Assembly (NCBI GenBank): GCA_903891095.1
Contig: CAITDI010000082.1
Span: 1 to 53,977 of the forward strand
Direction: 5' to 3'
DNA length: 53,977 nucleotides
Origin: an uncultured bacterium
GTDB lineage: Bacteria > Planctomycetota > Phycisphaerae > Phycisphaerales > SM1A02
Shown: in pieces, positions 1-53,977 of the stretch
Numbering within the stretch: the first letter of the stretch is position 1
How the letters are laid out: the number at the start of each line of letters is the position of its first letter
Translations under genes and position numbers: made by a program
The notes under the pieces: model-generated
The model's input: only the letters and a program-made list of their open reading frames with translations
Databases searched by the model: none
Told to the model about the DNA's origin: nothing

Positions 1-57
1 CTGTGCACGGCACGTGCCGCGCAGTGCCAGGCACTGGGCGGCACGTGCCGTGCACAG
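1..57. repeat. Nested palindromic repeat, copy 1
   Basis: A perfect 20-bp inverted repeat, 1-20 against 38-57, encloses a second palindrome at 22-36 (CAGTGCC-A-GGCACTG). Each outer arm also contains the self-complementary CGGCACGTGCCG. The same element recurs twice at 12076-12238. It lies outside coding sequence if the following gene starts at 77. The window begins inside or at the edge of this element, so its left limit is unknown. It resembles a REP-type or other dispersed palindromic element. It could also be a regulatory site, because its right end is only 7 bp from the -10-like hexamer at 65. Confidence 0.8.
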
Positions 58-64
58 GCTTGGG

Positions 65-70
65 TATTCT
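65..70 (+). promoter_or_regulatory. -10-like hexamer TATTCT for a leaderless transcript
   Basis: TATTCT is followed by exactly 6 nt and then the ATG at 77, so a transcript starting at the usual distance would begin at the start codon. No Shine-Dalgarno is present. The expected -35 position falls inside the palindromic repeat. Confidence 0.4.
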
Positions 71-76
71 TTGCGC

Positions 77-1645
77 ATGCATGATGCGCATGACACCGCG
101 GCCTGGAGCATCACCCGCGCCGAGTGGGACGGCTACGTCGCCGACGCCTGCAGCAGCGCCTGCAAGCTCGCGTGGGTCTCCACGGCCATGACGGTCCTCG
201 GCCTGGGCGTGATCACGGCGTGGTTCCTCTTCTTCAAGGGATCGATCGGCGGCAACCTCACCACGTTCTTCGTGGTCGGCATCTGTGCCGTAACGATCCG
301 CAACGACATCCAAGCCTTCCGCCGCATGCGACGCACGAAGACGGCCCTTCCCCGCGTCTGGGACGCCAACGGATGCGTCTGCCCGATCTGCATGACCGAA
401 TGCGCGACGCCGTGCCGCCACGGGCTCTCACGCGACGACCAAGCACAGCTCATGCGCTACTGGGAGGCCGCCGCGCGCCGCGACATGGGCACGAGCCTCG
501 CGCTGTACTCCCAACTGCTCGCGCGCACGCCAAACCCCAACCTGTGGCAGCGCCTGCAATCGCTGCAGATCAAACTCCTCGCACGCGCCAAGGACAGCGA
601 GCTCAGCCTCTGGCGACGCTACGCAGCCGCGCTCGCGTCGGGCGCGCCGTGGCAGATTCCCATCGTTCTCTTCGCGCTGTTCTTCAGTCCGTCGGGCTCG
701 GGCATGTCGCTGATCATGACCGGCATGTTCCTCGGCGCCCCGCTGATGCTCATGGGCGCGAAATCAGGCCGCATCGCCCAAGCGTGCTGCACCAATTGCC
801 GCCAACTGCTCGCGACGCCGCATCCCGCGCAATGCCCTGAGTGCGGCTCGTCGCTCGCGCGCACCGGCGCGATCGCCACCGCCGAACAGCACGGCCAACC
901 CGGACTCGTGCTCCTCGGACTCGCCGTCATGTTCAGCACTGGATTGCTGCCCTTGATCGCGATCCACTCGGGCGCGCTCCATCTGCTTCCGACGCCGCTC
1001 GTGCTGCCGCTCGTGACGCACGGAGGCGCCTTCACGCGCAACGCCCGCGAGGCGCTCGACGCGCGCACGCTCGATTCCGAGCAGGCGTCGCGCTACGCCG
1101 ACGCGCTCATCGACGCGGCCAGGCCGGGCAGCGGCGAGCTGTACTTCATGAGCGACTACATCCTCGGCGCCGTGCAGAGCGGCGTGCTCCCCGAGAGCAA
1201 GCTCGACGACGCGCTGCGCGGGCAAGTCGAGTTCGCGTTCGAAATCAAGCGCACCGCGGACGGCGCGGCGACGATCGTCGCCAAGCCCGCGCTCGGCGCC
1301 CCGCTCTTCATGCGCACGAGCACGGTGTACGCCGTCTTCGGCGGCGTGTCGTTCGACGGCGGACCGTTCGTCGGCACGTCGGACAAGCCCGTCGACCGTT
1401 ACGCGTTCGACCCGATCTGGCGCAACGCCATGCGAGGGCGCACGGAAATGCCCACCGAGTTCACGATCCCGCTCGCGCCCAACACACGCAAGGCATCGTG
1501 GCGCGCGTGGGCGTTGCTCGTGCCGTCCGGCATCACGCCCGATGTGAGCTACGACGACAACGGCCATCTCGTCGCCACCGACTCACGCGTGCGCATGATT
1601 GAAATCGGCGGCACGATCGACGCGCTCACGCCAACCGCGGGCTAG
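77..1645 (+). CDS. Multi-pass membrane protein with zinc ribbon, unknown function
   Basis: 522 residues. An upstream in-frame ATG at 14 lies inside the palindromic repeat, so I chose the ATG at 77, which sits 6 nt after a TATTCT hexamer. Visible hydrophobic segments are at about 33-53, 57-75, 192-227 (probably two passes) and 275-296. A Cys cluster at about 100-113 (CVCPICMTEC) precedes a soluble stretch. A CxxC-x11-CxxC zinc ribbon (C238, C241, C253, C256) lies between the fourth and fifth hydrophobic segments. The C-terminal 220 residues look soluble and have no motif I recognise. The gene converges on the anti-sigma kinase gene with a gap of 20 bp. The coding assignment is secure but the function is unknown. 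Confidence 0.75.
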   Translation: MHDAHDTAAWSITRAEWDGYVADACSSACKLAWVSTAMTVLGLGVITAWFLFFKGSIGGNLTTFFVVGICAVTIRNDIQAFRRMRRTKTALPRVWDANGCVCPICMTECATPCRHGLSRDDQAQLMRYWEAAARRDMGTSLALYSQLLARTPNPNLWQRLQSLQIKLLARAKDSELSLWRRYAAALASGAPWQIPIVLFALFFSPSGSGMSLIMTGMFLGAPLMLMGAKSGRIAQACCTNCRQLLATPHPAQCPECGSSLARTGAIATAEQHGQPGLVLLGLAVMFSTGLLPLIAIHSGALHLLPTPLVLPLVTHGGAFTRNAREALDARTLDSEQASRYADALIDAARPGSGELYFMSDYILGAVQSGVLPESKLDDALRGQVEFAFEIKRTADGAATIVAKPALGAPLFMRTSTVYAVFGGVSFDGGPFVGTSDKPVDRYAFDPIWRNAMRGRTEMPTEFTIPLAPNTRKASWRAWALLVPSGITPDVSYDDNGHLVATDSRVRMIEIGGTIDALTPTAG

Positions 1646-1665
1646 CCGCGTCGCCCGACGCAGCC

Positions 1666-2091
1666 TCACGCCGCCGGCTTGCGATACGTCATCCGCAGCT
1701 TGTTGCCGGGCTTCACGTACTCGACCTCGGTCATGTACGCCTTGATCAGCATCACGCCGCGGCCGGACGGAATCTCGAGGTTCTCATCCTCGGTCGGATC
1801 GGGAATCGTTCGCGGGTCGAACCCCGGCCCCTGATCCTCGATCTCGAACCACGCGCGCACACCATCGATGTCCGCGCGAAAGAACACGACCTTGTTGGGA
1901 TCGCTGCGGTTTCCGTGGCGGAAGCCGTTCACGACCGCCTCTTCAAGCGCGAGCCGCATGGCGAACTTCGCGCCTTCGTCGTAACCATGCGCACCGAGCG
2001 CGGCCTCGACATCGGCCTGCACGCGCTCGATCCCCGCGCGAAGCTCGCGCAGGGTCAGGTCGCAGCGGAATGCCGGTGCAGGTGTCGTCAT
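1666..2091 (-). CDS. Anti-sigma factor serine kinase (RsbW/SpoIIAB-like HATPase)
   Basis: 141 residues, the usual size of a single-domain RsbW/SpoIIAB kinase. The GHKL ATPase motifs are in order: an N-box with EEAVVNGFRHGN at about 50-61, a G1 box DQGPGF, and a G2-like SGRGVMLI near 110. Such kinases bind a sigma factor and phosphorylate a STAS antagonist. The gene lies 30 bp downstream of a STAS gene on the same strand, the classic partner-switching pair. No sigma factor gene is in the window, so the target is unknown. The start ATG has no strong Shine-Dalgarno, and translation may be coupled to the upstream gene. Confidence 0.9.
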   Translation of the reverse strand: MTTPAPAFRCDLTLRELRAGIERVQADVEAALGAHGYDEGAKFAMRLALEEAVVNGFRHGNRSDPNKVVFFRADIDGVRAWFEIEDQGPGFDPRTIPDPTEDENLEIPSGRGVMLIKAYMTEVEYVKPGNKLRMTYRKPAA

Positions 2092-2121
2092 GGTGCCGTT
2101 GATCCAACCAGCAGACGTCGG

Positions 2122-2481
2122 TCACTTGAAGCTGTCGACGGCCGCCTGGTAGTCCTCGACGATCGTGAACAGACGGTTGAGCTTGGTGATCACGAAGCCC
2201 TCGTACAAGCGCGGCTTCATCTCGCAGAGGCGCAGCTGGCCCGTGCAGACCTTGATGCGCTCCTGGAACTTCATGAGCGTGCCGTACGCCGCGCTCGACA
2301 TGTGCTCGACGTTGCCGAACACGACGACGACCTTGGGATTCGTCTGCGACTCGATCGCCTTGGCGAGCTCGACGCCGATCTGGTGGATGTTGAGCTCGTC
2401 GAGGATGTTCCGCTCCACGAAGTCGATGCGGATGATGCCATCCTTCTTGCCGGCGCTGATGTGTTTGAAAGGCTCTGCCAT
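2122..2481 (-). CDS. STAS-domain anti-anti-sigma factor
   Basis: 119 residues, a single STAS domain of RsbV/SpoIIAA type. I chose the second in-frame ATG because GGAG lies 6 nt upstream of it; the ATG at 2493 would add four residues. The helix that normally carries D-S-[ST]-G with the phosphorylated serine reads HMSSAAYG here, so at least one Ser is retained but the flanking Asp and Gly are not. In the standard partner-switching model the unphosphorylated form releases the sigma factor by binding the kinase encoded next door. The C-terminus is FTIVEDYQAAVDSFK, typical of the family. Confidence 0.85.
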   Translation of the reverse strand: MAEPFKHISAGKKDGIIRIDFVERNILDELNIHQIGVELAKAIESQTNPKVVVVFGNVEHMSSAAYGTLMKFQERIKVCTGQLRLCEMKPRLYEGFVITKLNRLFTIVEDYQAAVDSFK

Positions 2482-2511
2482 CGTGGACTCCATGCGGCGG
2501 ACCGCGCGCGC

Positions 2512-2517
2512 ACCATA
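2512..2517 (-). promoter_or_regulatory. Extended -10-like element (TGCTATGGT) for the STAS/anti-sigma operon
   Basis: On the minus strand TATGGT is preceded by TGC, forming an extended -10. It would place the transcript start about 24 nt before the chosen ATG, leaving room for the GGAG ribosome site. I see no convincing -35. Confidence 0.35.
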
Positions 2518-2557
2518 GCACAGCGCTTGGTTCGCCCGAAATCTCCGCGAAAAACAA

Positions 2558-2587
2558 CGCGGCGGCGAGTGAGGACTCGCCGCCGCG
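2558..2587 (-). terminator. Rho-independent terminator of the secretin gene
   Basis: There is a 13-bp perfect GC-rich stem (2558-2570 with 2575-2587) and a 4-nt loop. On the minus strand it is followed by TTGTTTTT. It begins 38 bp beyond the secretin stop. Confidence 0.9.
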
Positions 2588-2625
2588 TGGATGTACTTGT
2601 CGTGCCTGAGATTCTCGGGGAAGAA

Positions 2626-5600
2626 TCAGCCGCCGAGGTTGCCGAGCTGATCCATGAGACCCGGGAACAGGAGTTCCTCGTTCTCGCTCTGGATCACGAT
2701 CTCGGGCCGCATGAGCATCACGGTGCTGAGCTCCTGCTGGCTGTCGATGCGGTTCGAGAAGAAGCGGTTGACGATCGGGATCTTGGAGAGGATCGGCACG
2801 CCGGACTCGATCTCGACCTCTTCGAAGCGACGCTGGCCGCCCATGAGGATCGTGCCCTTGTCGGGAACGCTCACGGTGGTGCGGATCGACTGGACCTGGA
2901 TCTGCGGCAGCTGGATCTCGGCGCTCGAGTTGCTGGCCGTGCTGCGCGCGCCAGTCGTGTTGCCACCGACGGCGCCGGACACGGTGACCGTGTCGAAGCC
3001 GAGGAGCACGCTGGTGTCGAAGTGCACCGTCATGGTGACGTAGCGGCGGTCAGCCGACACGACGCCTTCGATGTCGAGGACGAAGCCGTCCTGCACGTAG
3101 CCAGGCACAGCCTGGAACGACGTGCTGGCGTCGCCGACGACCGGGATGACGTTCGAGATGTACGCGATCTGCTTCGCGATCGTGATGAACGAGCGCTGGC
3201 CGTTCATCAGGGTGATGCGCGGAGCGGTGAGCACGACGTTGCGCTGATCGGCCTGGGTCGCCTTGATGAGCAGGTCGACCTGGATGTCGTCCATGTAGCT
3301 GAAGCCGGTCGTCGCCGCGGCGGCGCCGTTCAGCAGGATCTGTCCGCCGATGCCCTTGATCGAACCGCCAGCGAGCGACTCAGTGATGCTGTTCGAGTTC
3401 TGCGTGAAGCCGACCGGATTCCAGCCTTCCTGACGACGAATCGGGGCGCCGACCGGTCCGTAGACGTAGTCGATGCTCGTGCCGTCAGCCGACGGGATGC
3501 CGTAGGCCGGCGCGTCGGTGTTGGCCGGATCGGTCGCATCGCGATCGATCGGTCCAAAGATGACCGGGTCCTTGACCTGGCCCTTGGCGGGTCCGTTCTG
3601 ATAGAAGAAGTCGCTGAGGTTGAAGTTGGGATCAACCTGACGCGCCTGGTTCCACATGTCGTTGTTGGTGTTGAAGTACATGTCCAGGTCGACGCCGATG
3701 TGCTCGAACCAGTCACTGGTGACACCAATGACGCGAGCCTCGTAGTTGATCTGGAGCGCGCGGATCGCGCGGAGCTGCGTGAGCAGGCCCTCGATGTCGC
3801 GGTGATTGCGCGCCGTGTTGGTGATGATCAGGTTGCCGTTGAGCTCCTGGATCTTGCCGGTCTCGCCACCATTGTCGCGCCAACCCTCGGGGTCGACCTG
3901 CTCCTGGATGATGGTCTCGATCTGCTGGATGAGCTCCTCGCGCGACTTGCGATCCGGATCGTCCTTCGGGTTGCCGATGACGCCGCCGCCGCCGCTGCCG
4001 CCTGAGCCACCACCGCCCATGCCGCCGCCGCCACCGCCGAAGCCACCGCCACCGCCGCCACCACCGAAGCCGCCACCGCCGCCGCCGCTACCACCACTGC
4101 CGCCGCCCTGTCCGCCCTGCTGGCCCTGCTGCATGGCAGCGCCGAGGTTGAACTGCGGAGCGTTGTCGAAGTACGGAACCTCGAAGAGGAGGTCGCGGAT
4201 GTCGTACACGATGGTCAGCGTCTTCTTGCGGAGCTGATCCTTGCTGCTGACGACGACGACGCCGTCCTCGACCGCGTAGTCGGGGCGCTCGTTCTCGTCA
4301 CCGAGCGACTCGATGAGGCGCTTGAGCGCGACTTCGGCCGGCACGTTGTCGAGAGCCAAGGTGACCGGAGTCTCCTTGTTGATGCTGATGCCCTCGAGGG
4401 CCTTCCAATCGGGGTAGAAGTCGACGCCGCTGACCTGGTTCATGTAGCTGAACACCTGGTCGAGCTGATTCGAGTTGAAGTTGACCGAGACGGCCTTCTG
4501 GAGCGAAGCCATCGCCTGGCGGTTCGCGGTGCTCTCGCGGTAGCCGCTCGCGCGGTCGCGCATGCGCATCTCCGAGAGACCCGGCCAATCCTCGGGATAC
4601 TCGAGGAGACCAGTGACCGACTTCGGGCCGGGGCCGGTCATGTTCGGCATCGGCGGGATGGTGCGGTCGAAGACTTCCTTCGAGAAGTTCGTGTAGGCCT
4701 CGCTGCGGCGCTCCTCCATCTTGGAGTAGTCGCGGTACACGAGGCTCGCCTTGAGAACCTGGAGCAGGGTCTGCGCGGCCGGGTTGTTCGGATCCATGAA
4801 GAGGATCTCGTTCACAACCTGGATGGCCTCTTCGTACTTGAGCTCGAGCTGGAGCTGACGCACGCGGAGGAGGCGCTCGTTGATCGCCTTGGTGCGCGAC
4901 TCAGCTTCGCTGCGCTGCTTGGCAGCGGCGGCCTCGTTCGCTTCCTTGCGGGCCTTGTCGGCCTTCGCGAGCGAAGCGTTGACCTCGCCGACATCGATCT
5001 GCTCAAGGAGCGTGTCGAGCTGGCCGTTGAGGTTCGCGAACTCGCCGGCGGGGAAGACGCCCTTCTCGCGCTCGAGACGGATCTTCGCGCTGAGCGCGGA
5101 ACGCTTGGCGCCGGCGTAGTCGCCGGTCTTCGCGAGCTGGTTCGCGCTGGCGATCGAGGCGTTGACCTCGACTTCGGCCTTCTGCTTGCGAAGCGAGATG
5201 TCGGTGCCGACATCCTGGATCATCGAGCCCTGGTCGAGCGCGGCCTGCGCGCGCGCCATGCCCTTGGTCGCCTCGGCGTCGCCAGGGGCGGCGGCCAGGA
5301 GGGTCGACCAGCTGTCGATGGCCTTCTTCCACTCGCTGCGGCTCATGGCCTCGCGAGCAGAGGTGCGGTTCGCCTCGATCTGCGCGGCGATCTGCGCGGC
5401 CTTGGCCTTCGCAGCGGCTTCGGCTTCAGCCTTCGCCTTAGCGGCGGCTTCAGCTTCGGCCTGAGCCTTGTCAGCTGCGGCCTTTGCGTCGGCTGCGGCC
5501 TTCTCAGCTGCGGCCTTCGCCTCGGCTTCAGCCTGTGCTTCAGCCTGGGCCTTCGCAGCAGCCTCAGCCGCGGCGGGGTCCTGCTGTGCGGGCTCAACGG

Positions 5601-5751
5601 CGGGCGCGTCCTGCGCGAGCGTGCTCTGCGACGCCATCCAGGGCATCGTTCCAACGAGCGCGACTGCGACGAAGCCAGCGACCGTGCGAATAGCACGCGC
5701 GCCTGCGGTGGTCGTGATGAAGGTCGGCTCGATCGTGGTGCTGCGCTGCAT
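2626..5751 (-). CDS. Secretin-family outer membrane channel with Ala-rich coiled coil
   Basis: 1041 residues. A signal peptide ends near residue 46 (STLAQ). Residues 50-134 are an Ala/Lys/Glu-rich coiled coil. A TPR-like helical region follows, then a Secretin_N/STN-like part (LDNVPAEVALKRLIESLG) around 460-480. A very Gly-rich linker covers about 540-590. The C-terminal secretin domain lies at about 680-1030, with the typical VPDKGTILMGG and VPILSKIPIVNRFF motifs. This identifies a GspD/PilQ-type multimeric outer-membrane pore. No inner-membrane type II or type IV pilus genes are nearby, so the partner system is elsewhere. AGGAG lies 6 nt before the ATG. The length and the long N-terminal coiled coil are unusual compared with GspD (about 650-700 residues). 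Confidence 0.9.
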   Translation of the reverse strand: MQRSTTIEPTFITTTAGARAIRTVAGFVAVALVGTMPWMASQSTLAQDAPAVEPAQQDPAAAEAAAKAQAEAQAEAEAKAAAEKAAADAKAAADKAQAEAEAAAKAKAEAEAAAKAKAAQIAAQIEANRTSAREAMSRSEWKKAIDSWSTLLAAAPGDAEATKGMARAQAALDQGSMIQDVGTDISLRKQKAEVEVNASIASANQLAKTGDYAGAKRSALSAKIRLEREKGVFPAGEFANLNGQLDTLLEQIDVGEVNASLAKADKARKEANEAAAAKQRSEAESRTKAINERLLRVRQLQLELKYEEAIQVVNEILFMDPNNPAAQTLLQVLKASLVYRDYSKMEERRSEAYTNFSKEVFDRTIPPMPNMTGPGPKSVTGLLEYPEDWPGLSEMRMRDRASGYRESTANRQAMASLQKAVSVNFNSNQLDQVFSYMNQVSGVDFYPDWKALEGISINKETPVTLALDNVPAEVALKRLIESLGDENERPDYAVEDGVVVVSSKDQLRKKTLTIVYDIRDLLFEVPYFDNAPQFNLGAAMQQGQQGGQGGGSGGSGGGGGGFGGGGGGGGFGGGGGGMGGGGSGGSGGGGVIGNPKDDPDRKSREELIQQIETIIQEQVDPEGWRDNGGETGKIQELNGNLIITNTARNHRDIEGLLTQLRAIRALQINYEARVIGVTSDWFEHIGVDLDMYFNTNNDMWNQARQVDPNFNLSDFFYQNGPAKGQVKDPVIFGPIDRDATDPANTDAPAYGIPSADGTSIDYVYGPVGAPIRRQEGWNPVGFTQNSNSITESLAGGSIKGIGGQILLNGAAAATTGFSYMDDIQVDLLIKATQADQRNVVLTAPRITLMNGQRSFITIAKQIAYISNVIPVVGDASTSFQAVPGYVQDGFVLDIEGVVSADRRYVTMTVHFDTSVLLGFDTVTVSGAVGGNTTGARSTASNSSAEIQLPQIQVQSIRTTVSVPDKGTILMGGQRRFEEVEIESGVPILSKIPIVNRFFSNRIDSQQELSTVMLMRPEIVIQSENEELLFPGLMDQLGNLGG

Positions 5752-6130
5752 TCGTTACTCCTGAGTCGCCAGAAAGAGGCGGACTTCGTCTTGACTCGCA
5801 CGCTCGGTCGCTCGTGTGCACGCGTCGCTCACGCAACGCGAACAATCTTGCATCCCGATCCGACTCCGCACAACGTCCTCCAGTGGACGCTCGGGGCGGA
5901 GAGTGGGGCAAGGTACTAAGCAGCCCGCCTTCCCGCAAGGAGCAAGCGCTCGGTTGCGCGGTCGTCAACGGGAAATACACCTGAATATTCGGAGGGCGCG
6001 CCATCCCCGCAGCCGCGGCGCGCGCGGTTCCACCGCTGCGGGCGGAATTACGAAAAACAACGGCAAAGCAAGGGCGAGAAGCCATCGCCTGCCGTTCGGT
6101 TGAAAGCCTGTCGACTGCGCGGCGCGCGCG
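5752..6130. other. Intergenic region upstream of the secretin gene
   Basis: 379 bp between the secretin start and the carA stop. It contains the carA terminator candidate at 6059-6096. The rest should hold the secretin promoter and leader, but I see no convincing -35/-10 pair. The small ORFs here are Arg-rich frame shadows without ribosome sites. No tRNA or riboswitch pattern was recognised. Confidence 0.6.
6059..6096 (-). terminator. Probable terminator of carA
   Basis: An outer 7-bp stem (6059-6065 with 6090-6096) stacks on an inner 5-bp stem (6073-6077 with 6085-6089), with a 7-nt bulge. On the minus strand GTTTTT follows. The tail GTTGTTTTT matches the tails of the secretin and clpP terminators. 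Confidence 0.5.
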
Positions 6131-7363
6131 TCACACGGCGGCGAGCGCGGCCTGTGCGCGCTCCATCTCGGCGGCGCCAATCGGTGCACGCGAGGCCATC
6201 ATCTGCACGAACACGTCGAAGAGGTACGCCGAGTCGTGCGGACCGGGGCTCGCTTCGGGGTGGTACTGCACGCTGAAGATCGGCTTGGTCGTGTGACGGA
6301 AACCCGCCAGCGTGCCGTCGTTGAGATGCACATGGGTCGGCTCGCCGCCCGCCGCGCGGAGGCTGACCTCGTCGACGCAGAAGCCGTGGTTCTGGCTCGT
6401 GATCTCGATGCGGCCCGTGAGCAGGTTGCGGACCGGCTGGTTCGCGCCGCGGTGGCCGAACTTGAGCTTCCAGGTGCTCGCGCCGAGCGCGAGGGCGAGG
6501 AGCTGGTGGCCCAAACAAATGCCGAAAGTCGGGACTTCGCCCGCGACCTCGCGGAGGGTCTCGATCACGGTCTGCACGACCGCCGGGTCGCCAGGGCCGT
6601 TGGAGATGAAGAGCCCGTCCGGCCTGAGCGCGCGGATTTCGGCCGCCGTCGCGGTGTGCGGGAGGAAGTGCACGTCGCAATTGCGCTCCACCAGGTGGCG
6701 GTAGATGTTGCGCTTGGCGCCGCAATCGATCGCTGCGACCTGGAAACGCGCGCCTGCGGGGCGGCCGGCCGGAGCCGGCTTGCTGTCGGCAAAGAGCCCG
6801 CCGCGCGGAGCCCACTCGCCGAGCGCCTCTTCGTACTTGCCGCTGCAGCGCGGCGAAACCTTGGCCGCGAGATTCGCGCCCGCCATCGACGGGATCGCGC
6901 GCGCGCGGGCCACGAGGTCGAGATCGCTCGCATCCGCGAGGGAAACCGAGGAAATCACGCCGCGCATCGCGCCGCCCATGCGGAGCCGACGGACGAGCGC
7001 GCGGGTGTCGATGCCCTCGATCGCGGGAATTCCCGCGTCGGCAAGCCAATCCGACAGGCTGCGCGTGGCGCGCTGGTTGGAGACGATCGCCGAAAGCTCG
7101 CGCACGACAAAGCCCGCGACGCACGGCGCCGCGCTCTCGATGTCCTCGGGCGCAATGCCGTAGTTGCCCATCTCGGTGGCGGTCATGGTCAGGATCTGCC
7201 CCGTGTAGGACAGGTCCGTGAGCGCCTCCTGGTAGCCGCACATCGCGGTGTTGAACACAACCTCGCCCGCGCCTTCGAAGTCCTTGAGGGAACCACCGAA
7301 CGCGCGACCGTGGAAGACCGTCCCGTCCTCAAGGGCGAGGCGAGCCAATTTCGTCGTGGGCAT
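6131..7363 (-). CDS. carA: Carbamoyl-phosphate synthase small subunit (glutamine amidotransferase)
   Basis: 410 residues, slightly longer than E. coli CarA (382). It hydrolyses glutamine and passes ammonia to CarB for carbamoyl phosphate, feeding pyrimidine and arginine synthesis. The N-terminal CPSase_sm_chain domain starts ARLALEDGTVFHGRAFG. The class I GATase domain has the nucleophile in FGICLGHQ (C283) and the His-Glu pair in SVQYHPEA. The open frame extends upstream to 8080, but the family N-terminus begins at MPTTKLARL, so I start at 7363. No Shine-Dalgarno is seen, but TACACT lies 8 nt upstream. carB is not in the window; pyrB is, at 37651. The gene is divergent from the PSD1 gene. 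Confidence 0.96.
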   Translation of the reverse strand: MPTTKLARLALEDGTVFHGRAFGGSLKDFEGAGEVVFNTAMCGYQEALTDLSYTGQILTMTATEMGNYGIAPEDIESAAPCVAGFVVRELSAIVSNQRATRSLSDWLADAGIPAIEGIDTRALVRRLRMGGAMRGVISSVSLADASDLDLVARARAIPSMAGANLAAKVSPRCSGKYEEALGEWAPRGGLFADSKPAPAGRPAGARFQVAAIDCGAKRNIYRHLVERNCDVHFLPHTATAAEIRALRPDGLFISNGPGDPAVVQTVIETLREVAGEVPTFGICLGHQLLALALGASTWKLKFGHRGANQPVRNLLTGRIEITSQNHGFCVDEVSLRAAGGEPTHVHLNDGTLAGFRHTTKPIFSVQYHPEASPGPHDSAYLFDVFVQMMASRAPIGAAEMERAQAALAAV

Positions 7364-7371
7364 AGTCCAAC

Positions 7372-7377
7372 AGTGTA
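7372..7377 (-). promoter_or_regulatory. -10-like hexamer TACACT for carA
   Basis: TACACT on the minus strand lies 8 nt before the carA ATG, compatible with a leaderless or nearly leaderless transcript. Any -35 would lie within the 48-bp divergent spacer. Confidence 0.35.
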
Positions 7378-7396
7378 GTCGAAGGCACGGTGCAGG

Positions 7397-7402
7397 TACA
7401 TT
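7397..7402 (+). promoter_or_regulatory. -10-like hexamer TACATT for the PSD1-DUF1501 operon
   Basis: TACATT lies 9 nt before the GTG start at 7412, in the 48-bp spacer shared with carA. No Shine-Dalgarno is seen. Confidence 0.35.
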
Positions 7403-7411
7403 CGAACGACT

Positions 7412-10400
7412 GTGCCTTTGCGGGTGATTCCACTCCTCGTTGGTGTCGCGACGGTTGCGTCGGCCGCCGCTGCGGATGCGCCGCCGGCGAAGGTGGACTT
7501 CAACCGCGACGTGCGTCCGATCCTGTCGGACCGATGCTTCGGCTGCCACGGCCCCGACGCGGGCAAGCGCAAGGCGGGACTGCGGCTCGACACGCCCGAG
7601 GGTGCATATGCAGCGCTTCATTCGGGCAACCGCGCGCTTGTGCCGGGCGATCTCGCGGCGAGCGAGGCTGCCCACCGCATCGCGTCGAGCGACCCCGATG
7701 AGGTCATGCCGCCGCCGGAGCTCAAGCGCCCGTTGAGCGACGCCGAGCGCGCGACGCTGCTCCGCTGGATCGAGCAAGGCGCGGAGTACAAGAAGCACTG
7801 GGCGTTTGTCGCGCCGGAGCGCCCCGCTGCTCCCGCGTTGAACCGCAAGGACTGGCCGCGCGATCCGCTCGATGCGCTCGTGCTCGCGCGGATCGAGAGC
7901 GAAGGCCTCGCGCCCGAACCCGAGGCAGACCGCGCGACGCTGCTTCGGCGCGCGTCGCTTGCGCTCACGGGATTGCCGCCTTCGCCCGAGGAAATCGATG
8001 CGTTTGTCGCGGATGCGACGCCCGATGCGTACGAACGCCGCGTGGACGCGATGCTCGCGAGTCCGCGCGCGGCCGAGCACATGGCGACAACCTGGCTCGA
8101 CCTCGCGCGCTTTGCCGACACGTTCGGCTACCAGTCCGACGGCGACAGCTTCACCTGGCCGTGGCGCGACTGGCTGCTCGAGTCACTCGCGTCGAACATG
8201 CGATACGACCGCTTCGCGACGGCGATGATCGCGGGCGACCTCATGCCCGCCGATTCGCGCGCCGAGCGGCAGGCGAACCAGGTCGCGAGCGCGTTCAACC
8301 GCCTGCACCGCATGACCGAGGAAGGCGGCTCGATCTCCGAGGAATTCCGCCAAGAAGGCATCGCCGACCGCGTGTCGACCTTCGGCACCGCGTTCCTCGG
8401 GCTCACGATCGAGTGCGCGCGCTGCCACGACCACAAGTACGACCCCGTGCCGACGCGCGAGTTCTACGGGCTCGAAGCGATGTTCGGATCGATCGACGAG
8501 AACGGGCTCAAGAGCTACGCGCACACGTTCAGCGCGCCGCCGCCGTTCGTGCGGCTTGCGAACGACGAGCAGGCCGAGCGAGAAAAAGCGTTGCGCGCGA
8601 ACCGCCAGCAGGCGATGGCTGCGGTGATGCGCGCAGGCGCAGCCGCGATGAAGCGCGCGGTGGACGACGGGCTCATCAGCGCGCCTGCGCCAACGCTGCT
8701 GCCCGCACCCGCGGCGCGTTACGCGTTCGACGAGCTCGCGGATGGAAAAACGCCGAATGCGATCGACACGACGAAGCCCGCGACCACCGACCGCGCGCGT
8801 CCCGAGCAGCTCGGCGAGGTCGCGCTCGCGAACGACGGAAAGCTCGGGAAATCCCTGCATTTCGACGGCGACGGCGGCGTGTCGCTCGCGGGCCTCGCGG
8901 GCTTCACACGCCACGATCCAGTGAGCGTTGCGTTCTGGATCAAGCCAGGCGAGCGCAACGCGCGCGCGGCGGTGCTGCACACGGCGGGCTTCTACACCAA
9001 CGACGCCGATGGCTCTGGGCTCGAGCTGCTCATCGCCGACGGCAAGCTGCGCTGGAGCGTGATCCATCTGTGGCCCGGCAGCGCGGCGAGCGTTGAGATG
9101 CGCGACGAGCTTCCCGTCGGCGAGTGGACGCACATCGTCGCGACCTACGACGGAACCGCGCTCGCCGCGGGCCTGCGGCTCTTTGTGAACGGCATCGATG
9201 CGAAGCCGACGGTGCTGCGCGACGGCCTCGACGGCAGCATCGCGGGCGCCACGATGGAAGTTGGTTCGCGCTCGCGCGACGCAGGATTCCGCGGCGGCGC
9301 GATCGACGAACTGTCGGTGTGGCGTGTTGCGCTCACGCCAGCCGAGGCCGCACTTGCCGCAGGTGTCGTGCCCGATGCGGGCGCGAATGCGGAGCACGCC
9401 ATCGCGCGCGCGACCGCCGCCGAGAACGCCGCGCTGCGCGAGGCGATGCGCGCGTACGCCGCGCATCTCGACTCGCTGCCTGCGTTCATGACGATGCGCG
9501 ATTCGCGGTTCGCGGCGCCGACCTTCGTGCTCACGCGCGGGCGCTACGACCAGCCCGACCGCGCGCAGCCCGTGCAGCCGAGCGCGATCAACGCGGTGCT
9601 CGCGGAGACTTCGCTCACCGAGCGCAACCGACTCGGCCTCGCGCGCTGGCTCGTCGATCCCGCGAATCCGCTGGCCGCGCGCGTCGAGGTCAATCGCCTT
9701 TGGACGCAGGTGTTCGGCCGCGGACTCGTCGAAACCAGCGAGAATTTCGGCCTTCAAGGCGCGTGGCCGTCGCAGCCCGAGGTGCTCGACCTGCTTGCGC
9801 GCGACTTCACGCGCGGCGAAGGCGATGACGCGACGCGCGCGTGGGACACGCGCGCGCTGCTGCGACGACTGGTGCTGAGCGCGACGTTTCGGCAGAGTTC
9901 GGCCACGAGCGCGGAGAAGCGCGCGCGCGATCCGCGCAACGATCTGCTCGCGCGCGGACCGAGCGTGCGGCTCAGCGCGGAGCAGCTGCGTGATTCGGCG
10001 CTGGTCGCGTCAGGCTTGCTTGTCGAGAAATTCGGCGGTCCAAGCGTCAAGCCCTACCAGCAGCCGACGCTCGTCGGCGAATCCGGCGCGAGCGGCGGCT
10101 ACACCGCCGACACTGGCGACGCCGCGCATCGCCGCAGCATGTACTCCTTCCGCAAGCGCACGGTTCCGCCGCCGACGATGCTCGTGTTCGACGCGGGCTC
10201 GCGTGAATCGTGCCAGCCGCGGCGCTTCGCGACGAACACGCCACTGCAGGCGCTCGCGGTGATGAACGATCCCGTGTTCACCGAATGCGCGCGCACGCTC
10301 GCTGAGCGCGCGACGCGCGAGGCGGGCGAGCAAGCTGGCATGGACGCGCGCATCTCACGCGCGTTCCGACTCGTGTGCTCGCGTGCTCCGCGCGCGGTCG

Positions 10401-10564
10401 AGCTCGACGCGCTGCGCGCGCTCGTTGTCGCGGAAACCGCGGAATTCAAGGCAAATCCCAGCGAATCCACCAAGCTCGTCGGCCGCGACGACCCCGAGCT
10501 CGCCGCGCTCACGCTCGCGTGCACCACGATCCTCGCGAGCGACGCCGCGGTGATGTCGCGCTGA
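7412..10564 (+). CDS. PSD1 / planctomycete cytochrome C, DUF1549-LamG-DUF1553 protein
   Basis: 1050 residues, GTG start. A signal peptide covers residues 1-21. A planctomycete cytochrome-C-like domain carries CFGCH (C42, C45, H46), a possible haem c site. DUF1549 follows ([20 protein letters not shown]) and holds the conserved [12 protein letters not shown] LamG/concanavalin-like insert lies at about 430-660 (GLHNDP-type repeats absent; VAFWIKPGE and [12 protein letters not shown] present). The C-terminal part is DUF1553 ([41 protein letters not shown]). Proteins of this architecture are abundant in planctomycetes and are exported. They are thought to act on sulfated or complex polysaccharides, but the reaction is not established. 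The gene is followed 29 bp later by a DUF1501 gene, its usual partner. Confidence 0.93.
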
Positions 10565-10593
10565 AACCAACGAACGCAACGCGACCCAACACC

Positions 10594-12069
10594 ATGCCGA
10601 CGCCCCGCGACATTCTCCCCACCTACGACGAGCTCATGCGGCTCTCGCGTCGGCATTTCCTCGGTACATCGGCGCTGGGCCTCGGCGCGCTCGCGCTCGG
10701 CGACATCATCGGGCCGCGCGTGGCGAGCGCAGCCACGACGACTCCCGGCGACACGCAGCCCGCGCTGCCCGCGACGCACTTTCCCGCGAAGGCCAAGCGC
10801 GTCATCTATCTCTTCCAGTCGGGCGGACCGTCGCATCTCGAGACGCTCGACCCAAAGCCCAAGCTGCGCGAGATGCACGGCCAGCCGCTCCCGGACAGCG
10901 TGCGCGCCGGCCAGCGATTGACGGGAATGAGCGGATATCAAGCGGTCTTGCCGATCGCCGGCTCGTTCACGGGCTTCGCGAAGCATGGCCGCGCGGGCAT
11001 CGAGATCAGCGACATCCTCCCGCACACCGCGAAGATCGCCGACGACATCTGCGTCGTCCGCGGCATGCACACCGAGGCGATCAACCACGATCCCGCGATC
11101 ACGTTCTTCTGCTCGGGCCACCAGATCGCGGGCCGCCCGTCGATGGGCGCGTGGATGAGCTACGGCCTTGGCACCATGAACAAGGACCTGCCGTCGTTCA
11201 TCGTGCTCGTGTCGAAGGACGCGTCGCGCGACCAGCCGCTGTACGCGCGGCTGTGGGGCTCGGGCTTCCTTCCGAGCGAACATCAAGGAGTGCAGTTTCG
11301 CGCGGGAAAAGAGCCAGTTTTGGCTCTCGCCAATCCCGAAGGCGTCTCGCCGCACGCGCGGCGCGCGATGCTCGACACGCTCGCGCAGCTCTCGCGCGAC
11401 GCGCTCGCGCACGAGGGCGACGCCGAGATCGACGCGCGTCTCGCGCAGGCCGAGATGGCGTTCCGCATGCAGACGAGCGTGCCCGACGCGACCGACCTGA
11501 GCGGCGAGAGCGACGAGACGTTCGAGCTCTACGGCGCGGCAGCGCGCGATCCCGGAACGTTCGCCGCGAACTGCCTTCTCGCGCGACGCCTCGTCGAGCG
11601 CGGCGTGCGGTTCGTGCAGCTGTTCCATCAGGGGTGGGACCAGCACGGCGGGCTGCCAGGCGGAATCTCGCGGCAATGCGCGCAGACCGACCAGGCCTCG
11701 GCCGCGCTCGTCACCGATCTCAAGCGCCGCGGGCTGCTCGAGGACACGCTGGTGATCTGGGGCGGCGAGTTCGGGCGCACCGCGTATTGCCAGGGCAAGA
11801 TGACCGCCGACGACTATGGCCGCGATCATCACCCGCGCTGCTTCTCGATTTGGATGGCGGGCGGCGGCGTGAAGGCGGGACACGTGCACGGAGCGTCCGA
11901 TGACTTTGGCTACAGCGTCGCCGACGGCGGAGTGCATGTGCACGACCTGCATGCGACGATTCTGCGGCTGATGGGCGTCGACCACGAGCGGCTGACCTAC
12001 CGCTACCAGGGGCGGCACTACCGGCTGACGGACATCGCGGGCGAAGTCGTTCCCGGCATCCTCGCGTAA
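10594..12069 (+). CDS. DUF1501 protein with Tat signal (sulfatase-like fold)
   Basis: 491 residues. A twin-arginine signal is visible near residues 17-35 (LSRRHFLGTSALGLGALALG), implying export of a folded protein. The DUF1501 core has the characteristic IYLFQSGGPSHLETLDPKP near the N-terminus, then VQLFHQGWDQHGG and IWGGEFGRT toward the C-terminus, and GRDHHPRCFSIWMAGGGVK. DUF1501 belongs to the alkaline phosphatase/sulfatase superfamily by fold. Its substrate is unknown. I chose the ATG at 10594, which has no clear Shine-Dalgarno; translation is probably coupled to the PSD1 gene 29 bp upstream. A pair of palindromic repeats starts 6 bp after the stop. Confidence 0.93.
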   Translation: MPTPRDILPTYDELMRLSRRHFLGTSALGLGALALGDIIGPRVASAATTTPGDTQPALPATHFPAKAKRVIYLFQSGGPSHLETLDPKPKLREMHGQPLPDSVRAGQRLTGMSGYQAVLPIAGSFTGFAKHGRAGIEISDILPHTAKIADDICVVRGMHTEAINHDPAITFFCSGHQIAGRPSMGAWMSYGLGTMNKDLPSFIVLVSKDASRDQPLYARLWGSGFLPSEHQGVQFRAGKEPVLALANPEGVSPHARRAMLDTLAQLSRDALAHEGDAEIDARLAQAEMAFRMQTSVPDATDLSGESDETFELYGAAARDPGTFAANCLLARRLVERGVRFVQLFHQGWDQHGGLPGGISRQCAQTDQASAALVTDLKRRGLLEDTLVIWGGEFGRTAYCQGKMTADDYGRDHHPRCFSIWMAGGGVKAGHVHGASDDFGYSVADGGVHVHDLHATILRLMGVDHERLTYRYQGRHYRLTDIAGEVVPGILA

Positions 12070-12075
12070 TCGGGC

Positions 12076-12130
12076 GGTGCCAGGCACGTGCCATGCAGTG
12101 TCAGGCGCTGCGCGGCACATGCCGTGCACA
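12076..12130. repeat. Nested palindromic repeat, copy 2 (diverged)
   Basis: It starts GGTGCCAGGCACGTGCC and ends CATGCCGTGCACAGC. It has the same order of GTGCC/GGCAC blocks and the same orientation as the copy at 1-57, with several substitutions in the central palindrome (GTGTCAGGCGCTG). It begins 6 bp after the DUF1501 stop. Confidence 0.75.
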
Positions 12131-12183
12131 GCCAAGGCGTGGCGGATCTCCATGTGCGGGAATGAGATGTGCGCCGGCACCAG

Positions 12184-12238
12184 CGTGCCAGGCACGTGCC
12201 AGGCAGTGCCAGGCACTGCGCGGCACGTGCCGTGCACC
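12184..12238. repeat. Nested palindromic repeat, copy 3
   Basis: The centre is AGTGCCAGGCACT, followed by GCGCGGCACGTGCCGTGCAC, in the same orientation as the other two copies. It is separated from copy 2 by about 53 bp of unrelated sequence. It ends 6 bp before the -10-like hexamer TAGGCT that precedes priA. Confidence 0.8.
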
Positions 12239-12244
12239 GTTCGG

Positions 12245-12250
12245 TAGGCT
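12245..12250 (+). promoter_or_regulatory. -10-like hexamer TAGGCT for priA
   Basis: TAGGCT lies 9 nt before the GTG at 12260. The -35 position falls inside palindromic repeat copy 3, as it does at the first gene of the window. Confidence 0.35.
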
Positions 12251-12259
12251 GCGCGCTGC

Positions 12260-14560
12260 GTGTCGCTCTTCGCATCCAACACCGTCACGGAGGATCTGCA
12301 GCTCGTCGTCGTCGCCGTCGAGCGCGCGGTCGACCGCTCGCCCGACGGTCTCACCTACGCGCTGCCCACGTCCCTCGCGCACCTTCCCGATGGCGCGCGT
12401 GTCGAAGTGCCGCTCGGCCGAGGCGAGACGCCAACGGCAGGATGGATCGTCCGGCACCTCCCCGCGACCGAAGACCCCGGTATCCCGCGCGACAAGATCA
12501 AGCCGATCCTCGCGCAAGACCCCTCGGGTGTCGTGCTCCCCAGCGAGCTCATGCAGTTCGCCCGCTGGATCAGCGCGTACTACGCGTGCCCGATCGGCAT
12601 GACGCTCGCGTCGATCCTTCCCGCCGCGGTGCGCAAGGCGATCGGCCGCGTCGAGCGCACGCTCGTCGACCTCGCGCCATCGCTCGAAGGCCTCGCGAAG
12701 ATCACGAAAAAACAACAGCACGCGCTCGACGTGCTCGCGACGCTTCCGCGTCCGATCGAGCTCCCCGACCTCGCCGAAGCCGCGGGCTACTCGACCAACG
12801 AGCCGCTCAAGCGCCTCATCGCGTCGGGCCACCTCGTCGCGACCAAGAAGACCGCCGTCGAGGCCGGCTTCATCGCGCGCGCCGGCAATGTCGCGCCCGC
12901 GCCCACGCCGACCGCCGAGCAGCAAGCCGCGATCACCGCGATTTCCCGCGATTTCGGCCAGTTCGCGCAGCACCTCGTGTTCGGCGTCACCGGCTCGGGC
13001 AAGACGGAGATCTACATCCGCCTGCTTGAGGAATGCGTGCGCCGCGGCAAGCGCGCGATCCTGCTCGTGCCCGAGATCTCGCTCACGCCGCAGACCGTCG
13101 GCCGCATCGCCGCGCGGCTCACGAGCGCCAAGGTCGCCGTCCTCCACTCGGGCCTCACCGATGCGCAGCGCAACCAGCAGTGGACGCTTCTCTGCGAAGG
13201 CGGCGCCGATGTCGTCGTCGGCGCGCGCAGCGCGATCTTCGCGCCGATTCCCGATGGTTCGCTCGGCCTCGTGGTCGTCGACGAGGAGCACGAGCCCGGC
13301 TACAAGCAGGACTCCGCGCCGCGCTACCACGGACGCGACGCCGCGATCCGCCGCGCGCAGCTCGCGAAATGCCCCGTCGTCCTCGGCAGCGCGACGCCGA
13401 GCCTCGAGAGCTGGATGAACGCCGTCGAGCGCAGGATCTCCACGCTCCACCGCCTCACCAAGCGCGCGCCCGGACTCAACACGCCCAAGGTCGCCGTCGT
13501 CGATTTCGGCGCGGAACGCCGCGAAATCCGCGATCGCCGCGTCAACCTCATCGGCCCCACGCTGCGCGAGGCGATGCAGAAGGCCTTCGCCGACGACGGC
13601 CAGGTGCTGCTTCTCCTCAACCGCCGCGGCTACGCGAACTACATCGCGTGCAGCGACCAGCGCTGCCAGTGGAAGTTCACCTGCACCGACTGCGACGCGG
13701 GCATGGTCTGCCACGTCGACGAGTCCGGCGCCGCGCGCCGCAGCTACGTGCGCTGCCACCACTGCCTGTCCGAGCAGCTTCTCCCGAAGAATTGCCCTGA
13801 TTGCGGCAAGCCCGTCACCGTCTTCGGCCTCGGCACGCAGCGCGTCGAGGAAGAACTCACGCGCCTCTTCCCGTCGCTCATCGAGGGCGACACGCTGCTC
13901 CGCATCGACGGCGACACGATGCAGACCGCGCAGCATTTCCACGACGCGCTCGAGCGCTTCGGCAAGGGCGAGATCCGCTGCCTGATGGGCACGCAGATGA
14001 TCGCGAAGGGGCTCGACTTTCCCAACGTTCGCCTCGTCGGCGTCGTCAGCGCCGACACCGCGCTCGCGCTGCCTGACTTCCGCGCGGGCGAGCGCACGTT
14101 CCAGCTCGTCTCGCAGGTCTCGGGCCGCGCCGGCCGCGGCGAGAAGGCGGGTCGCGCGATCATCCAGTCGTTCGAGCCCGAGACGCCTGCCATTCGTCTC
14201 GCGGCGCTCCACGACTTCGAACAATTCGCCACGCTCGAGCTCGCGGATCGCAAGTCGTTCGGCCTCCCGCCCTACCGCCGGCTGGCGCGGCTCATCGTCC
14301 GACACCCGGGCGAGACCGCCTGCGCCGAGCGCTCGGCGGAGCTCGCCGCGGCGATCCGTTCGTTCTCGGGCGGGGTCGAGGTCCGCGGACCGTCGGTCTG
14401 CCCGATCGCGCGCATCGCGGGCAAGTACCGCCGCCAGATCGAACTGCTCGCCGAATCGCCCGCCGAGATCTCGCGGGTGCTGGCCGAGGCCCGCACGCGC
14501 GGCCTCCTCAAGCTCGGCGAGGAACTCGCCGTGGACGTCGACGCGATCGCAGCGCTCTGA
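12260..14560 (+). CDS. priA: Primosomal replication restart helicase PriA
   Basis: 766 residues, close to the family norm (about 730). An N-terminal DNA-binding domain (residues 15-110) is followed by a DEAD-like helicase core with Walker A GVTGSGKTE (about 247-255), DEEH, and the motif GSATPSLESW. A zinc-binding region with paired cysteines lies near 470-520 (CSDQRCQWKFTCTDCD, CHHCLSEQLLPKNCPDCG). Motifs V-VI (MGTQMIAKGLDFPNV, QVSGRAGRGEKAG) follow. PriA reloads the replisome at stalled forks. The GTG at 12260 is the start because the N-terminus then matches the family. No Shine-Dalgarno is visible. The gene is monocistronic by context. Confidence 0.96.
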   Translation: MSLFASNTVTEDLQLVVVAVERAVDRSPDGLTYALPTSLAHLPDGARVEVPLGRGETPTAGWIVRHLPATEDPGIPRDKIKPILAQDPSGVVLPSELMQFARWISAYYACPIGMTLASILPAAVRKAIGRVERTLVDLAPSLEGLAKITKKQQHALDVLATLPRPIELPDLAEAAGYSTNEPLKRLIASGHLVATKKTAVEAGFIARAGNVAPAPTPTAEQQAAITAISRDFGQFAQHLVFGVTGSGKTEIYIRLLEECVRRGKRAILLVPEISLTPQTVGRIAARLTSAKVAVLHSGLTDAQRNQQWTLLCEGGADVVVGARSAIFAPIPDGSLGLVVVDEEHEPGYKQDSAPRYHGRDAAIRRAQLAKCPVVLGSATPSLESWMNAVERRISTLHRLTKRAPGLNTPKVAVVDFGAERREIRDRRVNLIGPTLREAMQKAFADDGQVLLLLNRRGYANYIACSDQRCQWKFTCTDCDAGMVCHVDESGAARRSYVRCHHCLSEQLLPKNCPDCGKPVTVFGLGTQRVEEELTRLFPSLIEGDTLLRIDGDTMQTAQHFHDALERFGKGEIRCLMGTQMIAKGLDFPNVRLVGVVSADTALALPDFRAGERTFQLVSQVSGRAGRGEKAGRAIIQSFEPETPAIRLAALHDFEQFATLELADRKSFGLPPYRRLARLIVRHPGETACAERSAELAAAIRSFSGGVEVRGPSVCPIARIAGKYRRQIELLAESPAEISRVLAEARTRGLLKLGEELAVDVDAIAAL

Positions 14561-14587
14561 CCGCGCGAAACCCCCGCTTTCACGCGG
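14561..14587 (+). other. Hairpin immediately after priA
   Basis: CCGCG-c-GAAA pairs with TTTC-a-CGCGG around a 7-nt loop, starting at the base after the priA stop. No T-tract follows, so it is only a weak terminator candidate. Confidence 0.3.
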
Positions 14588-14618
14588 CTTGGACGCTGAA
14601 AGCGACGGCGTTCTCCCC

Positions 14619-14624
14619 TACAAT
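14619..14624 (+). promoter_or_regulatory. -10 element TACAAT for sucAB
   Basis: TACAAT differs from the consensus by one base. It would give a leader of about 60 nt before the sucA ATG. A TTGGAC at 14589 is too far away (24-bp spacer) for a standard -35. Confidence 0.4.
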
Positions 14625-14637
14625 CGCTCCGCTCTGC

Positions 14638-14658
14638 ACCGCGCCACTTTGGCGCGGT
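14638..14658 (+). other. Hairpin in the sucA leader
   Basis: A perfect 8-bp stem, ACCGCGCC with GGCGCGGT, surrounds a 5-nt loop ACTTT and is followed by TT. It lies between the -10 element and the sucA ribosome site. It could be an attenuator or mRNA-stability hairpin, or the end of a priA transcript. Confidence 0.45.
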
Positions 14659-14685
14659 TTGCCGCACATTCGGAGTTCTGAAGTC

Positions 14686-17631
14686 ATGGCCCACTCGGGT
14701 CCCAACGCGGACGGTTCTTCCTCTCACGCATCCCAGTCGGTTTCACAGTCCGTGAACGGCTGGCAATCCGACTACGTCGAGTCGCTCTACGCGCAGTACT
14801 GCGCCGACCCGAACTCCGTCGGCGCCGAGTGGCGGCAGTTCTTCCTCGGCTTCGAGCTGGGCCTGAAACGCGAGACCGACGCGCCGGCGCCGACTGCAAC
14901 CGCCACGCCTGCGGCGCCCGTCGCCGCGCCATCCGCCCCGGCGCCCGCCACCTCACAGGGCGCAGCCGCAGCTGCAACCGCTCAAAGCAACGACCCGGCC
15001 CAGCGCAAGGTCGACGAGCTCATCCTCCGCTACCGCACCTACGGCCACCTCGCCGCGCAGCTCGATCCGCTCGGCACCACGCGCGCGTTCCCCGAGCTGC
15101 TCACGCTCGAGGCCGTCGGCCTCGACGACGGCGCGCTCGAACGCGCGTTCGATCCCGGCACGCTTCCGCTCGACAACCCGTGCTCGCTCGGCGAGATCAT
15201 CTCTTGCCTCGAGGAGACCTACTGCGGCACGATGGGCGTCGAGTTCATGCACATCGGCGACCTTGATCGCCGAGCCTGGCTTTCCAAGCGCCTCGAAGCC
15301 GCACGAAACAAGCCGCAGTTCAGCGCCGACACCAAGAAGCGCGTCCTGCAGAAGCTCCTCGAGGCCGACAGCTTCGAGAACTTCCTCGCTAACCGCTACG
15401 TGGGCAAGAAGCGCTTCGGCCTCGAAGGCGGCGAGTCGCTGATCCCGATCCTCGACCAGGTGCTCGAGGCCGGTCCCGCGCTCGGCGTGCAGGAGTTCAT
15501 GTTCGGCATGGCGCACCGCGGCCGTCTCAACGTGCTCGCGAACATCGTCGGCAAGAACCTGCAGCAGATCTTCACCGAGTTCGACGAGGCGTGGACCGCG
15601 GCGTTCGCCAGCGGCGGCGGCGACGTCAAGTACCACATGGGCTACTCGAACGAGCACAGCACCTCGAACGGCAACAAGCTGCGCGTCGTGCTCGCTGCGA
15701 ATCCGTCGCACCTCGAGTTCGTGAACTCGGTCGTGATGGGCCGTTGCCGCGGCAAGCAGCGCCTCGTCAACGACACCGAGCGCAAGATGGTCGTGCCCGT
15801 CGTGATCCACGGCGACAGCGCGTTCCCCGGCCAGGGCATGGTCGCCGAGTGCTTCAACATGATGCACCTCGACGGCTACACCGTCGGCGGCACGATCCAC
15901 GTCGTGGTCAACAACCAGGTCGGCTTCACCACCCATCCGCGCGACACGTTCTGCGGCAACTACTGCACGGACGGCGCGAAGGGCTTCGATGTCCCCGTGA
16001 TCCACGTCAACGGCGACGACGCCGAGTCGTGCGCGTGGGCCGCGAAGCTCGCCATCGACTGGCGCCAGGCGTTCGGCCACGACATCGTGGTCGAGATGTG
16101 GTGCTTCCGGAAGAACGGCCACAACGAGACCGACGAGCCGATGTTCACGCAGCCGCTGCTCTACGGCCGCGTCAAGAAGGCGCACTCGCCGTTCAAGACC
16201 TATCGCAGCAAGCTCGTTGCGGACGGCGTCGTGACCGACGCCGAGGTCGAGATGATGCTCGCATCGCGCGTCGCCGTGATGGACGAGGCGCAGACCGCCG
16301 CCAAGAAGCAGCCGATCGATCCCGTGATCGATCCGTTCAAGAGCGTGTGGAGCGGCCTCACCGGCCAGTACACGCACGAGCCCGCGACGACCAAGGTCGC
16401 GCAGGACACGCTCGAGAAGCTCGCGAAGAAGCTCGGCGAAATGCCCGCGCACGCGACGCTGCACAAGACCGTCGCGCGTCTCCTCGAGAGCCGCGCGGGC
16501 GCGATCGCGACCGGCAGCATCGACTGGGCGCTCGCGGAACTGCTCGCCTACGCGACGCTGCTCTCCGAAGGCCACCCGATCCGCCTCTCGGGTCAGGACG
16601 TCGAGCGCGGCACGTTCAGCCATCGCCACGCCGTCGCCAACTGCCAGGAGACCGGCGAAGGCTACTGCTCGCTCAACACGGTCGATCCCAAGCAGGCGCG
16701 CTTCTGCGTGCACAACTCGCCGCTCACCGAGTCGGCCGTCCTCGGCTTCGAGTACGGCTACTCGCTCGGTGATCCGCGCATGCTCGTGATCTGGGAAGCG
16801 CAGTTCGGCGACTTCGCCAACGGCGCGCAGGTCATCATCGATCAGTTCATCGCCTCGGGCGAAGCCAAGTGGAAGCGCTCCACCGGCCTCGTCATGCTGC
16901 TCCCCCACGGCTACGAAGGCCAGGGCCCCGAGCACTCGAGCGCGCGCCTCGAGCGGTTCCTCCAGCTCTGCGCCGACGACAACATGCAGGTCGTCTATCC
17001 GACGACCTCGGCGCAGGTCTTCCACCTGATCCGCAAGCAGGTCAAGCAGTCGTTCCGCAAGCCGCTCGTCGTGATGACGCCCAAGTCGATGCTGCGACTC
17101 CCCGCCGCGGTCAGCCGCGTCGAGGGCTTTGTCGACGGGCACTTCCGCACCGTGCTGCCTGATCCGGTCATCACCGGCGAAGCGCGCGCGAACGTGAACA
17201 AGGTCCTGCTCTGCTCGGGCAAGATCTACCACGAGCTCGCCGCGCAGCGCGAGAAGAGCGGCCAGACCACGACCGCGATCGTGCGGCTCGAGCAGCTCTA
17301 TCCGTTCCCCGACACCGCCGTCACCGAGGCGCTCGCCAAGTACCCCAACGCGAAGAAGTTCGTCTGGGTGCAGGAAGAGCCGCGCAACATGGGCGCGTAC
17401 CGCTTCGCGCAGGCGCAGCTCAAGGAGCTCTGCGGCATCGACGTCGCGTGGGTCGGCCGCCCCGATTCGGCGAGCCCCGCCGTCGGAAGCCAGAAGCAGC
17501 ACGCGATCGAGCAGGACAAGATCCTTTCCGAGGCGATCGGCGCCGCGAAGGCCGGCGACGGCCCTGCAGGTGGACCCTCGAACAAGGATTCCAAAGAGAA
17601 GGACGGCAAAGAGAAGACCGCGCAGAAGTGA
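14686..17631 (+). CDS. sucA: 2-oxoglutarate dehydrogenase E1 component
   Basis: 981 residues (E. coli SucA 933). This is the thiamine-diphosphate-dependent decarboxylase of the 2-oxoglutarate dehydrogenase complex in the TCA cycle. The N-terminal E2-binding segment (YVESLYAQYCADPNSVGAEW) is followed by an Ala/Pro-rich linker. Next come the E1 core with GMAHRGRLNVLANIVGK, the TDP-binding region GDDAESCAWAAKLAIDW through FRKNGHNETDEP, and a transketolase-like C-terminal part (LPHGYEGQGPEHSSARLERFLQ). I use the ATG at 14686, with GGAG upstream, rather than 14659. The extreme C-terminus is Lys-rich and unstructured. The gene is followed 45 bp later by sucB; no E3 gene (lpd) follows. Confidence 0.96.
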   Translation: MAHSGPNADGSSSHASQSVSQSVNGWQSDYVESLYAQYCADPNSVGAEWRQFFLGFELGLKRETDAPAPTATATPAAPVAAPSAPAPATSQGAAAAATAQSNDPAQRKVDELILRYRTYGHLAAQLDPLGTTRAFPELLTLEAVGLDDGALERAFDPGTLPLDNPCSLGEIISCLEETYCGTMGVEFMHIGDLDRRAWLSKRLEAARNKPQFSADTKKRVLQKLLEADSFENFLANRYVGKKRFGLEGGESLIPILDQVLEAGPALGVQEFMFGMAHRGRLNVLANIVGKNLQQIFTEFDEAWTAAFASGGGDVKYHMGYSNEHSTSNGNKLRVVLAANPSHLEFVNSVVMGRCRGKQRLVNDTERKMVVPVVIHGDSAFPGQGMVAECFNMMHLDGYTVGGTIHVVVNNQVGFTTHPRDTFCGNYCTDGAKGFDVPVIHVNGDDAESCAWAAKLAIDWRQAFGHDIVVEMWCFRKNGHNETDEPMFTQPLLYGRVKKAHSPFKTYRSKLVADGVVTDAEVEMMLASRVAVMDEAQTAAKKQPIDPVIDPFKSVWSGLTGQYTHEPATTKVAQDTLEKLAKKLGEMPAHATLHKTVARLLESRAGAIATGSIDWALAELLAYATLLSEGHPIRLSGQDVERGTFSHRHAVANCQETGEGYCSLNTVDPKQARFCVHNSPLTESAVLGFEYGYSLGDPRMLVIWEAQFGDFANGAQVIIDQFIASGEAKWKRSTGLVMLLPHGYEGQGPEHSSARLERFLQLCADDNMQVVYPTTSAQVFHLIRKQVKQSFRKPLVVMTPKSMLRLPAAVSRVEGFVDGHFRTVLPDPVITGEARANVNKVLLCSGKIYHELAAQREKSGQTTTAIVRLEQLYPFPDTAVTEALAKYPNAKKFVWVQEEPRNMGAYRFAQAQLKELCGIDVAWVGRPDSASPAVGSQKQHAIEQDKILSEAIGAAKAGDGPAGGPSNKDSKEKDGKEKTAQK

Positions 17632-17676
17632 TCCGCGCACGCACGCGCGCCGACTCACAGAAAGGCACACGACGAC

Positions 17677-18948
<1,272 letters not shown>

Positions 18949-18981
18949 CGCTCGCGCGAGTCAGCGCATCAAGCAAAACGA

Positions 18982-19011
18982 AACAGGGCGCCGCGATTGC
19001 GGCGCCCTGTT
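18982..19011. terminator. Bidirectional terminator between sucB and the transpeptidase gene
   Basis: A 13-bp perfect stem (18982-18994 with 18999-19011) has a GATT loop. It is followed by GTTTGC on the plus strand and TTTCGTTTT on the minus strand, so it can serve both convergent units. Confidence 0.9.
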
Positions 19012-19035
19012 GTTTGCTAGTGTGTCGTTGCTGGT

Positions 19036-21957
19036 TCAGCGCGCGGCGGACGCGAGCTTCTGCTTGGCTTGCGGCTTCGCGGCGGGCTGGGACTTCTTCG
19101 CGGCGGGCTTGGCGGCGACCTTGGTCGGAGCGGGCGCACCTGCGTCCTTCCAATCCTGGAGTTCGGCGTCCTTGTACGCGAGCTGGCCAGCCTCGGGCTT
19201 CTCAGTCGGCACGCCGAGATACTCGAGCACGTCGTTCACGATGTACGCGGCACACGGGCCGGCCATCGCGCCACCACCGTAGCTGTCGCCGAGATGCTTC
19301 TCGTCGGGCTGCTCGATCGTGACCAGCACGGCGATCTTCGGGTGATCGAACGGAGCGCCGATCACGAAGCTCGAGAGATGCTGATCCGCGGGATAGAAGC
19401 CACGAGGATGCTCCTTCGACGGCGGCTGCGCGAGCTGCGCGGTGCCGGACTTGCCGAACGCGCGGTACTTGAGCACGTCCATCAGCCGCTTGCCAGTGCC
19501 TTCCTTGATCACGAGCTCCATCACCTCGCGCGTCTCCTGGACGGCGTTTGCGCTCAGCACGGGAGTCGAGCCGCTCAGCGAATCGCTCGCGACCGGCTGC
19601 AGCGTGAGCGGCACCATGTCGCCGTTGCGGCAGAACGCGGTGAACGCGTGCACGAGCTGCAGCGGCGTGACCGAGATGCCCTGGCCGAACGACGTCGACA
19701 GCAGCGCCTTGGTCTTGTTGTCCCACTCGCGCGCCGGCGGCATGAGGCCAGTGGCCTCGCCGTCGAGCGCGGGATTGGCGAGCTGCCCAAATGCATGCGT
19801 CGAGTGGCCAAAGCCCCAGCGATCAAGGCAGTGGCGCATCTCGTCGCAACCCATGCGCATCGCGATCGTCGCCATGCCCGTGTTGACCGACTTCACGAGC
19901 ACCTGTTCCCAGGTCTTGGTTCCGAAGCTCGTCGCGTGTGCTTCCTTGATGGTGCGCTTGGCGCGGCCGTCGGTGAACGTCACAGGTCCCGCGGGCAGCG
20001 AGATCGTTTCGCTGCGTCGCGCGAAGCCGTGATCGATCGCCCAGCCCCACACGAACGGCTTGAAGATCGAGCCCGGCTCGAACGGATCGGTCGCCCAGCG
20101 CATGCGGCCGAGTGCCGCACGCTCTTCATCGGACAGCCCCTTCTGCTCCAGCGCGAAGTCGCTGGTGATCGGCGTACGTCCCGTCTTGGTGTTGAGCACG
20201 GAGTACGCGGCGAGGATCTCGCCCGTCTCGACGTCGACGACCACGCAGCGGCCGCCCTGGGCGTTCGCCGTCGCGGCCTTCGAGTCTGCGGCGCTGAACA
20301 CGGTGTGGTTCACGCGACGCTCGACCATCTCCTGGATCGAGATGTCGATCGAGAGCCGCACGGGCTTGCCCGCCTCGCCCGGCTTGTAGCCGTCAGGCGT
20401 GATCGAGATCACAGCGCCGTTCATCGCGGAGACGAACGTCGTGTAGCCGTCCGCAGAGTTGAGCGGACCGCCGCTCGGGTCGCCCGCGATGCGCTCGAAA
20501 CCGCTGAGGCCGATGACGCCTTCTTGCTTGGACGAGACGTTGGCGGCAACGACCGCCTTGAAGGACTGATCGCGATTTCCGTTGTCATTTGGATCCGGCG
20601 TGTTGGCAAGCGCCTGCGCGGCACGAACGCGCTGGATGTCACCGCGGACCATGTCGCTGAGCACAACGACCGACTTGGGCAGCCGCGCGAAGTCCGCGTC
20701 GGTGAACGAACCGTCGGTCGGAAGCGTGCGCAGCTCCATCGGCACCACCGCATGCAGCCTCGCGATGATGTCGTTGCGGAGCGGCGCAGCCTTCGCTTGC
20801 CAAGTGGCTTCGGCCGCGTCGTACTTCTCCATCGCAGCCTGCACCTTTGCCTCGGCCGCGGTGCGCTTCGCCTTGTTCTTGCTCGAGAGATCCTTGAACG
20901 CGGCAGTCAGTTCCTTGACGCTCGCGTCGGGCTTGTGCGGACGGCCTGGACGCATGATGTCCGTCAGGTCGATCGCGAACTCGACGATCGGATCGTCGAT
21001 GAATTCACGACTGAGGCCCACATTCGCCGCCGCCCTGCGAATGCCCTCCTCACCGCTGTAGGCGTTGTATTCCGCCGTGCTGCGGTACAGCTCCTGCACA
21101 TCCACCTCAAGATCCGCCAGCAGCGTGTCGCGGCCCGTGAGGCCGACGAGCGCCGCGCCGGTCACGCCGTACGGACGCTCACGCTCGCCCTTCGGCAGCA
21201 GATGCGCGCCGCGAAGGCTCGACGACGGACCGCCGGCTTCCTTCGCTTGCTTGAGGAGTCCGATCTGCTTGTCGTCCATGTCCTTCGCGAGCACGACCCA
21301 GCGCGGGAGCTGTGCGAGGTCCTCGGCGCTGAGCTCGCCGCTGTCGGGCAGACGACGCAGCTCCGGCGCGATGCGAGACGGACGAGGCTGGCCAGCCTCC
21401 TCGGCTGGGCGATAGATGATGTCGTCCGCGATCTCCGAAGCCGGCTTGCCGAGCACCGGCGAAAGCTCGTACGCCAGCGCCATGATCGGATTCGTGACCA
21501 TGTCCGGGATCTGCTTGCGCTCGGCGACCTTCTTGCCGTCGACGAGCTTCTGCTCGATCGAGTAGGTCCTGCCGTTCTCAACGACGACCTTGCCGTTGGC
21601 CATCAGCTTGGCAAGGCGCTCGTTGCGCAGCTCGGTGTCGCGGTACAGATCGCGCACATCGACATAGAGCAGTCCGCCGATGCTGTCGATCGCGAGCGTG
21701 CGGCCCGCGCGGTCGAGGATGAGGCCACGCGGGAGTGGATCGGAGACCTTGCGCTCCTGCATGAGCTGGCCGTCGTCGTGCTGCATCGAGGCGATGAGCT
21801 GCTCGTTGGGGCTCACCTTGAGGTGCACGACCTGAAAGACCGTCAGCGTGATGCCGACTGCGACACCCGAAACAAGAACGCACGCCCATCGTGAGATCGA
21901 CTGGGCGCGCGTTGCGGGCGATGCCGCGGAACTCGTGTTGTTGCTGCCGGTGTTCAT
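19036..21957 (-). CDS. ftsI: FtsI-type penicillin-binding protein, oversized with duplicated segment
   Basis: 973 residues; E. coli FtsI has 588. One membrane anchor lies at about 24-46. The class B transpeptidase domain has SxxK at S630 (GSIFKP), SxN at S690 (KSVNTG) and KSGT at K836, all intact. The pedestal region is expanded. A segment at about 196-240 (ELRRLP, AQLPRWVVLAKDM) is echoed at about 404-450 (ELRTLP, ARLPKSVVVLSDM), with a charged helical insert between. The C-terminus is Lys/Ala/Pro-rich. It is the last gene of the dcw-like run (rsmH, LysM, FtsL-like), and its ATG overlaps the FtsL-like stop, supporting a septal cell-wall cross-linking role. PBP2/MrdA is the alternative. Confidence 0.88.
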   Translation of the reverse strand: MNTGSNNTSSAASPATRAQSISRWACVLVSGVAVGITLTVFQVVHLKVSPNEQLIASMQHDDGQLMQERKVSDPLPRGLILDRAGRTLAIDSIGGLLYVDVRDLYRDTELRNERLAKLMANGKVVVENGRTYSIEQKLVDGKKVAERKQIPDMVTNPIMALAYELSPVLGKPASEIADDIIYRPAEEAGQPRPSRIAPELRRLPDSGELSAEDLAQLPRWVVLAKDMDDKQIGLLKQAKEAGGPSSSLRGAHLLPKGERERPYGVTGAALVGLTGRDTLLADLEVDVQELYRSTAEYNAYSGEEGIRRAAANVGLSREFIDDPIVEFAIDLTDIMRPGRPHKPDASVKELTAAFKDLSSKNKAKRTAAEAKVQAAMEKYDAAEATWQAKAAPLRNDIIARLHAVVPMELRTLPTDGSFTDADFARLPKSVVVLSDMVRGDIQRVRAAQALANTPDPNDNGNRDQSFKAVVAANVSSKQEGVIGLSGFERIAGDPSGGPLNSADGYTTFVSAMNGAVISITPDGYKPGEAGKPVRLSIDISIQEMVERRVNHTVFSAADSKAATANAQGGRCVVVDVETGEILAAYSVLNTKTGRTPITSDFALEQKGLSDEERAALGRMRWATDPFEPGSIFKPFVWGWAIDHGFARRSETISLPAGPVTFTDGRAKRTIKEAHATSFGTKTWEQVLVKSVNTGMATIAMRMGCDEMRHCLDRWGFGHSTHAFGQLANPALDGEATGLMPPAREWDNKTKALLSTSFGQGISVTPLQLVHAFTAFCRNGDMVPLTLQPVASDSLSGSTPVLSANAVQETREVMELVIKEGTGKRLMDVLKYRAFGKSGTAQLAQPPSKEHPRGFYPADQHLSSFVIGAPFDHPKIAVLVTIEQPDEKHLGDSYGGGAMAGPCAAYIVNDVLEYLGVPTEKPEAGQLAYKDAELQDWKDAGAPAPTKVAAKPAAKKSQPAAKPQAKQKLASAAR

Positions 21958-22298
21958 CCTGCACCCGCCTTCTTCTTTGGTCCTGTGCTGCGCTGCGCGA
22001 TCGTCCGCGGGTCTTCGACCGCCGACGGCGTCTTCATGTTCTCGGGGTCGTAGCGGTTGGGGATCGACTTGAAGTCAGCCCGTTCGTGCGACTTGGCCAG
22101 CTTCTTCTCGAGCTCGGAGACCGTCGTCGCCTTGGCGACGTCGACCTGCAGCCGCACGCGGCGCTGGTCGGCGTCCTGAAGCCGGAAGTGGATGCGGCTC
22201 ATCTCCGATGCCGCGTCGATGCGCTTCTGGCGGTTGACCAGCAGCGCTCCGTACATCGCACCGAGCACGATGATGACTGTTGCGAGCTTCGCGAACAT
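21954..22298 (-). CDS. FtsL-like small membrane division protein
   Basis: 114 residues. A membrane segment lies at about 4-21, followed by a predicted coiled coil (RIDAASEMSRIHFRLQDADQ on to about residue 72, with heptad-like spacing) and a basic, Pro-rich tail. Sequence similarity of FtsL is always weak. The call rests on size, the TM-plus-coiled-coil topology, and its position between rsmH and the transpeptidase gene. In FtsL families the protein helps FtsB and FtsQ recruit FtsI/FtsW. GGAGG lies 5 nt before the ATG, and the stop overlaps the next start (ATGA). Confidence 0.65.
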   Translation of the reverse strand: MFAKLATVIIVLGAMYGALLVNRQKRIDAASEMSRIHFRLQDADQRRVRLQVDVAKATTVSELEKKLAKSHERADFKSIPNRYDPENMKTPSAVEDPRTIAQRSTGPKKKAGAG

Positions 22299-22394
22299 CA
22301 GGCCTCCATGCCTCTTGTCGCCTCTCGTCCGTCGAGCGGACGCGTGATCACCTGCGCACTGTCGTAGTAGTCGGGTGTCGTCGATCGCGCTGCA

Positions 22395-23135
22395 TCAGCT
22401 GGCGAGCGGAACCTTGACCGTCGCGCCGAGCTTGAGGTTCGACGGGTTGAGTCCTGGATTCGCGTCGGTGATCTGCTTCGACTTGGAGCCGTTGCCGAGC
22501 TCGCGCGCCGCGATCTTCCACAGCGTGTCGCCCTTCTGCACGGTCACGTTGCGGAACTTGGGCGCGTCGACCGGCGCAGGCGTCTGCGGAAGAGCATTCG
22601 GCGCACCGTTGTTCTGAGCGCCAGCGACCGACTGCGGAGCCGCGCTCGGATCAAGCACGGTGATGTCGGGGATCTTGAACTTCTGACCGATCTTCATCTT
22701 CGAAGGATCGATGTTGTTGAACTTCGCGAGCGCCGTTCCAAGCGTGCGCTTGCCGTAGAACTGCTTGGCGATCGAGCCCGGGTTGTCACCCTGCGCGACG
22801 GTGTACGTGCGCTCGTTGGCGACAGGCGCGATGGGCGCCACGGGCGGCGGAGTCATGCCGCCACCGTTGCCCGTGAGGGCCGGCGACTCGGCGGTCAGCG
22901 GTGCGCCATCTGCAGTCGGGATCGAAGTCGGAGCCGCATCCGGCAGCTTGTTGCCGAAGAGCTTCGTCTCCTGCTGCTGCTCGAGACCAGGCAGCTTGGC
23001 CGCTTCGTACGTCACCCGCGTCATCGGATCCGCAAGCTGCGAATCGCGCGCAGAGAGGTGATCAGACAACAGAATGCCCACGAAGAGCAGAAGACCGAAA
23101 CCGATGACCATTGCCAGCTTGTTTTCGCGCGTCAT
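22395..23135 (-). CDS. Membrane-anchored protein with two LysM domains
   Basis: 246 residues. I start at the ATG at 23135, where AAGGAAG precedes it; the frame is open to 23255. A membrane anchor lies at about 7-24. A Pro/Thr-rich spacer follows, then LysM1 at about 108-155 (YTVAQGDNPGSIAKQFYGK) and LysM2 at about 194-245 (VTVQKGDTLWKIAARELGN). LysM binds peptidoglycan glycan strands. The gene sits between rsmH and the FtsL-like gene, where most dcw clusters have nothing extra, so a role in septal or peri-septal wall binding is likely but unproven. Confidence 0.88.
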   Translation of the reverse strand: MTRENKLAMVIGFGLLLFVGILLSDHLSARDSQLADPMTRVTYEAAKLPGLEQQQETKLFGNKLPDAAPTSIPTADGAPLTAESPALTGNGGGMTPPPVAPIAPVANERTYTVAQGDNPGSIAKQFYGKRTLGTALAKFNNIDPSKMKIGQKFKIPDITVLDPSAAPQSVAGAQNNGAPNALPQTPAPVDAPKFRNVTVQKGDTLWKIAARELGNGSKSKQITDANPGLNPSNLKLGATVKVPLAS

Positions 23136-23264
23136 GACTGAGCTTCCTTGCTTCAGCCTTGCTGCTCGATGCCGGATGTCGTGCGCGGCGCGCATGCCTC
23201 GACTTCCGGACAACTCTCGCATCAAGTTGTGCTTGCGTTTCTCGAACCGACTCATGCTTCCGGA

Positions 23265-24266
23265 TCAGGCAACGCGTGAAGGGCTGTCGACCATGACTGC
23301 CCTCAGCTTTGCCGACCTTGCCCGCGGGTTCTCCGCGGACTCGGCCTCCGAGCATACCAATGCGCCGGACGTGATCTCGTTGCAGAGACCATCCCGTCGC
23401 ATCGCGGCGAACGCTTGCTTGACAAGCCGATCCTCGAGGCTGTGAAACCCGATGATCGCGACCCGTGCTCCCGGTGCGAGCCAGCTCGGTCGGCCATCGT
23501 GGATGCGCTGCGCCGCTCTGTGAATCGAATCGAGGAGCGCATCGAGCGCTCCCATTTCATCGTTCACGGCGATGCGAAGCGCCTGGAAGGTCTTCGTCGC
23601 TGGATGCATCCGCGAGGTGTGAGCGCGGGAGCCGTAGGCGTCCCGAACCACATCCGCAAGTTGCGCCGTCGTCTCAATCGGCGCAACGGCGCGAACGGCA
23701 GCAATTTTCGCAGCGATCTTCCGAGCCAGCGGCTCCTCGCCAAAGCGGGCGATCAGCTCCGCGAGATCGCGCTCGCTCGACGACGCGATCAGGTCGCGCG
23801 CGGTCATGCCCGACGAGCAGTCGAGCCGCATGTCGAGCGGGCCTTCGCGCATGAAGCTCAGCCCGCGCGCGGGGTCGTCGACCTGGCTCGATGCGAACCC
23901 GAGGTCGGCAAGGACGAGGTTGGCGACGATGCCGCGGGCGTCGAGTTCACGGGCGACAGAGGCAAAGCTGCCGTGGACGGGCACAGGCTCGATGCCGGTC
24001 GCGGCGCGCACGCGGTCGCCCGAGTAGTCGAGGTTGCCGCGGTCGAGGTCGAACAGAACGACGCGTCCGGTCGGGCCGAGCTGCTGCGCGACAGCGGTCG
24101 CGTGACCACCCCTGCCTGCGGTCAGATCGACATATACATCGCCGCTTTGGGGCTTCAACACGCCGATGGTCTCTGCAAACAGGACCGGAACATGGCCAGA
24201 CGACATGCCCTGCGGCGCTTGCGCGCCCTGGCTGCCATCCAGTTTTGGTTGAGTTGACTCGTTCAC
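23265..24266 (-). CDS. rsmH: 16S rRNA (cytosine1402-N4)-methyltransferase RsmH (MraW)
   Basis: 333 residues, slightly longer than usual (about 313). The N-terminal motif GHVPVLFAETIGVL is typical. The SAM-binding loop reads VDLTAGRGGHA where most family members have DGT-GGGGH. Later motifs GFASSQVDDPARGLSF, MRLDCSSG, and the C-terminal HSLEDRLVKQ are intact. It methylates C1402 in the ribosomal P site. The GTG start overlaps the upstream stop by 4 bp, so it is translationally coupled to the WecA-like gene. No mraZ precedes it. Confidence 0.95.
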   Translation of the reverse strand: MNESTQPKLDGSQGAQAPQGMSSGHVPVLFAETIGVLKPQSGDVYVDLTAGRGGHATAVAQQLGPTGRVVLFDLDRGNLDYSGDRVRAATGIEPVPVHGSFASVARELDARGIVANLVLADLGFASSQVDDPARGLSFMREGPLDMRLDCSSGMTARDLIASSSERDLAELIARFGEEPLARKIAAKIAAVRAVAPIETTAQLADVVRDAYGSRAHTSRMHPATKTFQALRIAVNDEMGALDALLDSIHRAAQRIHDGRPSWLAPGARVAIIGFHSLEDRLVKQAFAAMRRDGLCNEITSGALVCSEAESAENPRARSAKLRAVMVDSPSRVA

Positions 24267-25618
24267 GGCTTGCTTGCGCCGATCGGCTCGCCAGTGACGG
24301 CCGCGGCGGCGGTCGCAGTGGGCGCGCTCGCGGTGGCCTCGGCGACTGGCGCGGGCTCCATCGACTGCAACTGCCAGCGGCTCCGCAGCGCGACCTTGAG
24401 CGCGACGGCTCCGATCGTTCCGAAGAGCACGATCGAGAACGCGTAGACCATGCGGAGGCGGACGATCTTCTCGATCGCCAGCGCGCCGAGCACCACGCCC
24501 AGGATGCCGAACGAGATCGAGATCGCGTAGAGGGCGAACACGGCGCGCTTGACCCCGCCGAGCGAACGCTTGGCGAGGTGGTGGATGTGGTTGGCGTCGG
24601 CCGTCGACATCGACACGCCCGCCAGCTTGCGCCGCAGGATCGCCAGCGACGTGTCCATGATCGGCAGCGAGAAGATGATCAGTCCGGCGAACACCAGGTG
24701 CGTGTCGCCCTGCTCACCGAGCATCAGGATCGACACGACCACGAGGTAGCCGATCAGCAGGCTGCCGCAGTCGCCCAAAAATATGACCGCCGGGTTGAAG
24801 TTCCACGGTAGGAACCCGAGCACGCTCCCGAGCAGCGCGAGGCAGAGCACGATGCGCACGCCGGCGAGCGATTCAAACGGGTCGGCGATCTGCGCGCCCG
24901 AGGCCATCAGCAGGCTGATCGCCAGGAGCCCCGTCGCCATGATCGCGGCCGTACCCGAGCAGAGCCCGTCGAGGCCGTCGATGAGGTTCATCGAGTTGCA
25001 GCCGCCGAGCACGAAGAGCGCGATGATCGCAGTACCTGTCCAGTAGAAGACGTCGCCCGAGTGGAGCGCCATCGGACCGACCGTCAGGAGCACGTCGGTC
25101 GCAGGACCGAGGAGCGGCGCAAGCGCGCCCTCCGCGACACGCGTGCCGATGTCCTGCACCGCGAGCGCCGCGGCGGCCACCAGCTGGCCAGCGATCTTGA
25201 GTCGCGGATCCCAACCCCAGACGTCGTCGGCGAGACCCGTGAACGTGATCGCGAGCACGCCGATGACGATCGAGACCGGCATCGGACCGAGCGCGCCGCC
25301 AGGGCCGTCGACGATCGTGTAGCTGTAGGCGATCGCAGCCATGAAGCCGAGGAACACCGCAAAGCCACCGAGATACGCGATCGGATACTTGTGCTGCTTT
25401 CGCGCCTCGTTGGGCTTGTCGATGATCTCCATGCTGATCGCAAGCTTGCGAACAAACGGAGTCGACAGCAGCGTCACGAGGAACGCAACGACGAACACGC
25501 CGGCATAGCCGTTGAGGAACTCCAGCGCGCCGAAGTTGACGGCGCTGATCGGCGGACCTGGCTCGACTGGCTTAAGCGCGTCGCCCAGCGCGGGGACCTG
25601 TGCGGCATCGATCAGCAT
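24263..25618 (-). CDS. WecA/TagO-family undecaprenyl-phosphate glycosyl-1-phosphate transferase
   Basis: 451 residues with about 10-11 hydrophobic segments. Conserved cytoplasmic motifs of the MraY/WecA superfamily are visible: IDKPNEARKQHKYPIAYLGG near 85-105, GLADDVWGWDP, NSMNLIDGLDGL, FLGDCGSLLIGY, and the C-terminal TADANHIHHL. The HIHH form is typical of WecA/TagO rather than MraY. It would load a sugar-1-phosphate onto undecaprenyl phosphate to start a surface polysaccharide. The N-terminal 30 residues are extra. GGAGGTG precedes the ATG. It overlaps the epimerase gene upstream and rsmH downstream. Because it occupies a dcw position, an MraY role cannot be fully excluded. Confidence 0.85.
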   Translation of the reverse strand: MLIDAAQVPALGDALKPVEPGPPISAVNFGALEFLNGYAGVFVVAFLVTLLSTPFVRKLAISMEIIDKPNEARKQHKYPIAYLGGFAVFLGFMAAIAYSYTIVDGPGGALGPMPVSIVIGVLAITFTGLADDVWGWDPRLKIAGQLVAAAALAVQDIGTRVAEGALAPLLGPATDVLLTVGPMALHSGDVFYWTGTAIIALFVLGGCNSMNLIDGLDGLCSGTAAIMATGLLAISLLMASGAQIADPFESLAGVRIVLCLALLGSVLGFLPWNFNPAVIFLGDCGSLLIGYLVVVSILMLGEQGDTHLVFAGLIIFSLPIMDTSLAILRRKLAGVSMSTADANHIHHLAKRSLGGVKRAVFALYAISISFGILGVVLGALAIEKIVRLRMVYAFSIVLFGTIGAVALKVALRSRWQLQSMEPAPVAEATASAPTATAAAAVTGEPIGASKP

Positions 25619-26664
25619 CGAGCACCTCCGACCCCGACTTCGCGGGACTGCAGTTCAGCGGCGAGATCTCTGATCGTCTGCGCGAGCGCGATGCGGGGTG
25701 CAAAGCCGACTGCAGCGCGGATGCGCGTGAGATCGGGCTGGCGTACGGCGAGGTCGTCGAAACCCGCCGCGAACGCCTGCGCGTAGGGAACCATGCGGAC
25801 GCCGCTCTTCGACCCCAGCGTCGAGATCACCAGCGCGGCAAGGTCCTTGATCGTGATCTGCTCGTCGCGGCCGACATTGAACACGCGGCCGTGGCACGAC
25901 GTGTCCTCAAGCATGCGTGGCAGTGCGGGAACCACGTCGCGCACGTCGCAGAAGCAGCGCGACTGCCGGCCGTCGCCGTGGACCTCGAGAGCGTCGCCGT
26001 TGAGCGCCGCCTGCACAAACCGTGGAAGCACCATGCCGTACTCGCCGACCTGGCGCGGCCCGACGGTGTTGAAGAACCGCGCGATCACCACCGGCAGCCC
26101 ATGCTCGCGGTGATACGCAAGCGCGAGATACTCGTCGACCGCCTTCGAGCTGGCGTAGCACCAGCGCGTGACGCTGGTCGAGCCGTAGACGACGTCGTCG
26201 TCCTCGTTCATCGGGACGCGCAGACCCTTGCCGTAGACCTCGCTGGTCGACGCGATGAAGGTCGGCAGCGAACGCTCCGCGGCAAACCGCAGCACGACGC
26301 TCGTCTCGTGGATGTTGGTCTCGATGGTGTGGATCGGCCGCTCGACCACCAGGCGCACGCCGACGGCGGCCGCGAGGTGGTAGATGCAGTCGAAGTCGCG
26401 CGGCGAGAGCGTGGGAAGCACGTCCGACACATCGCCTTCGATCACCTTGTAGCGATCGCGCCGCGATGCGACCGAGCGCACGATCTCCGGGTTCGCGCGC
26501 CGGCCCGTCGAGAAGTTGTCGATCACGGTGACGTGGTCGCCGCGGTCGAGCAACAGCTCCGACAGATGCGAGCCAATGAAGCCCGCACCGCCCGTGACCA
26601 GCGTCCGAAGCGGGCGCCGATCCGTCGATCCTGTCAGTGTGGAACTGTTCGGATTGCTCTGCAA
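25612..26664 (-). CDS. NAD-dependent nucleotide-sugar epimerase/dehydratase
   Basis: 350 residues of the extended short-chain dehydrogenase type. The Rossmann motif TGGAGFIG lies at about 24-31, a catalytic Ser in ASTSEVYG, and the YxxxK pair in WCYASSKAVDEYLA. RFFNTVGPRQ and FNVGRDE are typical of UDP-glucuronate decarboxylase and UDP-glucose 4-epimerase groups. The precise reaction cannot be chosen by eye. The start shown is TTG; the true start may differ by a few codons, since there is no ATG before the Rossmann motif. It overlaps the WecA-like gene by 7 bp, so both probably supply and load the sugar for the polysaccharide made by this locus. Confidence 0.88.
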   Translation of the reverse strand: MQSNPNSSTLTGSTDRRPLRTLVTGGAGFIGSHLSELLLDRGDHVTVIDNFSTGRRANPEIVRSVASRRDRYKVIEGDVSDVLPTLSPRDFDCIYHLAAAVGVRLVVERPIHTIETNIHETSVVLRFAAERSLPTFIASTSEVYGKGLRVPMNEDDDVVYGSTSVTRWCYASSKAVDEYLALAYHREHGLPVVIARFFNTVGPRQVGEYGMVLPRFVQAALNGDALEVHGDGRQSRCFCDVRDVVPALPRMLEDTSCHGRVFNVGRDEQITIKDLAALVISTLGSKSGVRMVPYAQAFAAGFDDLAVRQPDLTRIRAAVGFAPRIALAQTIRDLAAELQSREVGVGGARC

Positions 26665-26690
26665 GTCTTCGGGTCCGCCGCCAGGGGCGA

Positions 26691-28916
26691 TCAGGTGCCG
26701 GTGCTCTTGGTCTGCGTGCCGGAAGCTTCCTTGCCCGCGTACTCGGCCATCGCCTCGTAGTTCTTGCGGAGGTAGCCGCCCGCGGTGTTCTTGGGACGGT
26801 TCAGCACCGCACCGATGAAGTGACCACGCACGTCGCTCAGCTGCGCCACGAGACGCGCGACAAGTCCGCGCTGCTCCTGGAACGCACGCACGACGAGCAG
26901 CGAGCCATCGACCTTGTTGGCGACCGCAAGCGCGTCGCCAGCGACGACGACCGGCGGCACATCGAACAGCACGATGTCGTAGCGCGAGGTGACCTGCTGG
27001 ACGAACGCGTCGAACGCGGGCGTGTTGAGGAGCTCGAACACACGAGTCTCGACCGAGCCTGCGGAGACGATGTCGACATCGCCACCCGCGGGGCGGATCA
27101 CGTCGGCAGCGGAGCTCTGGCCGCGCAGCACGTCGCCGAGACCGCGGGCATCGGGATCGGTGCCCATCGCCGCGGCGAGATGGCTGCGGCGGAAGTTGGC
27201 GTCGACCACGAGGACCTTGCGGCCACCCGCAGCGAGCGAGTCGGCGAGATTGGTGATGAAGCTGGTGGTGCCGGCCTCAGGCAGGCCGCTCACGCAGACA
27301 AGCGACTTGATCGAGTTCTGCGTGCAGGCCTTGATGACCTGTCCGGAGATCTGGCGGCAGAGTTCCGCCGCCACTGACTTCGGCGCATCGCGCACGACGC
27401 ACTCGATCTTCTTCGGGCCCAGCGGGTCCTCCGAAAGATCGGGGATCGATCCAAGCAGGCGGAGTCCCGAGATGCCGGTGAGATCGGTTGCGTAGCGCAC
27501 GCGGGTGTCGAGGAACTCGCGCAGGAAGATCACGCCGAGCACGATGGCGAACGTGAGGAGGCCGCCGGCGGGCAGCATGATCTTGATCTGCGGGAAGCTC
27601 TTCTCGCGCGGCGTCTGCGCGCGCTTGGCGATGGTGACGGCGCGGGCGTCGTCACGAGCCTTGAGCTGATCGAGGTTCGCGAGGACCTCGAGCTGCTTGG
27701 CGCGCGCCTCGAGCATGCGCTCGCGGCGGTCCTTGAGCTCCTGCACGGTGGTCAGGTTGGCGGTGAAGTCCTTGAGGCGCGTGGACTGCGCCTGCATGTC
27801 CTTCTCGAACTTCTCGAGGAGGCCGCTGTAGCTCTCCACCTGGTCGGCGTAGGTCTTGAAGTCCGCGTTGAGATTGCGGCGAAGGATCGACTGAAGGAGC
27901 GCGTCACGCTCGAGCTCGCCGGCGCGAACCTGCTGCTCGGCGGAGCGAAGCGCGGTGTGGTCGGCGCCGAACTTCTTGCGGAGCGCCTCGGTCTGGACGC
28001 GGATCTCCTGGACGTTCGAGTTCGCGCGCTGGACGATCTGGTCGTTCTCCGCGATCCGGATGTCGTCGGGCGTCGGCTCGAGGCGGCCTTCCATCTTGGC
28101 TTCGGTCTGCTGCTTCTTGCTCTGCGCGAGCGTGAGCAGCGACTTGGTCTCGCCGACGCGGCGGGCGGTGTCCTCGACGGCGAGCAGCATCTCGTTGCGC
28201 TCCTCGTTGGTCGAGGTCATGTTGCGGTCGGTGACGAACTTCGCGATTTCCTTGCCGATGCTCGTGAGCTGGCTGTCGAGCTCGTCGAGCTGCTTCTTGA
28301 AGGTCGCGCGGTTCTGCTCGAACTTCTCGTCGTCGGAGGCCTTCTTGGTGGCGATGTAGGTGTCCGCGATGCGGTTGAGCACGACGGGCAAGTCGGATGC
28401 GACGTGCGTCGACCACGAGATGGCGAAGTAGTTCGTGCGGCGCTGGTGACCGGCGGAGAGCTCGTCGACAAGGTCGTCGACCGCGTCCTCGGCCACGAAG
28501 CGGCCGGTGTCGTCGCGGTAACCCTCGCTCCACTTGGTCTGCTCGATGTCGCGGTGGTTCATCGCGCGAACGAGAAGATCGCGCGAGAGGATTCGCGCGG
28601 ACTCGGTGGTGCCCAGACGCTCGACGGCTTCCTCGGTGCGCTGATCGCGGGCGATGACGTCGGTCACCTGATCGGGCGCCGGCACGAGCTCGAAGAGCAC
28701 GCGGTCGGAGTACCGCGGATAGACGAACTCGCACACGACATGCGCGACGCCTCCGATCGCGATGCCGATTCCGACCGACGCGGCGAGCTTCCATGCGTTC
28801 TGGCGGAGCACGCGGATCGGATCGATCTGAACAGCGGCGGCTGCAGCGCCGCCAGCACGAGGACGTGCGTTGGGCGAGCGCGGATCGAGGGAGGGTTTGG
28901 AGGGTGCGATGCTCAT
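26691..28916 (-). CDS. Wzc-like chain-length determinant fused to degenerate BY-kinase domain
   Basis: 741 residues. A Wzz-type N-terminal part has TM1 at about 42-62, a long periplasmic coiled coil, and TM2 at about 448-470. The C-terminal domain resembles bacterial tyrosine kinases (Wzc/CpsD/EpsG). Walker A' is VLVVDANFRRSH (D572) and Walker B is IVLFDVPP (D652). The Walker A loop, however, reads SGLPEAGTTSF (543-553), with T550 where the invariant Lys should be. The C-terminal tail has three spaced tyrosines (GGYLRKNYEAMAEYAGK). In exosortase/EPS loci these functions control polymer length. The missing lysine suggests a structural or pseudokinase role. It lies between the TPR and epimerase genes. 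Confidence 0.88.
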   Translation of the reverse strand: MSIAPSKPSLDPRSPNARPRAGGAAAAAVQIDPIRVLRQNAWKLAASVGIGIAIGGVAHVVCEFVYPRYSDRVLFELVPAPDQVTDVIARDQRTEEAVERLGTTESARILSRDLLVRAMNHRDIEQTKWSEGYRDDTGRFVAEDAVDDLVDELSAGHQRRTNYFAISWSTHVASDLPVVLNRIADTYIATKKASDDEKFEQNRATFKKQLDELDSQLTSIGKEIAKFVTDRNMTSTNEERNEMLLAVEDTARRVGETKSLLTLAQSKKQQTEAKMEGRLEPTPDDIRIAENDQIVQRANSNVQEIRVQTEALRKKFGADHTALRSAEQQVRAGELERDALLQSILRRNLNADFKTYADQVESYSGLLEKFEKDMQAQSTRLKDFTANLTTVQELKDRRERMLEARAKQLEVLANLDQLKARDDARAVTIAKRAQTPREKSFPQIKIMLPAGGLLTFAIVLGVIFLREFLDTRVRYATDLTGISGLRLLGSIPDLSEDPLGPKKIECVVRDAPKSVAAELCRQISGQVIKACTQNSIKSLVCVSGLPEAGTTSFITNLADSLAAGGRKVLVVDANFRRSHLAAAMGTDPDARGLGDVLRGQSSAADVIRPAGGDVDIVSAGSVETRVFELLNTPAFDAFVQQVTSRYDIVLFDVPPVVVAGDALAVANKVDGSLLVVRAFQEQRGLVARLVAQLSDVRGHFIGAVLNRPKNTAGGYLRKNYEAMAEYAGKEASGTQTKSTGT

Positions 28917-28955
28917 GGCTATTCTCGGAATCTGTCTATCGGGGGAACCGATCGA

Positions 28956-31900
28956 TTACTTGAGGGACGACAGCAGTTGCTCGATGGAAGTCTTTGTCGC
29001 GTCATCAGGTTGCATGCCCAAGGCGCGGTTGGCCGTCTCGCGCGCCTGGGGTAGGCGGTCGAGGAGCTTGAACGCCTGCGCGCGGTGCAGCTGGATTGCC
29101 GCGCTGTCGCCGAGCTTGGCGGCGCGATCCGCCGCTTCGAGCGCCGCAGCCCCCTGCCCATCGGCAAGAAGTGCGTACGCCAGGGTGTCGAGGTATTCGC
29201 CGCGGGTCGGCTGGAGCTGAACGGCCATACGGGCGGCCGGCAGCGCCTTCTTGGCGTCCTTGAGGCAGTCGACGCAGAGGTAGGCAAAGTTGTTGAGGAC
29301 CGCGTCGTTCCGCGGCGTCAGGGCAACGGCCTTCTCGAACGCGGGCACAGCCTTCTCGCACTGCTTGAGCAGGTAGTAGGTGGTGCCGAGGCGGTCGAGC
29401 ACCATCGCGCCGAAGCCGGGGTTCTTGGAGTAGTCGGCCGCTTCGATCGGCGTAAGGAGCGCAAGCACCTTCTGCAGGCCGTCGGGGCCCTGGCCCAGGG
29501 CCAACGAGGAGAGGAATTCGCGCGCGGCGGGAGACATATCCGCACCTTCGACGTCGGCGACGAGCTTCTCAGCGTCGGACATCATGGTCGGCGGGAAGAC
29601 GAGGCGAACCGCGCCGTACCAGGCCTCCGCCATGTTGGGATCACCAGCGTCGAGCGCCTTCTTGACGTCGCGGAACGATTCCTTGAGCGATGCGACGCCG
29701 TCGCCGCGCTCGCCCTTGCCCAGGAGCGCGACGCCAAGGTAGGCGCGCGCCACGGGATTCGAGGTCATGAGGTCCGCACGAACGCGGCAAGCATCGATCG
29801 CGCCGTTGAAGTCCTTGTCGTGGATGAGCGCATCGACCTGGCGGAAGAACGTCGTGGCATCGGGACGCAGCTTGTCCGCGCGGGCAAAGCTCACCGCGGC
29901 ATCCTTGTAACGGCCACGGCGCGCCATGAGGTCCGCGAGCGTGTAGTGCCAGCTCGGCTCGCCCGGCGAGTAGCCGATCGCTGCGCGGAGGGTCTCTTCG
30001 GCGCGGTCGAGGTTCTGGTTGTTGTAGAGCAGCTCGACGAGCCTGCGGCGCGCCTCGACGCTGGTAGGAAGCAGACGCAGGTAGCGCTCGTACTCCGCCG
30101 CCGCGCCGGCTCCGTCGCCGAGGGCAAGGAGCACTTCAGCGCGGTTCTGGCACGCAGGGAAGAACGTCGCGCCAAGGGCCGCACCGCGGTCCGCGGCAGC
30201 GAGCGCCTCTTCACCGCTGGCGCGGTCGCCCGTCAGCTCGAAGACCTTTCGCTTGGCCATCGAGTCCTGGATGAACGGCTGCGGCATCGAGGGTCCGAGC
30301 TTCTTTGCACGCCCGTATGCAGCGATCGCAGCGTCGTACGCGGCCTTCGCGCCTGCGATGTCCCCGCTGGCGCGGAGCGCATCGCCCCGCGCGGCCTGGA
30401 TCGCGCCATCGAGCAGCTCCGTGCCCATTTCGCGAGTACCGGTGCCCGCACCGGCATCGAAGCTCTTGCGTGCATCGTCCAGGCGGTTGGCGCGCAGGTA
30501 GCACTCGGCCAGCGTGAGCTTGAGCGTCGGGTTGTCGTCGACCTTGGCCAGCGGCTCGAGATACTCGATCGCCATGTCGTAGCGCTCGATGCTCATCGAC
30601 GTGTCGATGATCGCGCGCGTCGCGGGGCGAGTCTTGGGATCCTCGCGGCGAACGGCCTCGGCGAACGACTGGCGCGCGCGGTCCTTGCCGCCCGTCACGT
30701 TCTGGAACTGACCGAGCATCACCATGCCGCGCCAGCCCGCATCAGGTCCGGCCTTGTCGACCGCGGCCTTGAGAACGGCCTCGGCCTCGGCAACCTGGCC
30801 AAGCGCACGGAGCATTCCCGCGTAGGAGTTCGCAGAGTCAATGTTGGCCGGATCGCGGCTGAGGATCTGGGTGTAGATGTCCTGGGCACGCTTGCGCCAG
30901 TCGCCGCGCACTCGGTCAAGCTCGCGCGTGCGCGATGCAATGTCCATGGCGGACCACTGGGTCTCGTTGAACAGCGGACGCGCGTTGTCGCCCACGATGT
31001 CCTCGCGCTCCGGCGCGGTCATCGCGAGGATGCCAGCGAGCGTCTGGGCGTTCTCGATGTTGGTGGGAGCGACGCGGTACTGGTTCTCGCGCATGCGCAT
31101 CGCCATGCGGCGATCGCCGACCTGCTGCTCGAGCGCGAGCCAGGTGTTGCCGACTTCTTCGTCGAAGCCCGCGAGCTGGCGCGCCTCACGGAGCACCTCG
31201 AGCGCGCGCTGGGTGTTGCCCGCGCGGATGCTCGCGCCGACGAGAAGACGCACGGTCTGCATGTCGCCGGGGCGGCGCTTGTACGCCTCCTCGTAGTTGC
31301 GCATCGCGATCTCCACGTTGCCCGAGCGCTCGTTGGCTGCGCCAAGTGCGCGATAGATCGTCGAAGCATCGACACCGGACTGGATCGCACGCTCGAGCAC
31401 CTGCGTGGCCTCGGCGACCTTGCCCTGCGCGAGCAGGATGCGCGAATGGCAGCTCGGACCGAGCGTGCGGTCGCGGCTGGATTCATCCGCGAGCTTCGCG
31501 AGGGTCTCGGCCGCGGCGTAGTCCTTCTTCTCGAGCGCAAGGGTGAAGTCCGACTCGATCAGCGCCGGATGCGTCGGATCGAGCTGCTGCGCCTTCGCGC
31601 GCCACTGAGCCGCGGCAGCCGCGAGCTTGTCTGCGTTCATGGCGGTCGTCGCCGCGCTCGCGACGCCAAGGCGGCGCTCGCGCTCGGCCTGCTGCCGAAC
31701 GGTCTGTCCCGTCTGCTCCAGACGGAGGTAGGTGAGGACCGCGAGTTCCTTCGGGTCGGTCACGGAACCTTCGGAGAGCGCGATGATGCGCTCCGCCGGA
31801 TCGTCGCTGGCAAGCACCGCGTTGTAGCGGATGAGCGCCGCGTCCGTGGGGAACTTGACCAAGGCGTCCTTGGTCATCTTGAGCGCGACCTGAGGTTGGT

Positions 31901-33686
31901 CGGCCTGGACCTCGAGCGCGATCGCGATGCGCTCGAGACGGACGTCCGGAGCGGTCAGCTTCTGTCGGAACTCGCTGAGCAGGGCGCGCGCGCGATCAAA
32001 CTCCTTGGTCTCAAGGAACGCCTGCACGCGTCCTGCAAGCTCGATGAACGGATCGCCCGCGCTGATGTTCGTCGGGTCCGCTTCCTGGGCGTTGATCGCG
32101 GCGGCGAGCAGCTGCTTCGCCTCTTCGTCGTCCGGCGTCATGTCGACGACGCCACGCAACGTGGCGATGGCTTCACGCGAGCGCGCCGTCGCGAGGTCGA
32201 GGCGCGCACGGAGCTTGAGCAGCACGGGATTGCCGGGCGAAAGCGTGAGGCCGGTGTTGACCAGGTTGCGGGCCTGACCGACTTCGCCAACGCGGAGGTT
32301 GGCGAGCGCGGTGAGCACGTACAGCTCGAGGTCGATCTGGCTGCCCTTCTTGAACACCTCGTTGAACTTGACCAAGGCGCCGGTCATGTCGCCGTTCAGG
32401 ATCGCCAGCTTGGCGTCGGCGCGAATGATGGTCGAGTTGTCAGTGGCGCCGGCGAGCATCTTCTCGAGCACATCGCGTGCCGCGACGGCTTCCTTGATGT
32501 GCGCCGCCTTCTCGGCGTCGCCGCCGCGCTCCGCCTGGTCGAACGCGATGTCGAACAGCGCCTGCGCGGCGGAGATCCTGTTGCCTTCGTAGCTCGCGGC
32601 GAGCAGGCCCGTGGTCGGGCGCGGCGCCTTCAGCACGAAGTCGAGTTCGCGGCGCGCCGTCTTCGGATCGACCAAACGCATCGCAAGGCCGAGTGCGCGG
32701 CGGTGCAGCAGTTCATCGGGGTGCTTCTCGACATAGGTGGAGAGCAGCGACTGGGCTTCCTCGACGCCCGCGTTGCCGGCGCGCGCGAGCGAGGCTGCGC
32801 ACTCGAGGACGTCGAGGCCCTGCGCGGACGCGGCGGCGACCTTCGCAAGAGCTTCGGTTGCCGCGACCACGGAAGGATCGCTGACGTTGCCCTTCGACAC
32901 GACGATCGCGCGCTCCAGCTTGGCGATGGTGGTGCACAGTCCGTTGGGAGTCTCGGTTTCCGCGCGCTCGAAGGCCTTCTTCATCGCCTCGTTGGCAGAG
33001 TCGATCTTGTCGGCGCGGCCCGCGCCACCGGCGACGGCGGCGTCGCGCACGGTCATGCGCGCCAGCGAACCGACGGCGAGGTCGCGCTCCGCGGGAGTGA
33101 GTTCCTTCGACTGCAGCGCTGCCTCGAGATCCTTGACCATCGCGACGCGCTCGGAGTCGTTGAGACCATCGATGCGGCGGAATCCGCTGTATCCGAGATA
33201 GAGCTTGCCGAGCGCCTGGCCCACGCCCTGCTCGGGAACGATCTTGAGCATGTCTTCGCAGCGCTCGCCGAGCCCCTTCCACATCGCCTGCGCGTTGATC
33301 GCCTCAGCCTGTGCACGGAAGGTCTCGAGATACGTGCGCCAACGGGCCATGTCGTCGCGCGCGGAACGCGCTTCGTTCGCCAGCACCTGCAGGTACTGGC
33401 CGTAGCGCTCGCGGGCCTCGTTGTCGGTCTCGGGCGTGAGCGCGAGGATCGCGGTCTTGAACTTCTCGAGGTAGGCGAGGTTCGTCGGCTTCTTCGCAAC
33501 CGCGCGGCCATAGGCGTCGGCCGCCTTGCGGTAGTCGCCCGCGGAGACGTACTCGTCGCCCGCGCGCACATGGCGGTCCGCGTCATAGCGGTAGCGCAGC
33601 ACGAGCGTCCCTGCTCCACCGATGACGAGGAGGATCAGGAGGGAACCGACGACGAAGACGAGCTTCTTGTTGAGCTTCTGTGCCAT
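28956..33686 (-). CDS. Giant TPR-repeat protein of the exosortase locus
   Basis: 1576 residues. A membrane anchor or uncleaved signal lies at about 9-29 (FVVGSLLILLVIGGAGTLVL). The rest is almost entirely helical TPR-like repeats. Clear ones include RAGDEYVSAGDYRKAADAYG near the start and LDRLGTTYYLLKQCEKAVPA, ALTPRNDAVLNNFAYLCVD and YLDTLAYALLADGQGAAALE near the end. PEP-CTERM/exosortase loci often encode a TPR protein (PrsT, roughly 900 residues); this one is far longer. It probably scaffolds the envelope-spanning polysaccharide machinery in the periplasm, by analogy. No Shine-Dalgarno is obvious before the ATG. A long plus-strand open frame runs through the gene but looks like a codon-bias artefact. 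Confidence 0.88.
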   Translation of the reverse strand: MAQKLNKKLVFVVGSLLILLVIGGAGTLVLRYRYDADRHVRAGDEYVSAGDYRKAADAYGRAVAKKPTNLAYLEKFKTAILALTPETDNEARERYGQYLQVLANEARSARDDMARWRTYLETFRAQAEAINAQAMWKGLGERCEDMLKIVPEQGVGQALGKLYLGYSGFRRIDGLNDSERVAMVKDLEAALQSKELTPAERDLAVGSLARMTVRDAAVAGGAGRADKIDSANEAMKKAFERAETETPNGLCTTIAKLERAIVVSKGNVSDPSVVAATEALAKVAAASAQGLDVLECAASLARAGNAGVEEAQSLLSTYVEKHPDELLHRRALGLAMRLVDPKTARRELDFVLKAPRPTTGLLAASYEGNRISAAQALFDIAFDQAERGGDAEKAAHIKEAVAARDVLEKMLAGATDNSTIIRADAKLAILNGDMTGALVKFNEVFKKGSQIDLELYVLTALANLRVGEVGQARNLVNTGLTLSPGNPVLLKLRARLDLATARSREAIATLRGVVDMTPDDEEAKQLLAAAINAQEADPTNISAGDPFIELAGRVQAFLETKEFDRARALLSEFRQKLTAPDVRLERIAIALEVQADQPQVALKMTKDALVKFPTDAALIRYNAVLASDDPAERIIALSEGSVTDPKELAVLTYLRLEQTGQTVRQQAERERRLGVASAATTAMNADKLAAAAAQWRAKAQQLDPTHPALIESDFTLALEKKDYAAAETLAKLADESSRDRTLGPSCHSRILLAQGKVAEATQVLERAIQSGVDASTIYRALGAANERSGNVEIAMRNYEEAYKRRPGDMQTVRLLVGASIRAGNTQRALEVLREARQLAGFDEEVGNTWLALEQQVGDRRMAMRMRENQYRVAPTNIENAQTLAGILAMTAPEREDIVGDNARPLFNETQWSAMDIASRTRELDRVRGDWRKRAQDIYTQILSRDPANIDSANSYAGMLRALGQVAEAEAVLKAAVDKAGPDAGWRGMVMLGQFQNVTGGKDRARQSFAEAVRREDPKTRPATRAIIDTSMSIERYDMAIEYLEPLAKVDDNPTLKLTLAECYLRANRLDDARKSFDAGAGTGTREMGTELLDGAIQAARGDALRASGDIAGAKAAYDAAIAAYGRAKKLGPSMPQPFIQDSMAKRKVFELTGDRASGEEALAAADRGAALGATFFPACQNRAEVLLALGDGAGAAAEYERYLRLLPTSVEARRRLVELLYNNQNLDRAEETLRAAIGYSPGEPSWHYTLADLMARRGRYKDAAVSFARADKLRPDATTFFRQVDALIHDKDFNGAIDACRVRADLMTSNPVARAYLGVALLGKGERGDGVASLKESFRDVKKALDAGDPNMAEAWYGAVRLVFPPTMMSDAEKLVADVEGADMSPAAREFLSSLALGQGPDGLQKVLALLTPIEAADYSKNPGFGAMVLDRLGTTYYLLKQCEKAVPAFEKAVALTPRNDAVLNNFAYLCVDCLKDAKKALPAARMAVQLQPTRGEYLDTLAYALLADGQGAAALEAADRAAKLGDSAAIQLHRAQAFKLLDRLPQARETANRALGMQPDDATKTSIEQLLSSLK

Positions 33687-33759
33687 ATGAAAATCGACTT
33701 TCAGCCGGCGAACCGGCCTGGGCGAGTGTTCTCTGAATCACGGGCGGCAGCCAAGGGAA

Positions 33760-34638
33760 TCATTCGGCATGACCCTCGATTGGCGGCTGCTCTCCTGCAT
33801 TCTTCTCCAACGACTTCCGTTCCCACGTGGGCCAATCGGGAAGGCATCGCATGACCTGGGGGATCAGGCCGCTGAGCAGTTCGGCGGCGTCCTTCTTGAA
33901 CGGCTCCATCAGCGAGTCGTCGGCGTTCTTGACGACGCCCATCTTGGTGAGCTGGATCTTGCAGTAGTAGGCGTAGCGGTCGGCGAGGCTGAACGCGAGC
34001 GAGCGCACGCCGTAGCTCGAGCTCGTGGCCTTGCCGTTGGCGACGAAGAAGTAGCCGCCGACCTGGCGGATCTCGGGTCGCTTGGGATCCTGGAACTCGA
34101 TCGTCGTCGCGACGATGTCGCCGACGGGCATCGTCACCTGCTCGATGTCGGCGGTGACGAGGTCCTTGACGGGCGCGATCATGTACGGGCTCGCATCCGA
34201 CTGCGGATCGCGCTTGCGCCACGTGCTCTGATCGACGTCGAGCTTGACGCCTTCGGAGTTGCGCGTGAGTTCGAGCCCGCCGACCGCCCAGCAACGCTCG
34301 GGGATGTGCGGAATCGCGTCGATCGTGCCCGTGTAGTAGGCCACGTGGACGTGGATCACGCCCTTCTCGGGATTGCCTTCGATGGCGTAGGTCCGGTCGA
34401 GGTACCGACGCGTGCCGAGTTCCTCGATCAGCGTGTCGCTGAACACGCTGTCGGTTCCGATGCGCTCCCAGCGACCGAGCTTGGTCGGCACCGAGTCGAG
34501 CGGACGGCGGAGTTCGACCGGCTCCTTGAGCAGGAAGATGTTCAGCTGCGAGACGAGCACGCGGAATCCGACCGCGCCCGCGACGAGGATCGCGAGCGTG
34601 ACGAAGTACGCCTTGACGGACGAGCGCTCAAGCAGCAT
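33760..34638 (-). CDS. EpsI-family (DUF3485) exosortase-associated protein
   Basis: 292 residues. One N-terminal membrane segment lies at about 10-30, followed by a soluble domain. The motif HIPERCWAVGGLEL corresponds to the family signature around the conserved Cys of EpsI/DUF3485 proteins, and VHVAYYTGT precedes it. EpsI is usually fused to or encoded next to the exosortase EpsH. Its role in polysaccharide or protein sorting is not established. The start overlaps the end of the exosortase gene by 11 bp, showing tight coupling. The C-terminus is hydrophilic. Confidence 0.85.
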   Translation of the reverse strand: MLLERSSVKAYFVTLAILVAGAVGFRVLVSQLNIFLLKEPVELRRPLDSVPTKLGRWERIGTDSVFSDTLIEELGTRRYLDRTYAIEGNPEKGVIHVHVAYYTGTIDAIPHIPERCWAVGGLELTRNSEGVKLDVDQSTWRKRDPQSDASPYMIAPVKDLVTADIEQVTMPVGDIVATTIEFQDPKRPEIRQVGGYFFVANGKATSSSYGVRSLAFSLADRYAYYCKIQLTKMGVVKNADDSLMEPFKKDAAELLSGLIPQVMRCLPDWPTWERKSLEKNAGEQPPIEGHAE

Positions 34639-35605
34639 GTTCGCCGCCCTTCTTCGGCTCCGTGTCGGCGGCAGGCGCTTCGACGAAGAGGTTCCGCAGG
34701 AACCACATGATGCCGAGGTAGAGCAGCAGCGCCGGCACGAGCCAGACGAGACCGATGAAGCTGTGGAAGTCGCCCGTCGCGAAGTTCGCGTTCAGGAGCG
34801 ACAGCACGCCGAGCGTGAACACGCGGAGCACGTTGACTCCGATCGCAACGGGCACGCCCGCGGCGACAAGCGCGATGCGCTGCCAGGTGCGCGGCAGGCC
34901 CGTGTACGCGATCGCCACGCCAAGCGCGAGGAACGCGACCAGCATGCGCATGCCCGAGCAGGCCTCTGCGACGTTGAGCTGGTTCGGAACGCCGTTCGAG
35001 TAGACCGTGAGCACATTGCCGCTGCGCTCGACATCGGTGCCTGTGATCGAAAGCATGCCCCACGCGCCGATCGCCGACCAGTCCTGCATGCGCTGCGTGA
35101 TGAGCTGCAGCAGCCGGTCGCTGACCGTCTGGCCAAACACGATCCAGTACATGAGCGGGAAGAGCAGGATGCGCGTGGCGCGCCAGCCGAGCACGAGCAG
35201 CAGCGTGCCGAAGATCGTCACGCCGACCGAGATGCCGCGCGCGTTGTGGTGAAGGACGAACCACGCCGGGCCGAACGTCGTGGCGACATAGGCCGCGACG
35301 CCGAGCAGCACGATCGGAATGCCCATCCAGTTGGCGCGCATCGGCTGCGCGAGCAGCTCCGCGCGGCGGAGGTAGACGAAGTAGCCGCAGATGAACGGCA
35401 CGAGGAGCGTGTGCCCCCAGTCGGCCGGCTCGGAGAGCGCCCAGCGCACCTGCGTCTCGAAGAAGACCCAGAACACGGCGATGAACGCCGCGAGCAGCAC
35501 CGCACCGCCGATGGCCAGCTGTGCGCCACTCAACGACACCGCGGGCGCAGACGCAAGTGCGCCGCCCGTGCGGTTGTGAGGCTGTGCTCCGTTGATGGCG
35601 CTCAT
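34628..35605 (-). CDS. Exosortase (EpsH/Xrt family) transpeptidase-like membrane enzyme
   Basis: 325 residues with about eight membrane segments. The exosortase catalytic triad is visible: Cys216 in EACSGMRML, Arg261 in NVLRVFTL, and His281 in DFHSFIG. Exosortases recognise C-terminal PEP-CTERM-like tripartite signals and process the exported protein. The upstream open frame to 35803 is Arg/Gly-rich and not protein-like, so I start at the ATG at 35605. No protein in this window ends in a recognisable PEP-CTERM-like signal, so the substrates must be elsewhere. The neighbours (EpsI, TPR, Wzc-like, Wza-like) form a typical exosortase/EPS locus. Confidence 0.92.
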   Translation of the reverse strand: MSAINGAQPHNRTGGALASAPAVSLSGAQLAIGGAVLLAAFIAVFWVFFETQVRWALSEPADWGHTLLVPFICGYFVYLRRAELLAQPMRANWMGIPIVLLGVAAYVATTFGPAWFVLHHNARGISVGVTIFGTLLLVLGWRATRILLFPLMYWIVFGQTVSDRLLQLITQRMQDWSAIGAWGMLSITGTDVERSGNVLTVYSNGVPNQLNVAEACSGMRMLVAFLALGVAIAYTGLPRTWQRIALVAAGVPVAIGVNVLRVFTLGVLSLLNANFATGDFHSFIGLVWLVPALLLYLGIMWFLRNLFVEAPAADTEPKKGGEHAA

Positions 35606-35740
35606 GCAGACGAACTCAAACCGGCATGGCGTGATCGGCGCCATGCCCAACAATCGGTCTCTTCCCAGCCCTGCTTGCCCCGCGCCATCCGCGCCCCGCC
35701 GCCAATGGCCAAGCCGGGCGGAGGGAGGAGCCCTACGCCT

Positions 35741-35754
35741 TGCCTTCCAAGGCA
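35741..35754. other. Inverted repeat in the gap between wza-like and exosortase genes
   Basis: TGCCTT-CC-AAGGCA, with 6-bp arms and a 2-bp centre, lies within the 285-bp gap 35606-35890 that separates two genes of an otherwise tight operon. It could be an operator. I see no terminator with a T-tract and no recognisable riboswitch in the gap. Confidence 0.3.
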
Positions 35755-35890
35755 GTTCGCGATTCCACGAGGTTTGTCGACCATGCTGGGATTCCACTCG
35801 CAAGTCCCGCTCTGACGGGGACCTTCACTCGCACTCGCCACTCTGGTCCACGCGATTCGCCGAGAGCGATCGCGCAACCATCGCCGACGT

Positions 35891-37534
35891 TCAGTTCGTC
35901 GGGATGTACTCCGGCGCTGGCCCAAAGACGTCATTTCCGAAGTTGCGGTCGAGCAGGAAGCCGAAGCCGTACGTCATGCGGAAGCCGTTGCGGATAACCG
36001 CGAGCGGCGTCGCGTAGAAGTTGGTTCCGATGATCACGTGGTCGTCGGCCTGCATGTAGATGTCGGGCTCGGCGCGATTGCGGATCGCGGCGAGGTCGAC
36101 GCGGATCGTCGCTTCGCGGTCCTTGCCGACGACGCGCACGAGGTCGACGCGGTTCGGGATCGCCGTCGGCGACAAGCCGCCTGCTGCCGAGACGAAGCGG
36201 CTGAGCGTGAGGCGGCCGTTGCTGTTCTCGAGGTTGTAGACGCCGATGCGGTTGATCTCGCCGTCGATGTAGAGCAGGCCCGTATCCGGCGGCTCGACGT
36301 AGACGCGATCACCAGGACGGATCACGACGTCGAGATTCGGATCGCCCTTGATGAGCGCCTGGAAGTCGACCTCGATGATGCGCGTTGCGTACACGGACGA
36401 TGGCACCGGAAGCGCTGGGCGTCCCGGACGCGCGGCGCCGGGAGCAGGAGGAGTTCCACGCTGCCAGCGGCCGAGGTTCTCGTCGAAGTAGTAGTCGCTC
36501 GCCGGCTTCGCTTCGGTCGTCGCCGTGGCGGCGACAGGCTTTGCGTCCTGCGCGTGCGCCACGTCACCGATCATTCCGGGCGACGACTTGGGAGCATCGG
36601 CGGGCTTGGGCTCTGCTGCCCTCGTCTCTGCTGCCTTCGCGTCGGCGGGCTTGGTCTCTGCGGGGTTGGACGCAGGCGCCTTCGTGTCGTTGCCGAGCTG
36701 GTTGATGAGCTGGTCGATGTCGCTACCGGAGTTGCCGGCCTCGGGCTTGGTCGGCACGGTCGTCGTCGGCGCAGTCTGCGCGCCGCCGGTCGCGTCCTGT
36801 CCAGTCGCCTGGCGCTTTGGGTAGACGGGGCGCAGCGAGTCGTCGAGCGGCGCGGCGCGAATCACCTTCACGCGCTGCGTCGTCGGAAGCGTTCCACCCG
36901 CAAGCGCGATCGCTTCGGACAGACGGAAATCAGGACGCTCGAGCGTGTACACGCCGGTCTGATTCACAGCGCCGGTGATCGCGAACTGAAAGCCCTGTCC
37001 CTTGAGCAGCGAAACCTGCACGACGGGATTCGCGATGAGGCGACCCACCTTCGCGCTGACCTCCATCTGGAACTCCTCGATGGTGAGTCCTGCTGCAGCG
37101 ACGTCGCCGATTTCCTTGATGCGCGCGTTGCCGGTCTGATCGACCGCGAGTTCCTCGCGCTCGGCCTGTCCAGGCGTCACGAGTTCGAAGATCTCCACGC
37201 GAAGCACGTCGCCCGGCGAAAGGCGGTACTTGAGCTCGCTCGGAACGAGATCCTCCGTTGCGGGCGGGACGATCGTCTGTCCCTTCGGCCCTTGACGCTC
37301 GATCACGTCGAGGCGCGAGAGAATCGGCATCGTCGTGGGCGTGGTCTCGAAGTAGCCCGTGCGGCTGGGATCCATCCATGAATCCACCTCGCAACCGACG
37401 AGCGTCGAAAGCAGCGACGCCGCGACGAGCGCATTGCCCAGCGACGACACGAAACGTCGCGGTGCGCAACTCGATGGAGTGGCTCCAGAGGCGAGGGAAT
37501 TCTTGAGTTGAGGAGCTTGCTGAGTGGGATGCAC
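35891..37534 (-). CDS. Wza-like polysaccharide export lipoprotein (Poly_export/SLBB)
   Basis: 547 residues from the GTG at 37534, chosen because GGAG lies 8 nt upstream; the frame is open to a GTG at 37579. A lipoprotein signal ends in STLVGC (Cys48). The Poly_export domain begins YRLSPGDVLRVEIFELV. A first SLBB domain includes VNQTGVYTLERP. A low-complexity Ala/Pro/Lys linker with AAETRAAEPKPADAP follows. Further SLBB domains include GDRVYVEPPDTG and INRIGVYNLENS. Wza-type proteins form the outer-membrane channel for exopolysaccharide. It is the first EPS gene after pyrB and is separated from the exosortase gene by 285 bp. Confidence 0.9.
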   Translation of the reverse strand: MHPTQQAPQLKNSLASGATPSSCAPRRFVSSLGNALVAASLLSTLVGCEVDSWMDPSRTGYFETTPTTMPILSRLDVIERQGPKGQTIVPPATEDLVPSELKYRLSPGDVLRVEIFELVTPGQAEREELAVDQTGNARIKEIGDVAAAGLTIEEFQMEVSAKVGRLIANPVVQVSLLKGQGFQFAITGAVNQTGVYTLERPDFRLSEAIALAGGTLPTTQRVKVIRAAPLDDSLRPVYPKRQATGQDATGGAQTAPTTTVPTKPEAGNSGSDIDQLINQLGNDTKAPASNPAETKPADAKAAETRAAEPKPADAPKSSPGMIGDVAHAQDAKPVAATATTEAKPASDYYFDENLGRWQRGTPPAPGAARPGRPALPVPSSVYATRIIEVDFQALIKGDPNLDVVIRPGDRVYVEPPDTGLLYIDGEINRIGVYNLENSNGRLTLSRFVSAAGGLSPTAIPNRVDLVRVVGKDREATIRVDLAAIRNRAEPDIYMQADDHVIIGTNFYATPLAVIRNGFRMTYGFGFLLDRNFGNDVFGPAPEYIPTN

Positions 37535-37650
37535 GATCTGGACTCCGGCGTTGCCGTGTGCGCGGGTTGAACCATCCACCGGGAGGGGTTCGCACCGCGT
37601 GTCGTCCTTATCGGCTTGCTCGGAGTCCGAATTTGAGGAATCGCAACGCC

Positions 37651-38628
37651 TTAGCGATCAAGTGCTCGCAAAAGCACCGCCATGCGTGCAGCGACACCGC
37701 ACGAGACCTGCGCGAGGATCAGGCTGTCTGCAGGATCTTCCGCGACAGAGTCATCGATCTCGACGCCTCTATTGACGGGTCCAGGGTGAAGAATGGCGAC
37801 GCCAGCCTTCAGGCGATTTTTGCGCGTTTCGGTGAGGCCGTACGTGCTGCGGTAGTCGGGAGCGATGCCGCCGCCGGCCGCGCGCTCCGTCTGCACGCGA
37901 AGCATCATGATCGCATCGACCTCGTTCAGGATCGGGTCGAGGTTGTGAGAGATCGTGATCGAACCCGCGCCGCGCGCGAGGTCTTCGAATCCCTCGGGCA
38001 CGAGTGCCGGCGGTCCGACGGCCACGACGTGCGCGCCGAGCGCGACCAGCGCATGCGTCGCCGAGCGCGCGACGCGGCTGTTGGCGATGTCGCCGACGAT
38101 CGCGACGCGCTTGCCCGCGAGGTCGCCAAAGCGCAGCTTGAGCGCAAGAACATCGAGCAAAGCCTGGGTCGGATGCTCGTGGCGGCCGTCGCCTGCGTTG
38201 ATCACGGGGCACGCGACGTTGCGCGCGACCAGCGCCGCGCCGCCCGAGATCGACGTGCGCACGACGATCGCGTCGACGCCCATCGCCTCGATGTTGCGCG
38301 CGGTGTCGACGAGCGTCTCGCCCTTGGATGTGCTCGAGCCGCTGGCGCCGAGGTTCACGACCTCCGCGCCGAGCCGCTTGGCGGCGATCTCAAAGCTCAC
38401 GCGCGTGCGCGTCGAGTCCTCGAAGAACAGGTTGGCGACCACGCGGCCACGCAGCCGCTCGTCGGCGGGCGCATCGCCCACCGCGGCGGGCAAGAGCCGC
38501 TCGGCGCGATCGAGAAGCGCACGAAGGTCGGAAAGAACGAGCCCCTCGATCGCGAGGAAGTCGCGCGAGGAGCTCGAAAGGTCGGAACCGTTGGTCCGGT
38601 GAATCAGTGTTCGTTGGATCAGCCGCAC
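37651..38628 (-). CDS. pyrB: Aspartate carbamoyltransferase catalytic subunit
   Basis: 325 residues, normal for the family. It condenses carbamoyl phosphate with aspartate, the first committed step of pyrimidine synthesis. Carbamoyl-phosphate-binding FFEDSTRTRVSFE lies at about 70, GDGRHEHPTQALLD at about 146-159, and aspartate-loop and C-terminal motifs (HPGPVNRGVEI) are intact. The start is GTG. TATGCT on the minus strand lies exactly 6 nt upstream, and no Shine-Dalgarno is seen, so the transcript is probably leaderless. No pyrI is adjacent. The EPS genes follow downstream on the same strand. Confidence 0.96.
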   Translation of the reverse strand: MRLIQRTLIHRTNGSDLSSSSRDFLAIEGLVLSDLRALLDRAERLLPAAVGDAPADERLRGRVVANLFFEDSTRTRVSFEIAAKRLGAEVVNLGASGSSTSKGETLVDTARNIEAMGVDAIVVRTSISGGAALVARNVACPVINAGDGRHEHPTQALLDVLALKLRFGDLAGKRVAIVGDIANSRVARSATHALVALGAHVVAVGPPALVPEGFEDLARGAGSITISHNLDPILNEVDAIMMLRVQTERAAGGGIAPDYRSTYGLTETRKNRLKAGVAILHPGPVNRGVEIDDSVAEDPADSLILAQVSCGVAARMAVLLRALDR

Positions 38629-38634
38629 GGCCCG

Positions 38635-38640
38635 AGCATA
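38635..38640 (-). promoter_or_regulatory. Extended -10-like element (TGATATGCT) for pyrB
   Basis: TATGCT preceded by TGA forms an extended -10 exactly 6 nt before the pyrB GTG, predicting a transcript that starts at the start codon. Confidence 0.45.
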
Positions 38641-38678
38641 TCACGCCCGAGTGCCGCCGCTGCGTCCCGCGTTCCGCC

Positions 38679-40424
38679 TCAGTCGGCCTGATCGACGAAG
38701 GCACGCTCGTCGAGCACGTCGATCGGCAGCATGGTCCAGGTGGTGGAACCCGTCGCCAGGTCCTTCACCTCGAGCTTCATGTTGTAGCTGCCCACGGGGA
38801 TGTTGTTTGCGATCGGAACGATCTCGCCGAGGAAGAACTGGTTGCGGCGGTTCTCGCTCGAGTCGACGACCTCGGTCCATTCGGGCGAGCGGGTCCAGAG
38901 CGGGTTGGCGACGCCACCCTGCTTCGGCTCGATCGTGACGCGCGTCGCGAGACGCGTGATCCACTGGCCGTCCTTGACCTGGCTCTTGAAGCCGTCGAGC
39001 TCGCTGTACACGATCACGCGGCTGGTCGAGCCCGCGAGGAAGCGGCGGCGCGCCATCGGCGAGTAGTCGCCAAAGCCCGCGACCTTGGTGCAGAGGTCGG
39101 CCTTCGGAATGCTGAGCGACGGATCGGCGCCGAGCGCGGTGAGCAGGAGCTGACGCGTGGACGGATCGATCTGCGTCGCGCCGTCGCGGAACGAGCGGCC
39201 GAGCGCCACGAAGCCCGCGTGCGCGGAGATCACGCGCTCACGCTCCTCGGGGAGCAGGTCGTGACCAAAGCCCTCGGGGAGCGTGAGGTCGGGGTTCGAA
39301 ACCGCGAGCGACGAGAAGATGAACCAGGTGCGAACCGGGTTGCTGGTGTCCGCGCCGGCGCGGGCGAAGGTGCTGGCGAGAAGCTTCGAGAGCTCCATCG
39401 GATCGGTCGGGATTTCCTGGGTGAGCTCGAGCGAGGAATTCGCGCGAGCGCTGGCACCCGACTTGGTCGACGCGCTGGAAGCGAGGGTCGAGTTGCCGGT
39501 GTTGGTCTTGCCGTTCCAGTTGCCGCTCGTGTTGCTAGTCGTGTTGCCCGCGCTCGAAGCGAGGGTCTGCGTGGTGTTGCGATTGGTCGAGGTGACCGGC
39601 AGCGCATTCGGATCAGCGCCGACCATCGCGACCTGGCCGTTGGGCAGGTAGGTCTTGGCCTTGGGCTGGGCCGACGCGAGGAGCGCCGAGTTGTCGTTGG
39701 TCGGAGCGAAGGCCGAAGCGGTCGCAGAACCGTTGTTGTTCCAGTTCTGGTTGCCGTTGTTCGAGCCGTTCCAGTTGGCGCGGCCCGCGTTGTTCATCGC
39801 GATGGCCTGCGGGTTGTTCTGCGTGGCGGTCGACGGCGGCATCGCGTTCGGGTCGGTGCCGACCATCGCGACCTGGCCGTTGGGCAGGTAGGTCTTGGCG
39901 TGCGGAGCCGAGGACGCGATCAGGGTCGCGGTGTCGGTGCCAGGAGCTTCGCCCGGGGTGAACGAGGCCTCGCTGGTGCTGGTGTTCGAGTTCGTGTTCG
40001 AGTTCGTGTTCGAGTTCGTGTTCGAGTTCGAGTTCCAGTTCGAGTTGCCCTGCTGCTGGCGATTCGCCTGCATGCGGCCGAGCGCGGCACGGTCGGCGTC
40101 GACGGTCGACGCGAGCTGCTCGCCGAGGGTTTCCTGACCCGAGATCGTGGCGCTCTCGGTGGTGCTGTCGGAGCTCTTGCTCTTGCTGCCGTTGTTGGTG
40201 GCAACGGTGGTCGTGCCATCGTTGCGACGCTGCGAGAGGCGCTGCTCGTTGGTCTTGGCGGTGGTTCCGCAGCCGCCGGCCATCAGGGTCCAGCTACCGA
40301 GCACAACCAGCGAACTGCACGTGGCGAGCGAGAAAACAAGGTCGCGCGTGCACGGATGCACGGGGCGCTCCTCGCGGTTCATGCGGCGGGCGGAGTGGGA
40401 ATTCGTCGTATTCAGATTGTCCAT
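38679..40424 (-). CDS. Asn-rich lipoprotein with internal repeats, unknown function
   Basis: 581 residues from the ATG at 40424, which has AGAGGAG 6 nt upstream; the frame is open to 40532. A lipoprotein-like signal ends in LMAGGC (about residue 52). An Asn/Ser/Thr low-complexity stretch follows, encoded by four 12-bp repeats at 39982. The segment KTYLPNGQVAMVG-DPNA occurs twice, about 80 residues apart. The C-terminal 230 residues are globular with no family I recognise. They include a region with FGHDLLPEERERVISAH and a Cys near DLCTKVAGFGDY. It lies between holA and pyrB. Likely an envelope lipoprotein. Confidence 0.75.
   Translation of the reverse strand: MDNLNTTNSHSARRMNREERPVHPCTRDLVFSLATCSSLVVLGSWTLMAGGCGTTAKTNEQRLSQRRNDGTTTVATNNGSKSKSSDSTTESATISGQETLGEQLASTVDADRAALGRMQANRQQQGNSNWNSNSNTNSNTNSNTNSNTSTSEASFTPGEAPGTDTATLIASSAPHAKTYLPNGQVAMVGTDPNAMPPSTATQNNPQAIAMNNAGRANWNGSNNGNQNWNNNGSATASAFAPTNDNSALLASAQPKAKTYLPNGQVAMVGADPNALPVTSTNRNTTQTLASSAGNTTSNTSGNWNGKTNTGNSTLASSASTKSGASARANSSLELTQEIPTDPMELSKLLASTFARAGADTSNPVRTWFIFSSLAVSNPDLTLPEGFGHDLLPEERERVISAHAGFVALGRSFRDGATQIDPSTRQLLLTALGADPSLSIPKADLCTKVAGFGDYSPMARRRFLAGSTSRVIVYSELDGFKSQVKDGQWITRLATRVTIEPKQGGVANPLWTRSPEWTEVVDSSENRRNQFFLGEIVPIANNIPVGSYNMKLEVKDLATGSTTWTMLPIDVLDERAFVDQAD
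39982..40029. repeat. 12-bp tandem repeat, four perfect copies, inside the lipoprotein gene
   Basis: The unit GTGTTCGAGTTC is repeated four times without a mismatch, followed by partial units to about 40046. Because 12 is a multiple of 3, copy-number change would lengthen or shorten the Asn/Ser/Thr-rich segment without a frameshift. Confidence 0.85.
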
Positions 40425-40543
40425 GCGAAGCTCCTCTTCGGTGAAGGCGGTCGTCCTGACCAATCGCGCAGGCACCCGCGTGGTTCCAACCAAGCAAGTG
40501 CGACCTAGCGCAATCGTGCCGCTCCGGGACAATGCCTTCCGGG

Positions 40544-40566
40544 CGTGCGGCTTTCAAAGCCGAGCA
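40544..40566. other. Inverted repeat between holA and the lipoprotein gene
   Basis: CGGCTTT-C-AAAGCCG is flanked by GTG on one side and GCAC on the other. It lies in the 184-bp spacer 40425-40608. It may be an operator for the lipoprotein gene or a holA mRNA end; no T-tract follows. Confidence 0.35.
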
Positions 40567-40608
40567 CTCATCGGTGAATTCCCCATCGCACCAATAATTT
40601 CCGAGGAC

Positions 40609-41625
40609 CTACCTGCGGACCGGTTGCGGCGCGAGGTCGGAGCTCATGCCCGCGACGAACGCTTCGAGCGTGCGAGGGAGCTCGCCAGCGAGGCCGGACT
40701 TCGAGCGGCGATCGAGTTCCACGGCCGCGTGAAAGAGCCGCGCCGCACGCACGGGACCGAGCGTGCGCGCCGCCTTGAGCGTCGGACCCATCGACGGACC
40801 CCAGAGCTTGACCTGCTTGGCGACCACGCCTTCCGCCGCGCCTTCGCCCAGCATGCGCGCGGCGTCGTGGAGCTTGCGGGTCAGGTCGACGAGCGACCAG
40901 ATGATGAGCTGCTCGGGTGCCTGCGAGATCTCAACGAGCTCGCGAACCTTGCGCACCGCGGCGGCGGGCTTGCCGGCGAGCACGGCTTCCTGCACTTCCC
41001 AGGCCGCTTCTTCGCGGGTCTGGCCGGTGAGGGCGGTCACGAGCGCCTTGGTTGCGACGCGCTTGCCCTCGGGCTCGGACAGGAGATACGCGCCAAACTT
41101 GGCGAGCTCGCTGTCGAGCCGCGCGAGGTCGTTGCCGACGCGCTCGACGAGCGCGCTGGCCGCGTCGGCGTCGACGCGGATTCCGTAGGCTTTCTCCGCG
41201 CGGTTCCCGCACCAGGCGCGGGCGTCGCCCACGTCCGGCGGGTCGCACTTGAGGACGGCGCCGACCTTGGCGACGAGCTTGTCGAGGTTTCCGGGTCGCC
41301 ATGACTCGCTGCGGAGGACCAGCGTCGCCTCCTGCATGGGCGACTCGGCGTAGCGCTCGAGGGCGCGGCGCTTCTCCTCGTTGGCCACGAACTGGTCGGC
41401 CTTGTCGACCACGATCAGCTTGTGGGTCGCGAGCAGGCCGAAGGTGCGGAGCTCGTCGAGGACCTCGACCAGCGGGGCCGACGCGCCGTCGAAATCGAAC
41501 CGCGAGACGTCGCCGAACTGTTCGCCGAGCGCCTTCTGAAAGCGCTTGAGCCGCTCGACCAGGACGAAGCCGTCCTTGCCGTGCAGGATCACGAAGCGCA
41601 TCGAGGGTGACAGGGGTTCGGCCAT
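40609..41625 (-). CDS. holA: DNA polymerase III subunit delta (clamp-loader subunit)
   Basis: 338 residues, the expected size. It opens the beta sliding clamp as part of the clamp loader. The N-terminal domain begins MRFVILHGKDGFVLVERLKR. Typical delta features include the strand-turn segment LATHKLIVVDKADQFV and the central LERVGNDLARLDSELAK-like helix (here VERVGNDLARLDSELAKFG). The C-terminal collar domain contains APEQLIIWSLVDLTRKL. Sequence conservation in delta is low but the motif order is clear. The gene is divergent from the FHA-kinase gene with a 43-bp spacer. Confidence 0.9.
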   Translation of the reverse strand: MAEPLSPSMRFVILHGKDGFVLVERLKRFQKALGEQFGDVSRFDFDGASAPLVEVLDELRTFGLLATHKLIVVDKADQFVANEEKRRALERYAESPMQEATLVLRSESWRPGNLDKLVAKVGAVLKCDPPDVGDARAWCGNRAEKAYGIRVDADAASALVERVGNDLARLDSELAKFGAYLLSEPEGKRVATKALVTALTGQTREEAAWEVQEAVLAGKPAAAVRKVRELVEISQAPEQLIIWSLVDLTRKLHDAARMLGEGAAEGVVAKQVKLWGPSMGPTLKAARTLGPVRAARLFHAAVELDRRSKSGLAGELPRTLEAFVAGMSSDLAPQPVRR

Positions 41626-41637
41626 GGCGTGGGGCGC

Positions 41638-41643
41638 ATCCTA
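41638..41643 (-). promoter_or_regulatory. -10-like hexamer TAGGAT for holA
   Basis: TAGGAT on the minus strand lies 12 nt before the holA ATG. It faces an identical TAGGAT on the plus strand at 41657, so the two divergent promoters would overlap. Confidence 0.35.
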
Positions 41644-41656
41644 GAGCAGGCTGCCT

Positions 41657-41662
41657 TAGGAT
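41657..41662 (+). promoter_or_regulatory. -10-like hexamer TAGGAT for the FHA-histidine kinase gene
   Basis: TAGGAT lies exactly 6 nt before the ATG at 41669, with no Shine-Dalgarno, predicting a leaderless transcript. Confidence 0.45.
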
Positions 41663-41668
41663 GGACCC

Positions 41669-43234
41669 ATGCTGTCGCTGGTAGTTGTCCGAGGACCCGA
41701 CCGCGGGCGTGCGTTTCCGCTGCCCGAGCGCGAGCCGCAGCTCGTGGGTCGCTCCACCGAGGCGCTCGATCTCTCGGATCCCGCGGTCAGCAGGCGTCAT
41801 GCGGAGCTCACGCCCGATGCGGGCGCGTGGACCCTGCGCGACCTCGGCAGCCGCCACGGGACCTTCGTCAACGGCGTGCGGATCTCTGGGCCCGTAGGAG
41901 TGCGGATCGGCGACCGCATCCGCTGCGGCGACACCGAAATGCTCGTGCTCATGGAAGGCGCCGCCCCGCCGCGCGCCATCGACGCGGGCGAGGTCCGCGC
42001 CCGCCGCATCCGCGAGGCGCGCGACGGATCGCACCAGTCCGACGAGGCCGCGGTCGCGCTCGCGCTGATCAGCTGTGCGGCGGAACCGATCGATGCCGAC
42101 GCCCTGCTGGCCGAGTCCGCCCGGATCCTGGCCGTACGGCTCGCGTGCGAGTGCGTGGCGCTGCGCGCGACCGATGCACGGCTTGCAGACTTCGTCGTGC
42201 CGTCGCACACGGCGGCTGACGGCGATGCGGCGCGGGGTCCGAAGGCCTCGCTCGCCCTCGTCCGCCGCGCGATCGGCGACAACGAGATCCTCGCGGCCGG
42301 CGACGGCGCCCTGTCGCTGATCGTGCCGTTCGGCGCGCCGGGCGGGACGCGCGGGGCGTTTGTCCTGCGCCGCACCGACGCGAGTGCACCGAGCGAGCGC
42401 GAGGTCGCCGCCGCCGCGCGCGCCGCCGAGATCACCACGCTCGCCCTCGCCGCGCGCGGGCACCGCGCCGCGCACTCCTCGCAGGAGCGCCTCGCGCTGA
42501 TCGGCGAGACCGTCGCGAGCCTGAGCCACTCGATCAAGAACATCCTGCAGGGACTGCGCTTTGGCGCGGATGCCGTGGATCTCTCGCTTTCCCGCGGCGA
42601 ACTGGCCAAGGCGCAGGAAGGCTGGCCCGTCCTCCAGCGCAACCTCGACCGCATCCATGCGCTTGTCCTCAACATGCTCGCGTGGGCCAAGGACCGCGCG
42701 CTTGAGCCCGAGGAGTGCGACCTCAACGAGCTCCTTCAGGAGGTGCGCGAGCTCCTCGCGCCCGCCGCGGGCCGGCGTCGCGCGGGCATCGTGATGGAGC
42801 TTGACCCCGCCCTGCCGCGACCGTCGATCGATGCGCCCGCGATCCATCAGGCGGTCACCAACCTCGTGCTCAACGCAGTCGAAGCCGTGCCCGAGCATGT
42901 CGGCCTGGTGACGGTCGGAACGCGCCTCGACGCCGTCACCGACGAAGTCATCGTGACCGTGCGCGACAACGGGACAGGCATCCCCGAGTCGATTCTCCCG
43001 CGGATCTTTGAGCCGTTCGTCTCGTCGAAGGGTCAGCGTGGCACGGGGCTTGGTCTCGCGGTCGCACGCAAGATCGCCGAGCGCCACGGCGGGCGACTTG
43101 AAGTTGTCTCGACTTCTCGCTTGGGCACCGAGATCGCGATGCGATTGCCAATCGGCCGCGAGCACGGCGATCCCGACGAGACGCGCGGTCCGCGCGGCAT
43201 GGATCCGAGCGAGTTCGGCTGGCAGTTCGAGTAG
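41669..43234 (+). CDS. FHA-domain sensor histidine kinase
   Basis: 521 residues, no membrane segment, so cytoplasmic. An N-terminal FHA domain at 1-95 has the phosphothreonine-binding motifs VGRS, SRRHAEL and GSRHGTFVNG. A GAF-like region spans about 120-265. The kinase core has the phosphoacceptor His287 in SLSHSIKNILQGL, an N-box NLVLNAVEAV, a G1 box RDNGTGIP, an F-box IFEPFVSSK and a G2 box GTGLGLAVARKIAE. It probably couples a Ser/Thr-kinase phospho-signal to two-component signalling. No response regulator gene is adjacent, so it is an orphan kinase. Confidence 0.93.
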   Translation: MLSLVVVRGPDRGRAFPLPEREPQLVGRSTEALDLSDPAVSRRHAELTPDAGAWTLRDLGSRHGTFVNGVRISGPVGVRIGDRIRCGDTEMLVLMEGAAPPRAIDAGEVRARRIREARDGSHQSDEAAVALALISCAAEPIDADALLAESARILAVRLACECVALRATDARLADFVVPSHTAADGDAARGPKASLALVRRAIGDNEILAAGDGALSLIVPFGAPGGTRGAFVLRRTDASAPSEREVAAAARAAEITTLALAARGHRAAHSSQERLALIGETVASLSHSIKNILQGLRFGADAVDLSLSRGELAKAQEGWPVLQRNLDRIHALVLNMLAWAKDRALEPEECDLNELLQEVRELLAPAAGRRRAGIVMELDPALPRPSIDAPAIHQAVTNLVLNAVEAVPEHVGLVTVGTRLDAVTDEVIVTVRDNGTGIPESILPRIFEPFVSSKGQRGTGLGLAVARKIAERHGGRLEVVSTSRLGTEIAMRLPIGREHGDPDETRGPRGMDPSEFGWQFE

Positions 43235-43312
43235 TCGCACGCTCCCGACGACGGAGGGAATCGTGCGGTCGGAAGGAAACTTGGCAAAGGTTTGCGAAGT
43301 TCTCGCGTCCGC

Positions 43313-43340
43313 TTGCCGATCAACGACCGACCGATACGAT
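43313..43340 (+). promoter_or_regulatory. Candidate promoter for the clpP operon
   Basis: TTGCCG (43313-43318) and TACGAT (43335-43340) are separated by 16 bp. The pair lies in the 289-bp spacer 43235-43523 and would give a leader of about 175 nt. That leader also holds a CGCGATCCATAC direct repeat near 43460-43485. The assignment is by eye only. Confidence 0.35.
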
Positions 43341-43523
43341 CCCGCCGCTGTGTGGATGGCGTCATGACAAGCGCAAACGCGCGAAGAATGCCGCAAGCCT
43401 CCAGCGTCGACCGAGCGCAGATCATCACGGAAACCCTTCCGCGATCTCATCCCCTTCCGCGATCCATACCGCGATCCATACACCGAGCGCACAACGCTCC
43501 AGAACTGACCGAGGCCCCAGCGC

Positions 43524-44174
43524 ATGCTTTCCACCCTTGACGCGCACCTGCCGCACATCCTCTCGAGCCTTCCCCCGGAACGGCGCCACGAGGTCCTGAA
43601 CGCGGTCAACTACCAGCGCACCCGTGAGATGACCATCGACGAGCTCCTGCTCGAGAACCGCGTCGTCTTCCTCATCGGCGAGATCAACTACGCCTCGGCG
43701 GCGCGCGTGATGATGCAGATGCTCTACCTGGAGAACCAGAAGAAGGGCCAGGACATCAACTTCTACATCAACTCGCCCGGCGGATCGGTGGACGACACCC
43801 TCGCCGTGTACGACACGATGCAGTTCATCTCGTCCGACGTGGCGACGTTCTGCATCGGCCGCGCGTACTCGGGCGGCGCCGTGCTCCTGGCCGCGGGCCA
43901 CCCCGGAAAGCGCACGATCCTTCCCCACGCGAAGGTCATGATCCACCAGCCGCTCGGCGGCGTGACCGGCCAGACCACGGACATCCAGATCCAGGCCGAG
44001 CACATCACCAAGATGAAGCGCACGCTCAACGAGATCCTCGCGCGCCACTGCAGCCAGCCGTTCGAGCGCATCGCGAAGGACGTCGAGCGCGACAAGTTCT
44101 TCAGCGCCGACGAGGCCAAGGCCTACGGCCTGGTCGACGAAGTCGCCGCGTTCCCCGACAAGAGCAAGAAGTAA
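43524..44174 (+). CDS. clpP: ATP-dependent Clp protease proteolytic subunit, first copy (divergent)
   Basis: 216 residues. The ClpP fold motifs are present: FYINSPGGSVDDTLAVYDTM, and the active-site Ser116 in CIGRAYSGGAVL, where most ClpPs have AASMGA. His141 lies in MIHQPLGG and Asp190 in VERDKFFSADEAKAYGLVD. The full catalytic triad is therefore intact. The N-terminal 30 residues (MLSTLDAHLPHILSSLPPER) are longer than in E. coli and could be an assembly or docking element. GAGG lies 8 nt upstream. It is followed 39 bp later by a second, more canonical clpP. The two probably form a mixed tetradecamer with a ClpX/ClpA unfoldase encoded elsewhere. Confidence 0.93.
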   Translation: MLSTLDAHLPHILSSLPPERRHEVLNAVNYQRTREMTIDELLLENRVVFLIGEINYASAARVMMQMLYLENQKKGQDINFYINSPGGSVDDTLAVYDTMQFISSDVATFCIGRAYSGGAVLLAAGHPGKRTILPHAKVMIHQPLGGVTGQTTDIQIQAEHITKMKRTLNEILARHCSQPFERIAKDVERDKFFSADEAKAYGLVDEVAAFPDKSKK

Positions 44175-44213
44175 GCGCCGTCCAACCCCGACTCCAGAAA
44201 CGAGACGATCCAC

Positions 44214-44837
44214 ATGACCCTTATCCCCATCGTCATCGAGAAGACCGGTCGCGGCGAGCGCGCCTACGACATCTACTCGCGACTTCTCAACGACCGCATC
44301 ATCTTCCTCGGCGGACCCGTGTCCGACCAGATGGCGAACCTCGTCGTCGCGCAGCTCCTGTTCCTTGCGAACGAGGATCCGCGCGCCGAGATCTCGCTCT
44401 ACGTCAACAGCCCCGGCGGCAGCGTGACGGCGGGCCTCGGCATCGTCGACACGATGAACTTCATCCCGTGCGATGTCGCGACCTACATCATTGGCCAGGC
44501 CGCGAGCATGGGCTCCGTGATCGCGTGCTCGGGTGCCAAGGGCAAGCGCTACACGCTGCCGAACTCGGAGAACCTCATGCACCAGCCGCTCCTCGGCGGC
44601 GTGCTCGAGGGCCAGGCCACCGACCTCGAGATCGAGGCGCGGCACATCCTCCGCATGCGCGACCAGCTCTACGAAATCTACGCGAAGAGCACGGGCCAGA
44701 CCAAGGACAAGATCGCCCAGGACTGCGAGCGAAACAACTGGCTCACCGCCAACGAGATGCTCGCGTACGGACTGGTCGACAAGGTGCTGGAGAAGCTGCC
44801 GTTCAAGGCTCCGACTCCAAAGCCGACCGATGATTGA
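44214..44837 (+). CDS. clpP: ATP-dependent Clp protease proteolytic subunit, second copy with Asn in triad
   Basis: 207 residues, overall closest to canonical Clp[39 protein letters not shown], and [19 protein letters not shown] with Ser98. LMHQPLLGG supplies His123. The third triad residue should be Asp in an ERD motif; here the sequence is [12 protein letters not shown], giving Asn174. The same Ser-His-Asn arrangement is known from Listeria ClpP1, whose activity depends on the partner ClpP2. It is co-transcribed with the first clpP and closed by the terminator at 44911. The last codons and stop lie inside a 17-bp tandem repeat. Confidence 0.93.
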
Positions 44838-44890
44838 GGCCGTCCGATGATTGAGGCCGACCGACGATTGAGGCCGACCGACGATCGAAT
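44823..44890. repeat. 17-bp tandem repeat overlapping the clpP stop codon
   Basis: Four units of 17 bp with consensus CCGACCGAYGATTGAGG run from inside the last codons of the second clpP, through its stop, to 44890. The units differ at one to three positions. A shorter 12-bp direct repeat with the same 17-bp spacing (GGTTCGTCGATG at 44947 and 44964) lies beyond the terminator. Confidence 0.8.
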
Positions 44891-44910
44891 CGCGCACAAC
44901 CTGCAAATGA

Positions 44911-44940
44911 AACGTCGCCCGCCGATTGGCGGGCGACGTT
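44911..44940 (+). terminator. Rho-independent terminator of the clpP operon
   Basis: A 13-bp perfect stem (44911-44923 with 44928-44940) has a GATT loop and is followed by GTTTTT. The loop is identical to, and the tail nearly the same as, those of the sucB terminator. Confidence 0.92.
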
Positions 44941-45026
44941 GTTTTTGGTTCGTCGATGTATTCGGTTCGTCGATGCGGGAATCTACGGGTGAATCGCGCG
45001 CAGCACTGACACCCGCACCTGCCGCA

Positions 45027-46274
45027 TCACAACGATTCAGCAAGCTGCCAAGTCATGATGACCGAACACGGCACCGGCGGATGCGGCACGACGACGCGAT
45101 GGATCTCAAAGTCCGTCAGCGCGTATCCGAGCTTGACGGCGGCACGCTTGCAGAGCTCGGCGTAGGTGGTGTTGCTGTTGGTGCTGATGTCGGCGAAATG
45201 GAGCGTCGCCGAGTTGAGCACACGGGACTCGAGCGCCAGGCGTCGGCGCTCGCGCACCGCTCCGGTCACGCGCGTGGCTCCAGCGCTGTAGAGCTCGGCT
45301 CGGAGCTCGCTGCCCTTGCGAATGTCGCGATGGATCAGGACATCGAGCACGGCGACCGTCGTGGGCACCAGGACCGGCATCGCGAGTTCGGCGGTCTTCT
45401 CAGGACCGCGCTGGCACTCGGGTCCCACGGCGAGCGCGTACTCGCCAAACGAGACGTACAGCGGCTCCTGGCGGCTCGGGCTGCGGCCGACGAACTCATG
45501 TGCGCCGCGAATGGTCGGGTGGAGGCCGACTTCCTGTTCGGAGATGCCCATCGACGACAGCTCGGCAACGAGCGGCGCGCGCGGGGAGTCGACCAGCGGA
45601 CCGCCTGACGCGTCAATCCACTTGGCATCGGCGTCGTAAGTCCGGATGGGAAAGTACATCTCAAACGGCGGTCCAGAGCGACGCCGCTCAAGTCCGTCGA
45701 GCATGGTGACCGCAGCGAGGTCCACCATCCCCTGCGTCTTGGAAGGGACGACGAGATAGGCGCCGAGACGCGAATTGGCGTGCACGCCCAGGATCACCGC
45801 CATCGCGTCGGACGCCTGCTTGCGGAGCCGCAGCATCTGGCGACGGCTCTCATCGGTGTCGACGACGGCGGCGGCCATTCCCGAGAGCATCTTGCGGTCG
45901 ATGTGGCGGTCGGCGAGCTGCTTCTCGAAGGCGTCCAGCGCGTGCTTGACCTCGGCGACCTGCGCGTCGGGAACGCGCGCCGCAGTGAACTTGGCGAGGA
46001 CGATTTCCCAGCCGCGGGTGCCGGGCACGGCGGAGAGCGCGGTCACGAAGTCCTCGGCAAAGCCGATCTGGTAGATCTTCCAGCCGATCGACTTGTCGAA
46101 ACCGAACTCGCGAGCGCAGGCGCGGGCGCCAGAGGCTGCGCGTCCGCGGGCGGACACGATGGTGCGGACCGCCGTGCGGAGACGCTCGACCGTCGGGGCG
46201 AGGTCGGCGAAGACCTTGGTGTCGGTAGCGGCACCGTTCGAACTTGCGACTGCCTTTTCAAGTGCTGCGCGCAT
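45027..46274 (-). CDS. Unknown protein family, paralogue A (possible N-terminal HTH)
   Basis: 415 residues, no signal peptide or membrane segment. It is clearly paralogous to the gene at 47481-48719. Shared motifs include FDKSIGWKIYQ near residue 60, PGTRGWEIVLAKF, AAVTMLDGLERRRSGPP, KTAELAMP, DVLIHRDIRKGSE, and the C-terminal YAELCKRAA-LG. The segment ARACAREFGFDKSIGWKIYQI reads like a helix-turn-helix, so a DNA-binding regulator is possible, but this is a guess. I do not recognise the family. It is divergent from the DUF72 gene, and a palindrome (46310-46334) lies 36 bp upstream of its ATG. Confidence 0.75.
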   Translation of the reverse strand: MRAALEKAVASSNGAATDTKVFADLAPTVERLRTAVRTIVSARGRAASGARACAREFGFDKSIGWKIYQIGFAEDFVTALSAVPGTRGWEIVLAKFTAARVPDAQVAEVKHALDAFEKQLADRHIDRKMLSGMAAAVVDTDESRRQMLRLRKQASDAMAVILGVHANSRLGAYLVVPSKTQGMVDLAAVTMLDGLERRRSGPPFEMYFPIRTYDADAKWIDASGGPLVDSPRAPLVAELSSMGISEQEVGLHPTIRGAHEFVGRSPSRQEPLYVSFGEYALAVGPECQRGPEKTAELAMPVLVPTTVAVLDVLIHRDIRKGSELRAELYSAGATRVTGAVRERRRLALESRVLNSATLHFADISTNSNTTYAELCKRAAVKLGYALTDFEIHRVVVPHPPVPCSVIMTWQLAESL

Positions 46275-46309
46275 GTGGGCTTGGTACTACGGGTGGGCGA
46301 GGGAGATGT

Positions 46310-46334
46310 TGCGACCTTTACGACAAAGGTTGCA
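46310..46334. promoter_or_regulatory. Palindrome in the divergent spacer, candidate operator
   Basis: TGCGACCTTT-ACGAC-AAAGGTTGCA has arms of 10 bp with one G-T wobble. It lies in the 174-bp spacer between the unknown-family gene A and the DUF72 gene. It has no T-tract, so an operator is more likely than a terminator. Confidence 0.4.
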
Positions 46335-46436
46335 TATTGCCCCTCGCAACAACGATCGGGCAGGCAAGCGCCCACGATACAAGATTCGGGACTCTGGAGA
46401 AGGAGATTGTTGGAGCGCTCACACTCCGATCGCGGC

Positions 46437-46442
46437 TAACCT
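46437..46442 (+). promoter_or_regulatory. -10-like hexamer TAACCT for the DUF72 gene
   Basis: TAACCT lies exactly 6 nt before the GTG at 46449, with no Shine-Dalgarno, predicting a leaderless transcript. Confidence 0.4.
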
Positions 46443-46448
46443 CGCGCA

Positions 46449-47468
46449 GTGCAACCATCGAACGACGACACGCCGTCCCTGTTTCCTCAACTGTCGGACG
46501 AACTGCATCCCGCAGCACGCGCGAAGCCCACTGGCGTCGCGCCGCAGGTTCCTGACGCGTCGGTCACGGAGCTTTCCTCAAGGATTCCCAGTGATCTGCG
46601 CTTAGGCACGTCGAGCTGGAGCTTTCCGGGATGGCGCTCGCTCGTGTACGCCGGCGAGGCGAGCGAGACGCTGCTTGCGCGCGAAGGACTCGCCGCCTAC
46701 GCCAAGCACCCGCTGTTTCGCTCCGTTGGCGTAGACAAAACCTACTACCGGCCGGCGCCGCGCGCGGAGTTCGAGCGTCTCGCGGCGCAGGTGCCGAGCG
46801 ACTTCCGCTTTCTCGTGAAGATGTGGCGCGGCGTCGTCGAGCACGGCGTGCGCGGGCCGGGCACGGCACCGGTGTCCGCTGCGGACACCTTTCTCGACGC
46901 GCGCGTGGCCGAAGTCGAGTGCGTGCGACCCGCGATCGAAGGTCTTGGCGACAAGTGCGGGCCGCTGCTGTTTCAGTTCGCGCCGATGCGATTGGCGGGG
47001 AGCCGCGCGCATCGTGGGTTCCTCGCGCAGCTGGCGCAGTTTCTCGCGGCGCTGCCGAAGGGTCCGCTGTACGCCGTCGAGGTGCGCAATCGCTCGCTCG
47101 TGTCGGAGGAGTTCGCGCCGCGGCTCGGTGCGCTGCTCGCCGACAACGGCGCGGTGCCGTGCCTGACGGTGCATCCGACGATGCCCGACGTCGAGCTGCA
47201 GTCGCGCGAACTCGCGCTCGATCCGTCGCGGCCGCTGGTCATGCGATGGATGCTGCGCGGCAACCACGCGTACGCCGAGGCGAAGGACCTCTACGAGCCG
47301 TTCGACAAGATCGTCGAGCCAGATGACGCGAGCCGCGACGCGCTCGCGCGGCTGGCGCGCGCTGCCCTTGGCGCGGGCGTCGGCGTGTGGGTGATCGTGA
47401 ACAACAAGGCCGAGGGCTCGAGCCCGCTGTCGGTGGAGCGCTTGGCGCGCAAGATCGTGGATGCGTGA
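46449..47468 (+). CDS. DUF72 (YecE-like) protein
   Basis: 339 residues, GTG start. The family core starts LRLGTSSWSFPGWRSLVYAG at about 51. It continues with VGVDKTYYRPAP, FRFLVKMWR, LLFQFAPM and YAVEVRNRSLV, and ends with VWVIVNNKAEGSSPLSVERL. DUF72/YecE proteins have a TIM-barrel fold; their reaction is not established. The N-terminal 45 residues, rich in Pro and Ser, are outside the family domain. The gene lies between two paralogues of an unknown family, both on the opposite strand. Confidence 0.9.
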   Translation: MQPSNDDTPSLFPQLSDELHPAARAKPTGVAPQVPDASVTELSSRIPSDLRLGTSSWSFPGWRSLVYAGEASETLLAREGLAAYAKHPLFRSVGVDKTYYRPAPRAEFERLAAQVPSDFRFLVKMWRGVVEHGVRGPGTAPVSAADTFLDARVAEVECVRPAIEGLGDKCGPLLFQFAPMRLAGSRAHRGFLAQLAQFLAALPKGPLYAVEVRNRSLVSEEFAPRLGALLADNGAVPCLTVHPTMPDVELQSRELALDPSRPLVMRWMLRGNHAYAEAKDLYEPFDKIVEPDDASRDALARLARAALGAGVGVWVIVNNKAEGSSPLSVERLARKIVDA

Positions 47469-47480
47469 AGGCTGACGCGA

Positions 47481-48719
47481 TCAGGCCAGCGGATCGCCGA
47501 GCGTCCAGCTCGCGAGCAGCGCCGACGGCGTCGTCGGATACGGCAGCGCGACGCGATAGCGGTCGTACTCGTCGATCGAGTTGCCGAGCGCAGAGGCTGC
47601 GCGCGCGCAGAGTTCGCGGTACTTGCCGTTGGTCGCGTCGGAAACGCCATCGATGTCCGAACTCGTGACAAGCTCGAGACCCGCATCGAGCGGAAGCACC
47701 GAGCGATCGCGCATGAAGCGCTGCGCATGCGTCGCGTCGGGCGTGGAGAAGTGCTCGACGATCGGCTCGCTGCCGCGCGGCAGGCTGCGGTGGACGCAGA
47801 TGTCGTAGACCACCAGCGACGCGGGCAGCGTGAGCGGCAGGCCGAGCTCCGCGGTCTTGTCGGTCTCGGTGCAGCGCGCCGAACCGAGCGCGCGACCGAT
47901 CTCGCCAAAGACCGCAACCAGCCGCTCGGTGCGGCCAGGCACGGGGCTCAGGAAGTTGAACTCGCGCTGCCGTCCCGGTCGCGGGGGCTCGATCTGCAGC
48001 TCGTTGCCGAGAATGCCCGGCGTCGAGAGATCGGCGATGAGCGGAAAATCGTCGGCCGCAGCCGCGAGCCCTCCGTAGTGACCAAACGCGGCGCTCTCGT
48101 CGCGGCGGAACTGCTGCGGGATGTACAGGACCGCCGGCACACCCGAGCGGCGCCGCTCGAGGCCATCGAAGATCGTGACCGCAGCGCTGTCGACCAGGCC
48201 TTCGGTGGCGGATGGAGCGACGAGATAGCACGCGATGCGTGCGTGCAGCTGCACTCCCAGGATCAGCCCCGCCGCCTCGCTCGCGGTCTTGCGGAGCGCG
48301 AGCATCTGACGCGTGCTCTCGTCGCCCACGCCTGCAGCCGCGACCATCCCGGCGAGAATCCTGCGGTCGATGCGGCGTTCGGCGAGATACGCCTCGAAGT
48401 TGCCGATCGCCGCGGTCAGCTGCGACAGCAACGCGTCGCTCGTCGTTCGCGCGCGGAACCTCGCGATCGCGATCTCCCAGCCGCGCAAGCCGGGCATCGC
48501 GGCGAGTGCGGAGAGCATCTGCGATGCGTAGGCAACCTGGTAGACCTTCCACGCGAGCGACTTGTCGAGCGAGAAGAACCGCCCGCATGCGCTCGCGTTC
48601 TTCGCGGGCGCGCCGTGCGCCTCGAGGATCGCGCGCGCGGCTTCGCGCAGCGGCTGCGTGACCTGGCCAAGGCCCTGCATGTCGATGGCGGCGGTGACGT
48701 TTGTTCGGTGAGGAGACAT
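47481..48719 (-). CDS. Unknown protein family, paralogue B (possible N-terminal HTH)
   Basis: 412 residues from the ATG at 48719. The start is uncertain: a TTG at 48749 or an ATG at 48680 are alternatives, and none has a good ribosome site. It shares the architecture and motifs of the gene at 45027-46274: SLDKSLAWKVYQVAY, MPGLRGWEIAIARF, AAVTIFDGLERRRSGVP, KTAELGLPL, DICVHRSLPRGSE and YRELCARAA-LG. No membrane segment or signal peptide is visible. The family is unknown to me. Its stop is 12 bp from the convergent DUF72 stop. Confidence 0.72.
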   Translation of the reverse strand: MSPHRTNVTAAIDMQGLGQVTQPLREAARAILEAHGAPAKNASACGRFFSLDKSLAWKVYQVAYASQMLSALAAMPGLRGWEIAIARFRARTTSDALLSQLTAAIGNFEAYLAERRIDRRILAGMVAAAGVGDESTRQMLALRKTASEAAGLILGVQLHARIACYLVAPSATEGLVDSAAVTIFDGLERRRSGVPAVLYIPQQFRRDESAAFGHYGGLAAAADDFPLIADLSTPGILGNELQIEPPRPGRQREFNFLSPVPGRTERLVAVFGEIGRALGSARCTETDKTAELGLPLTLPASLVVYDICVHRSLPRGSEPIVEHFSTPDATHAQRFMRDRSVLPLDAGLELVTSSDIDGVSDATNGKYRELCARAASALGNSIDEYDRYRVALPYPTTPSALLASWTLGDPLA

Positions 48720-48766
48720 TCCTGAAGTTCCCGAGTGATGCTTCAGCAAGGTGCACGAAAGAGACC

Positions 48767-48787
48767 CGCGAAATGTACCGTTTCGCG
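48767..48787. other. Inverted repeat upstream of unknown-family gene B
   Basis: CGCGAAA and TTTCGCG, perfect 7-bp arms around a 7-nt centre, lie between the alpha/beta hydrolase stop and gene B. It could end the hydrolase transcript or act as an operator for gene B. Confidence 0.35.
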
Positions 48788-48800
48788 CTGCCCGCGCGCG

Positions 48801-49754
48801 CTACTCGAGGAATTTTCGCATCCGCGACGCGACTTCCTTGGGCTTGTCGTAGAGCAGCACGTGGCCCGCGCCGTCGAGGACTTCGCCGTGGAAATCAGGC
48901 AGTCCCGCGCGCCACACCTCGAGCATCGACGGATCCGTCAACTGATCCAGCGATCCGTAGAGCACCAGCGTCGGCGCGTGCATGTCCTTGAGCATCGGCT
49001 CGATGCCGTTCATCAGCAGCGGGCGTACGTCCTCGATGATGCGCATGAGCGCCGCGCGGCGCGCGAGCGCGCGTTCGATGAACGCCTGGCGGATCGGCGC
49101 GGGCATCTCGGGCGGCGTGGGGAAGTTGAGGCGCATGACCTCCTCGAAGCTCGCCTCGTCCTTGATGTCGAGGGGAATCTCGCCCGCGGCGACGCGCTTC
49201 ATGAACGCGTTCTGGACGGGCGCGGTCACACCGGCGGGCGAGAGAAGCACCACCTTGCGGACGCTGGCGGGATAGGTGGCGGCGTAGGCCGCGGCGAACG
49301 CTCCGCCCATCGAGGTGCCGACGACATCGACCTGCCCGAGCGACTCGTGCGCGCGGAAGCGCTCGATCTGCTCGACGTAGAAGCGCGCGTCGTGCGGCAT
49401 GTCGCCATGCATCGCGTGCTCGCCGAAACCCGGCAGGTCGGGGATGACCACGCGGTGCGACTTGGCGAGCACGACGGCGGCGCCCATCATCGCCTCGCCC
49501 GAAGTGCCGAGCCCGTGGAGGACGAGCGCGGTGCGGTGCGGCGCCGCGCCCTCGGCCGTGTCGCGCTCAAGCACGCGCCACGCGTGGCCGTCGATCTCGA
49601 CGAAACGCTCTGAAACGCCCGCATTCGCGTGGCCCGCCGACATCGCGAGGGCGTACGCGCGCGCGGGGTCGTTCCATAGCCACACGCCCGCGGCGACCGT
49701 CGTGGCGAGCAGGACGGCGAGGGCGACGAGGATCCAGCGAATGACGCGCTTCAT
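48801..49754 (-). CDS. Membrane-anchored alpha/beta hydrolase
   Basis: 317 residues from the ATG at 49754; the frame is open to 49844. A single N-terminal membrane anchor lies at about 5-25 (WILVALAVLLATTVAAGVW). The alpha/beta hydrolase fold has oxyanion-region HGLGTSGEAM and PDLPGFGEH. The nucleophile is Ser148 in GTSMGG, with Asp270 in YGSLDQLTD and His298 in GAGHVLLYD. Substrate cannot be told. TAGTCT on the minus strand lies 7 nt before the start and no Shine-Dalgarno is seen. The gene is divergent from the MoxR gene. Confidence 0.9.
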   Translation of the reverse strand: MKRVIRWILVALAVLLATTVAAGVWLWNDPARAYALAMSAGHANAGVSERFVEIDGHAWRVLERDTAEGAAPHRTALVLHGLGTSGEAMMGAAVVLAKSHRVVIPDLPGFGEHAMHGDMPHDARFYVEQIERFRAHESLGQVDVVGTSMGGAFAAAYAATYPASVRKVVLLSPAGVTAPVQNAFMKRVAAGEIPLDIKDEASFEEVMRLNFPTPPEMPAPIRQAFIERALARRAALMRIIEDVRPLLMNGIEPMLKDMHAPTLVLYGSLDQLTDPSMLEVWRAGLPDFHGEVLDGAGHVLLYDKPKEVASRMRKFLE

Positions 49755-49761
49755 GGGCGGA

Positions 49762-49767
49762 AGACTA
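49762..49767 (-). promoter_or_regulatory. -10-like hexamer TAGTCT for the alpha/beta hydrolase gene
   Basis: TAGTCT on the minus strand lies 7 nt before the ATG at 49754, consistent with a leaderless transcript. Confidence 0.4.
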
Positions 49768-49799
49768 CGCGCGAAGCCTCCGTTTGGCGCGCTGCCCCG

Positions 49800-49805
49800 T
49801 ACCAT
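49800..49805 (+). promoter_or_regulatory. -10-like hexamer TACCAT for the MoxR operon
   Basis: TACCAT lies 8 nt before the ATG at 49814. No Shine-Dalgarno is visible. Confidence 0.35.
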
Positions 49806-49813
49806 GCGCCCCC

Positions 49814-50809
49814 ATGTCGACGGCACCGAATTCATCCGACGCACAGTCGTTTCGCGAGACGTTCGAGCGCACCCGCGCCGAGATCGCCAAGGCGGTCGTG
49901 GGCCACAACGAGATCGTCGAAGGCGTGCTCGTGTGCCTCTTCGCGGGCGGGCACTGCCTGCTCGAAGGCGTGCCGGGCCTCGGCAAGACGCTGCTCATCC
50001 GCTCGCTGTCGCAGGCGCTGCACCTCAAGTTCAGCCGCGTGCAGTTCACGCCCGACCTGATGCCCGCCGACGTGACGGGCACGACGATCGTGGTCGAGAC
50101 CGAGCACGGCCGCGACTTCCAGTTCCGCAAGGGACCGATCTTCGCGCAGATCGTGCTGGCCGACGAGATCAACCGCGCGACGCCCAAGACGCAGTCGTCG
50201 ATGCTCGAGGCGATGCAGGAGCGCAGCGTCACCGTCGGCGGCATCTCGTACGAACTCGAGAGGCCGTTCTTCGTGATGGCGACGCAGAATCCGATCGAGC
50301 AGGAAGGCACGTATCCCCTGCCCGAGGCGCAGCTCGACCGATTCTTCTTCAAGCTGGTCGTGGGGTATTCGACGCGCGCGGAGCTGTCGACGATCCTCGA
50401 CCGCACGACGACGGGCGAGAGCCCCAAGATCGAGCGCGTGCTCGACGCCGACGGCATCATCCGCGCGCAGAAGCTCGTGCGCAGCGTGGCGATCGCGCCG
50501 CACGTCCAGGACTACGCGGTGCGCATGGTGCTCGCGACGCATCCGGGCGGGCAGTTCGCGACGCCGATGGCGAACCAGTTCCTGCGCTTTGGCGCAAGCC
50601 CGCGCGCGGCGCAGACGCTCGTGCTCGGCGCGAAGGTCAAGGCGCTGCTCGGCGGCCGCAACGCGGTGAGCTTCGACGACATCAAGTCGGTCGCGCTGCC
50701 TGCGCTGCGCCACCGCGTGCTGATGAACTTCGAGGCCGAGGCAGAAGGCCGCACGAGCGACGAGGTCGTGCAGAACATCGTCGACACGCTTGTGCTCGAT
50801 GCGCGGTGA
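49814..50809 (+). CDS. MoxR-family AAA+ ATPase
   Basis: 331 residues. I use the ATG at 49814; an in-frame ATG at 49784 would put the hexamer inside the gene. Walker A is EGVPGLGKT, Walker B is VLADEINRATPKTQ, the sensor region MATQNPIEQEGTYPLPEAQLDRF is the MoxR hallmark, and a C-terminal lid domain follows. MoxR ATPases act as chaperones for VWA-domain or DUF58 partners. No such partner is adjacent here; the next gene encodes an outer-membrane barrel. It is the first gene of a four-gene operon. Confidence 0.93.
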   Translation: MSTAPNSSDAQSFRETFERTRAEIAKAVVGHNEIVEGVLVCLFAGGHCLLEGVPGLGKTLLIRSLSQALHLKFSRVQFTPDLMPADVTGTTIVVETEHGRDFQFRKGPIFAQIVLADEINRATPKTQSSMLEAMQERSVTVGGISYELERPFFVMATQNPIEQEGTYPLPEAQLDRFFFKLVVGYSTRAELSTILDRTTTGESPKIERVLDADGIIRAQKLVRSVAIAPHVQDYAVRMVLATHPGGQFATPMANQFLRFGASPRAAQTLVLGAKVKALLGGRNAVSFDDIKSVALPALRHRVLMNFEAEAEGRTSDEVVQNIVDTLVLDAR

Positions 50810-50847
50810 GTCGGCATGAATCACGGGTGAATCAAACAGGAATCAAC

Positions 50848-51846
50848 ATGCAGAAGCTTGCAACGGCGGCGACGGCAATGGCGACGGCAGCGATCATGGC
50901 GAGCGCGGCGCACGCGGGCGACACGGATCCGCCGGCGAACACGACGACGACCGCGACGAACACGGCGCCCGCCGCCGATCCCGTCGCGGCCGCGAAGAAG
51001 GACTTCGACTTCGTGCTCGCGGGCGGCTACGCGCACTTCTTCGCGACGGACTTCGACACGGGCGGCGGCGATGTCGCGGTCGACCGCGTGTTCTCCTCGA
51101 TCAGCATCGGCCGCGCCGAAAGCGAGACGTACCGCTGGGACATCTCGCTGACCTCCGAGGGGGCGTACTACTCGTTCGGCACGAGCGGCTCGCTCGCGGC
51201 CGCGGCGGGCGGCCGTCCGTGGCACAACGTCGGCTCGATGGTGCTGTCGCCGGGCGCGACGTTCCAACTCGACCAGCGATGGCGGCTCATCACGCGCGTG
51301 CTGCTGCAGGAAGCGGGCGAGGACGAGGCGAGCTTCAGCGACAGCCTCACCTACGGCGGAGTGCTCGCGGCGACCTACTCGTTCTCGCGTGAATTCACGC
51401 TCGGCGCAGGCGTGCTCGCGGTGTCGCAGCTCGAGGACGACGCGCTCGTCGTGCCGCAGATCATCATCGACTGGCGTCCGAGCAAGGAGTTCCGCCTGTC
51501 GAACTTCGCGGGGCCCGAGGCGTTCCCCGGCGGCGCGGGCCTCGAGGCGATCTGGGAGATTTCCGAGTCGTACGAGGCTGCGATCGGCGCACGCTACACC
51601 TACCGTCGCTTCCGGCTCGACGACACGGGCAGCGCGGCGCGCGCGGGCGGCGTGGGCTACGACACGGGCCTTCCGATGTGGCTGCGCGTGACTGCGCGCG
51701 GCAAGAGCGGATGGCGCGCCGATCTCGTCGGCGGTCTCCAGCTGAAGGGCGAGATGCGGCTGTACGACGCGTCGGGCCACGAGCTCGATGCGGTCGACGT
51801 CCAGCCGGCGCCGTTCATCGGCGTGTTCTTCAGCTACCGGTTCTGA
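50848..51846 (+). CDS. Probable outer-membrane beta-barrel protein
   Basis: 332 residues. A signal peptide ends near residue 25 (AIMASAAHAG). A Thr/Pro/Ala spacer is followed by alternating polar and hydrophobic strands. The last residues are FIGVFFSYRF, with a C-terminal Phe typical of barrels inserted by BamA. DUF6268-like or general porin-type barrels have this look, but I cannot assign a family. ACAGGA lies about 6 nt before the ATG at 50848. The gene lies 38 bp after the MoxR gene and 2 bp before the SDR gene. Confidence 0.8.
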   Translation: MQKLATAATAMATAAIMASAAHAGDTDPPANTTTTATNTAPAADPVAAAKKDFDFVLAGGYAHFFATDFDTGGGDVAVDRVFSSISIGRAESETYRWDISLTSEGAYYSFGTSGSLAAAAGGRPWHNVGSMVLSPGATFQLDQRWRLITRVLLQEAGEDEASFSDSLTYGGVLAATYSFSREFTLGAGVLAVSQLEDDALVVPQIIIDWRPSKEFRLSNFAGPEAFPGGAGLEAIWEISESYEAAIGARYTYRRFRLDDTGSAARAGGVGYDTGLPMWLRVTARGKSGWRADLVGGLQLKGEMRLYDASGHELDAVDVQPAPFIGVFFSYRF

Positions 51847-51848
51847 TC

Positions 51849-52688
51849 ATGGCGACGAAGCAAGCTGCAACCGTGGAAACCAAGCAACCCGCAGCGCAGG
51901 AGCGCGCGCGGCCGCTCGCGCTCGTCACGGGCGCGAGCGCTGGGCTCGGCCGCGAGTTCGCGCTGCTGCTTGCGGAGCGCGGGCACGATCTCGTCGTCGT
52001 CGCGCGCCGCGAGGAACGGCTCGTCGCGCTCAAGAAGGAAGTCGCCGAGAAGTTCGGCGTGCGCACGAAGATCGTGGCCGAGGATCTCTCGCACGCGGCC
52101 GCGCCGCGCAGGATCCTCGACGAGCTGCGCGCGTCGAAGCTCGAGGTCGACTTCCTGGTCAACAACGCGGGCTACGCGATCAACGGCGGCTTTGCCGCGA
52201 ACGAATGGTCGGCGCACGCGGATTTCCTGCAGGTGATGGTGACGTCGTGGCTGCATCTCGCGCACGGCCTCGTGCCCGCGATGGTGCGCAAGGGCCGCGG
52301 GCGCGTGCTCAACGTGTCGAGCCTCGCGTCGCTCTGTCCCGAGCCGCCGGGCAGCCTGTACGCGCCGTCGAAGGCGCTCATGACGACCGCGAGCCGCGCG
52401 CTGCGCTTCGAGCTCCTCGGCACGGGCGTGCACTGCACGGCGCTGTGCCCTGGATTCACCTACACCGAGTTCCACGACGCGCTCGGCGTGCGCGCGGAGA
52501 TGGACAAGATGCCGAAGTACATGTGGCAGCACGCGCGGCCCGTGTGCCTCGCGGGCCTTGAAGGCGTCGAGCGCAACAAGGCGATCGTCGTGCCTGGCGC
52601 GTTCAACAAGACAGCCGCGGCGCTCTGCCGCGTGCTGCCGTATTCGCTGACGAGCAAGCTGATTCCCAAAGCAGTTGTGGAGCGTTGA
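51849..52688 (+). CDS. Short-chain dehydrogenase/reductase
   Basis: 279 residues, classical SDR. The cofactor motif VTGASAGLGREFA lies at about 29-41, followed by ARREERL, which suggests NADP preference. NNAGYA and the catalytic Ser (LNVSSLAS) come next, then Tyr-Lys in YAPSK. The N-terminal 20 residues are a flexible extension. The substrate is unknown; the sequence resembles DltE/YqjQ-type and lipid-modifying SDRs. It starts 2 bp after the barrel gene and its TGA overlaps the next ATG (ATG shares the A). Confidence 0.92.
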   Translation: MATKQAATVETKQPAAQERARPLALVTGASAGLGREFALLLAERGHDLVVVARREERLVALKKEVAEKFGVRTKIVAEDLSHAAAPRRILDELRASKLEVDFLVNNAGYAINGGFAANEWSAHADFLQVMVTSWLHLAHGLVPAMVRKGRGRVLNVSSLASLCPEPPGSLYAPSKALMTTASRALRFELLGTGVHCTALCPGFTYTEFHDALGVRAEMDKMPKYMWQHARPVCLAGLEGVERNKAIVVPGAFNKTAAALCRVLPYSLTSKLIPKAVVER

Positions 52689-53977
52689 TGTCGTTGATCT
52701 GTGTTCCGATCGTCGTTGAGGCCGCGGCCGAGGTTCCTCTTGCTCTCGAGCGTGCGGTGCGTGCGCGCGTGCTTGGCGCGCGCATGATCGAGTGGCGCTG
52801 CGACGGGCTCGCGTCGGATCCCGACGCGGAGGCCGCGATCGCCCGGCTCGTGCGCGAGGCTCCGCTGGCGTCGCTCGTGACGATCCGCAGCGCGGACGAA
52901 GGCGGCACTTGCTCGCTCACCGACAACGCGCGGATCGCGCTGCTCGCCAAGGTCGCGCGTGGCGAGCACGCGCCGAAGATGATCGACATCGAGTTCGCAT
53001 CGATGGCGCCTGACCTCGTGCGCGGGCTGCTGACCGCCGCGCTCGCACCGCGCGACGCAGAGCACATGCCGACGCGAATCGTGGCGAGCACGCATGATTT
53101 CCAGCAGCGGCCGATCGACCTCATGCGCCGCGTGGCCGCGATGCAGGACGACGCGCTGGTGTCGATCGTCAAGCTCGCGTGGATGGCGCGCAGCGTGCGC
53201 GACAACCTCGAGGCGTTCGACATCCTCTCGATGCGGCTCAAGCCGACGATCGCGCTGTGCATGGGCGAATTCGGGCTGATGAGCCGCGTGCTCGCGCCGA
53301 AGTTCGGCGGATTCCTCACCTTCGCGAGCGACGCGGAGGGCACGGGCACCGCGCCAGGCCAGCCGTCGACGCGCGAACTGCGCGACATCTACCGCTTCAA
53401 CGCGATCGGCCCCGCGACGCGCGTGTTCGGCGTGATCGGCTGGCCCGTCGCGCACTCGCGCTCGCCTGCGTATCACAACGCGCGATTTGCCGAGGCGAAC
53501 TACGACGGCGTGTACCTGCCGCTGCCGGTGCCCGCGGAGTGGGAGCACTTCAAGGCGACGGTCGGTGCGCTGGTCGATCACGACAAGCTTGATTTCTCGG
53601 GTGCGAGCGTGACGTTGCCGCACAAGGAGCATCTCGTGCGCTTCGTGCAGGAGCGCGGCGGCGAGGTCGATGCGGACGCGGCGTGGCTCGGCGCTGCGAA
53701 CACGCTGGTCGTGCATCCGCACGGAACGCCCGACGCGCAGCGGCTGTTCGCGACCAACACCGACATGCCTGCGGCGGTCGAGGTGCTTTCGGCGGCGCTC
53801 GCGACGCGCGGCGTGGCGCTCGGCGGTGAGGGCGGGGGCGCGCGCATCGCGGTGCTCGGCGCAGGTGGCGTCGCGCGCGCGGTCGCCGGCGGACTCGCGC
53901 TCGCGGGCGCGACGGTCGTCGTGTTCAACCGCACGCATGCGAAGGCCGAGGCGCTTGCGAACGCGCTCTCGGGCCGC
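52688..53977 (+). CDS. Bifunctional 3-dehydroquinate dehydratase / shikimate dehydrogenase (partial)
   Basis: At least 430 residues; the gene runs off the window end. The N-terminal type I dehydroquinase (AroD, about 1-220) has EWRCDG, the catalytic His in ASTHDF and the Schiff-base Lys in IVKLAWMA. The C-terminal shikimate dehydrogenase (AroE) begins near 243 with VFGVIGWPVAHSRSPAYHN. It continues with SVTLPHK, GAANTLV, TNTD, and the Rossmann loop GAGGVARAVAGGLA followed by NRT. The fusion would catalyse two consecutive steps of the shikimate pathway. It is known from plants and some bacteria such as chlamydiae. The ATG overlaps the SDR stop by one base. Confidence 0.93.
   Translation, partial: MSLICVPIVVEAAAEVPLALERAVRARVLGARMIEWRCDGLASDPDAEAAIARLVREAPLASLVTIRSADEGGTCSLTDNARIALLAKVARGEHAPKMIDIEFASMAPDLVRGLLTAALAPRDAEHMPTRIVASTHDFQQRPIDLMRRVAAMQDDALVSIVKLAWMARSVRDNLEAFDILSMRLKPTIALCMGEFGLMSRVLAPKFGGFLTFASDAEGTGTAPGQPSTRELRDIYRFNAIGPATRVFGVIGWPVAHSRSPAYHNARFAEANYDGVYLPLPVPAEWEHFKATVGALVDHDKLDFSGASVTLPHKEHLVRFVQERGGEVDADAAWLGAANTLVVHPHGTPDAQRLFATNTDMPAAVEVLSAALATRGVALGGEGGGARIAVLGAGGVARAVAGGLALAGATVVVFNRTHAKAEALANALSGR

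Follow-up and report, generated by a model that had tools for sequence, protein, structure and literature searches.

We found that, in the window (the whole 53,977-nucleotide stretch analysed, from an uncultured bacterium of the Phycisphaerales), an exosortase/exopolysaccharide operon continues directly into a remnant division/cell-wall block. We favor, at a probability of about 0.7, the explanation that two separable conserved units became one long operon in one lineage and that they share expression, not a pathway. The first unit would be Wza-Xrt-EpsI-TPR-Wzc-[SDR]-WecA, the order of which is much alike in all family members from which it was retrieved, and the second would be rsmH-LysM-ftsL-ftsI. 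The operon and the block appear to be separable units because the block is inverted in sister genera and lies apart from the operon in a third group of genomes.

Gene content of the run

The original prediction described ten colinear genes at positions 19036 to 37534. Colinearity held, with all genes from the Wza-like exporter to FtsI on the minus strand, but the list amounts to eleven genes, which span 19036 to 37579, and colinear genes continue further 5'. The features are as follows.

40609..41625, minus strand, holA-like gene (DNA polymerase III delta; Pfam PF06144)
38679..40532, minus strand, hypothetical protein in the holA/argF interval (no Pfam match)
37651..38628, minus strand, argF/ornithine-aspartate carbamoyltransferase (Pfam PF02729, PF00185)
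35891..37579, minus strand, Wza-like outer-membrane exporter (Poly_export, SLBB)
34628..35803, minus strand, exosortase, EpsH family (PF09721, E 2.9e-44; TIGR02602, 122.9 bits)
33760..34638, minus strand, EpsI (DUF3485; PF11984, 37.9 bits, cut-off 26.1)
28956..33686, minus strand, PrsT-like TPR protein, 1576 aa (TPR families; TIGR02917 PrsT, 165 bits, below the cut-off of 312)
26691..28916, minus strand, Wzc/EpsG-like chain-length/ATPase protein (profile matches)
25612..26664, minus strand, SDR nucleotide-sugar epimerase/dehydratase (PF16363, PF01370)
24263..25618, minus strand, WecA/MraY-superfamily sugar-phosphate transferase (PF00953, E 9.1e-30)
24263..24266, minus strand, GTGA, WecA stop plus RsmH start, 4-nt overlap (from the sequence)
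23265..24266, minus strand, rsmH (mraW; TIGR00006, 246 bits, above cut-off)
22395..23255, minus strand, membrane protein with two LysM domains (PF01476, two stretches)
21954..22298, minus strand, FtsL-like short membrane protein (place and shape; weak family support)
19036..21957, minus strand, FtsI/SpoVD-like class B penicillin-binding protein, 973 aa (PF00905, PF03717)
18982..19011, minus strand, hairpin of 13 pairs between the convergent ftsI and sucB (fold z -4.6)
17677..18948, plus strand, sucB-like 2-oxoacid dehydrogenase acyltransferase, convergent
14659..17631, plus strand, sucA-like 2-oxoglutarate dehydrogenase E1

The three genes 5' of the reported limit (holA, the hypothetical gene and argF) lie on the same strand as the run with gaps of 50-76 nt, the gap from argF to the Wza-like gene being 71 nt. 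A similar hypothetical sequence occupies the same place in several relatives. The gene order is not due to chance, as it recurs, within stretch limits, in the 15 congeneric genomes that were retrieved.

Several products were assigned to broad families. The Wzc/EpsG-like protein has a Walker A region without the lysine (GLPEAGTTS), located by alignment, a pattern search for Walker A being empty, and none of the 25 NCBIfam matches listed for the SDR protein was above cut-off. The WecA-like protein reached neither equivalog cut-off (WecA, the GlcNAc-1-P transferase, TIGR02380, 94.9 of 326 bits; MraY TIGR00445, 66.6 of 192 bits); its profiles place it no more closely than in the WecA/MraY superfamily. 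RsmH has a single match in its own genome. For the FtsL-like protein, NF053549 (FtsL_Actino) matched at E 0.0064, under cut-off, and Pfam gave no match. The best NCBIfam match of the FtsI/SpoVD-like protein was spoVD (170 bits, under cut-off), and its translation contains SIFK, SVN and KSG motifs.

As predicted, the SDR, WecA and RsmH genes overlap, by 7 nt at SDR/WecA (25612-25618) and 4 nt at WecA/RsmH (24263-24266). FtsL and FtsI also overlap by 4 nt (21954-21957), and Xrt and EpsI by 11 nt when measured on the longest ORFs; the true start of the exosortase probably lies downstream of that of its longest ORF. A terminator between the epimerase gene and rsmH was absent from the scan: none of the nine terminator-like sites listed fell between the SDR start and the rsmH end, and nine against 11.0 in shuffles is no excess. 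The search for sigma-70-like promoters, which is uninformative for this phylum, found none against 1.2 in shuffles. The hairpin directly after ftsI (19011-18982) is likely a terminator, perhaps a bidirectional one.

The block is inverted in sister genera and separate elsewhere

Gene order was compared across 91 genomes in 44 genera of the family. Three arrangements are distinguished: state A (wecA directly before rsmH), state B (block inverted) and state C (operon away from rsmH). In state A, WecA stood directly ahead of RsmH in 36 of 37 genomes from 11 genera, the exception being one genome of genus g38 with 4.3 kb between wecA and rsmH. State B comprised 16 genomes from six sister genera; within stretch limits the flanks were the same and only rsmH-LysM-ftsL-ftsI was inverted, so that rsmH follows sucB and ftsI converges on the operon's wecA end. 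One side of the state B locus is argF-EPS-WecA, with argF seen ahead of Wza in 11 of 16 genomes, and the other is priA-sucA-sucB, with priA present in all 11 stretches examined. The sucB gene anchors the inverted block at its second end, and holA precedes argF in both arrangements where the stretches reach. In state C, the operon was retrieved from 19 genomes representing 18 further genera, and in all 19 the exosortase operon and rsmH were apart (on another contig in 17, >600 kb away in two). The two gene sets are thus not always separate in related genomes, as the prediction of a fusion needed, but they often are.

Beyond the family, 80 named rsmH loci gave 10 in state A and four in state B; these 14 either were closely identical or carried a Phycisphaera/Phycisphaerales label, and at least some are the same contigs as in the family genomes above. 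In the remaining 66, neither Wza, Xrt and EpsI nor Wzc was matched in flanks of at most 10 kb, often shorter. In stretches fetched from the order's other families, RsmH stayed with FtsI, and often with LysM too, in the absence of either neighbor.

These arrangements suggest that in the ancestor of 17 genera both units probably lay between argF and sucBA, and that inversion of the block alone would account for the difference between states A and B. In trees built from genes of the neighborhood itself, a ten-gene IQ-TREE analysis of 47 genomes placed A on one side of a branch with SH-aLRT 92, C with 100 and B with 20, B being weakly supported as a group. A tree with genus g40 beside g38/g28/g1 was not rejected (p-AU 0.42); given this and the weak support for B, the block may have inverted once or more often, and in either direction. 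Two independent gains of state A were suggested by a four-gene tree, and a polysaccharide-only tree again put A in two places, but neither the FastTree nor the IQ-TREE run on all ten genes backed them, and a block-only tree kept A together (support 0.286); state A may have been gained once or twice. A phase-variation-like invertible switch was considered and rejected: in the window, no exact inverted match of >=9 nt was found between the two 300-nt breakpoint regions.

The original prediction also suggested that surface polymer or protein sorting is tied to division. The comparison did not support that tie: the block sits inverted behind sucB in the sister genera and apart from the operon throughout state C. 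The fusion looks, from gene order, like a lineage-specific expression arrangement, and a polymer-division tie is unproven.

The wecA/rsmH overlap is largely kept in state A

A WecA-RsmH start at -4 was available in 29 of 36 genomes, and the reading frame was the same in 31 of 36. At other junctions the -4 start was rare (Wzc-SDR, 1/29; argF-Wza, 0/23; TPR-Wzc, 3/34; SucB-RsmH, 3/25), and two were kept equally well (SDR-WecA, 21/30, with the frame in 29/30; FtsL-FtsI, 22/25). The wecA gene ended in NTGA, with any base but C as N, in 33 of the 37 A genomes versus 8 of the 14 B genomes (Fisher p 0.018, the rows not being independent). Outside the window's genus, 15 genomes have the -4 start; in 11 of them no later in-frame start precedes the aligned core, starts within the core being left aside. 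The junction is tight and its overlap kept far more than at most neighboring junctions, which supports, at the level of sequence, the predicted conserved translational coupling of WecA and RsmH. In the accessible text of PMC6728339, 14 pairs with ATGA/TGATG-type overlaps from E. coli and Haloferax were tested, and 13 of them showed strict coupling.

In state A, rsmH would most likely be translated by ribosomes terminating on wecA (termination-reinitiation) through the kept NTGA overlap, and transcription of the block would begin in the polysaccharide operon or at holA-argF and end at the hairpin that follows ftsI. The state B block sits behind sucB instead, so that the block may take its expression from whichever housekeeping operon sits upstream. 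Against this explanation count the start codons, which are inferred from sequence; in the window, an alternative in-frame RsmH ATG at codon 21, 56 nt past the WecA stop and just ahead of the conserved domain; and the A genomes without the overlap (2/2 in genus g51, one adjacent g38 genome and 2/16 in the window's genus).

That so many genera keep the overlap could point to a coupling that is itself functional. Peptidoglycan enzymes share a single undecaprenyl-phosphate pool with WecA-like ones, and expression of the polysaccharide-initiating transferase and the septal wall enzyme might be deliberately matched, through that pool or for a new surface layer at the septum. Consistent with such matching, the overlap is kept in genera with RsmH down to about 51-55% identity to the window's, NTGA is commoner in A than in B, and E. 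coli pairs with a spacing between -8 and +10 nt more often encode complex subunits (30.4% versus 6.8% for >20 nt, according to the available part of PMC10666635). However, the same operon exists in sister genera with the block behind sucB, where genus g7 has a -4 start with sucB in 2/2 genomes; the coupled product is RsmH, not FtsI; and argF, which has no known link, stays ahead of Wza in every one of the 22 A genomes with a stretch extending that far. We consider deliberate matching unlikely, and the units probably lack a functional tie.

We regard as equally doubtful the opposite view, that the arrangement reflects history only, with a block promoter inside wecA and an overlap that is usual compaction and has no effect on expression. 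In most groups of prokaryotes, overlaps affect some 15% of co-directional pairs, as given in the accessible text of PMC6728339, and the block's occurrence without either neighbor in other families also fits this view. Against it, the frame and the -4 start are kept here and not at most other junctions of the same genomes, and the -4 start is usually the last one available before the aligned core. Shared expression of two separable units remains our preferred explanation.

The exosortase and its candidate substrates

The exosortase exceeded the family cut-offs (PF09721, 151.8 bits against 25.7; TIGR02602, 122.9 against 105.55), and by eye its translation has candidate Cys, Arg and His residues in ACSGMR, NVLRVF and FHS. 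Named exosortase types were below cut-off (best XrtW, 138.6 of 425 bits; XrtA, 117.8 of 208). The proposed genome search for PEP-CTERM-like signals was productive and returned many proteins whose C-termini combine a motif, a membrane helix and a basic end, in the manner of exosortase signals. PF07589 gave 33 matches at E <= 10 in the own genome, eight of them above cut-off; among 14 control genomes, 13 had matches at the loose limit and none had any above cut-off. The usual PEP-CTERM signal has the form VPEP; in the window's genome the signals instead read VPAPGA, in VPAPGA...RRRR tails at the protein ends. A profile built from 24 tails found 38 matches in the own genome and 5-53 per genome over 17 genomes.

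The own genome has two exosortases. In 10 of the 11 A genomes searched with the tail profile, the only exosortase match was that of this operon, alongside 8-53 signal matches, which makes an exosortase-signal pairing likely in those genomes. PEP-CTERM-like proteins that end in VPAPGA...RRRR tails are thus the probable substrates of the exosortase, and a VPAPGA-type signal set can be paired with it where only one exosortase was found.

Discussion

The division-wall genes have two alternative long-kept neighbors, one clean inversion apart, and next to one of these neighbors the stop/start overlap is kept. The same genes behind a different upstream operon offer a natural comparison open to expression and reporter work. 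The locus also bears on the worth of adjacency as evidence: the overlap alone suggests a functional link, but the comparison with sister genera does not bear it out.

FtsZ was searched for in the own genome and 40 relatives and had no match in any of these 41, so "division" at this locus is of the FtsZ-less kind. An improbable reading is that in FtsZ-less Phycisphaerales the upstream operon sets the supply of septal peptidoglycan synthase, state A lineages metering division-wall synthesis by polysaccharide/exosortase expression and state B lineages by that of 2-oxoglutarate dehydrogenase (central carbon). If true, two gene orders a 5-kb inversion apart would be natural, opposite growth-control wirings that replace FtsZ-centred control. 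In the dcw cluster, rsmH, ftsL and ftsI are followed by murE-murF-mraY...ftsZ in one cluster. The window has rsmH, the FtsL-like gene and ftsI in the usual order and differs in the interposed LysM gene; only the head of the cluster is present, and murE, murF, mraY and a PBP2-like gene are on another contig (C129). Division without FtsZ in Planctomycetota has yet to be explained (PMC5147048, PMC10632474, in their accessible text), and in another planctomycete ftsI and mraW were reported as non-essential (same part of PMC10632474).

The coupling had been called unusual. Its parts are known, and the fusion had no description in the open-licence literature searched, where exosortase and dcw go unmentioned together; this is weak absence, most subscription journals lying outside. 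In the accessible text of that literature, exosortase with ftsI and PEP-CTERM with Phycisphaer meet only via reference lists.

The wecA/rsmH junction shares the 4-nt stop/start overlap with pairs that use termination-reinitiation in the available parts of PMC6728339 and PMC10666635; its own coupling is predicted from sequence, and it differs from them in joining partners without known joint action. The PEP-CTERM/EpsH loci in the accessible text of Haft et al. 2006 (PMC1569441) resemble the window in having an exosortase beside EpsI and a TPR protein of the PrsT kind, together with polysaccharide genes (Wza-, Wzc-like) and signal proteins dispersed elsewhere in the genome. Compared with the loci described there, the window has its WecA-like initiator last, and the operon runs on into rsmH-ftsI.

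An exosortase operon continues into rsmH and ftsI

The original prediction had described ten colinear genes leading from a polysaccharide exporter into division genes. The genes and their order were found as described, but the count is eleven:

37579 down to 19036, minus strand: Wza-like exporter, exosortase (Xrt), EpsI, 1576-aa TPR protein, Wzc-like protein, SDR epimerase/dehydratase, WecA/MraY-superfamily transferase, rsmH, LysM membrane protein, FtsL-like protein, FtsI-like PBP

The predicted limits of the run also required revision, as its start lies farther upstream, with holA, a hypothetical gene and argF preceding the Wza-like gene colinearly at gaps of 50-76 nt. A 13-pair hairpin ends the run between ftsI and the convergent sucB. 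A gene encoding FHA and histidine-kinase ATPase domains (41669-43234) diverges from holA. Elsewhere in the window, a planctomycete cytochrome PSCyt1/DUF1549/DUF1553 gene followed by a DUF1501 gene (7412-12069) sits between a carA-like gene (within 6131-8080) and a priA-like gene (12260-14560), which adjoin each other in relatives.

The family assignments of the exosortase, RsmH and the transpeptidase domain are firm. The FtsL-like call is based on place, size and one weak match, and the transferase scores under the cut-offs of both the WecA and MraY models. The class B PBP of the window is the better FtsI candidate because its best model is SpoVD (170 bits, below cut-off), whereas that of a second class B PBP of the same genome, encoded on contig C129 beside murE, murF and mraY, is PBP2/MrdA (281 bits, below cut-off). 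The Wzc-like protein (26691-28916) is without the Walker A lysine (GLPEAGTTS), and lysine was found in that column in 0 of 66 aligned family rows, window included; the protein may be an inactive kinase or may use a divergent site.

Three arrangements of the block among relatives

An rsmH match was detected in 41/41 genomes searched as relatives and in 142/151 genomes of the family. Stretches around rsmH were taken from 40 relatives and 60 further family genomes, which we picked at one to four per genus, and further stretches were taken around exosortases, giving 91 family genomes of 44 genera, window included, plus 16 genomes from other families of the order. Two public records of close relatives (L075 and L080) bear the names Candidatus Kuenenia and Limnohabitans, which are evidently erroneous; other closely matching named records carry the labels Planctomycetota, Planctomycetaceae and Phycisphaerales.

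The order of the window (state A) was found in 37 genomes (11 genera) and reads (holA-)argF-Wza-Xrt-EpsI-TPR-Wzc-[SDR]-WecA-RsmH-LysM-FtsL-FtsI, followed by convergent SucB-SucA. RsmH directly follows WecA in 36 of the 37 genomes, with 4.3 kb between them in one genome of genus g38, and argF precedes Wza in all 22 stretches long enough to show it. SDR was undetected in the stretches of genera g6, g29 and g54, and FtsL was often undetected at this distance. Convergent SucB lies on the same stretch in 20/37 genomes. Eight of the other 17 reach at least 1.2 kb past ftsI without SucB; in three of these (G015, G046 and G048) SucB lies 3-4.5 kb past ftsI, so additional DNA has entered there.

In state B (16 genomes, 6 genera), argF and the exosortase operon through WecA lie on one side and priA, SucA and SucB on the other, and the four-gene block from rsmH to ftsI is inverted, such that RsmH is preceded by SucB and WecA is faced by FtsI. 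Under a strict script, 14/16 genomes had FtsI and WecA oppositely oriented on a single stretch, and 14/16 had SucB and RsmH co-oriented. As to the exceptions, WecA was undetected in G044, where the SDR gene faces FtsI; the two parts lie ~2.7 kb apart on one contig in G122; and the stretches of G113 and G118 are without SucB. ArgF was seen before Wza in 11/16 genomes, and priA is present in 11/11 stretches looked at.

State C comprises 38 genomes (27 genera); eight of these rows extend less than 1 kb beyond the detected ftsI end, where a facing operon could be missed. The exosortase operon was retrieved from 19 state C genomes (18 genera) and shows the same gene order as far as detected, in stretches that stop at or near WecA and leave the DNA beyond it outside view. 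In 17/19 the operon and rsmH are on different contigs, and in 2/19 (G024 and G063) they share a contig but are >600 kb apart. Of the 37 state C genomes with an rsmH stretch, 29 have RsmH after SucB, either immediately or at a distance of up to ~3.3 kb. In one C genome, of genus g31 (G050, locus L234), ftsI is convergent to sucB and the exosortase operon was not seen upstream, so the block was inverted elsewhere too, within the C group. Some B and C genomes contain open frames of ~590-650 aa around the exosortase match, which suggests an exosortase-EpsI fusion in those genomes and separate genes in others.

The four-gene tree placed state A in two places, as did the tree of polysaccharide genes only. 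FastTree placed A together at 0.936 with all ten genes and at 0.286 with the block only. IQ-TREE (quick, LG+G4, 47 genomes, ten genes) placed A on one side of a branch with an SH-aLRT of 92, compared with 100 for C and only 20 for B, and a constraint uniting genus g40 with g38, g28 and g1 was not rejected (p-AU 0.42). The block was thus inverted at least once. Since C and B have SucB-RsmH in common, it is simpler to guess that B came first and A arose later.

Conservation of the 4-nt overlaps

In the window, SDR/WecA overlap by 7 nt, WecA/RsmH by 4 nt (GTGA) and FtsL/FtsI by 4 nt; a second possible RsmH start is the ATG at codon 21. In most groups, overlapping pairs make up close to 15% of the co-directional ones (PMC6728339). 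Because overlaps are common, the overlap alone means little, and its conservation is the finding. A -4 start is available at WecA-RsmH in 29/36 state A genomes, and the reading frame of the core matches in 31/36. The junctions SDR-WecA (-4 start in 21/30) and FtsL-FtsI (22/25) are equally tight, so both junctions singled out by the original prediction, SDR/WecA and WecA/RsmH, are among three kept 4-nt overlaps.

Availability of a -4 start at the other junctions in fetched stretches
argF-Wza: 0/23
Wza-Xrt: 0/28
Xrt-EpsI: 6/28 (one frame kept in 21/28, spacing differing from -4)
EpsI-TPR: 2/27
TPR-Wzc: 3/34
Wzc-SDR: 1/29
Wzc-WecA: 1/7 (mostly without SDR between)
RsmH-LysM: 6/93
LysM-FtsL: 1/46
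SucA-SucB: 4/36
SucB-RsmH: 3/25

The wecA gene terminates in NTGA, where N is any base but C, in 33/37 A, 8/14 B and 0/1 C genomes; the Wzc gene of state A genomes does so in 15/36. Fisher and binomial values assume independent genomes, and these genomes are related; by genus, the WecA-RsmH frame is kept in 9/11 (our tally), versus one third expected if it were free. The exceptions to the WecA-RsmH overlap are genera g51 (2/2) and g38 (1/1) and two loci of the window's genus (L040 and L044).

We observed the gene order, the block in two orientations, the kept overlap and a terminator-like hairpin after ftsI. The run is probably carried on one transcript, and termination-reinitiation would carry ribosomes from wecA to rsmH, a process that has been measured at overlaps of this kind in E. 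coli and Haloferax (PMC6728339). The block's alternative site, after sucB, speaks for its use of whichever operon is upstream.

Exosortase and candidate sorting signals

Besides the exosortase of this operon, the window's genome contains one more exosortase match (two in all), in a distinct locus that has EpsI, Wzc-like and TPR genes of its own:

G000:C61:105000-124900 (contig C61, locus L243): second exosortase locus, with EpsI, Wzc-like and 1904-aa TPR proteins; glycosyltransferase gene near

PF07589 gave 33 matches in this genome at E <= 10, 8 of them over cut-off; controls gave matches at the loose limit in 13/14 genomes and over cut-off in none. In most of the 30 loci read (L153-L182), the tail consists of VPAPGA or a close variant, a hydrophobic stretch and RRRR. 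When scored with the existing PEP-CTERM and MYXO-CTERM models, these tails fall close to the cut-offs, some over and some under, and are perhaps an unnamed variant signal. A profile of 24 tails found 38 places in this genome (the 24 included) and 5-53 in each of the 17 genomes searched, none of them an unrelated control. In 10/11 state A genomes of this search, the single exosortase match is the one in this operon, which is therefore likely the processing enzyme there. The exosortase family occurs in 143/151 genomes of the family, making it a core trait and no special companion of state A. It is possible that a division protein is among the signal-bearing proteins.

Relation to cell division

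FtsZ gave no match in 41/41 genomes, with 13/14 controls positive, in agreement with the literature (PMC5147048, PMC10632474). There it is reported that Phycisphaerae divide by binary fission and that ftsI, ftsW and mraW are non-essential in Planctopirus limnophila. The observation made in the window holds, and more strongly than a single window could show: a clade-like set of genera retains the coupling. What was once concluded from it, that surface polymer or protein sorting is tied to division, is unsupported by the sister genera.
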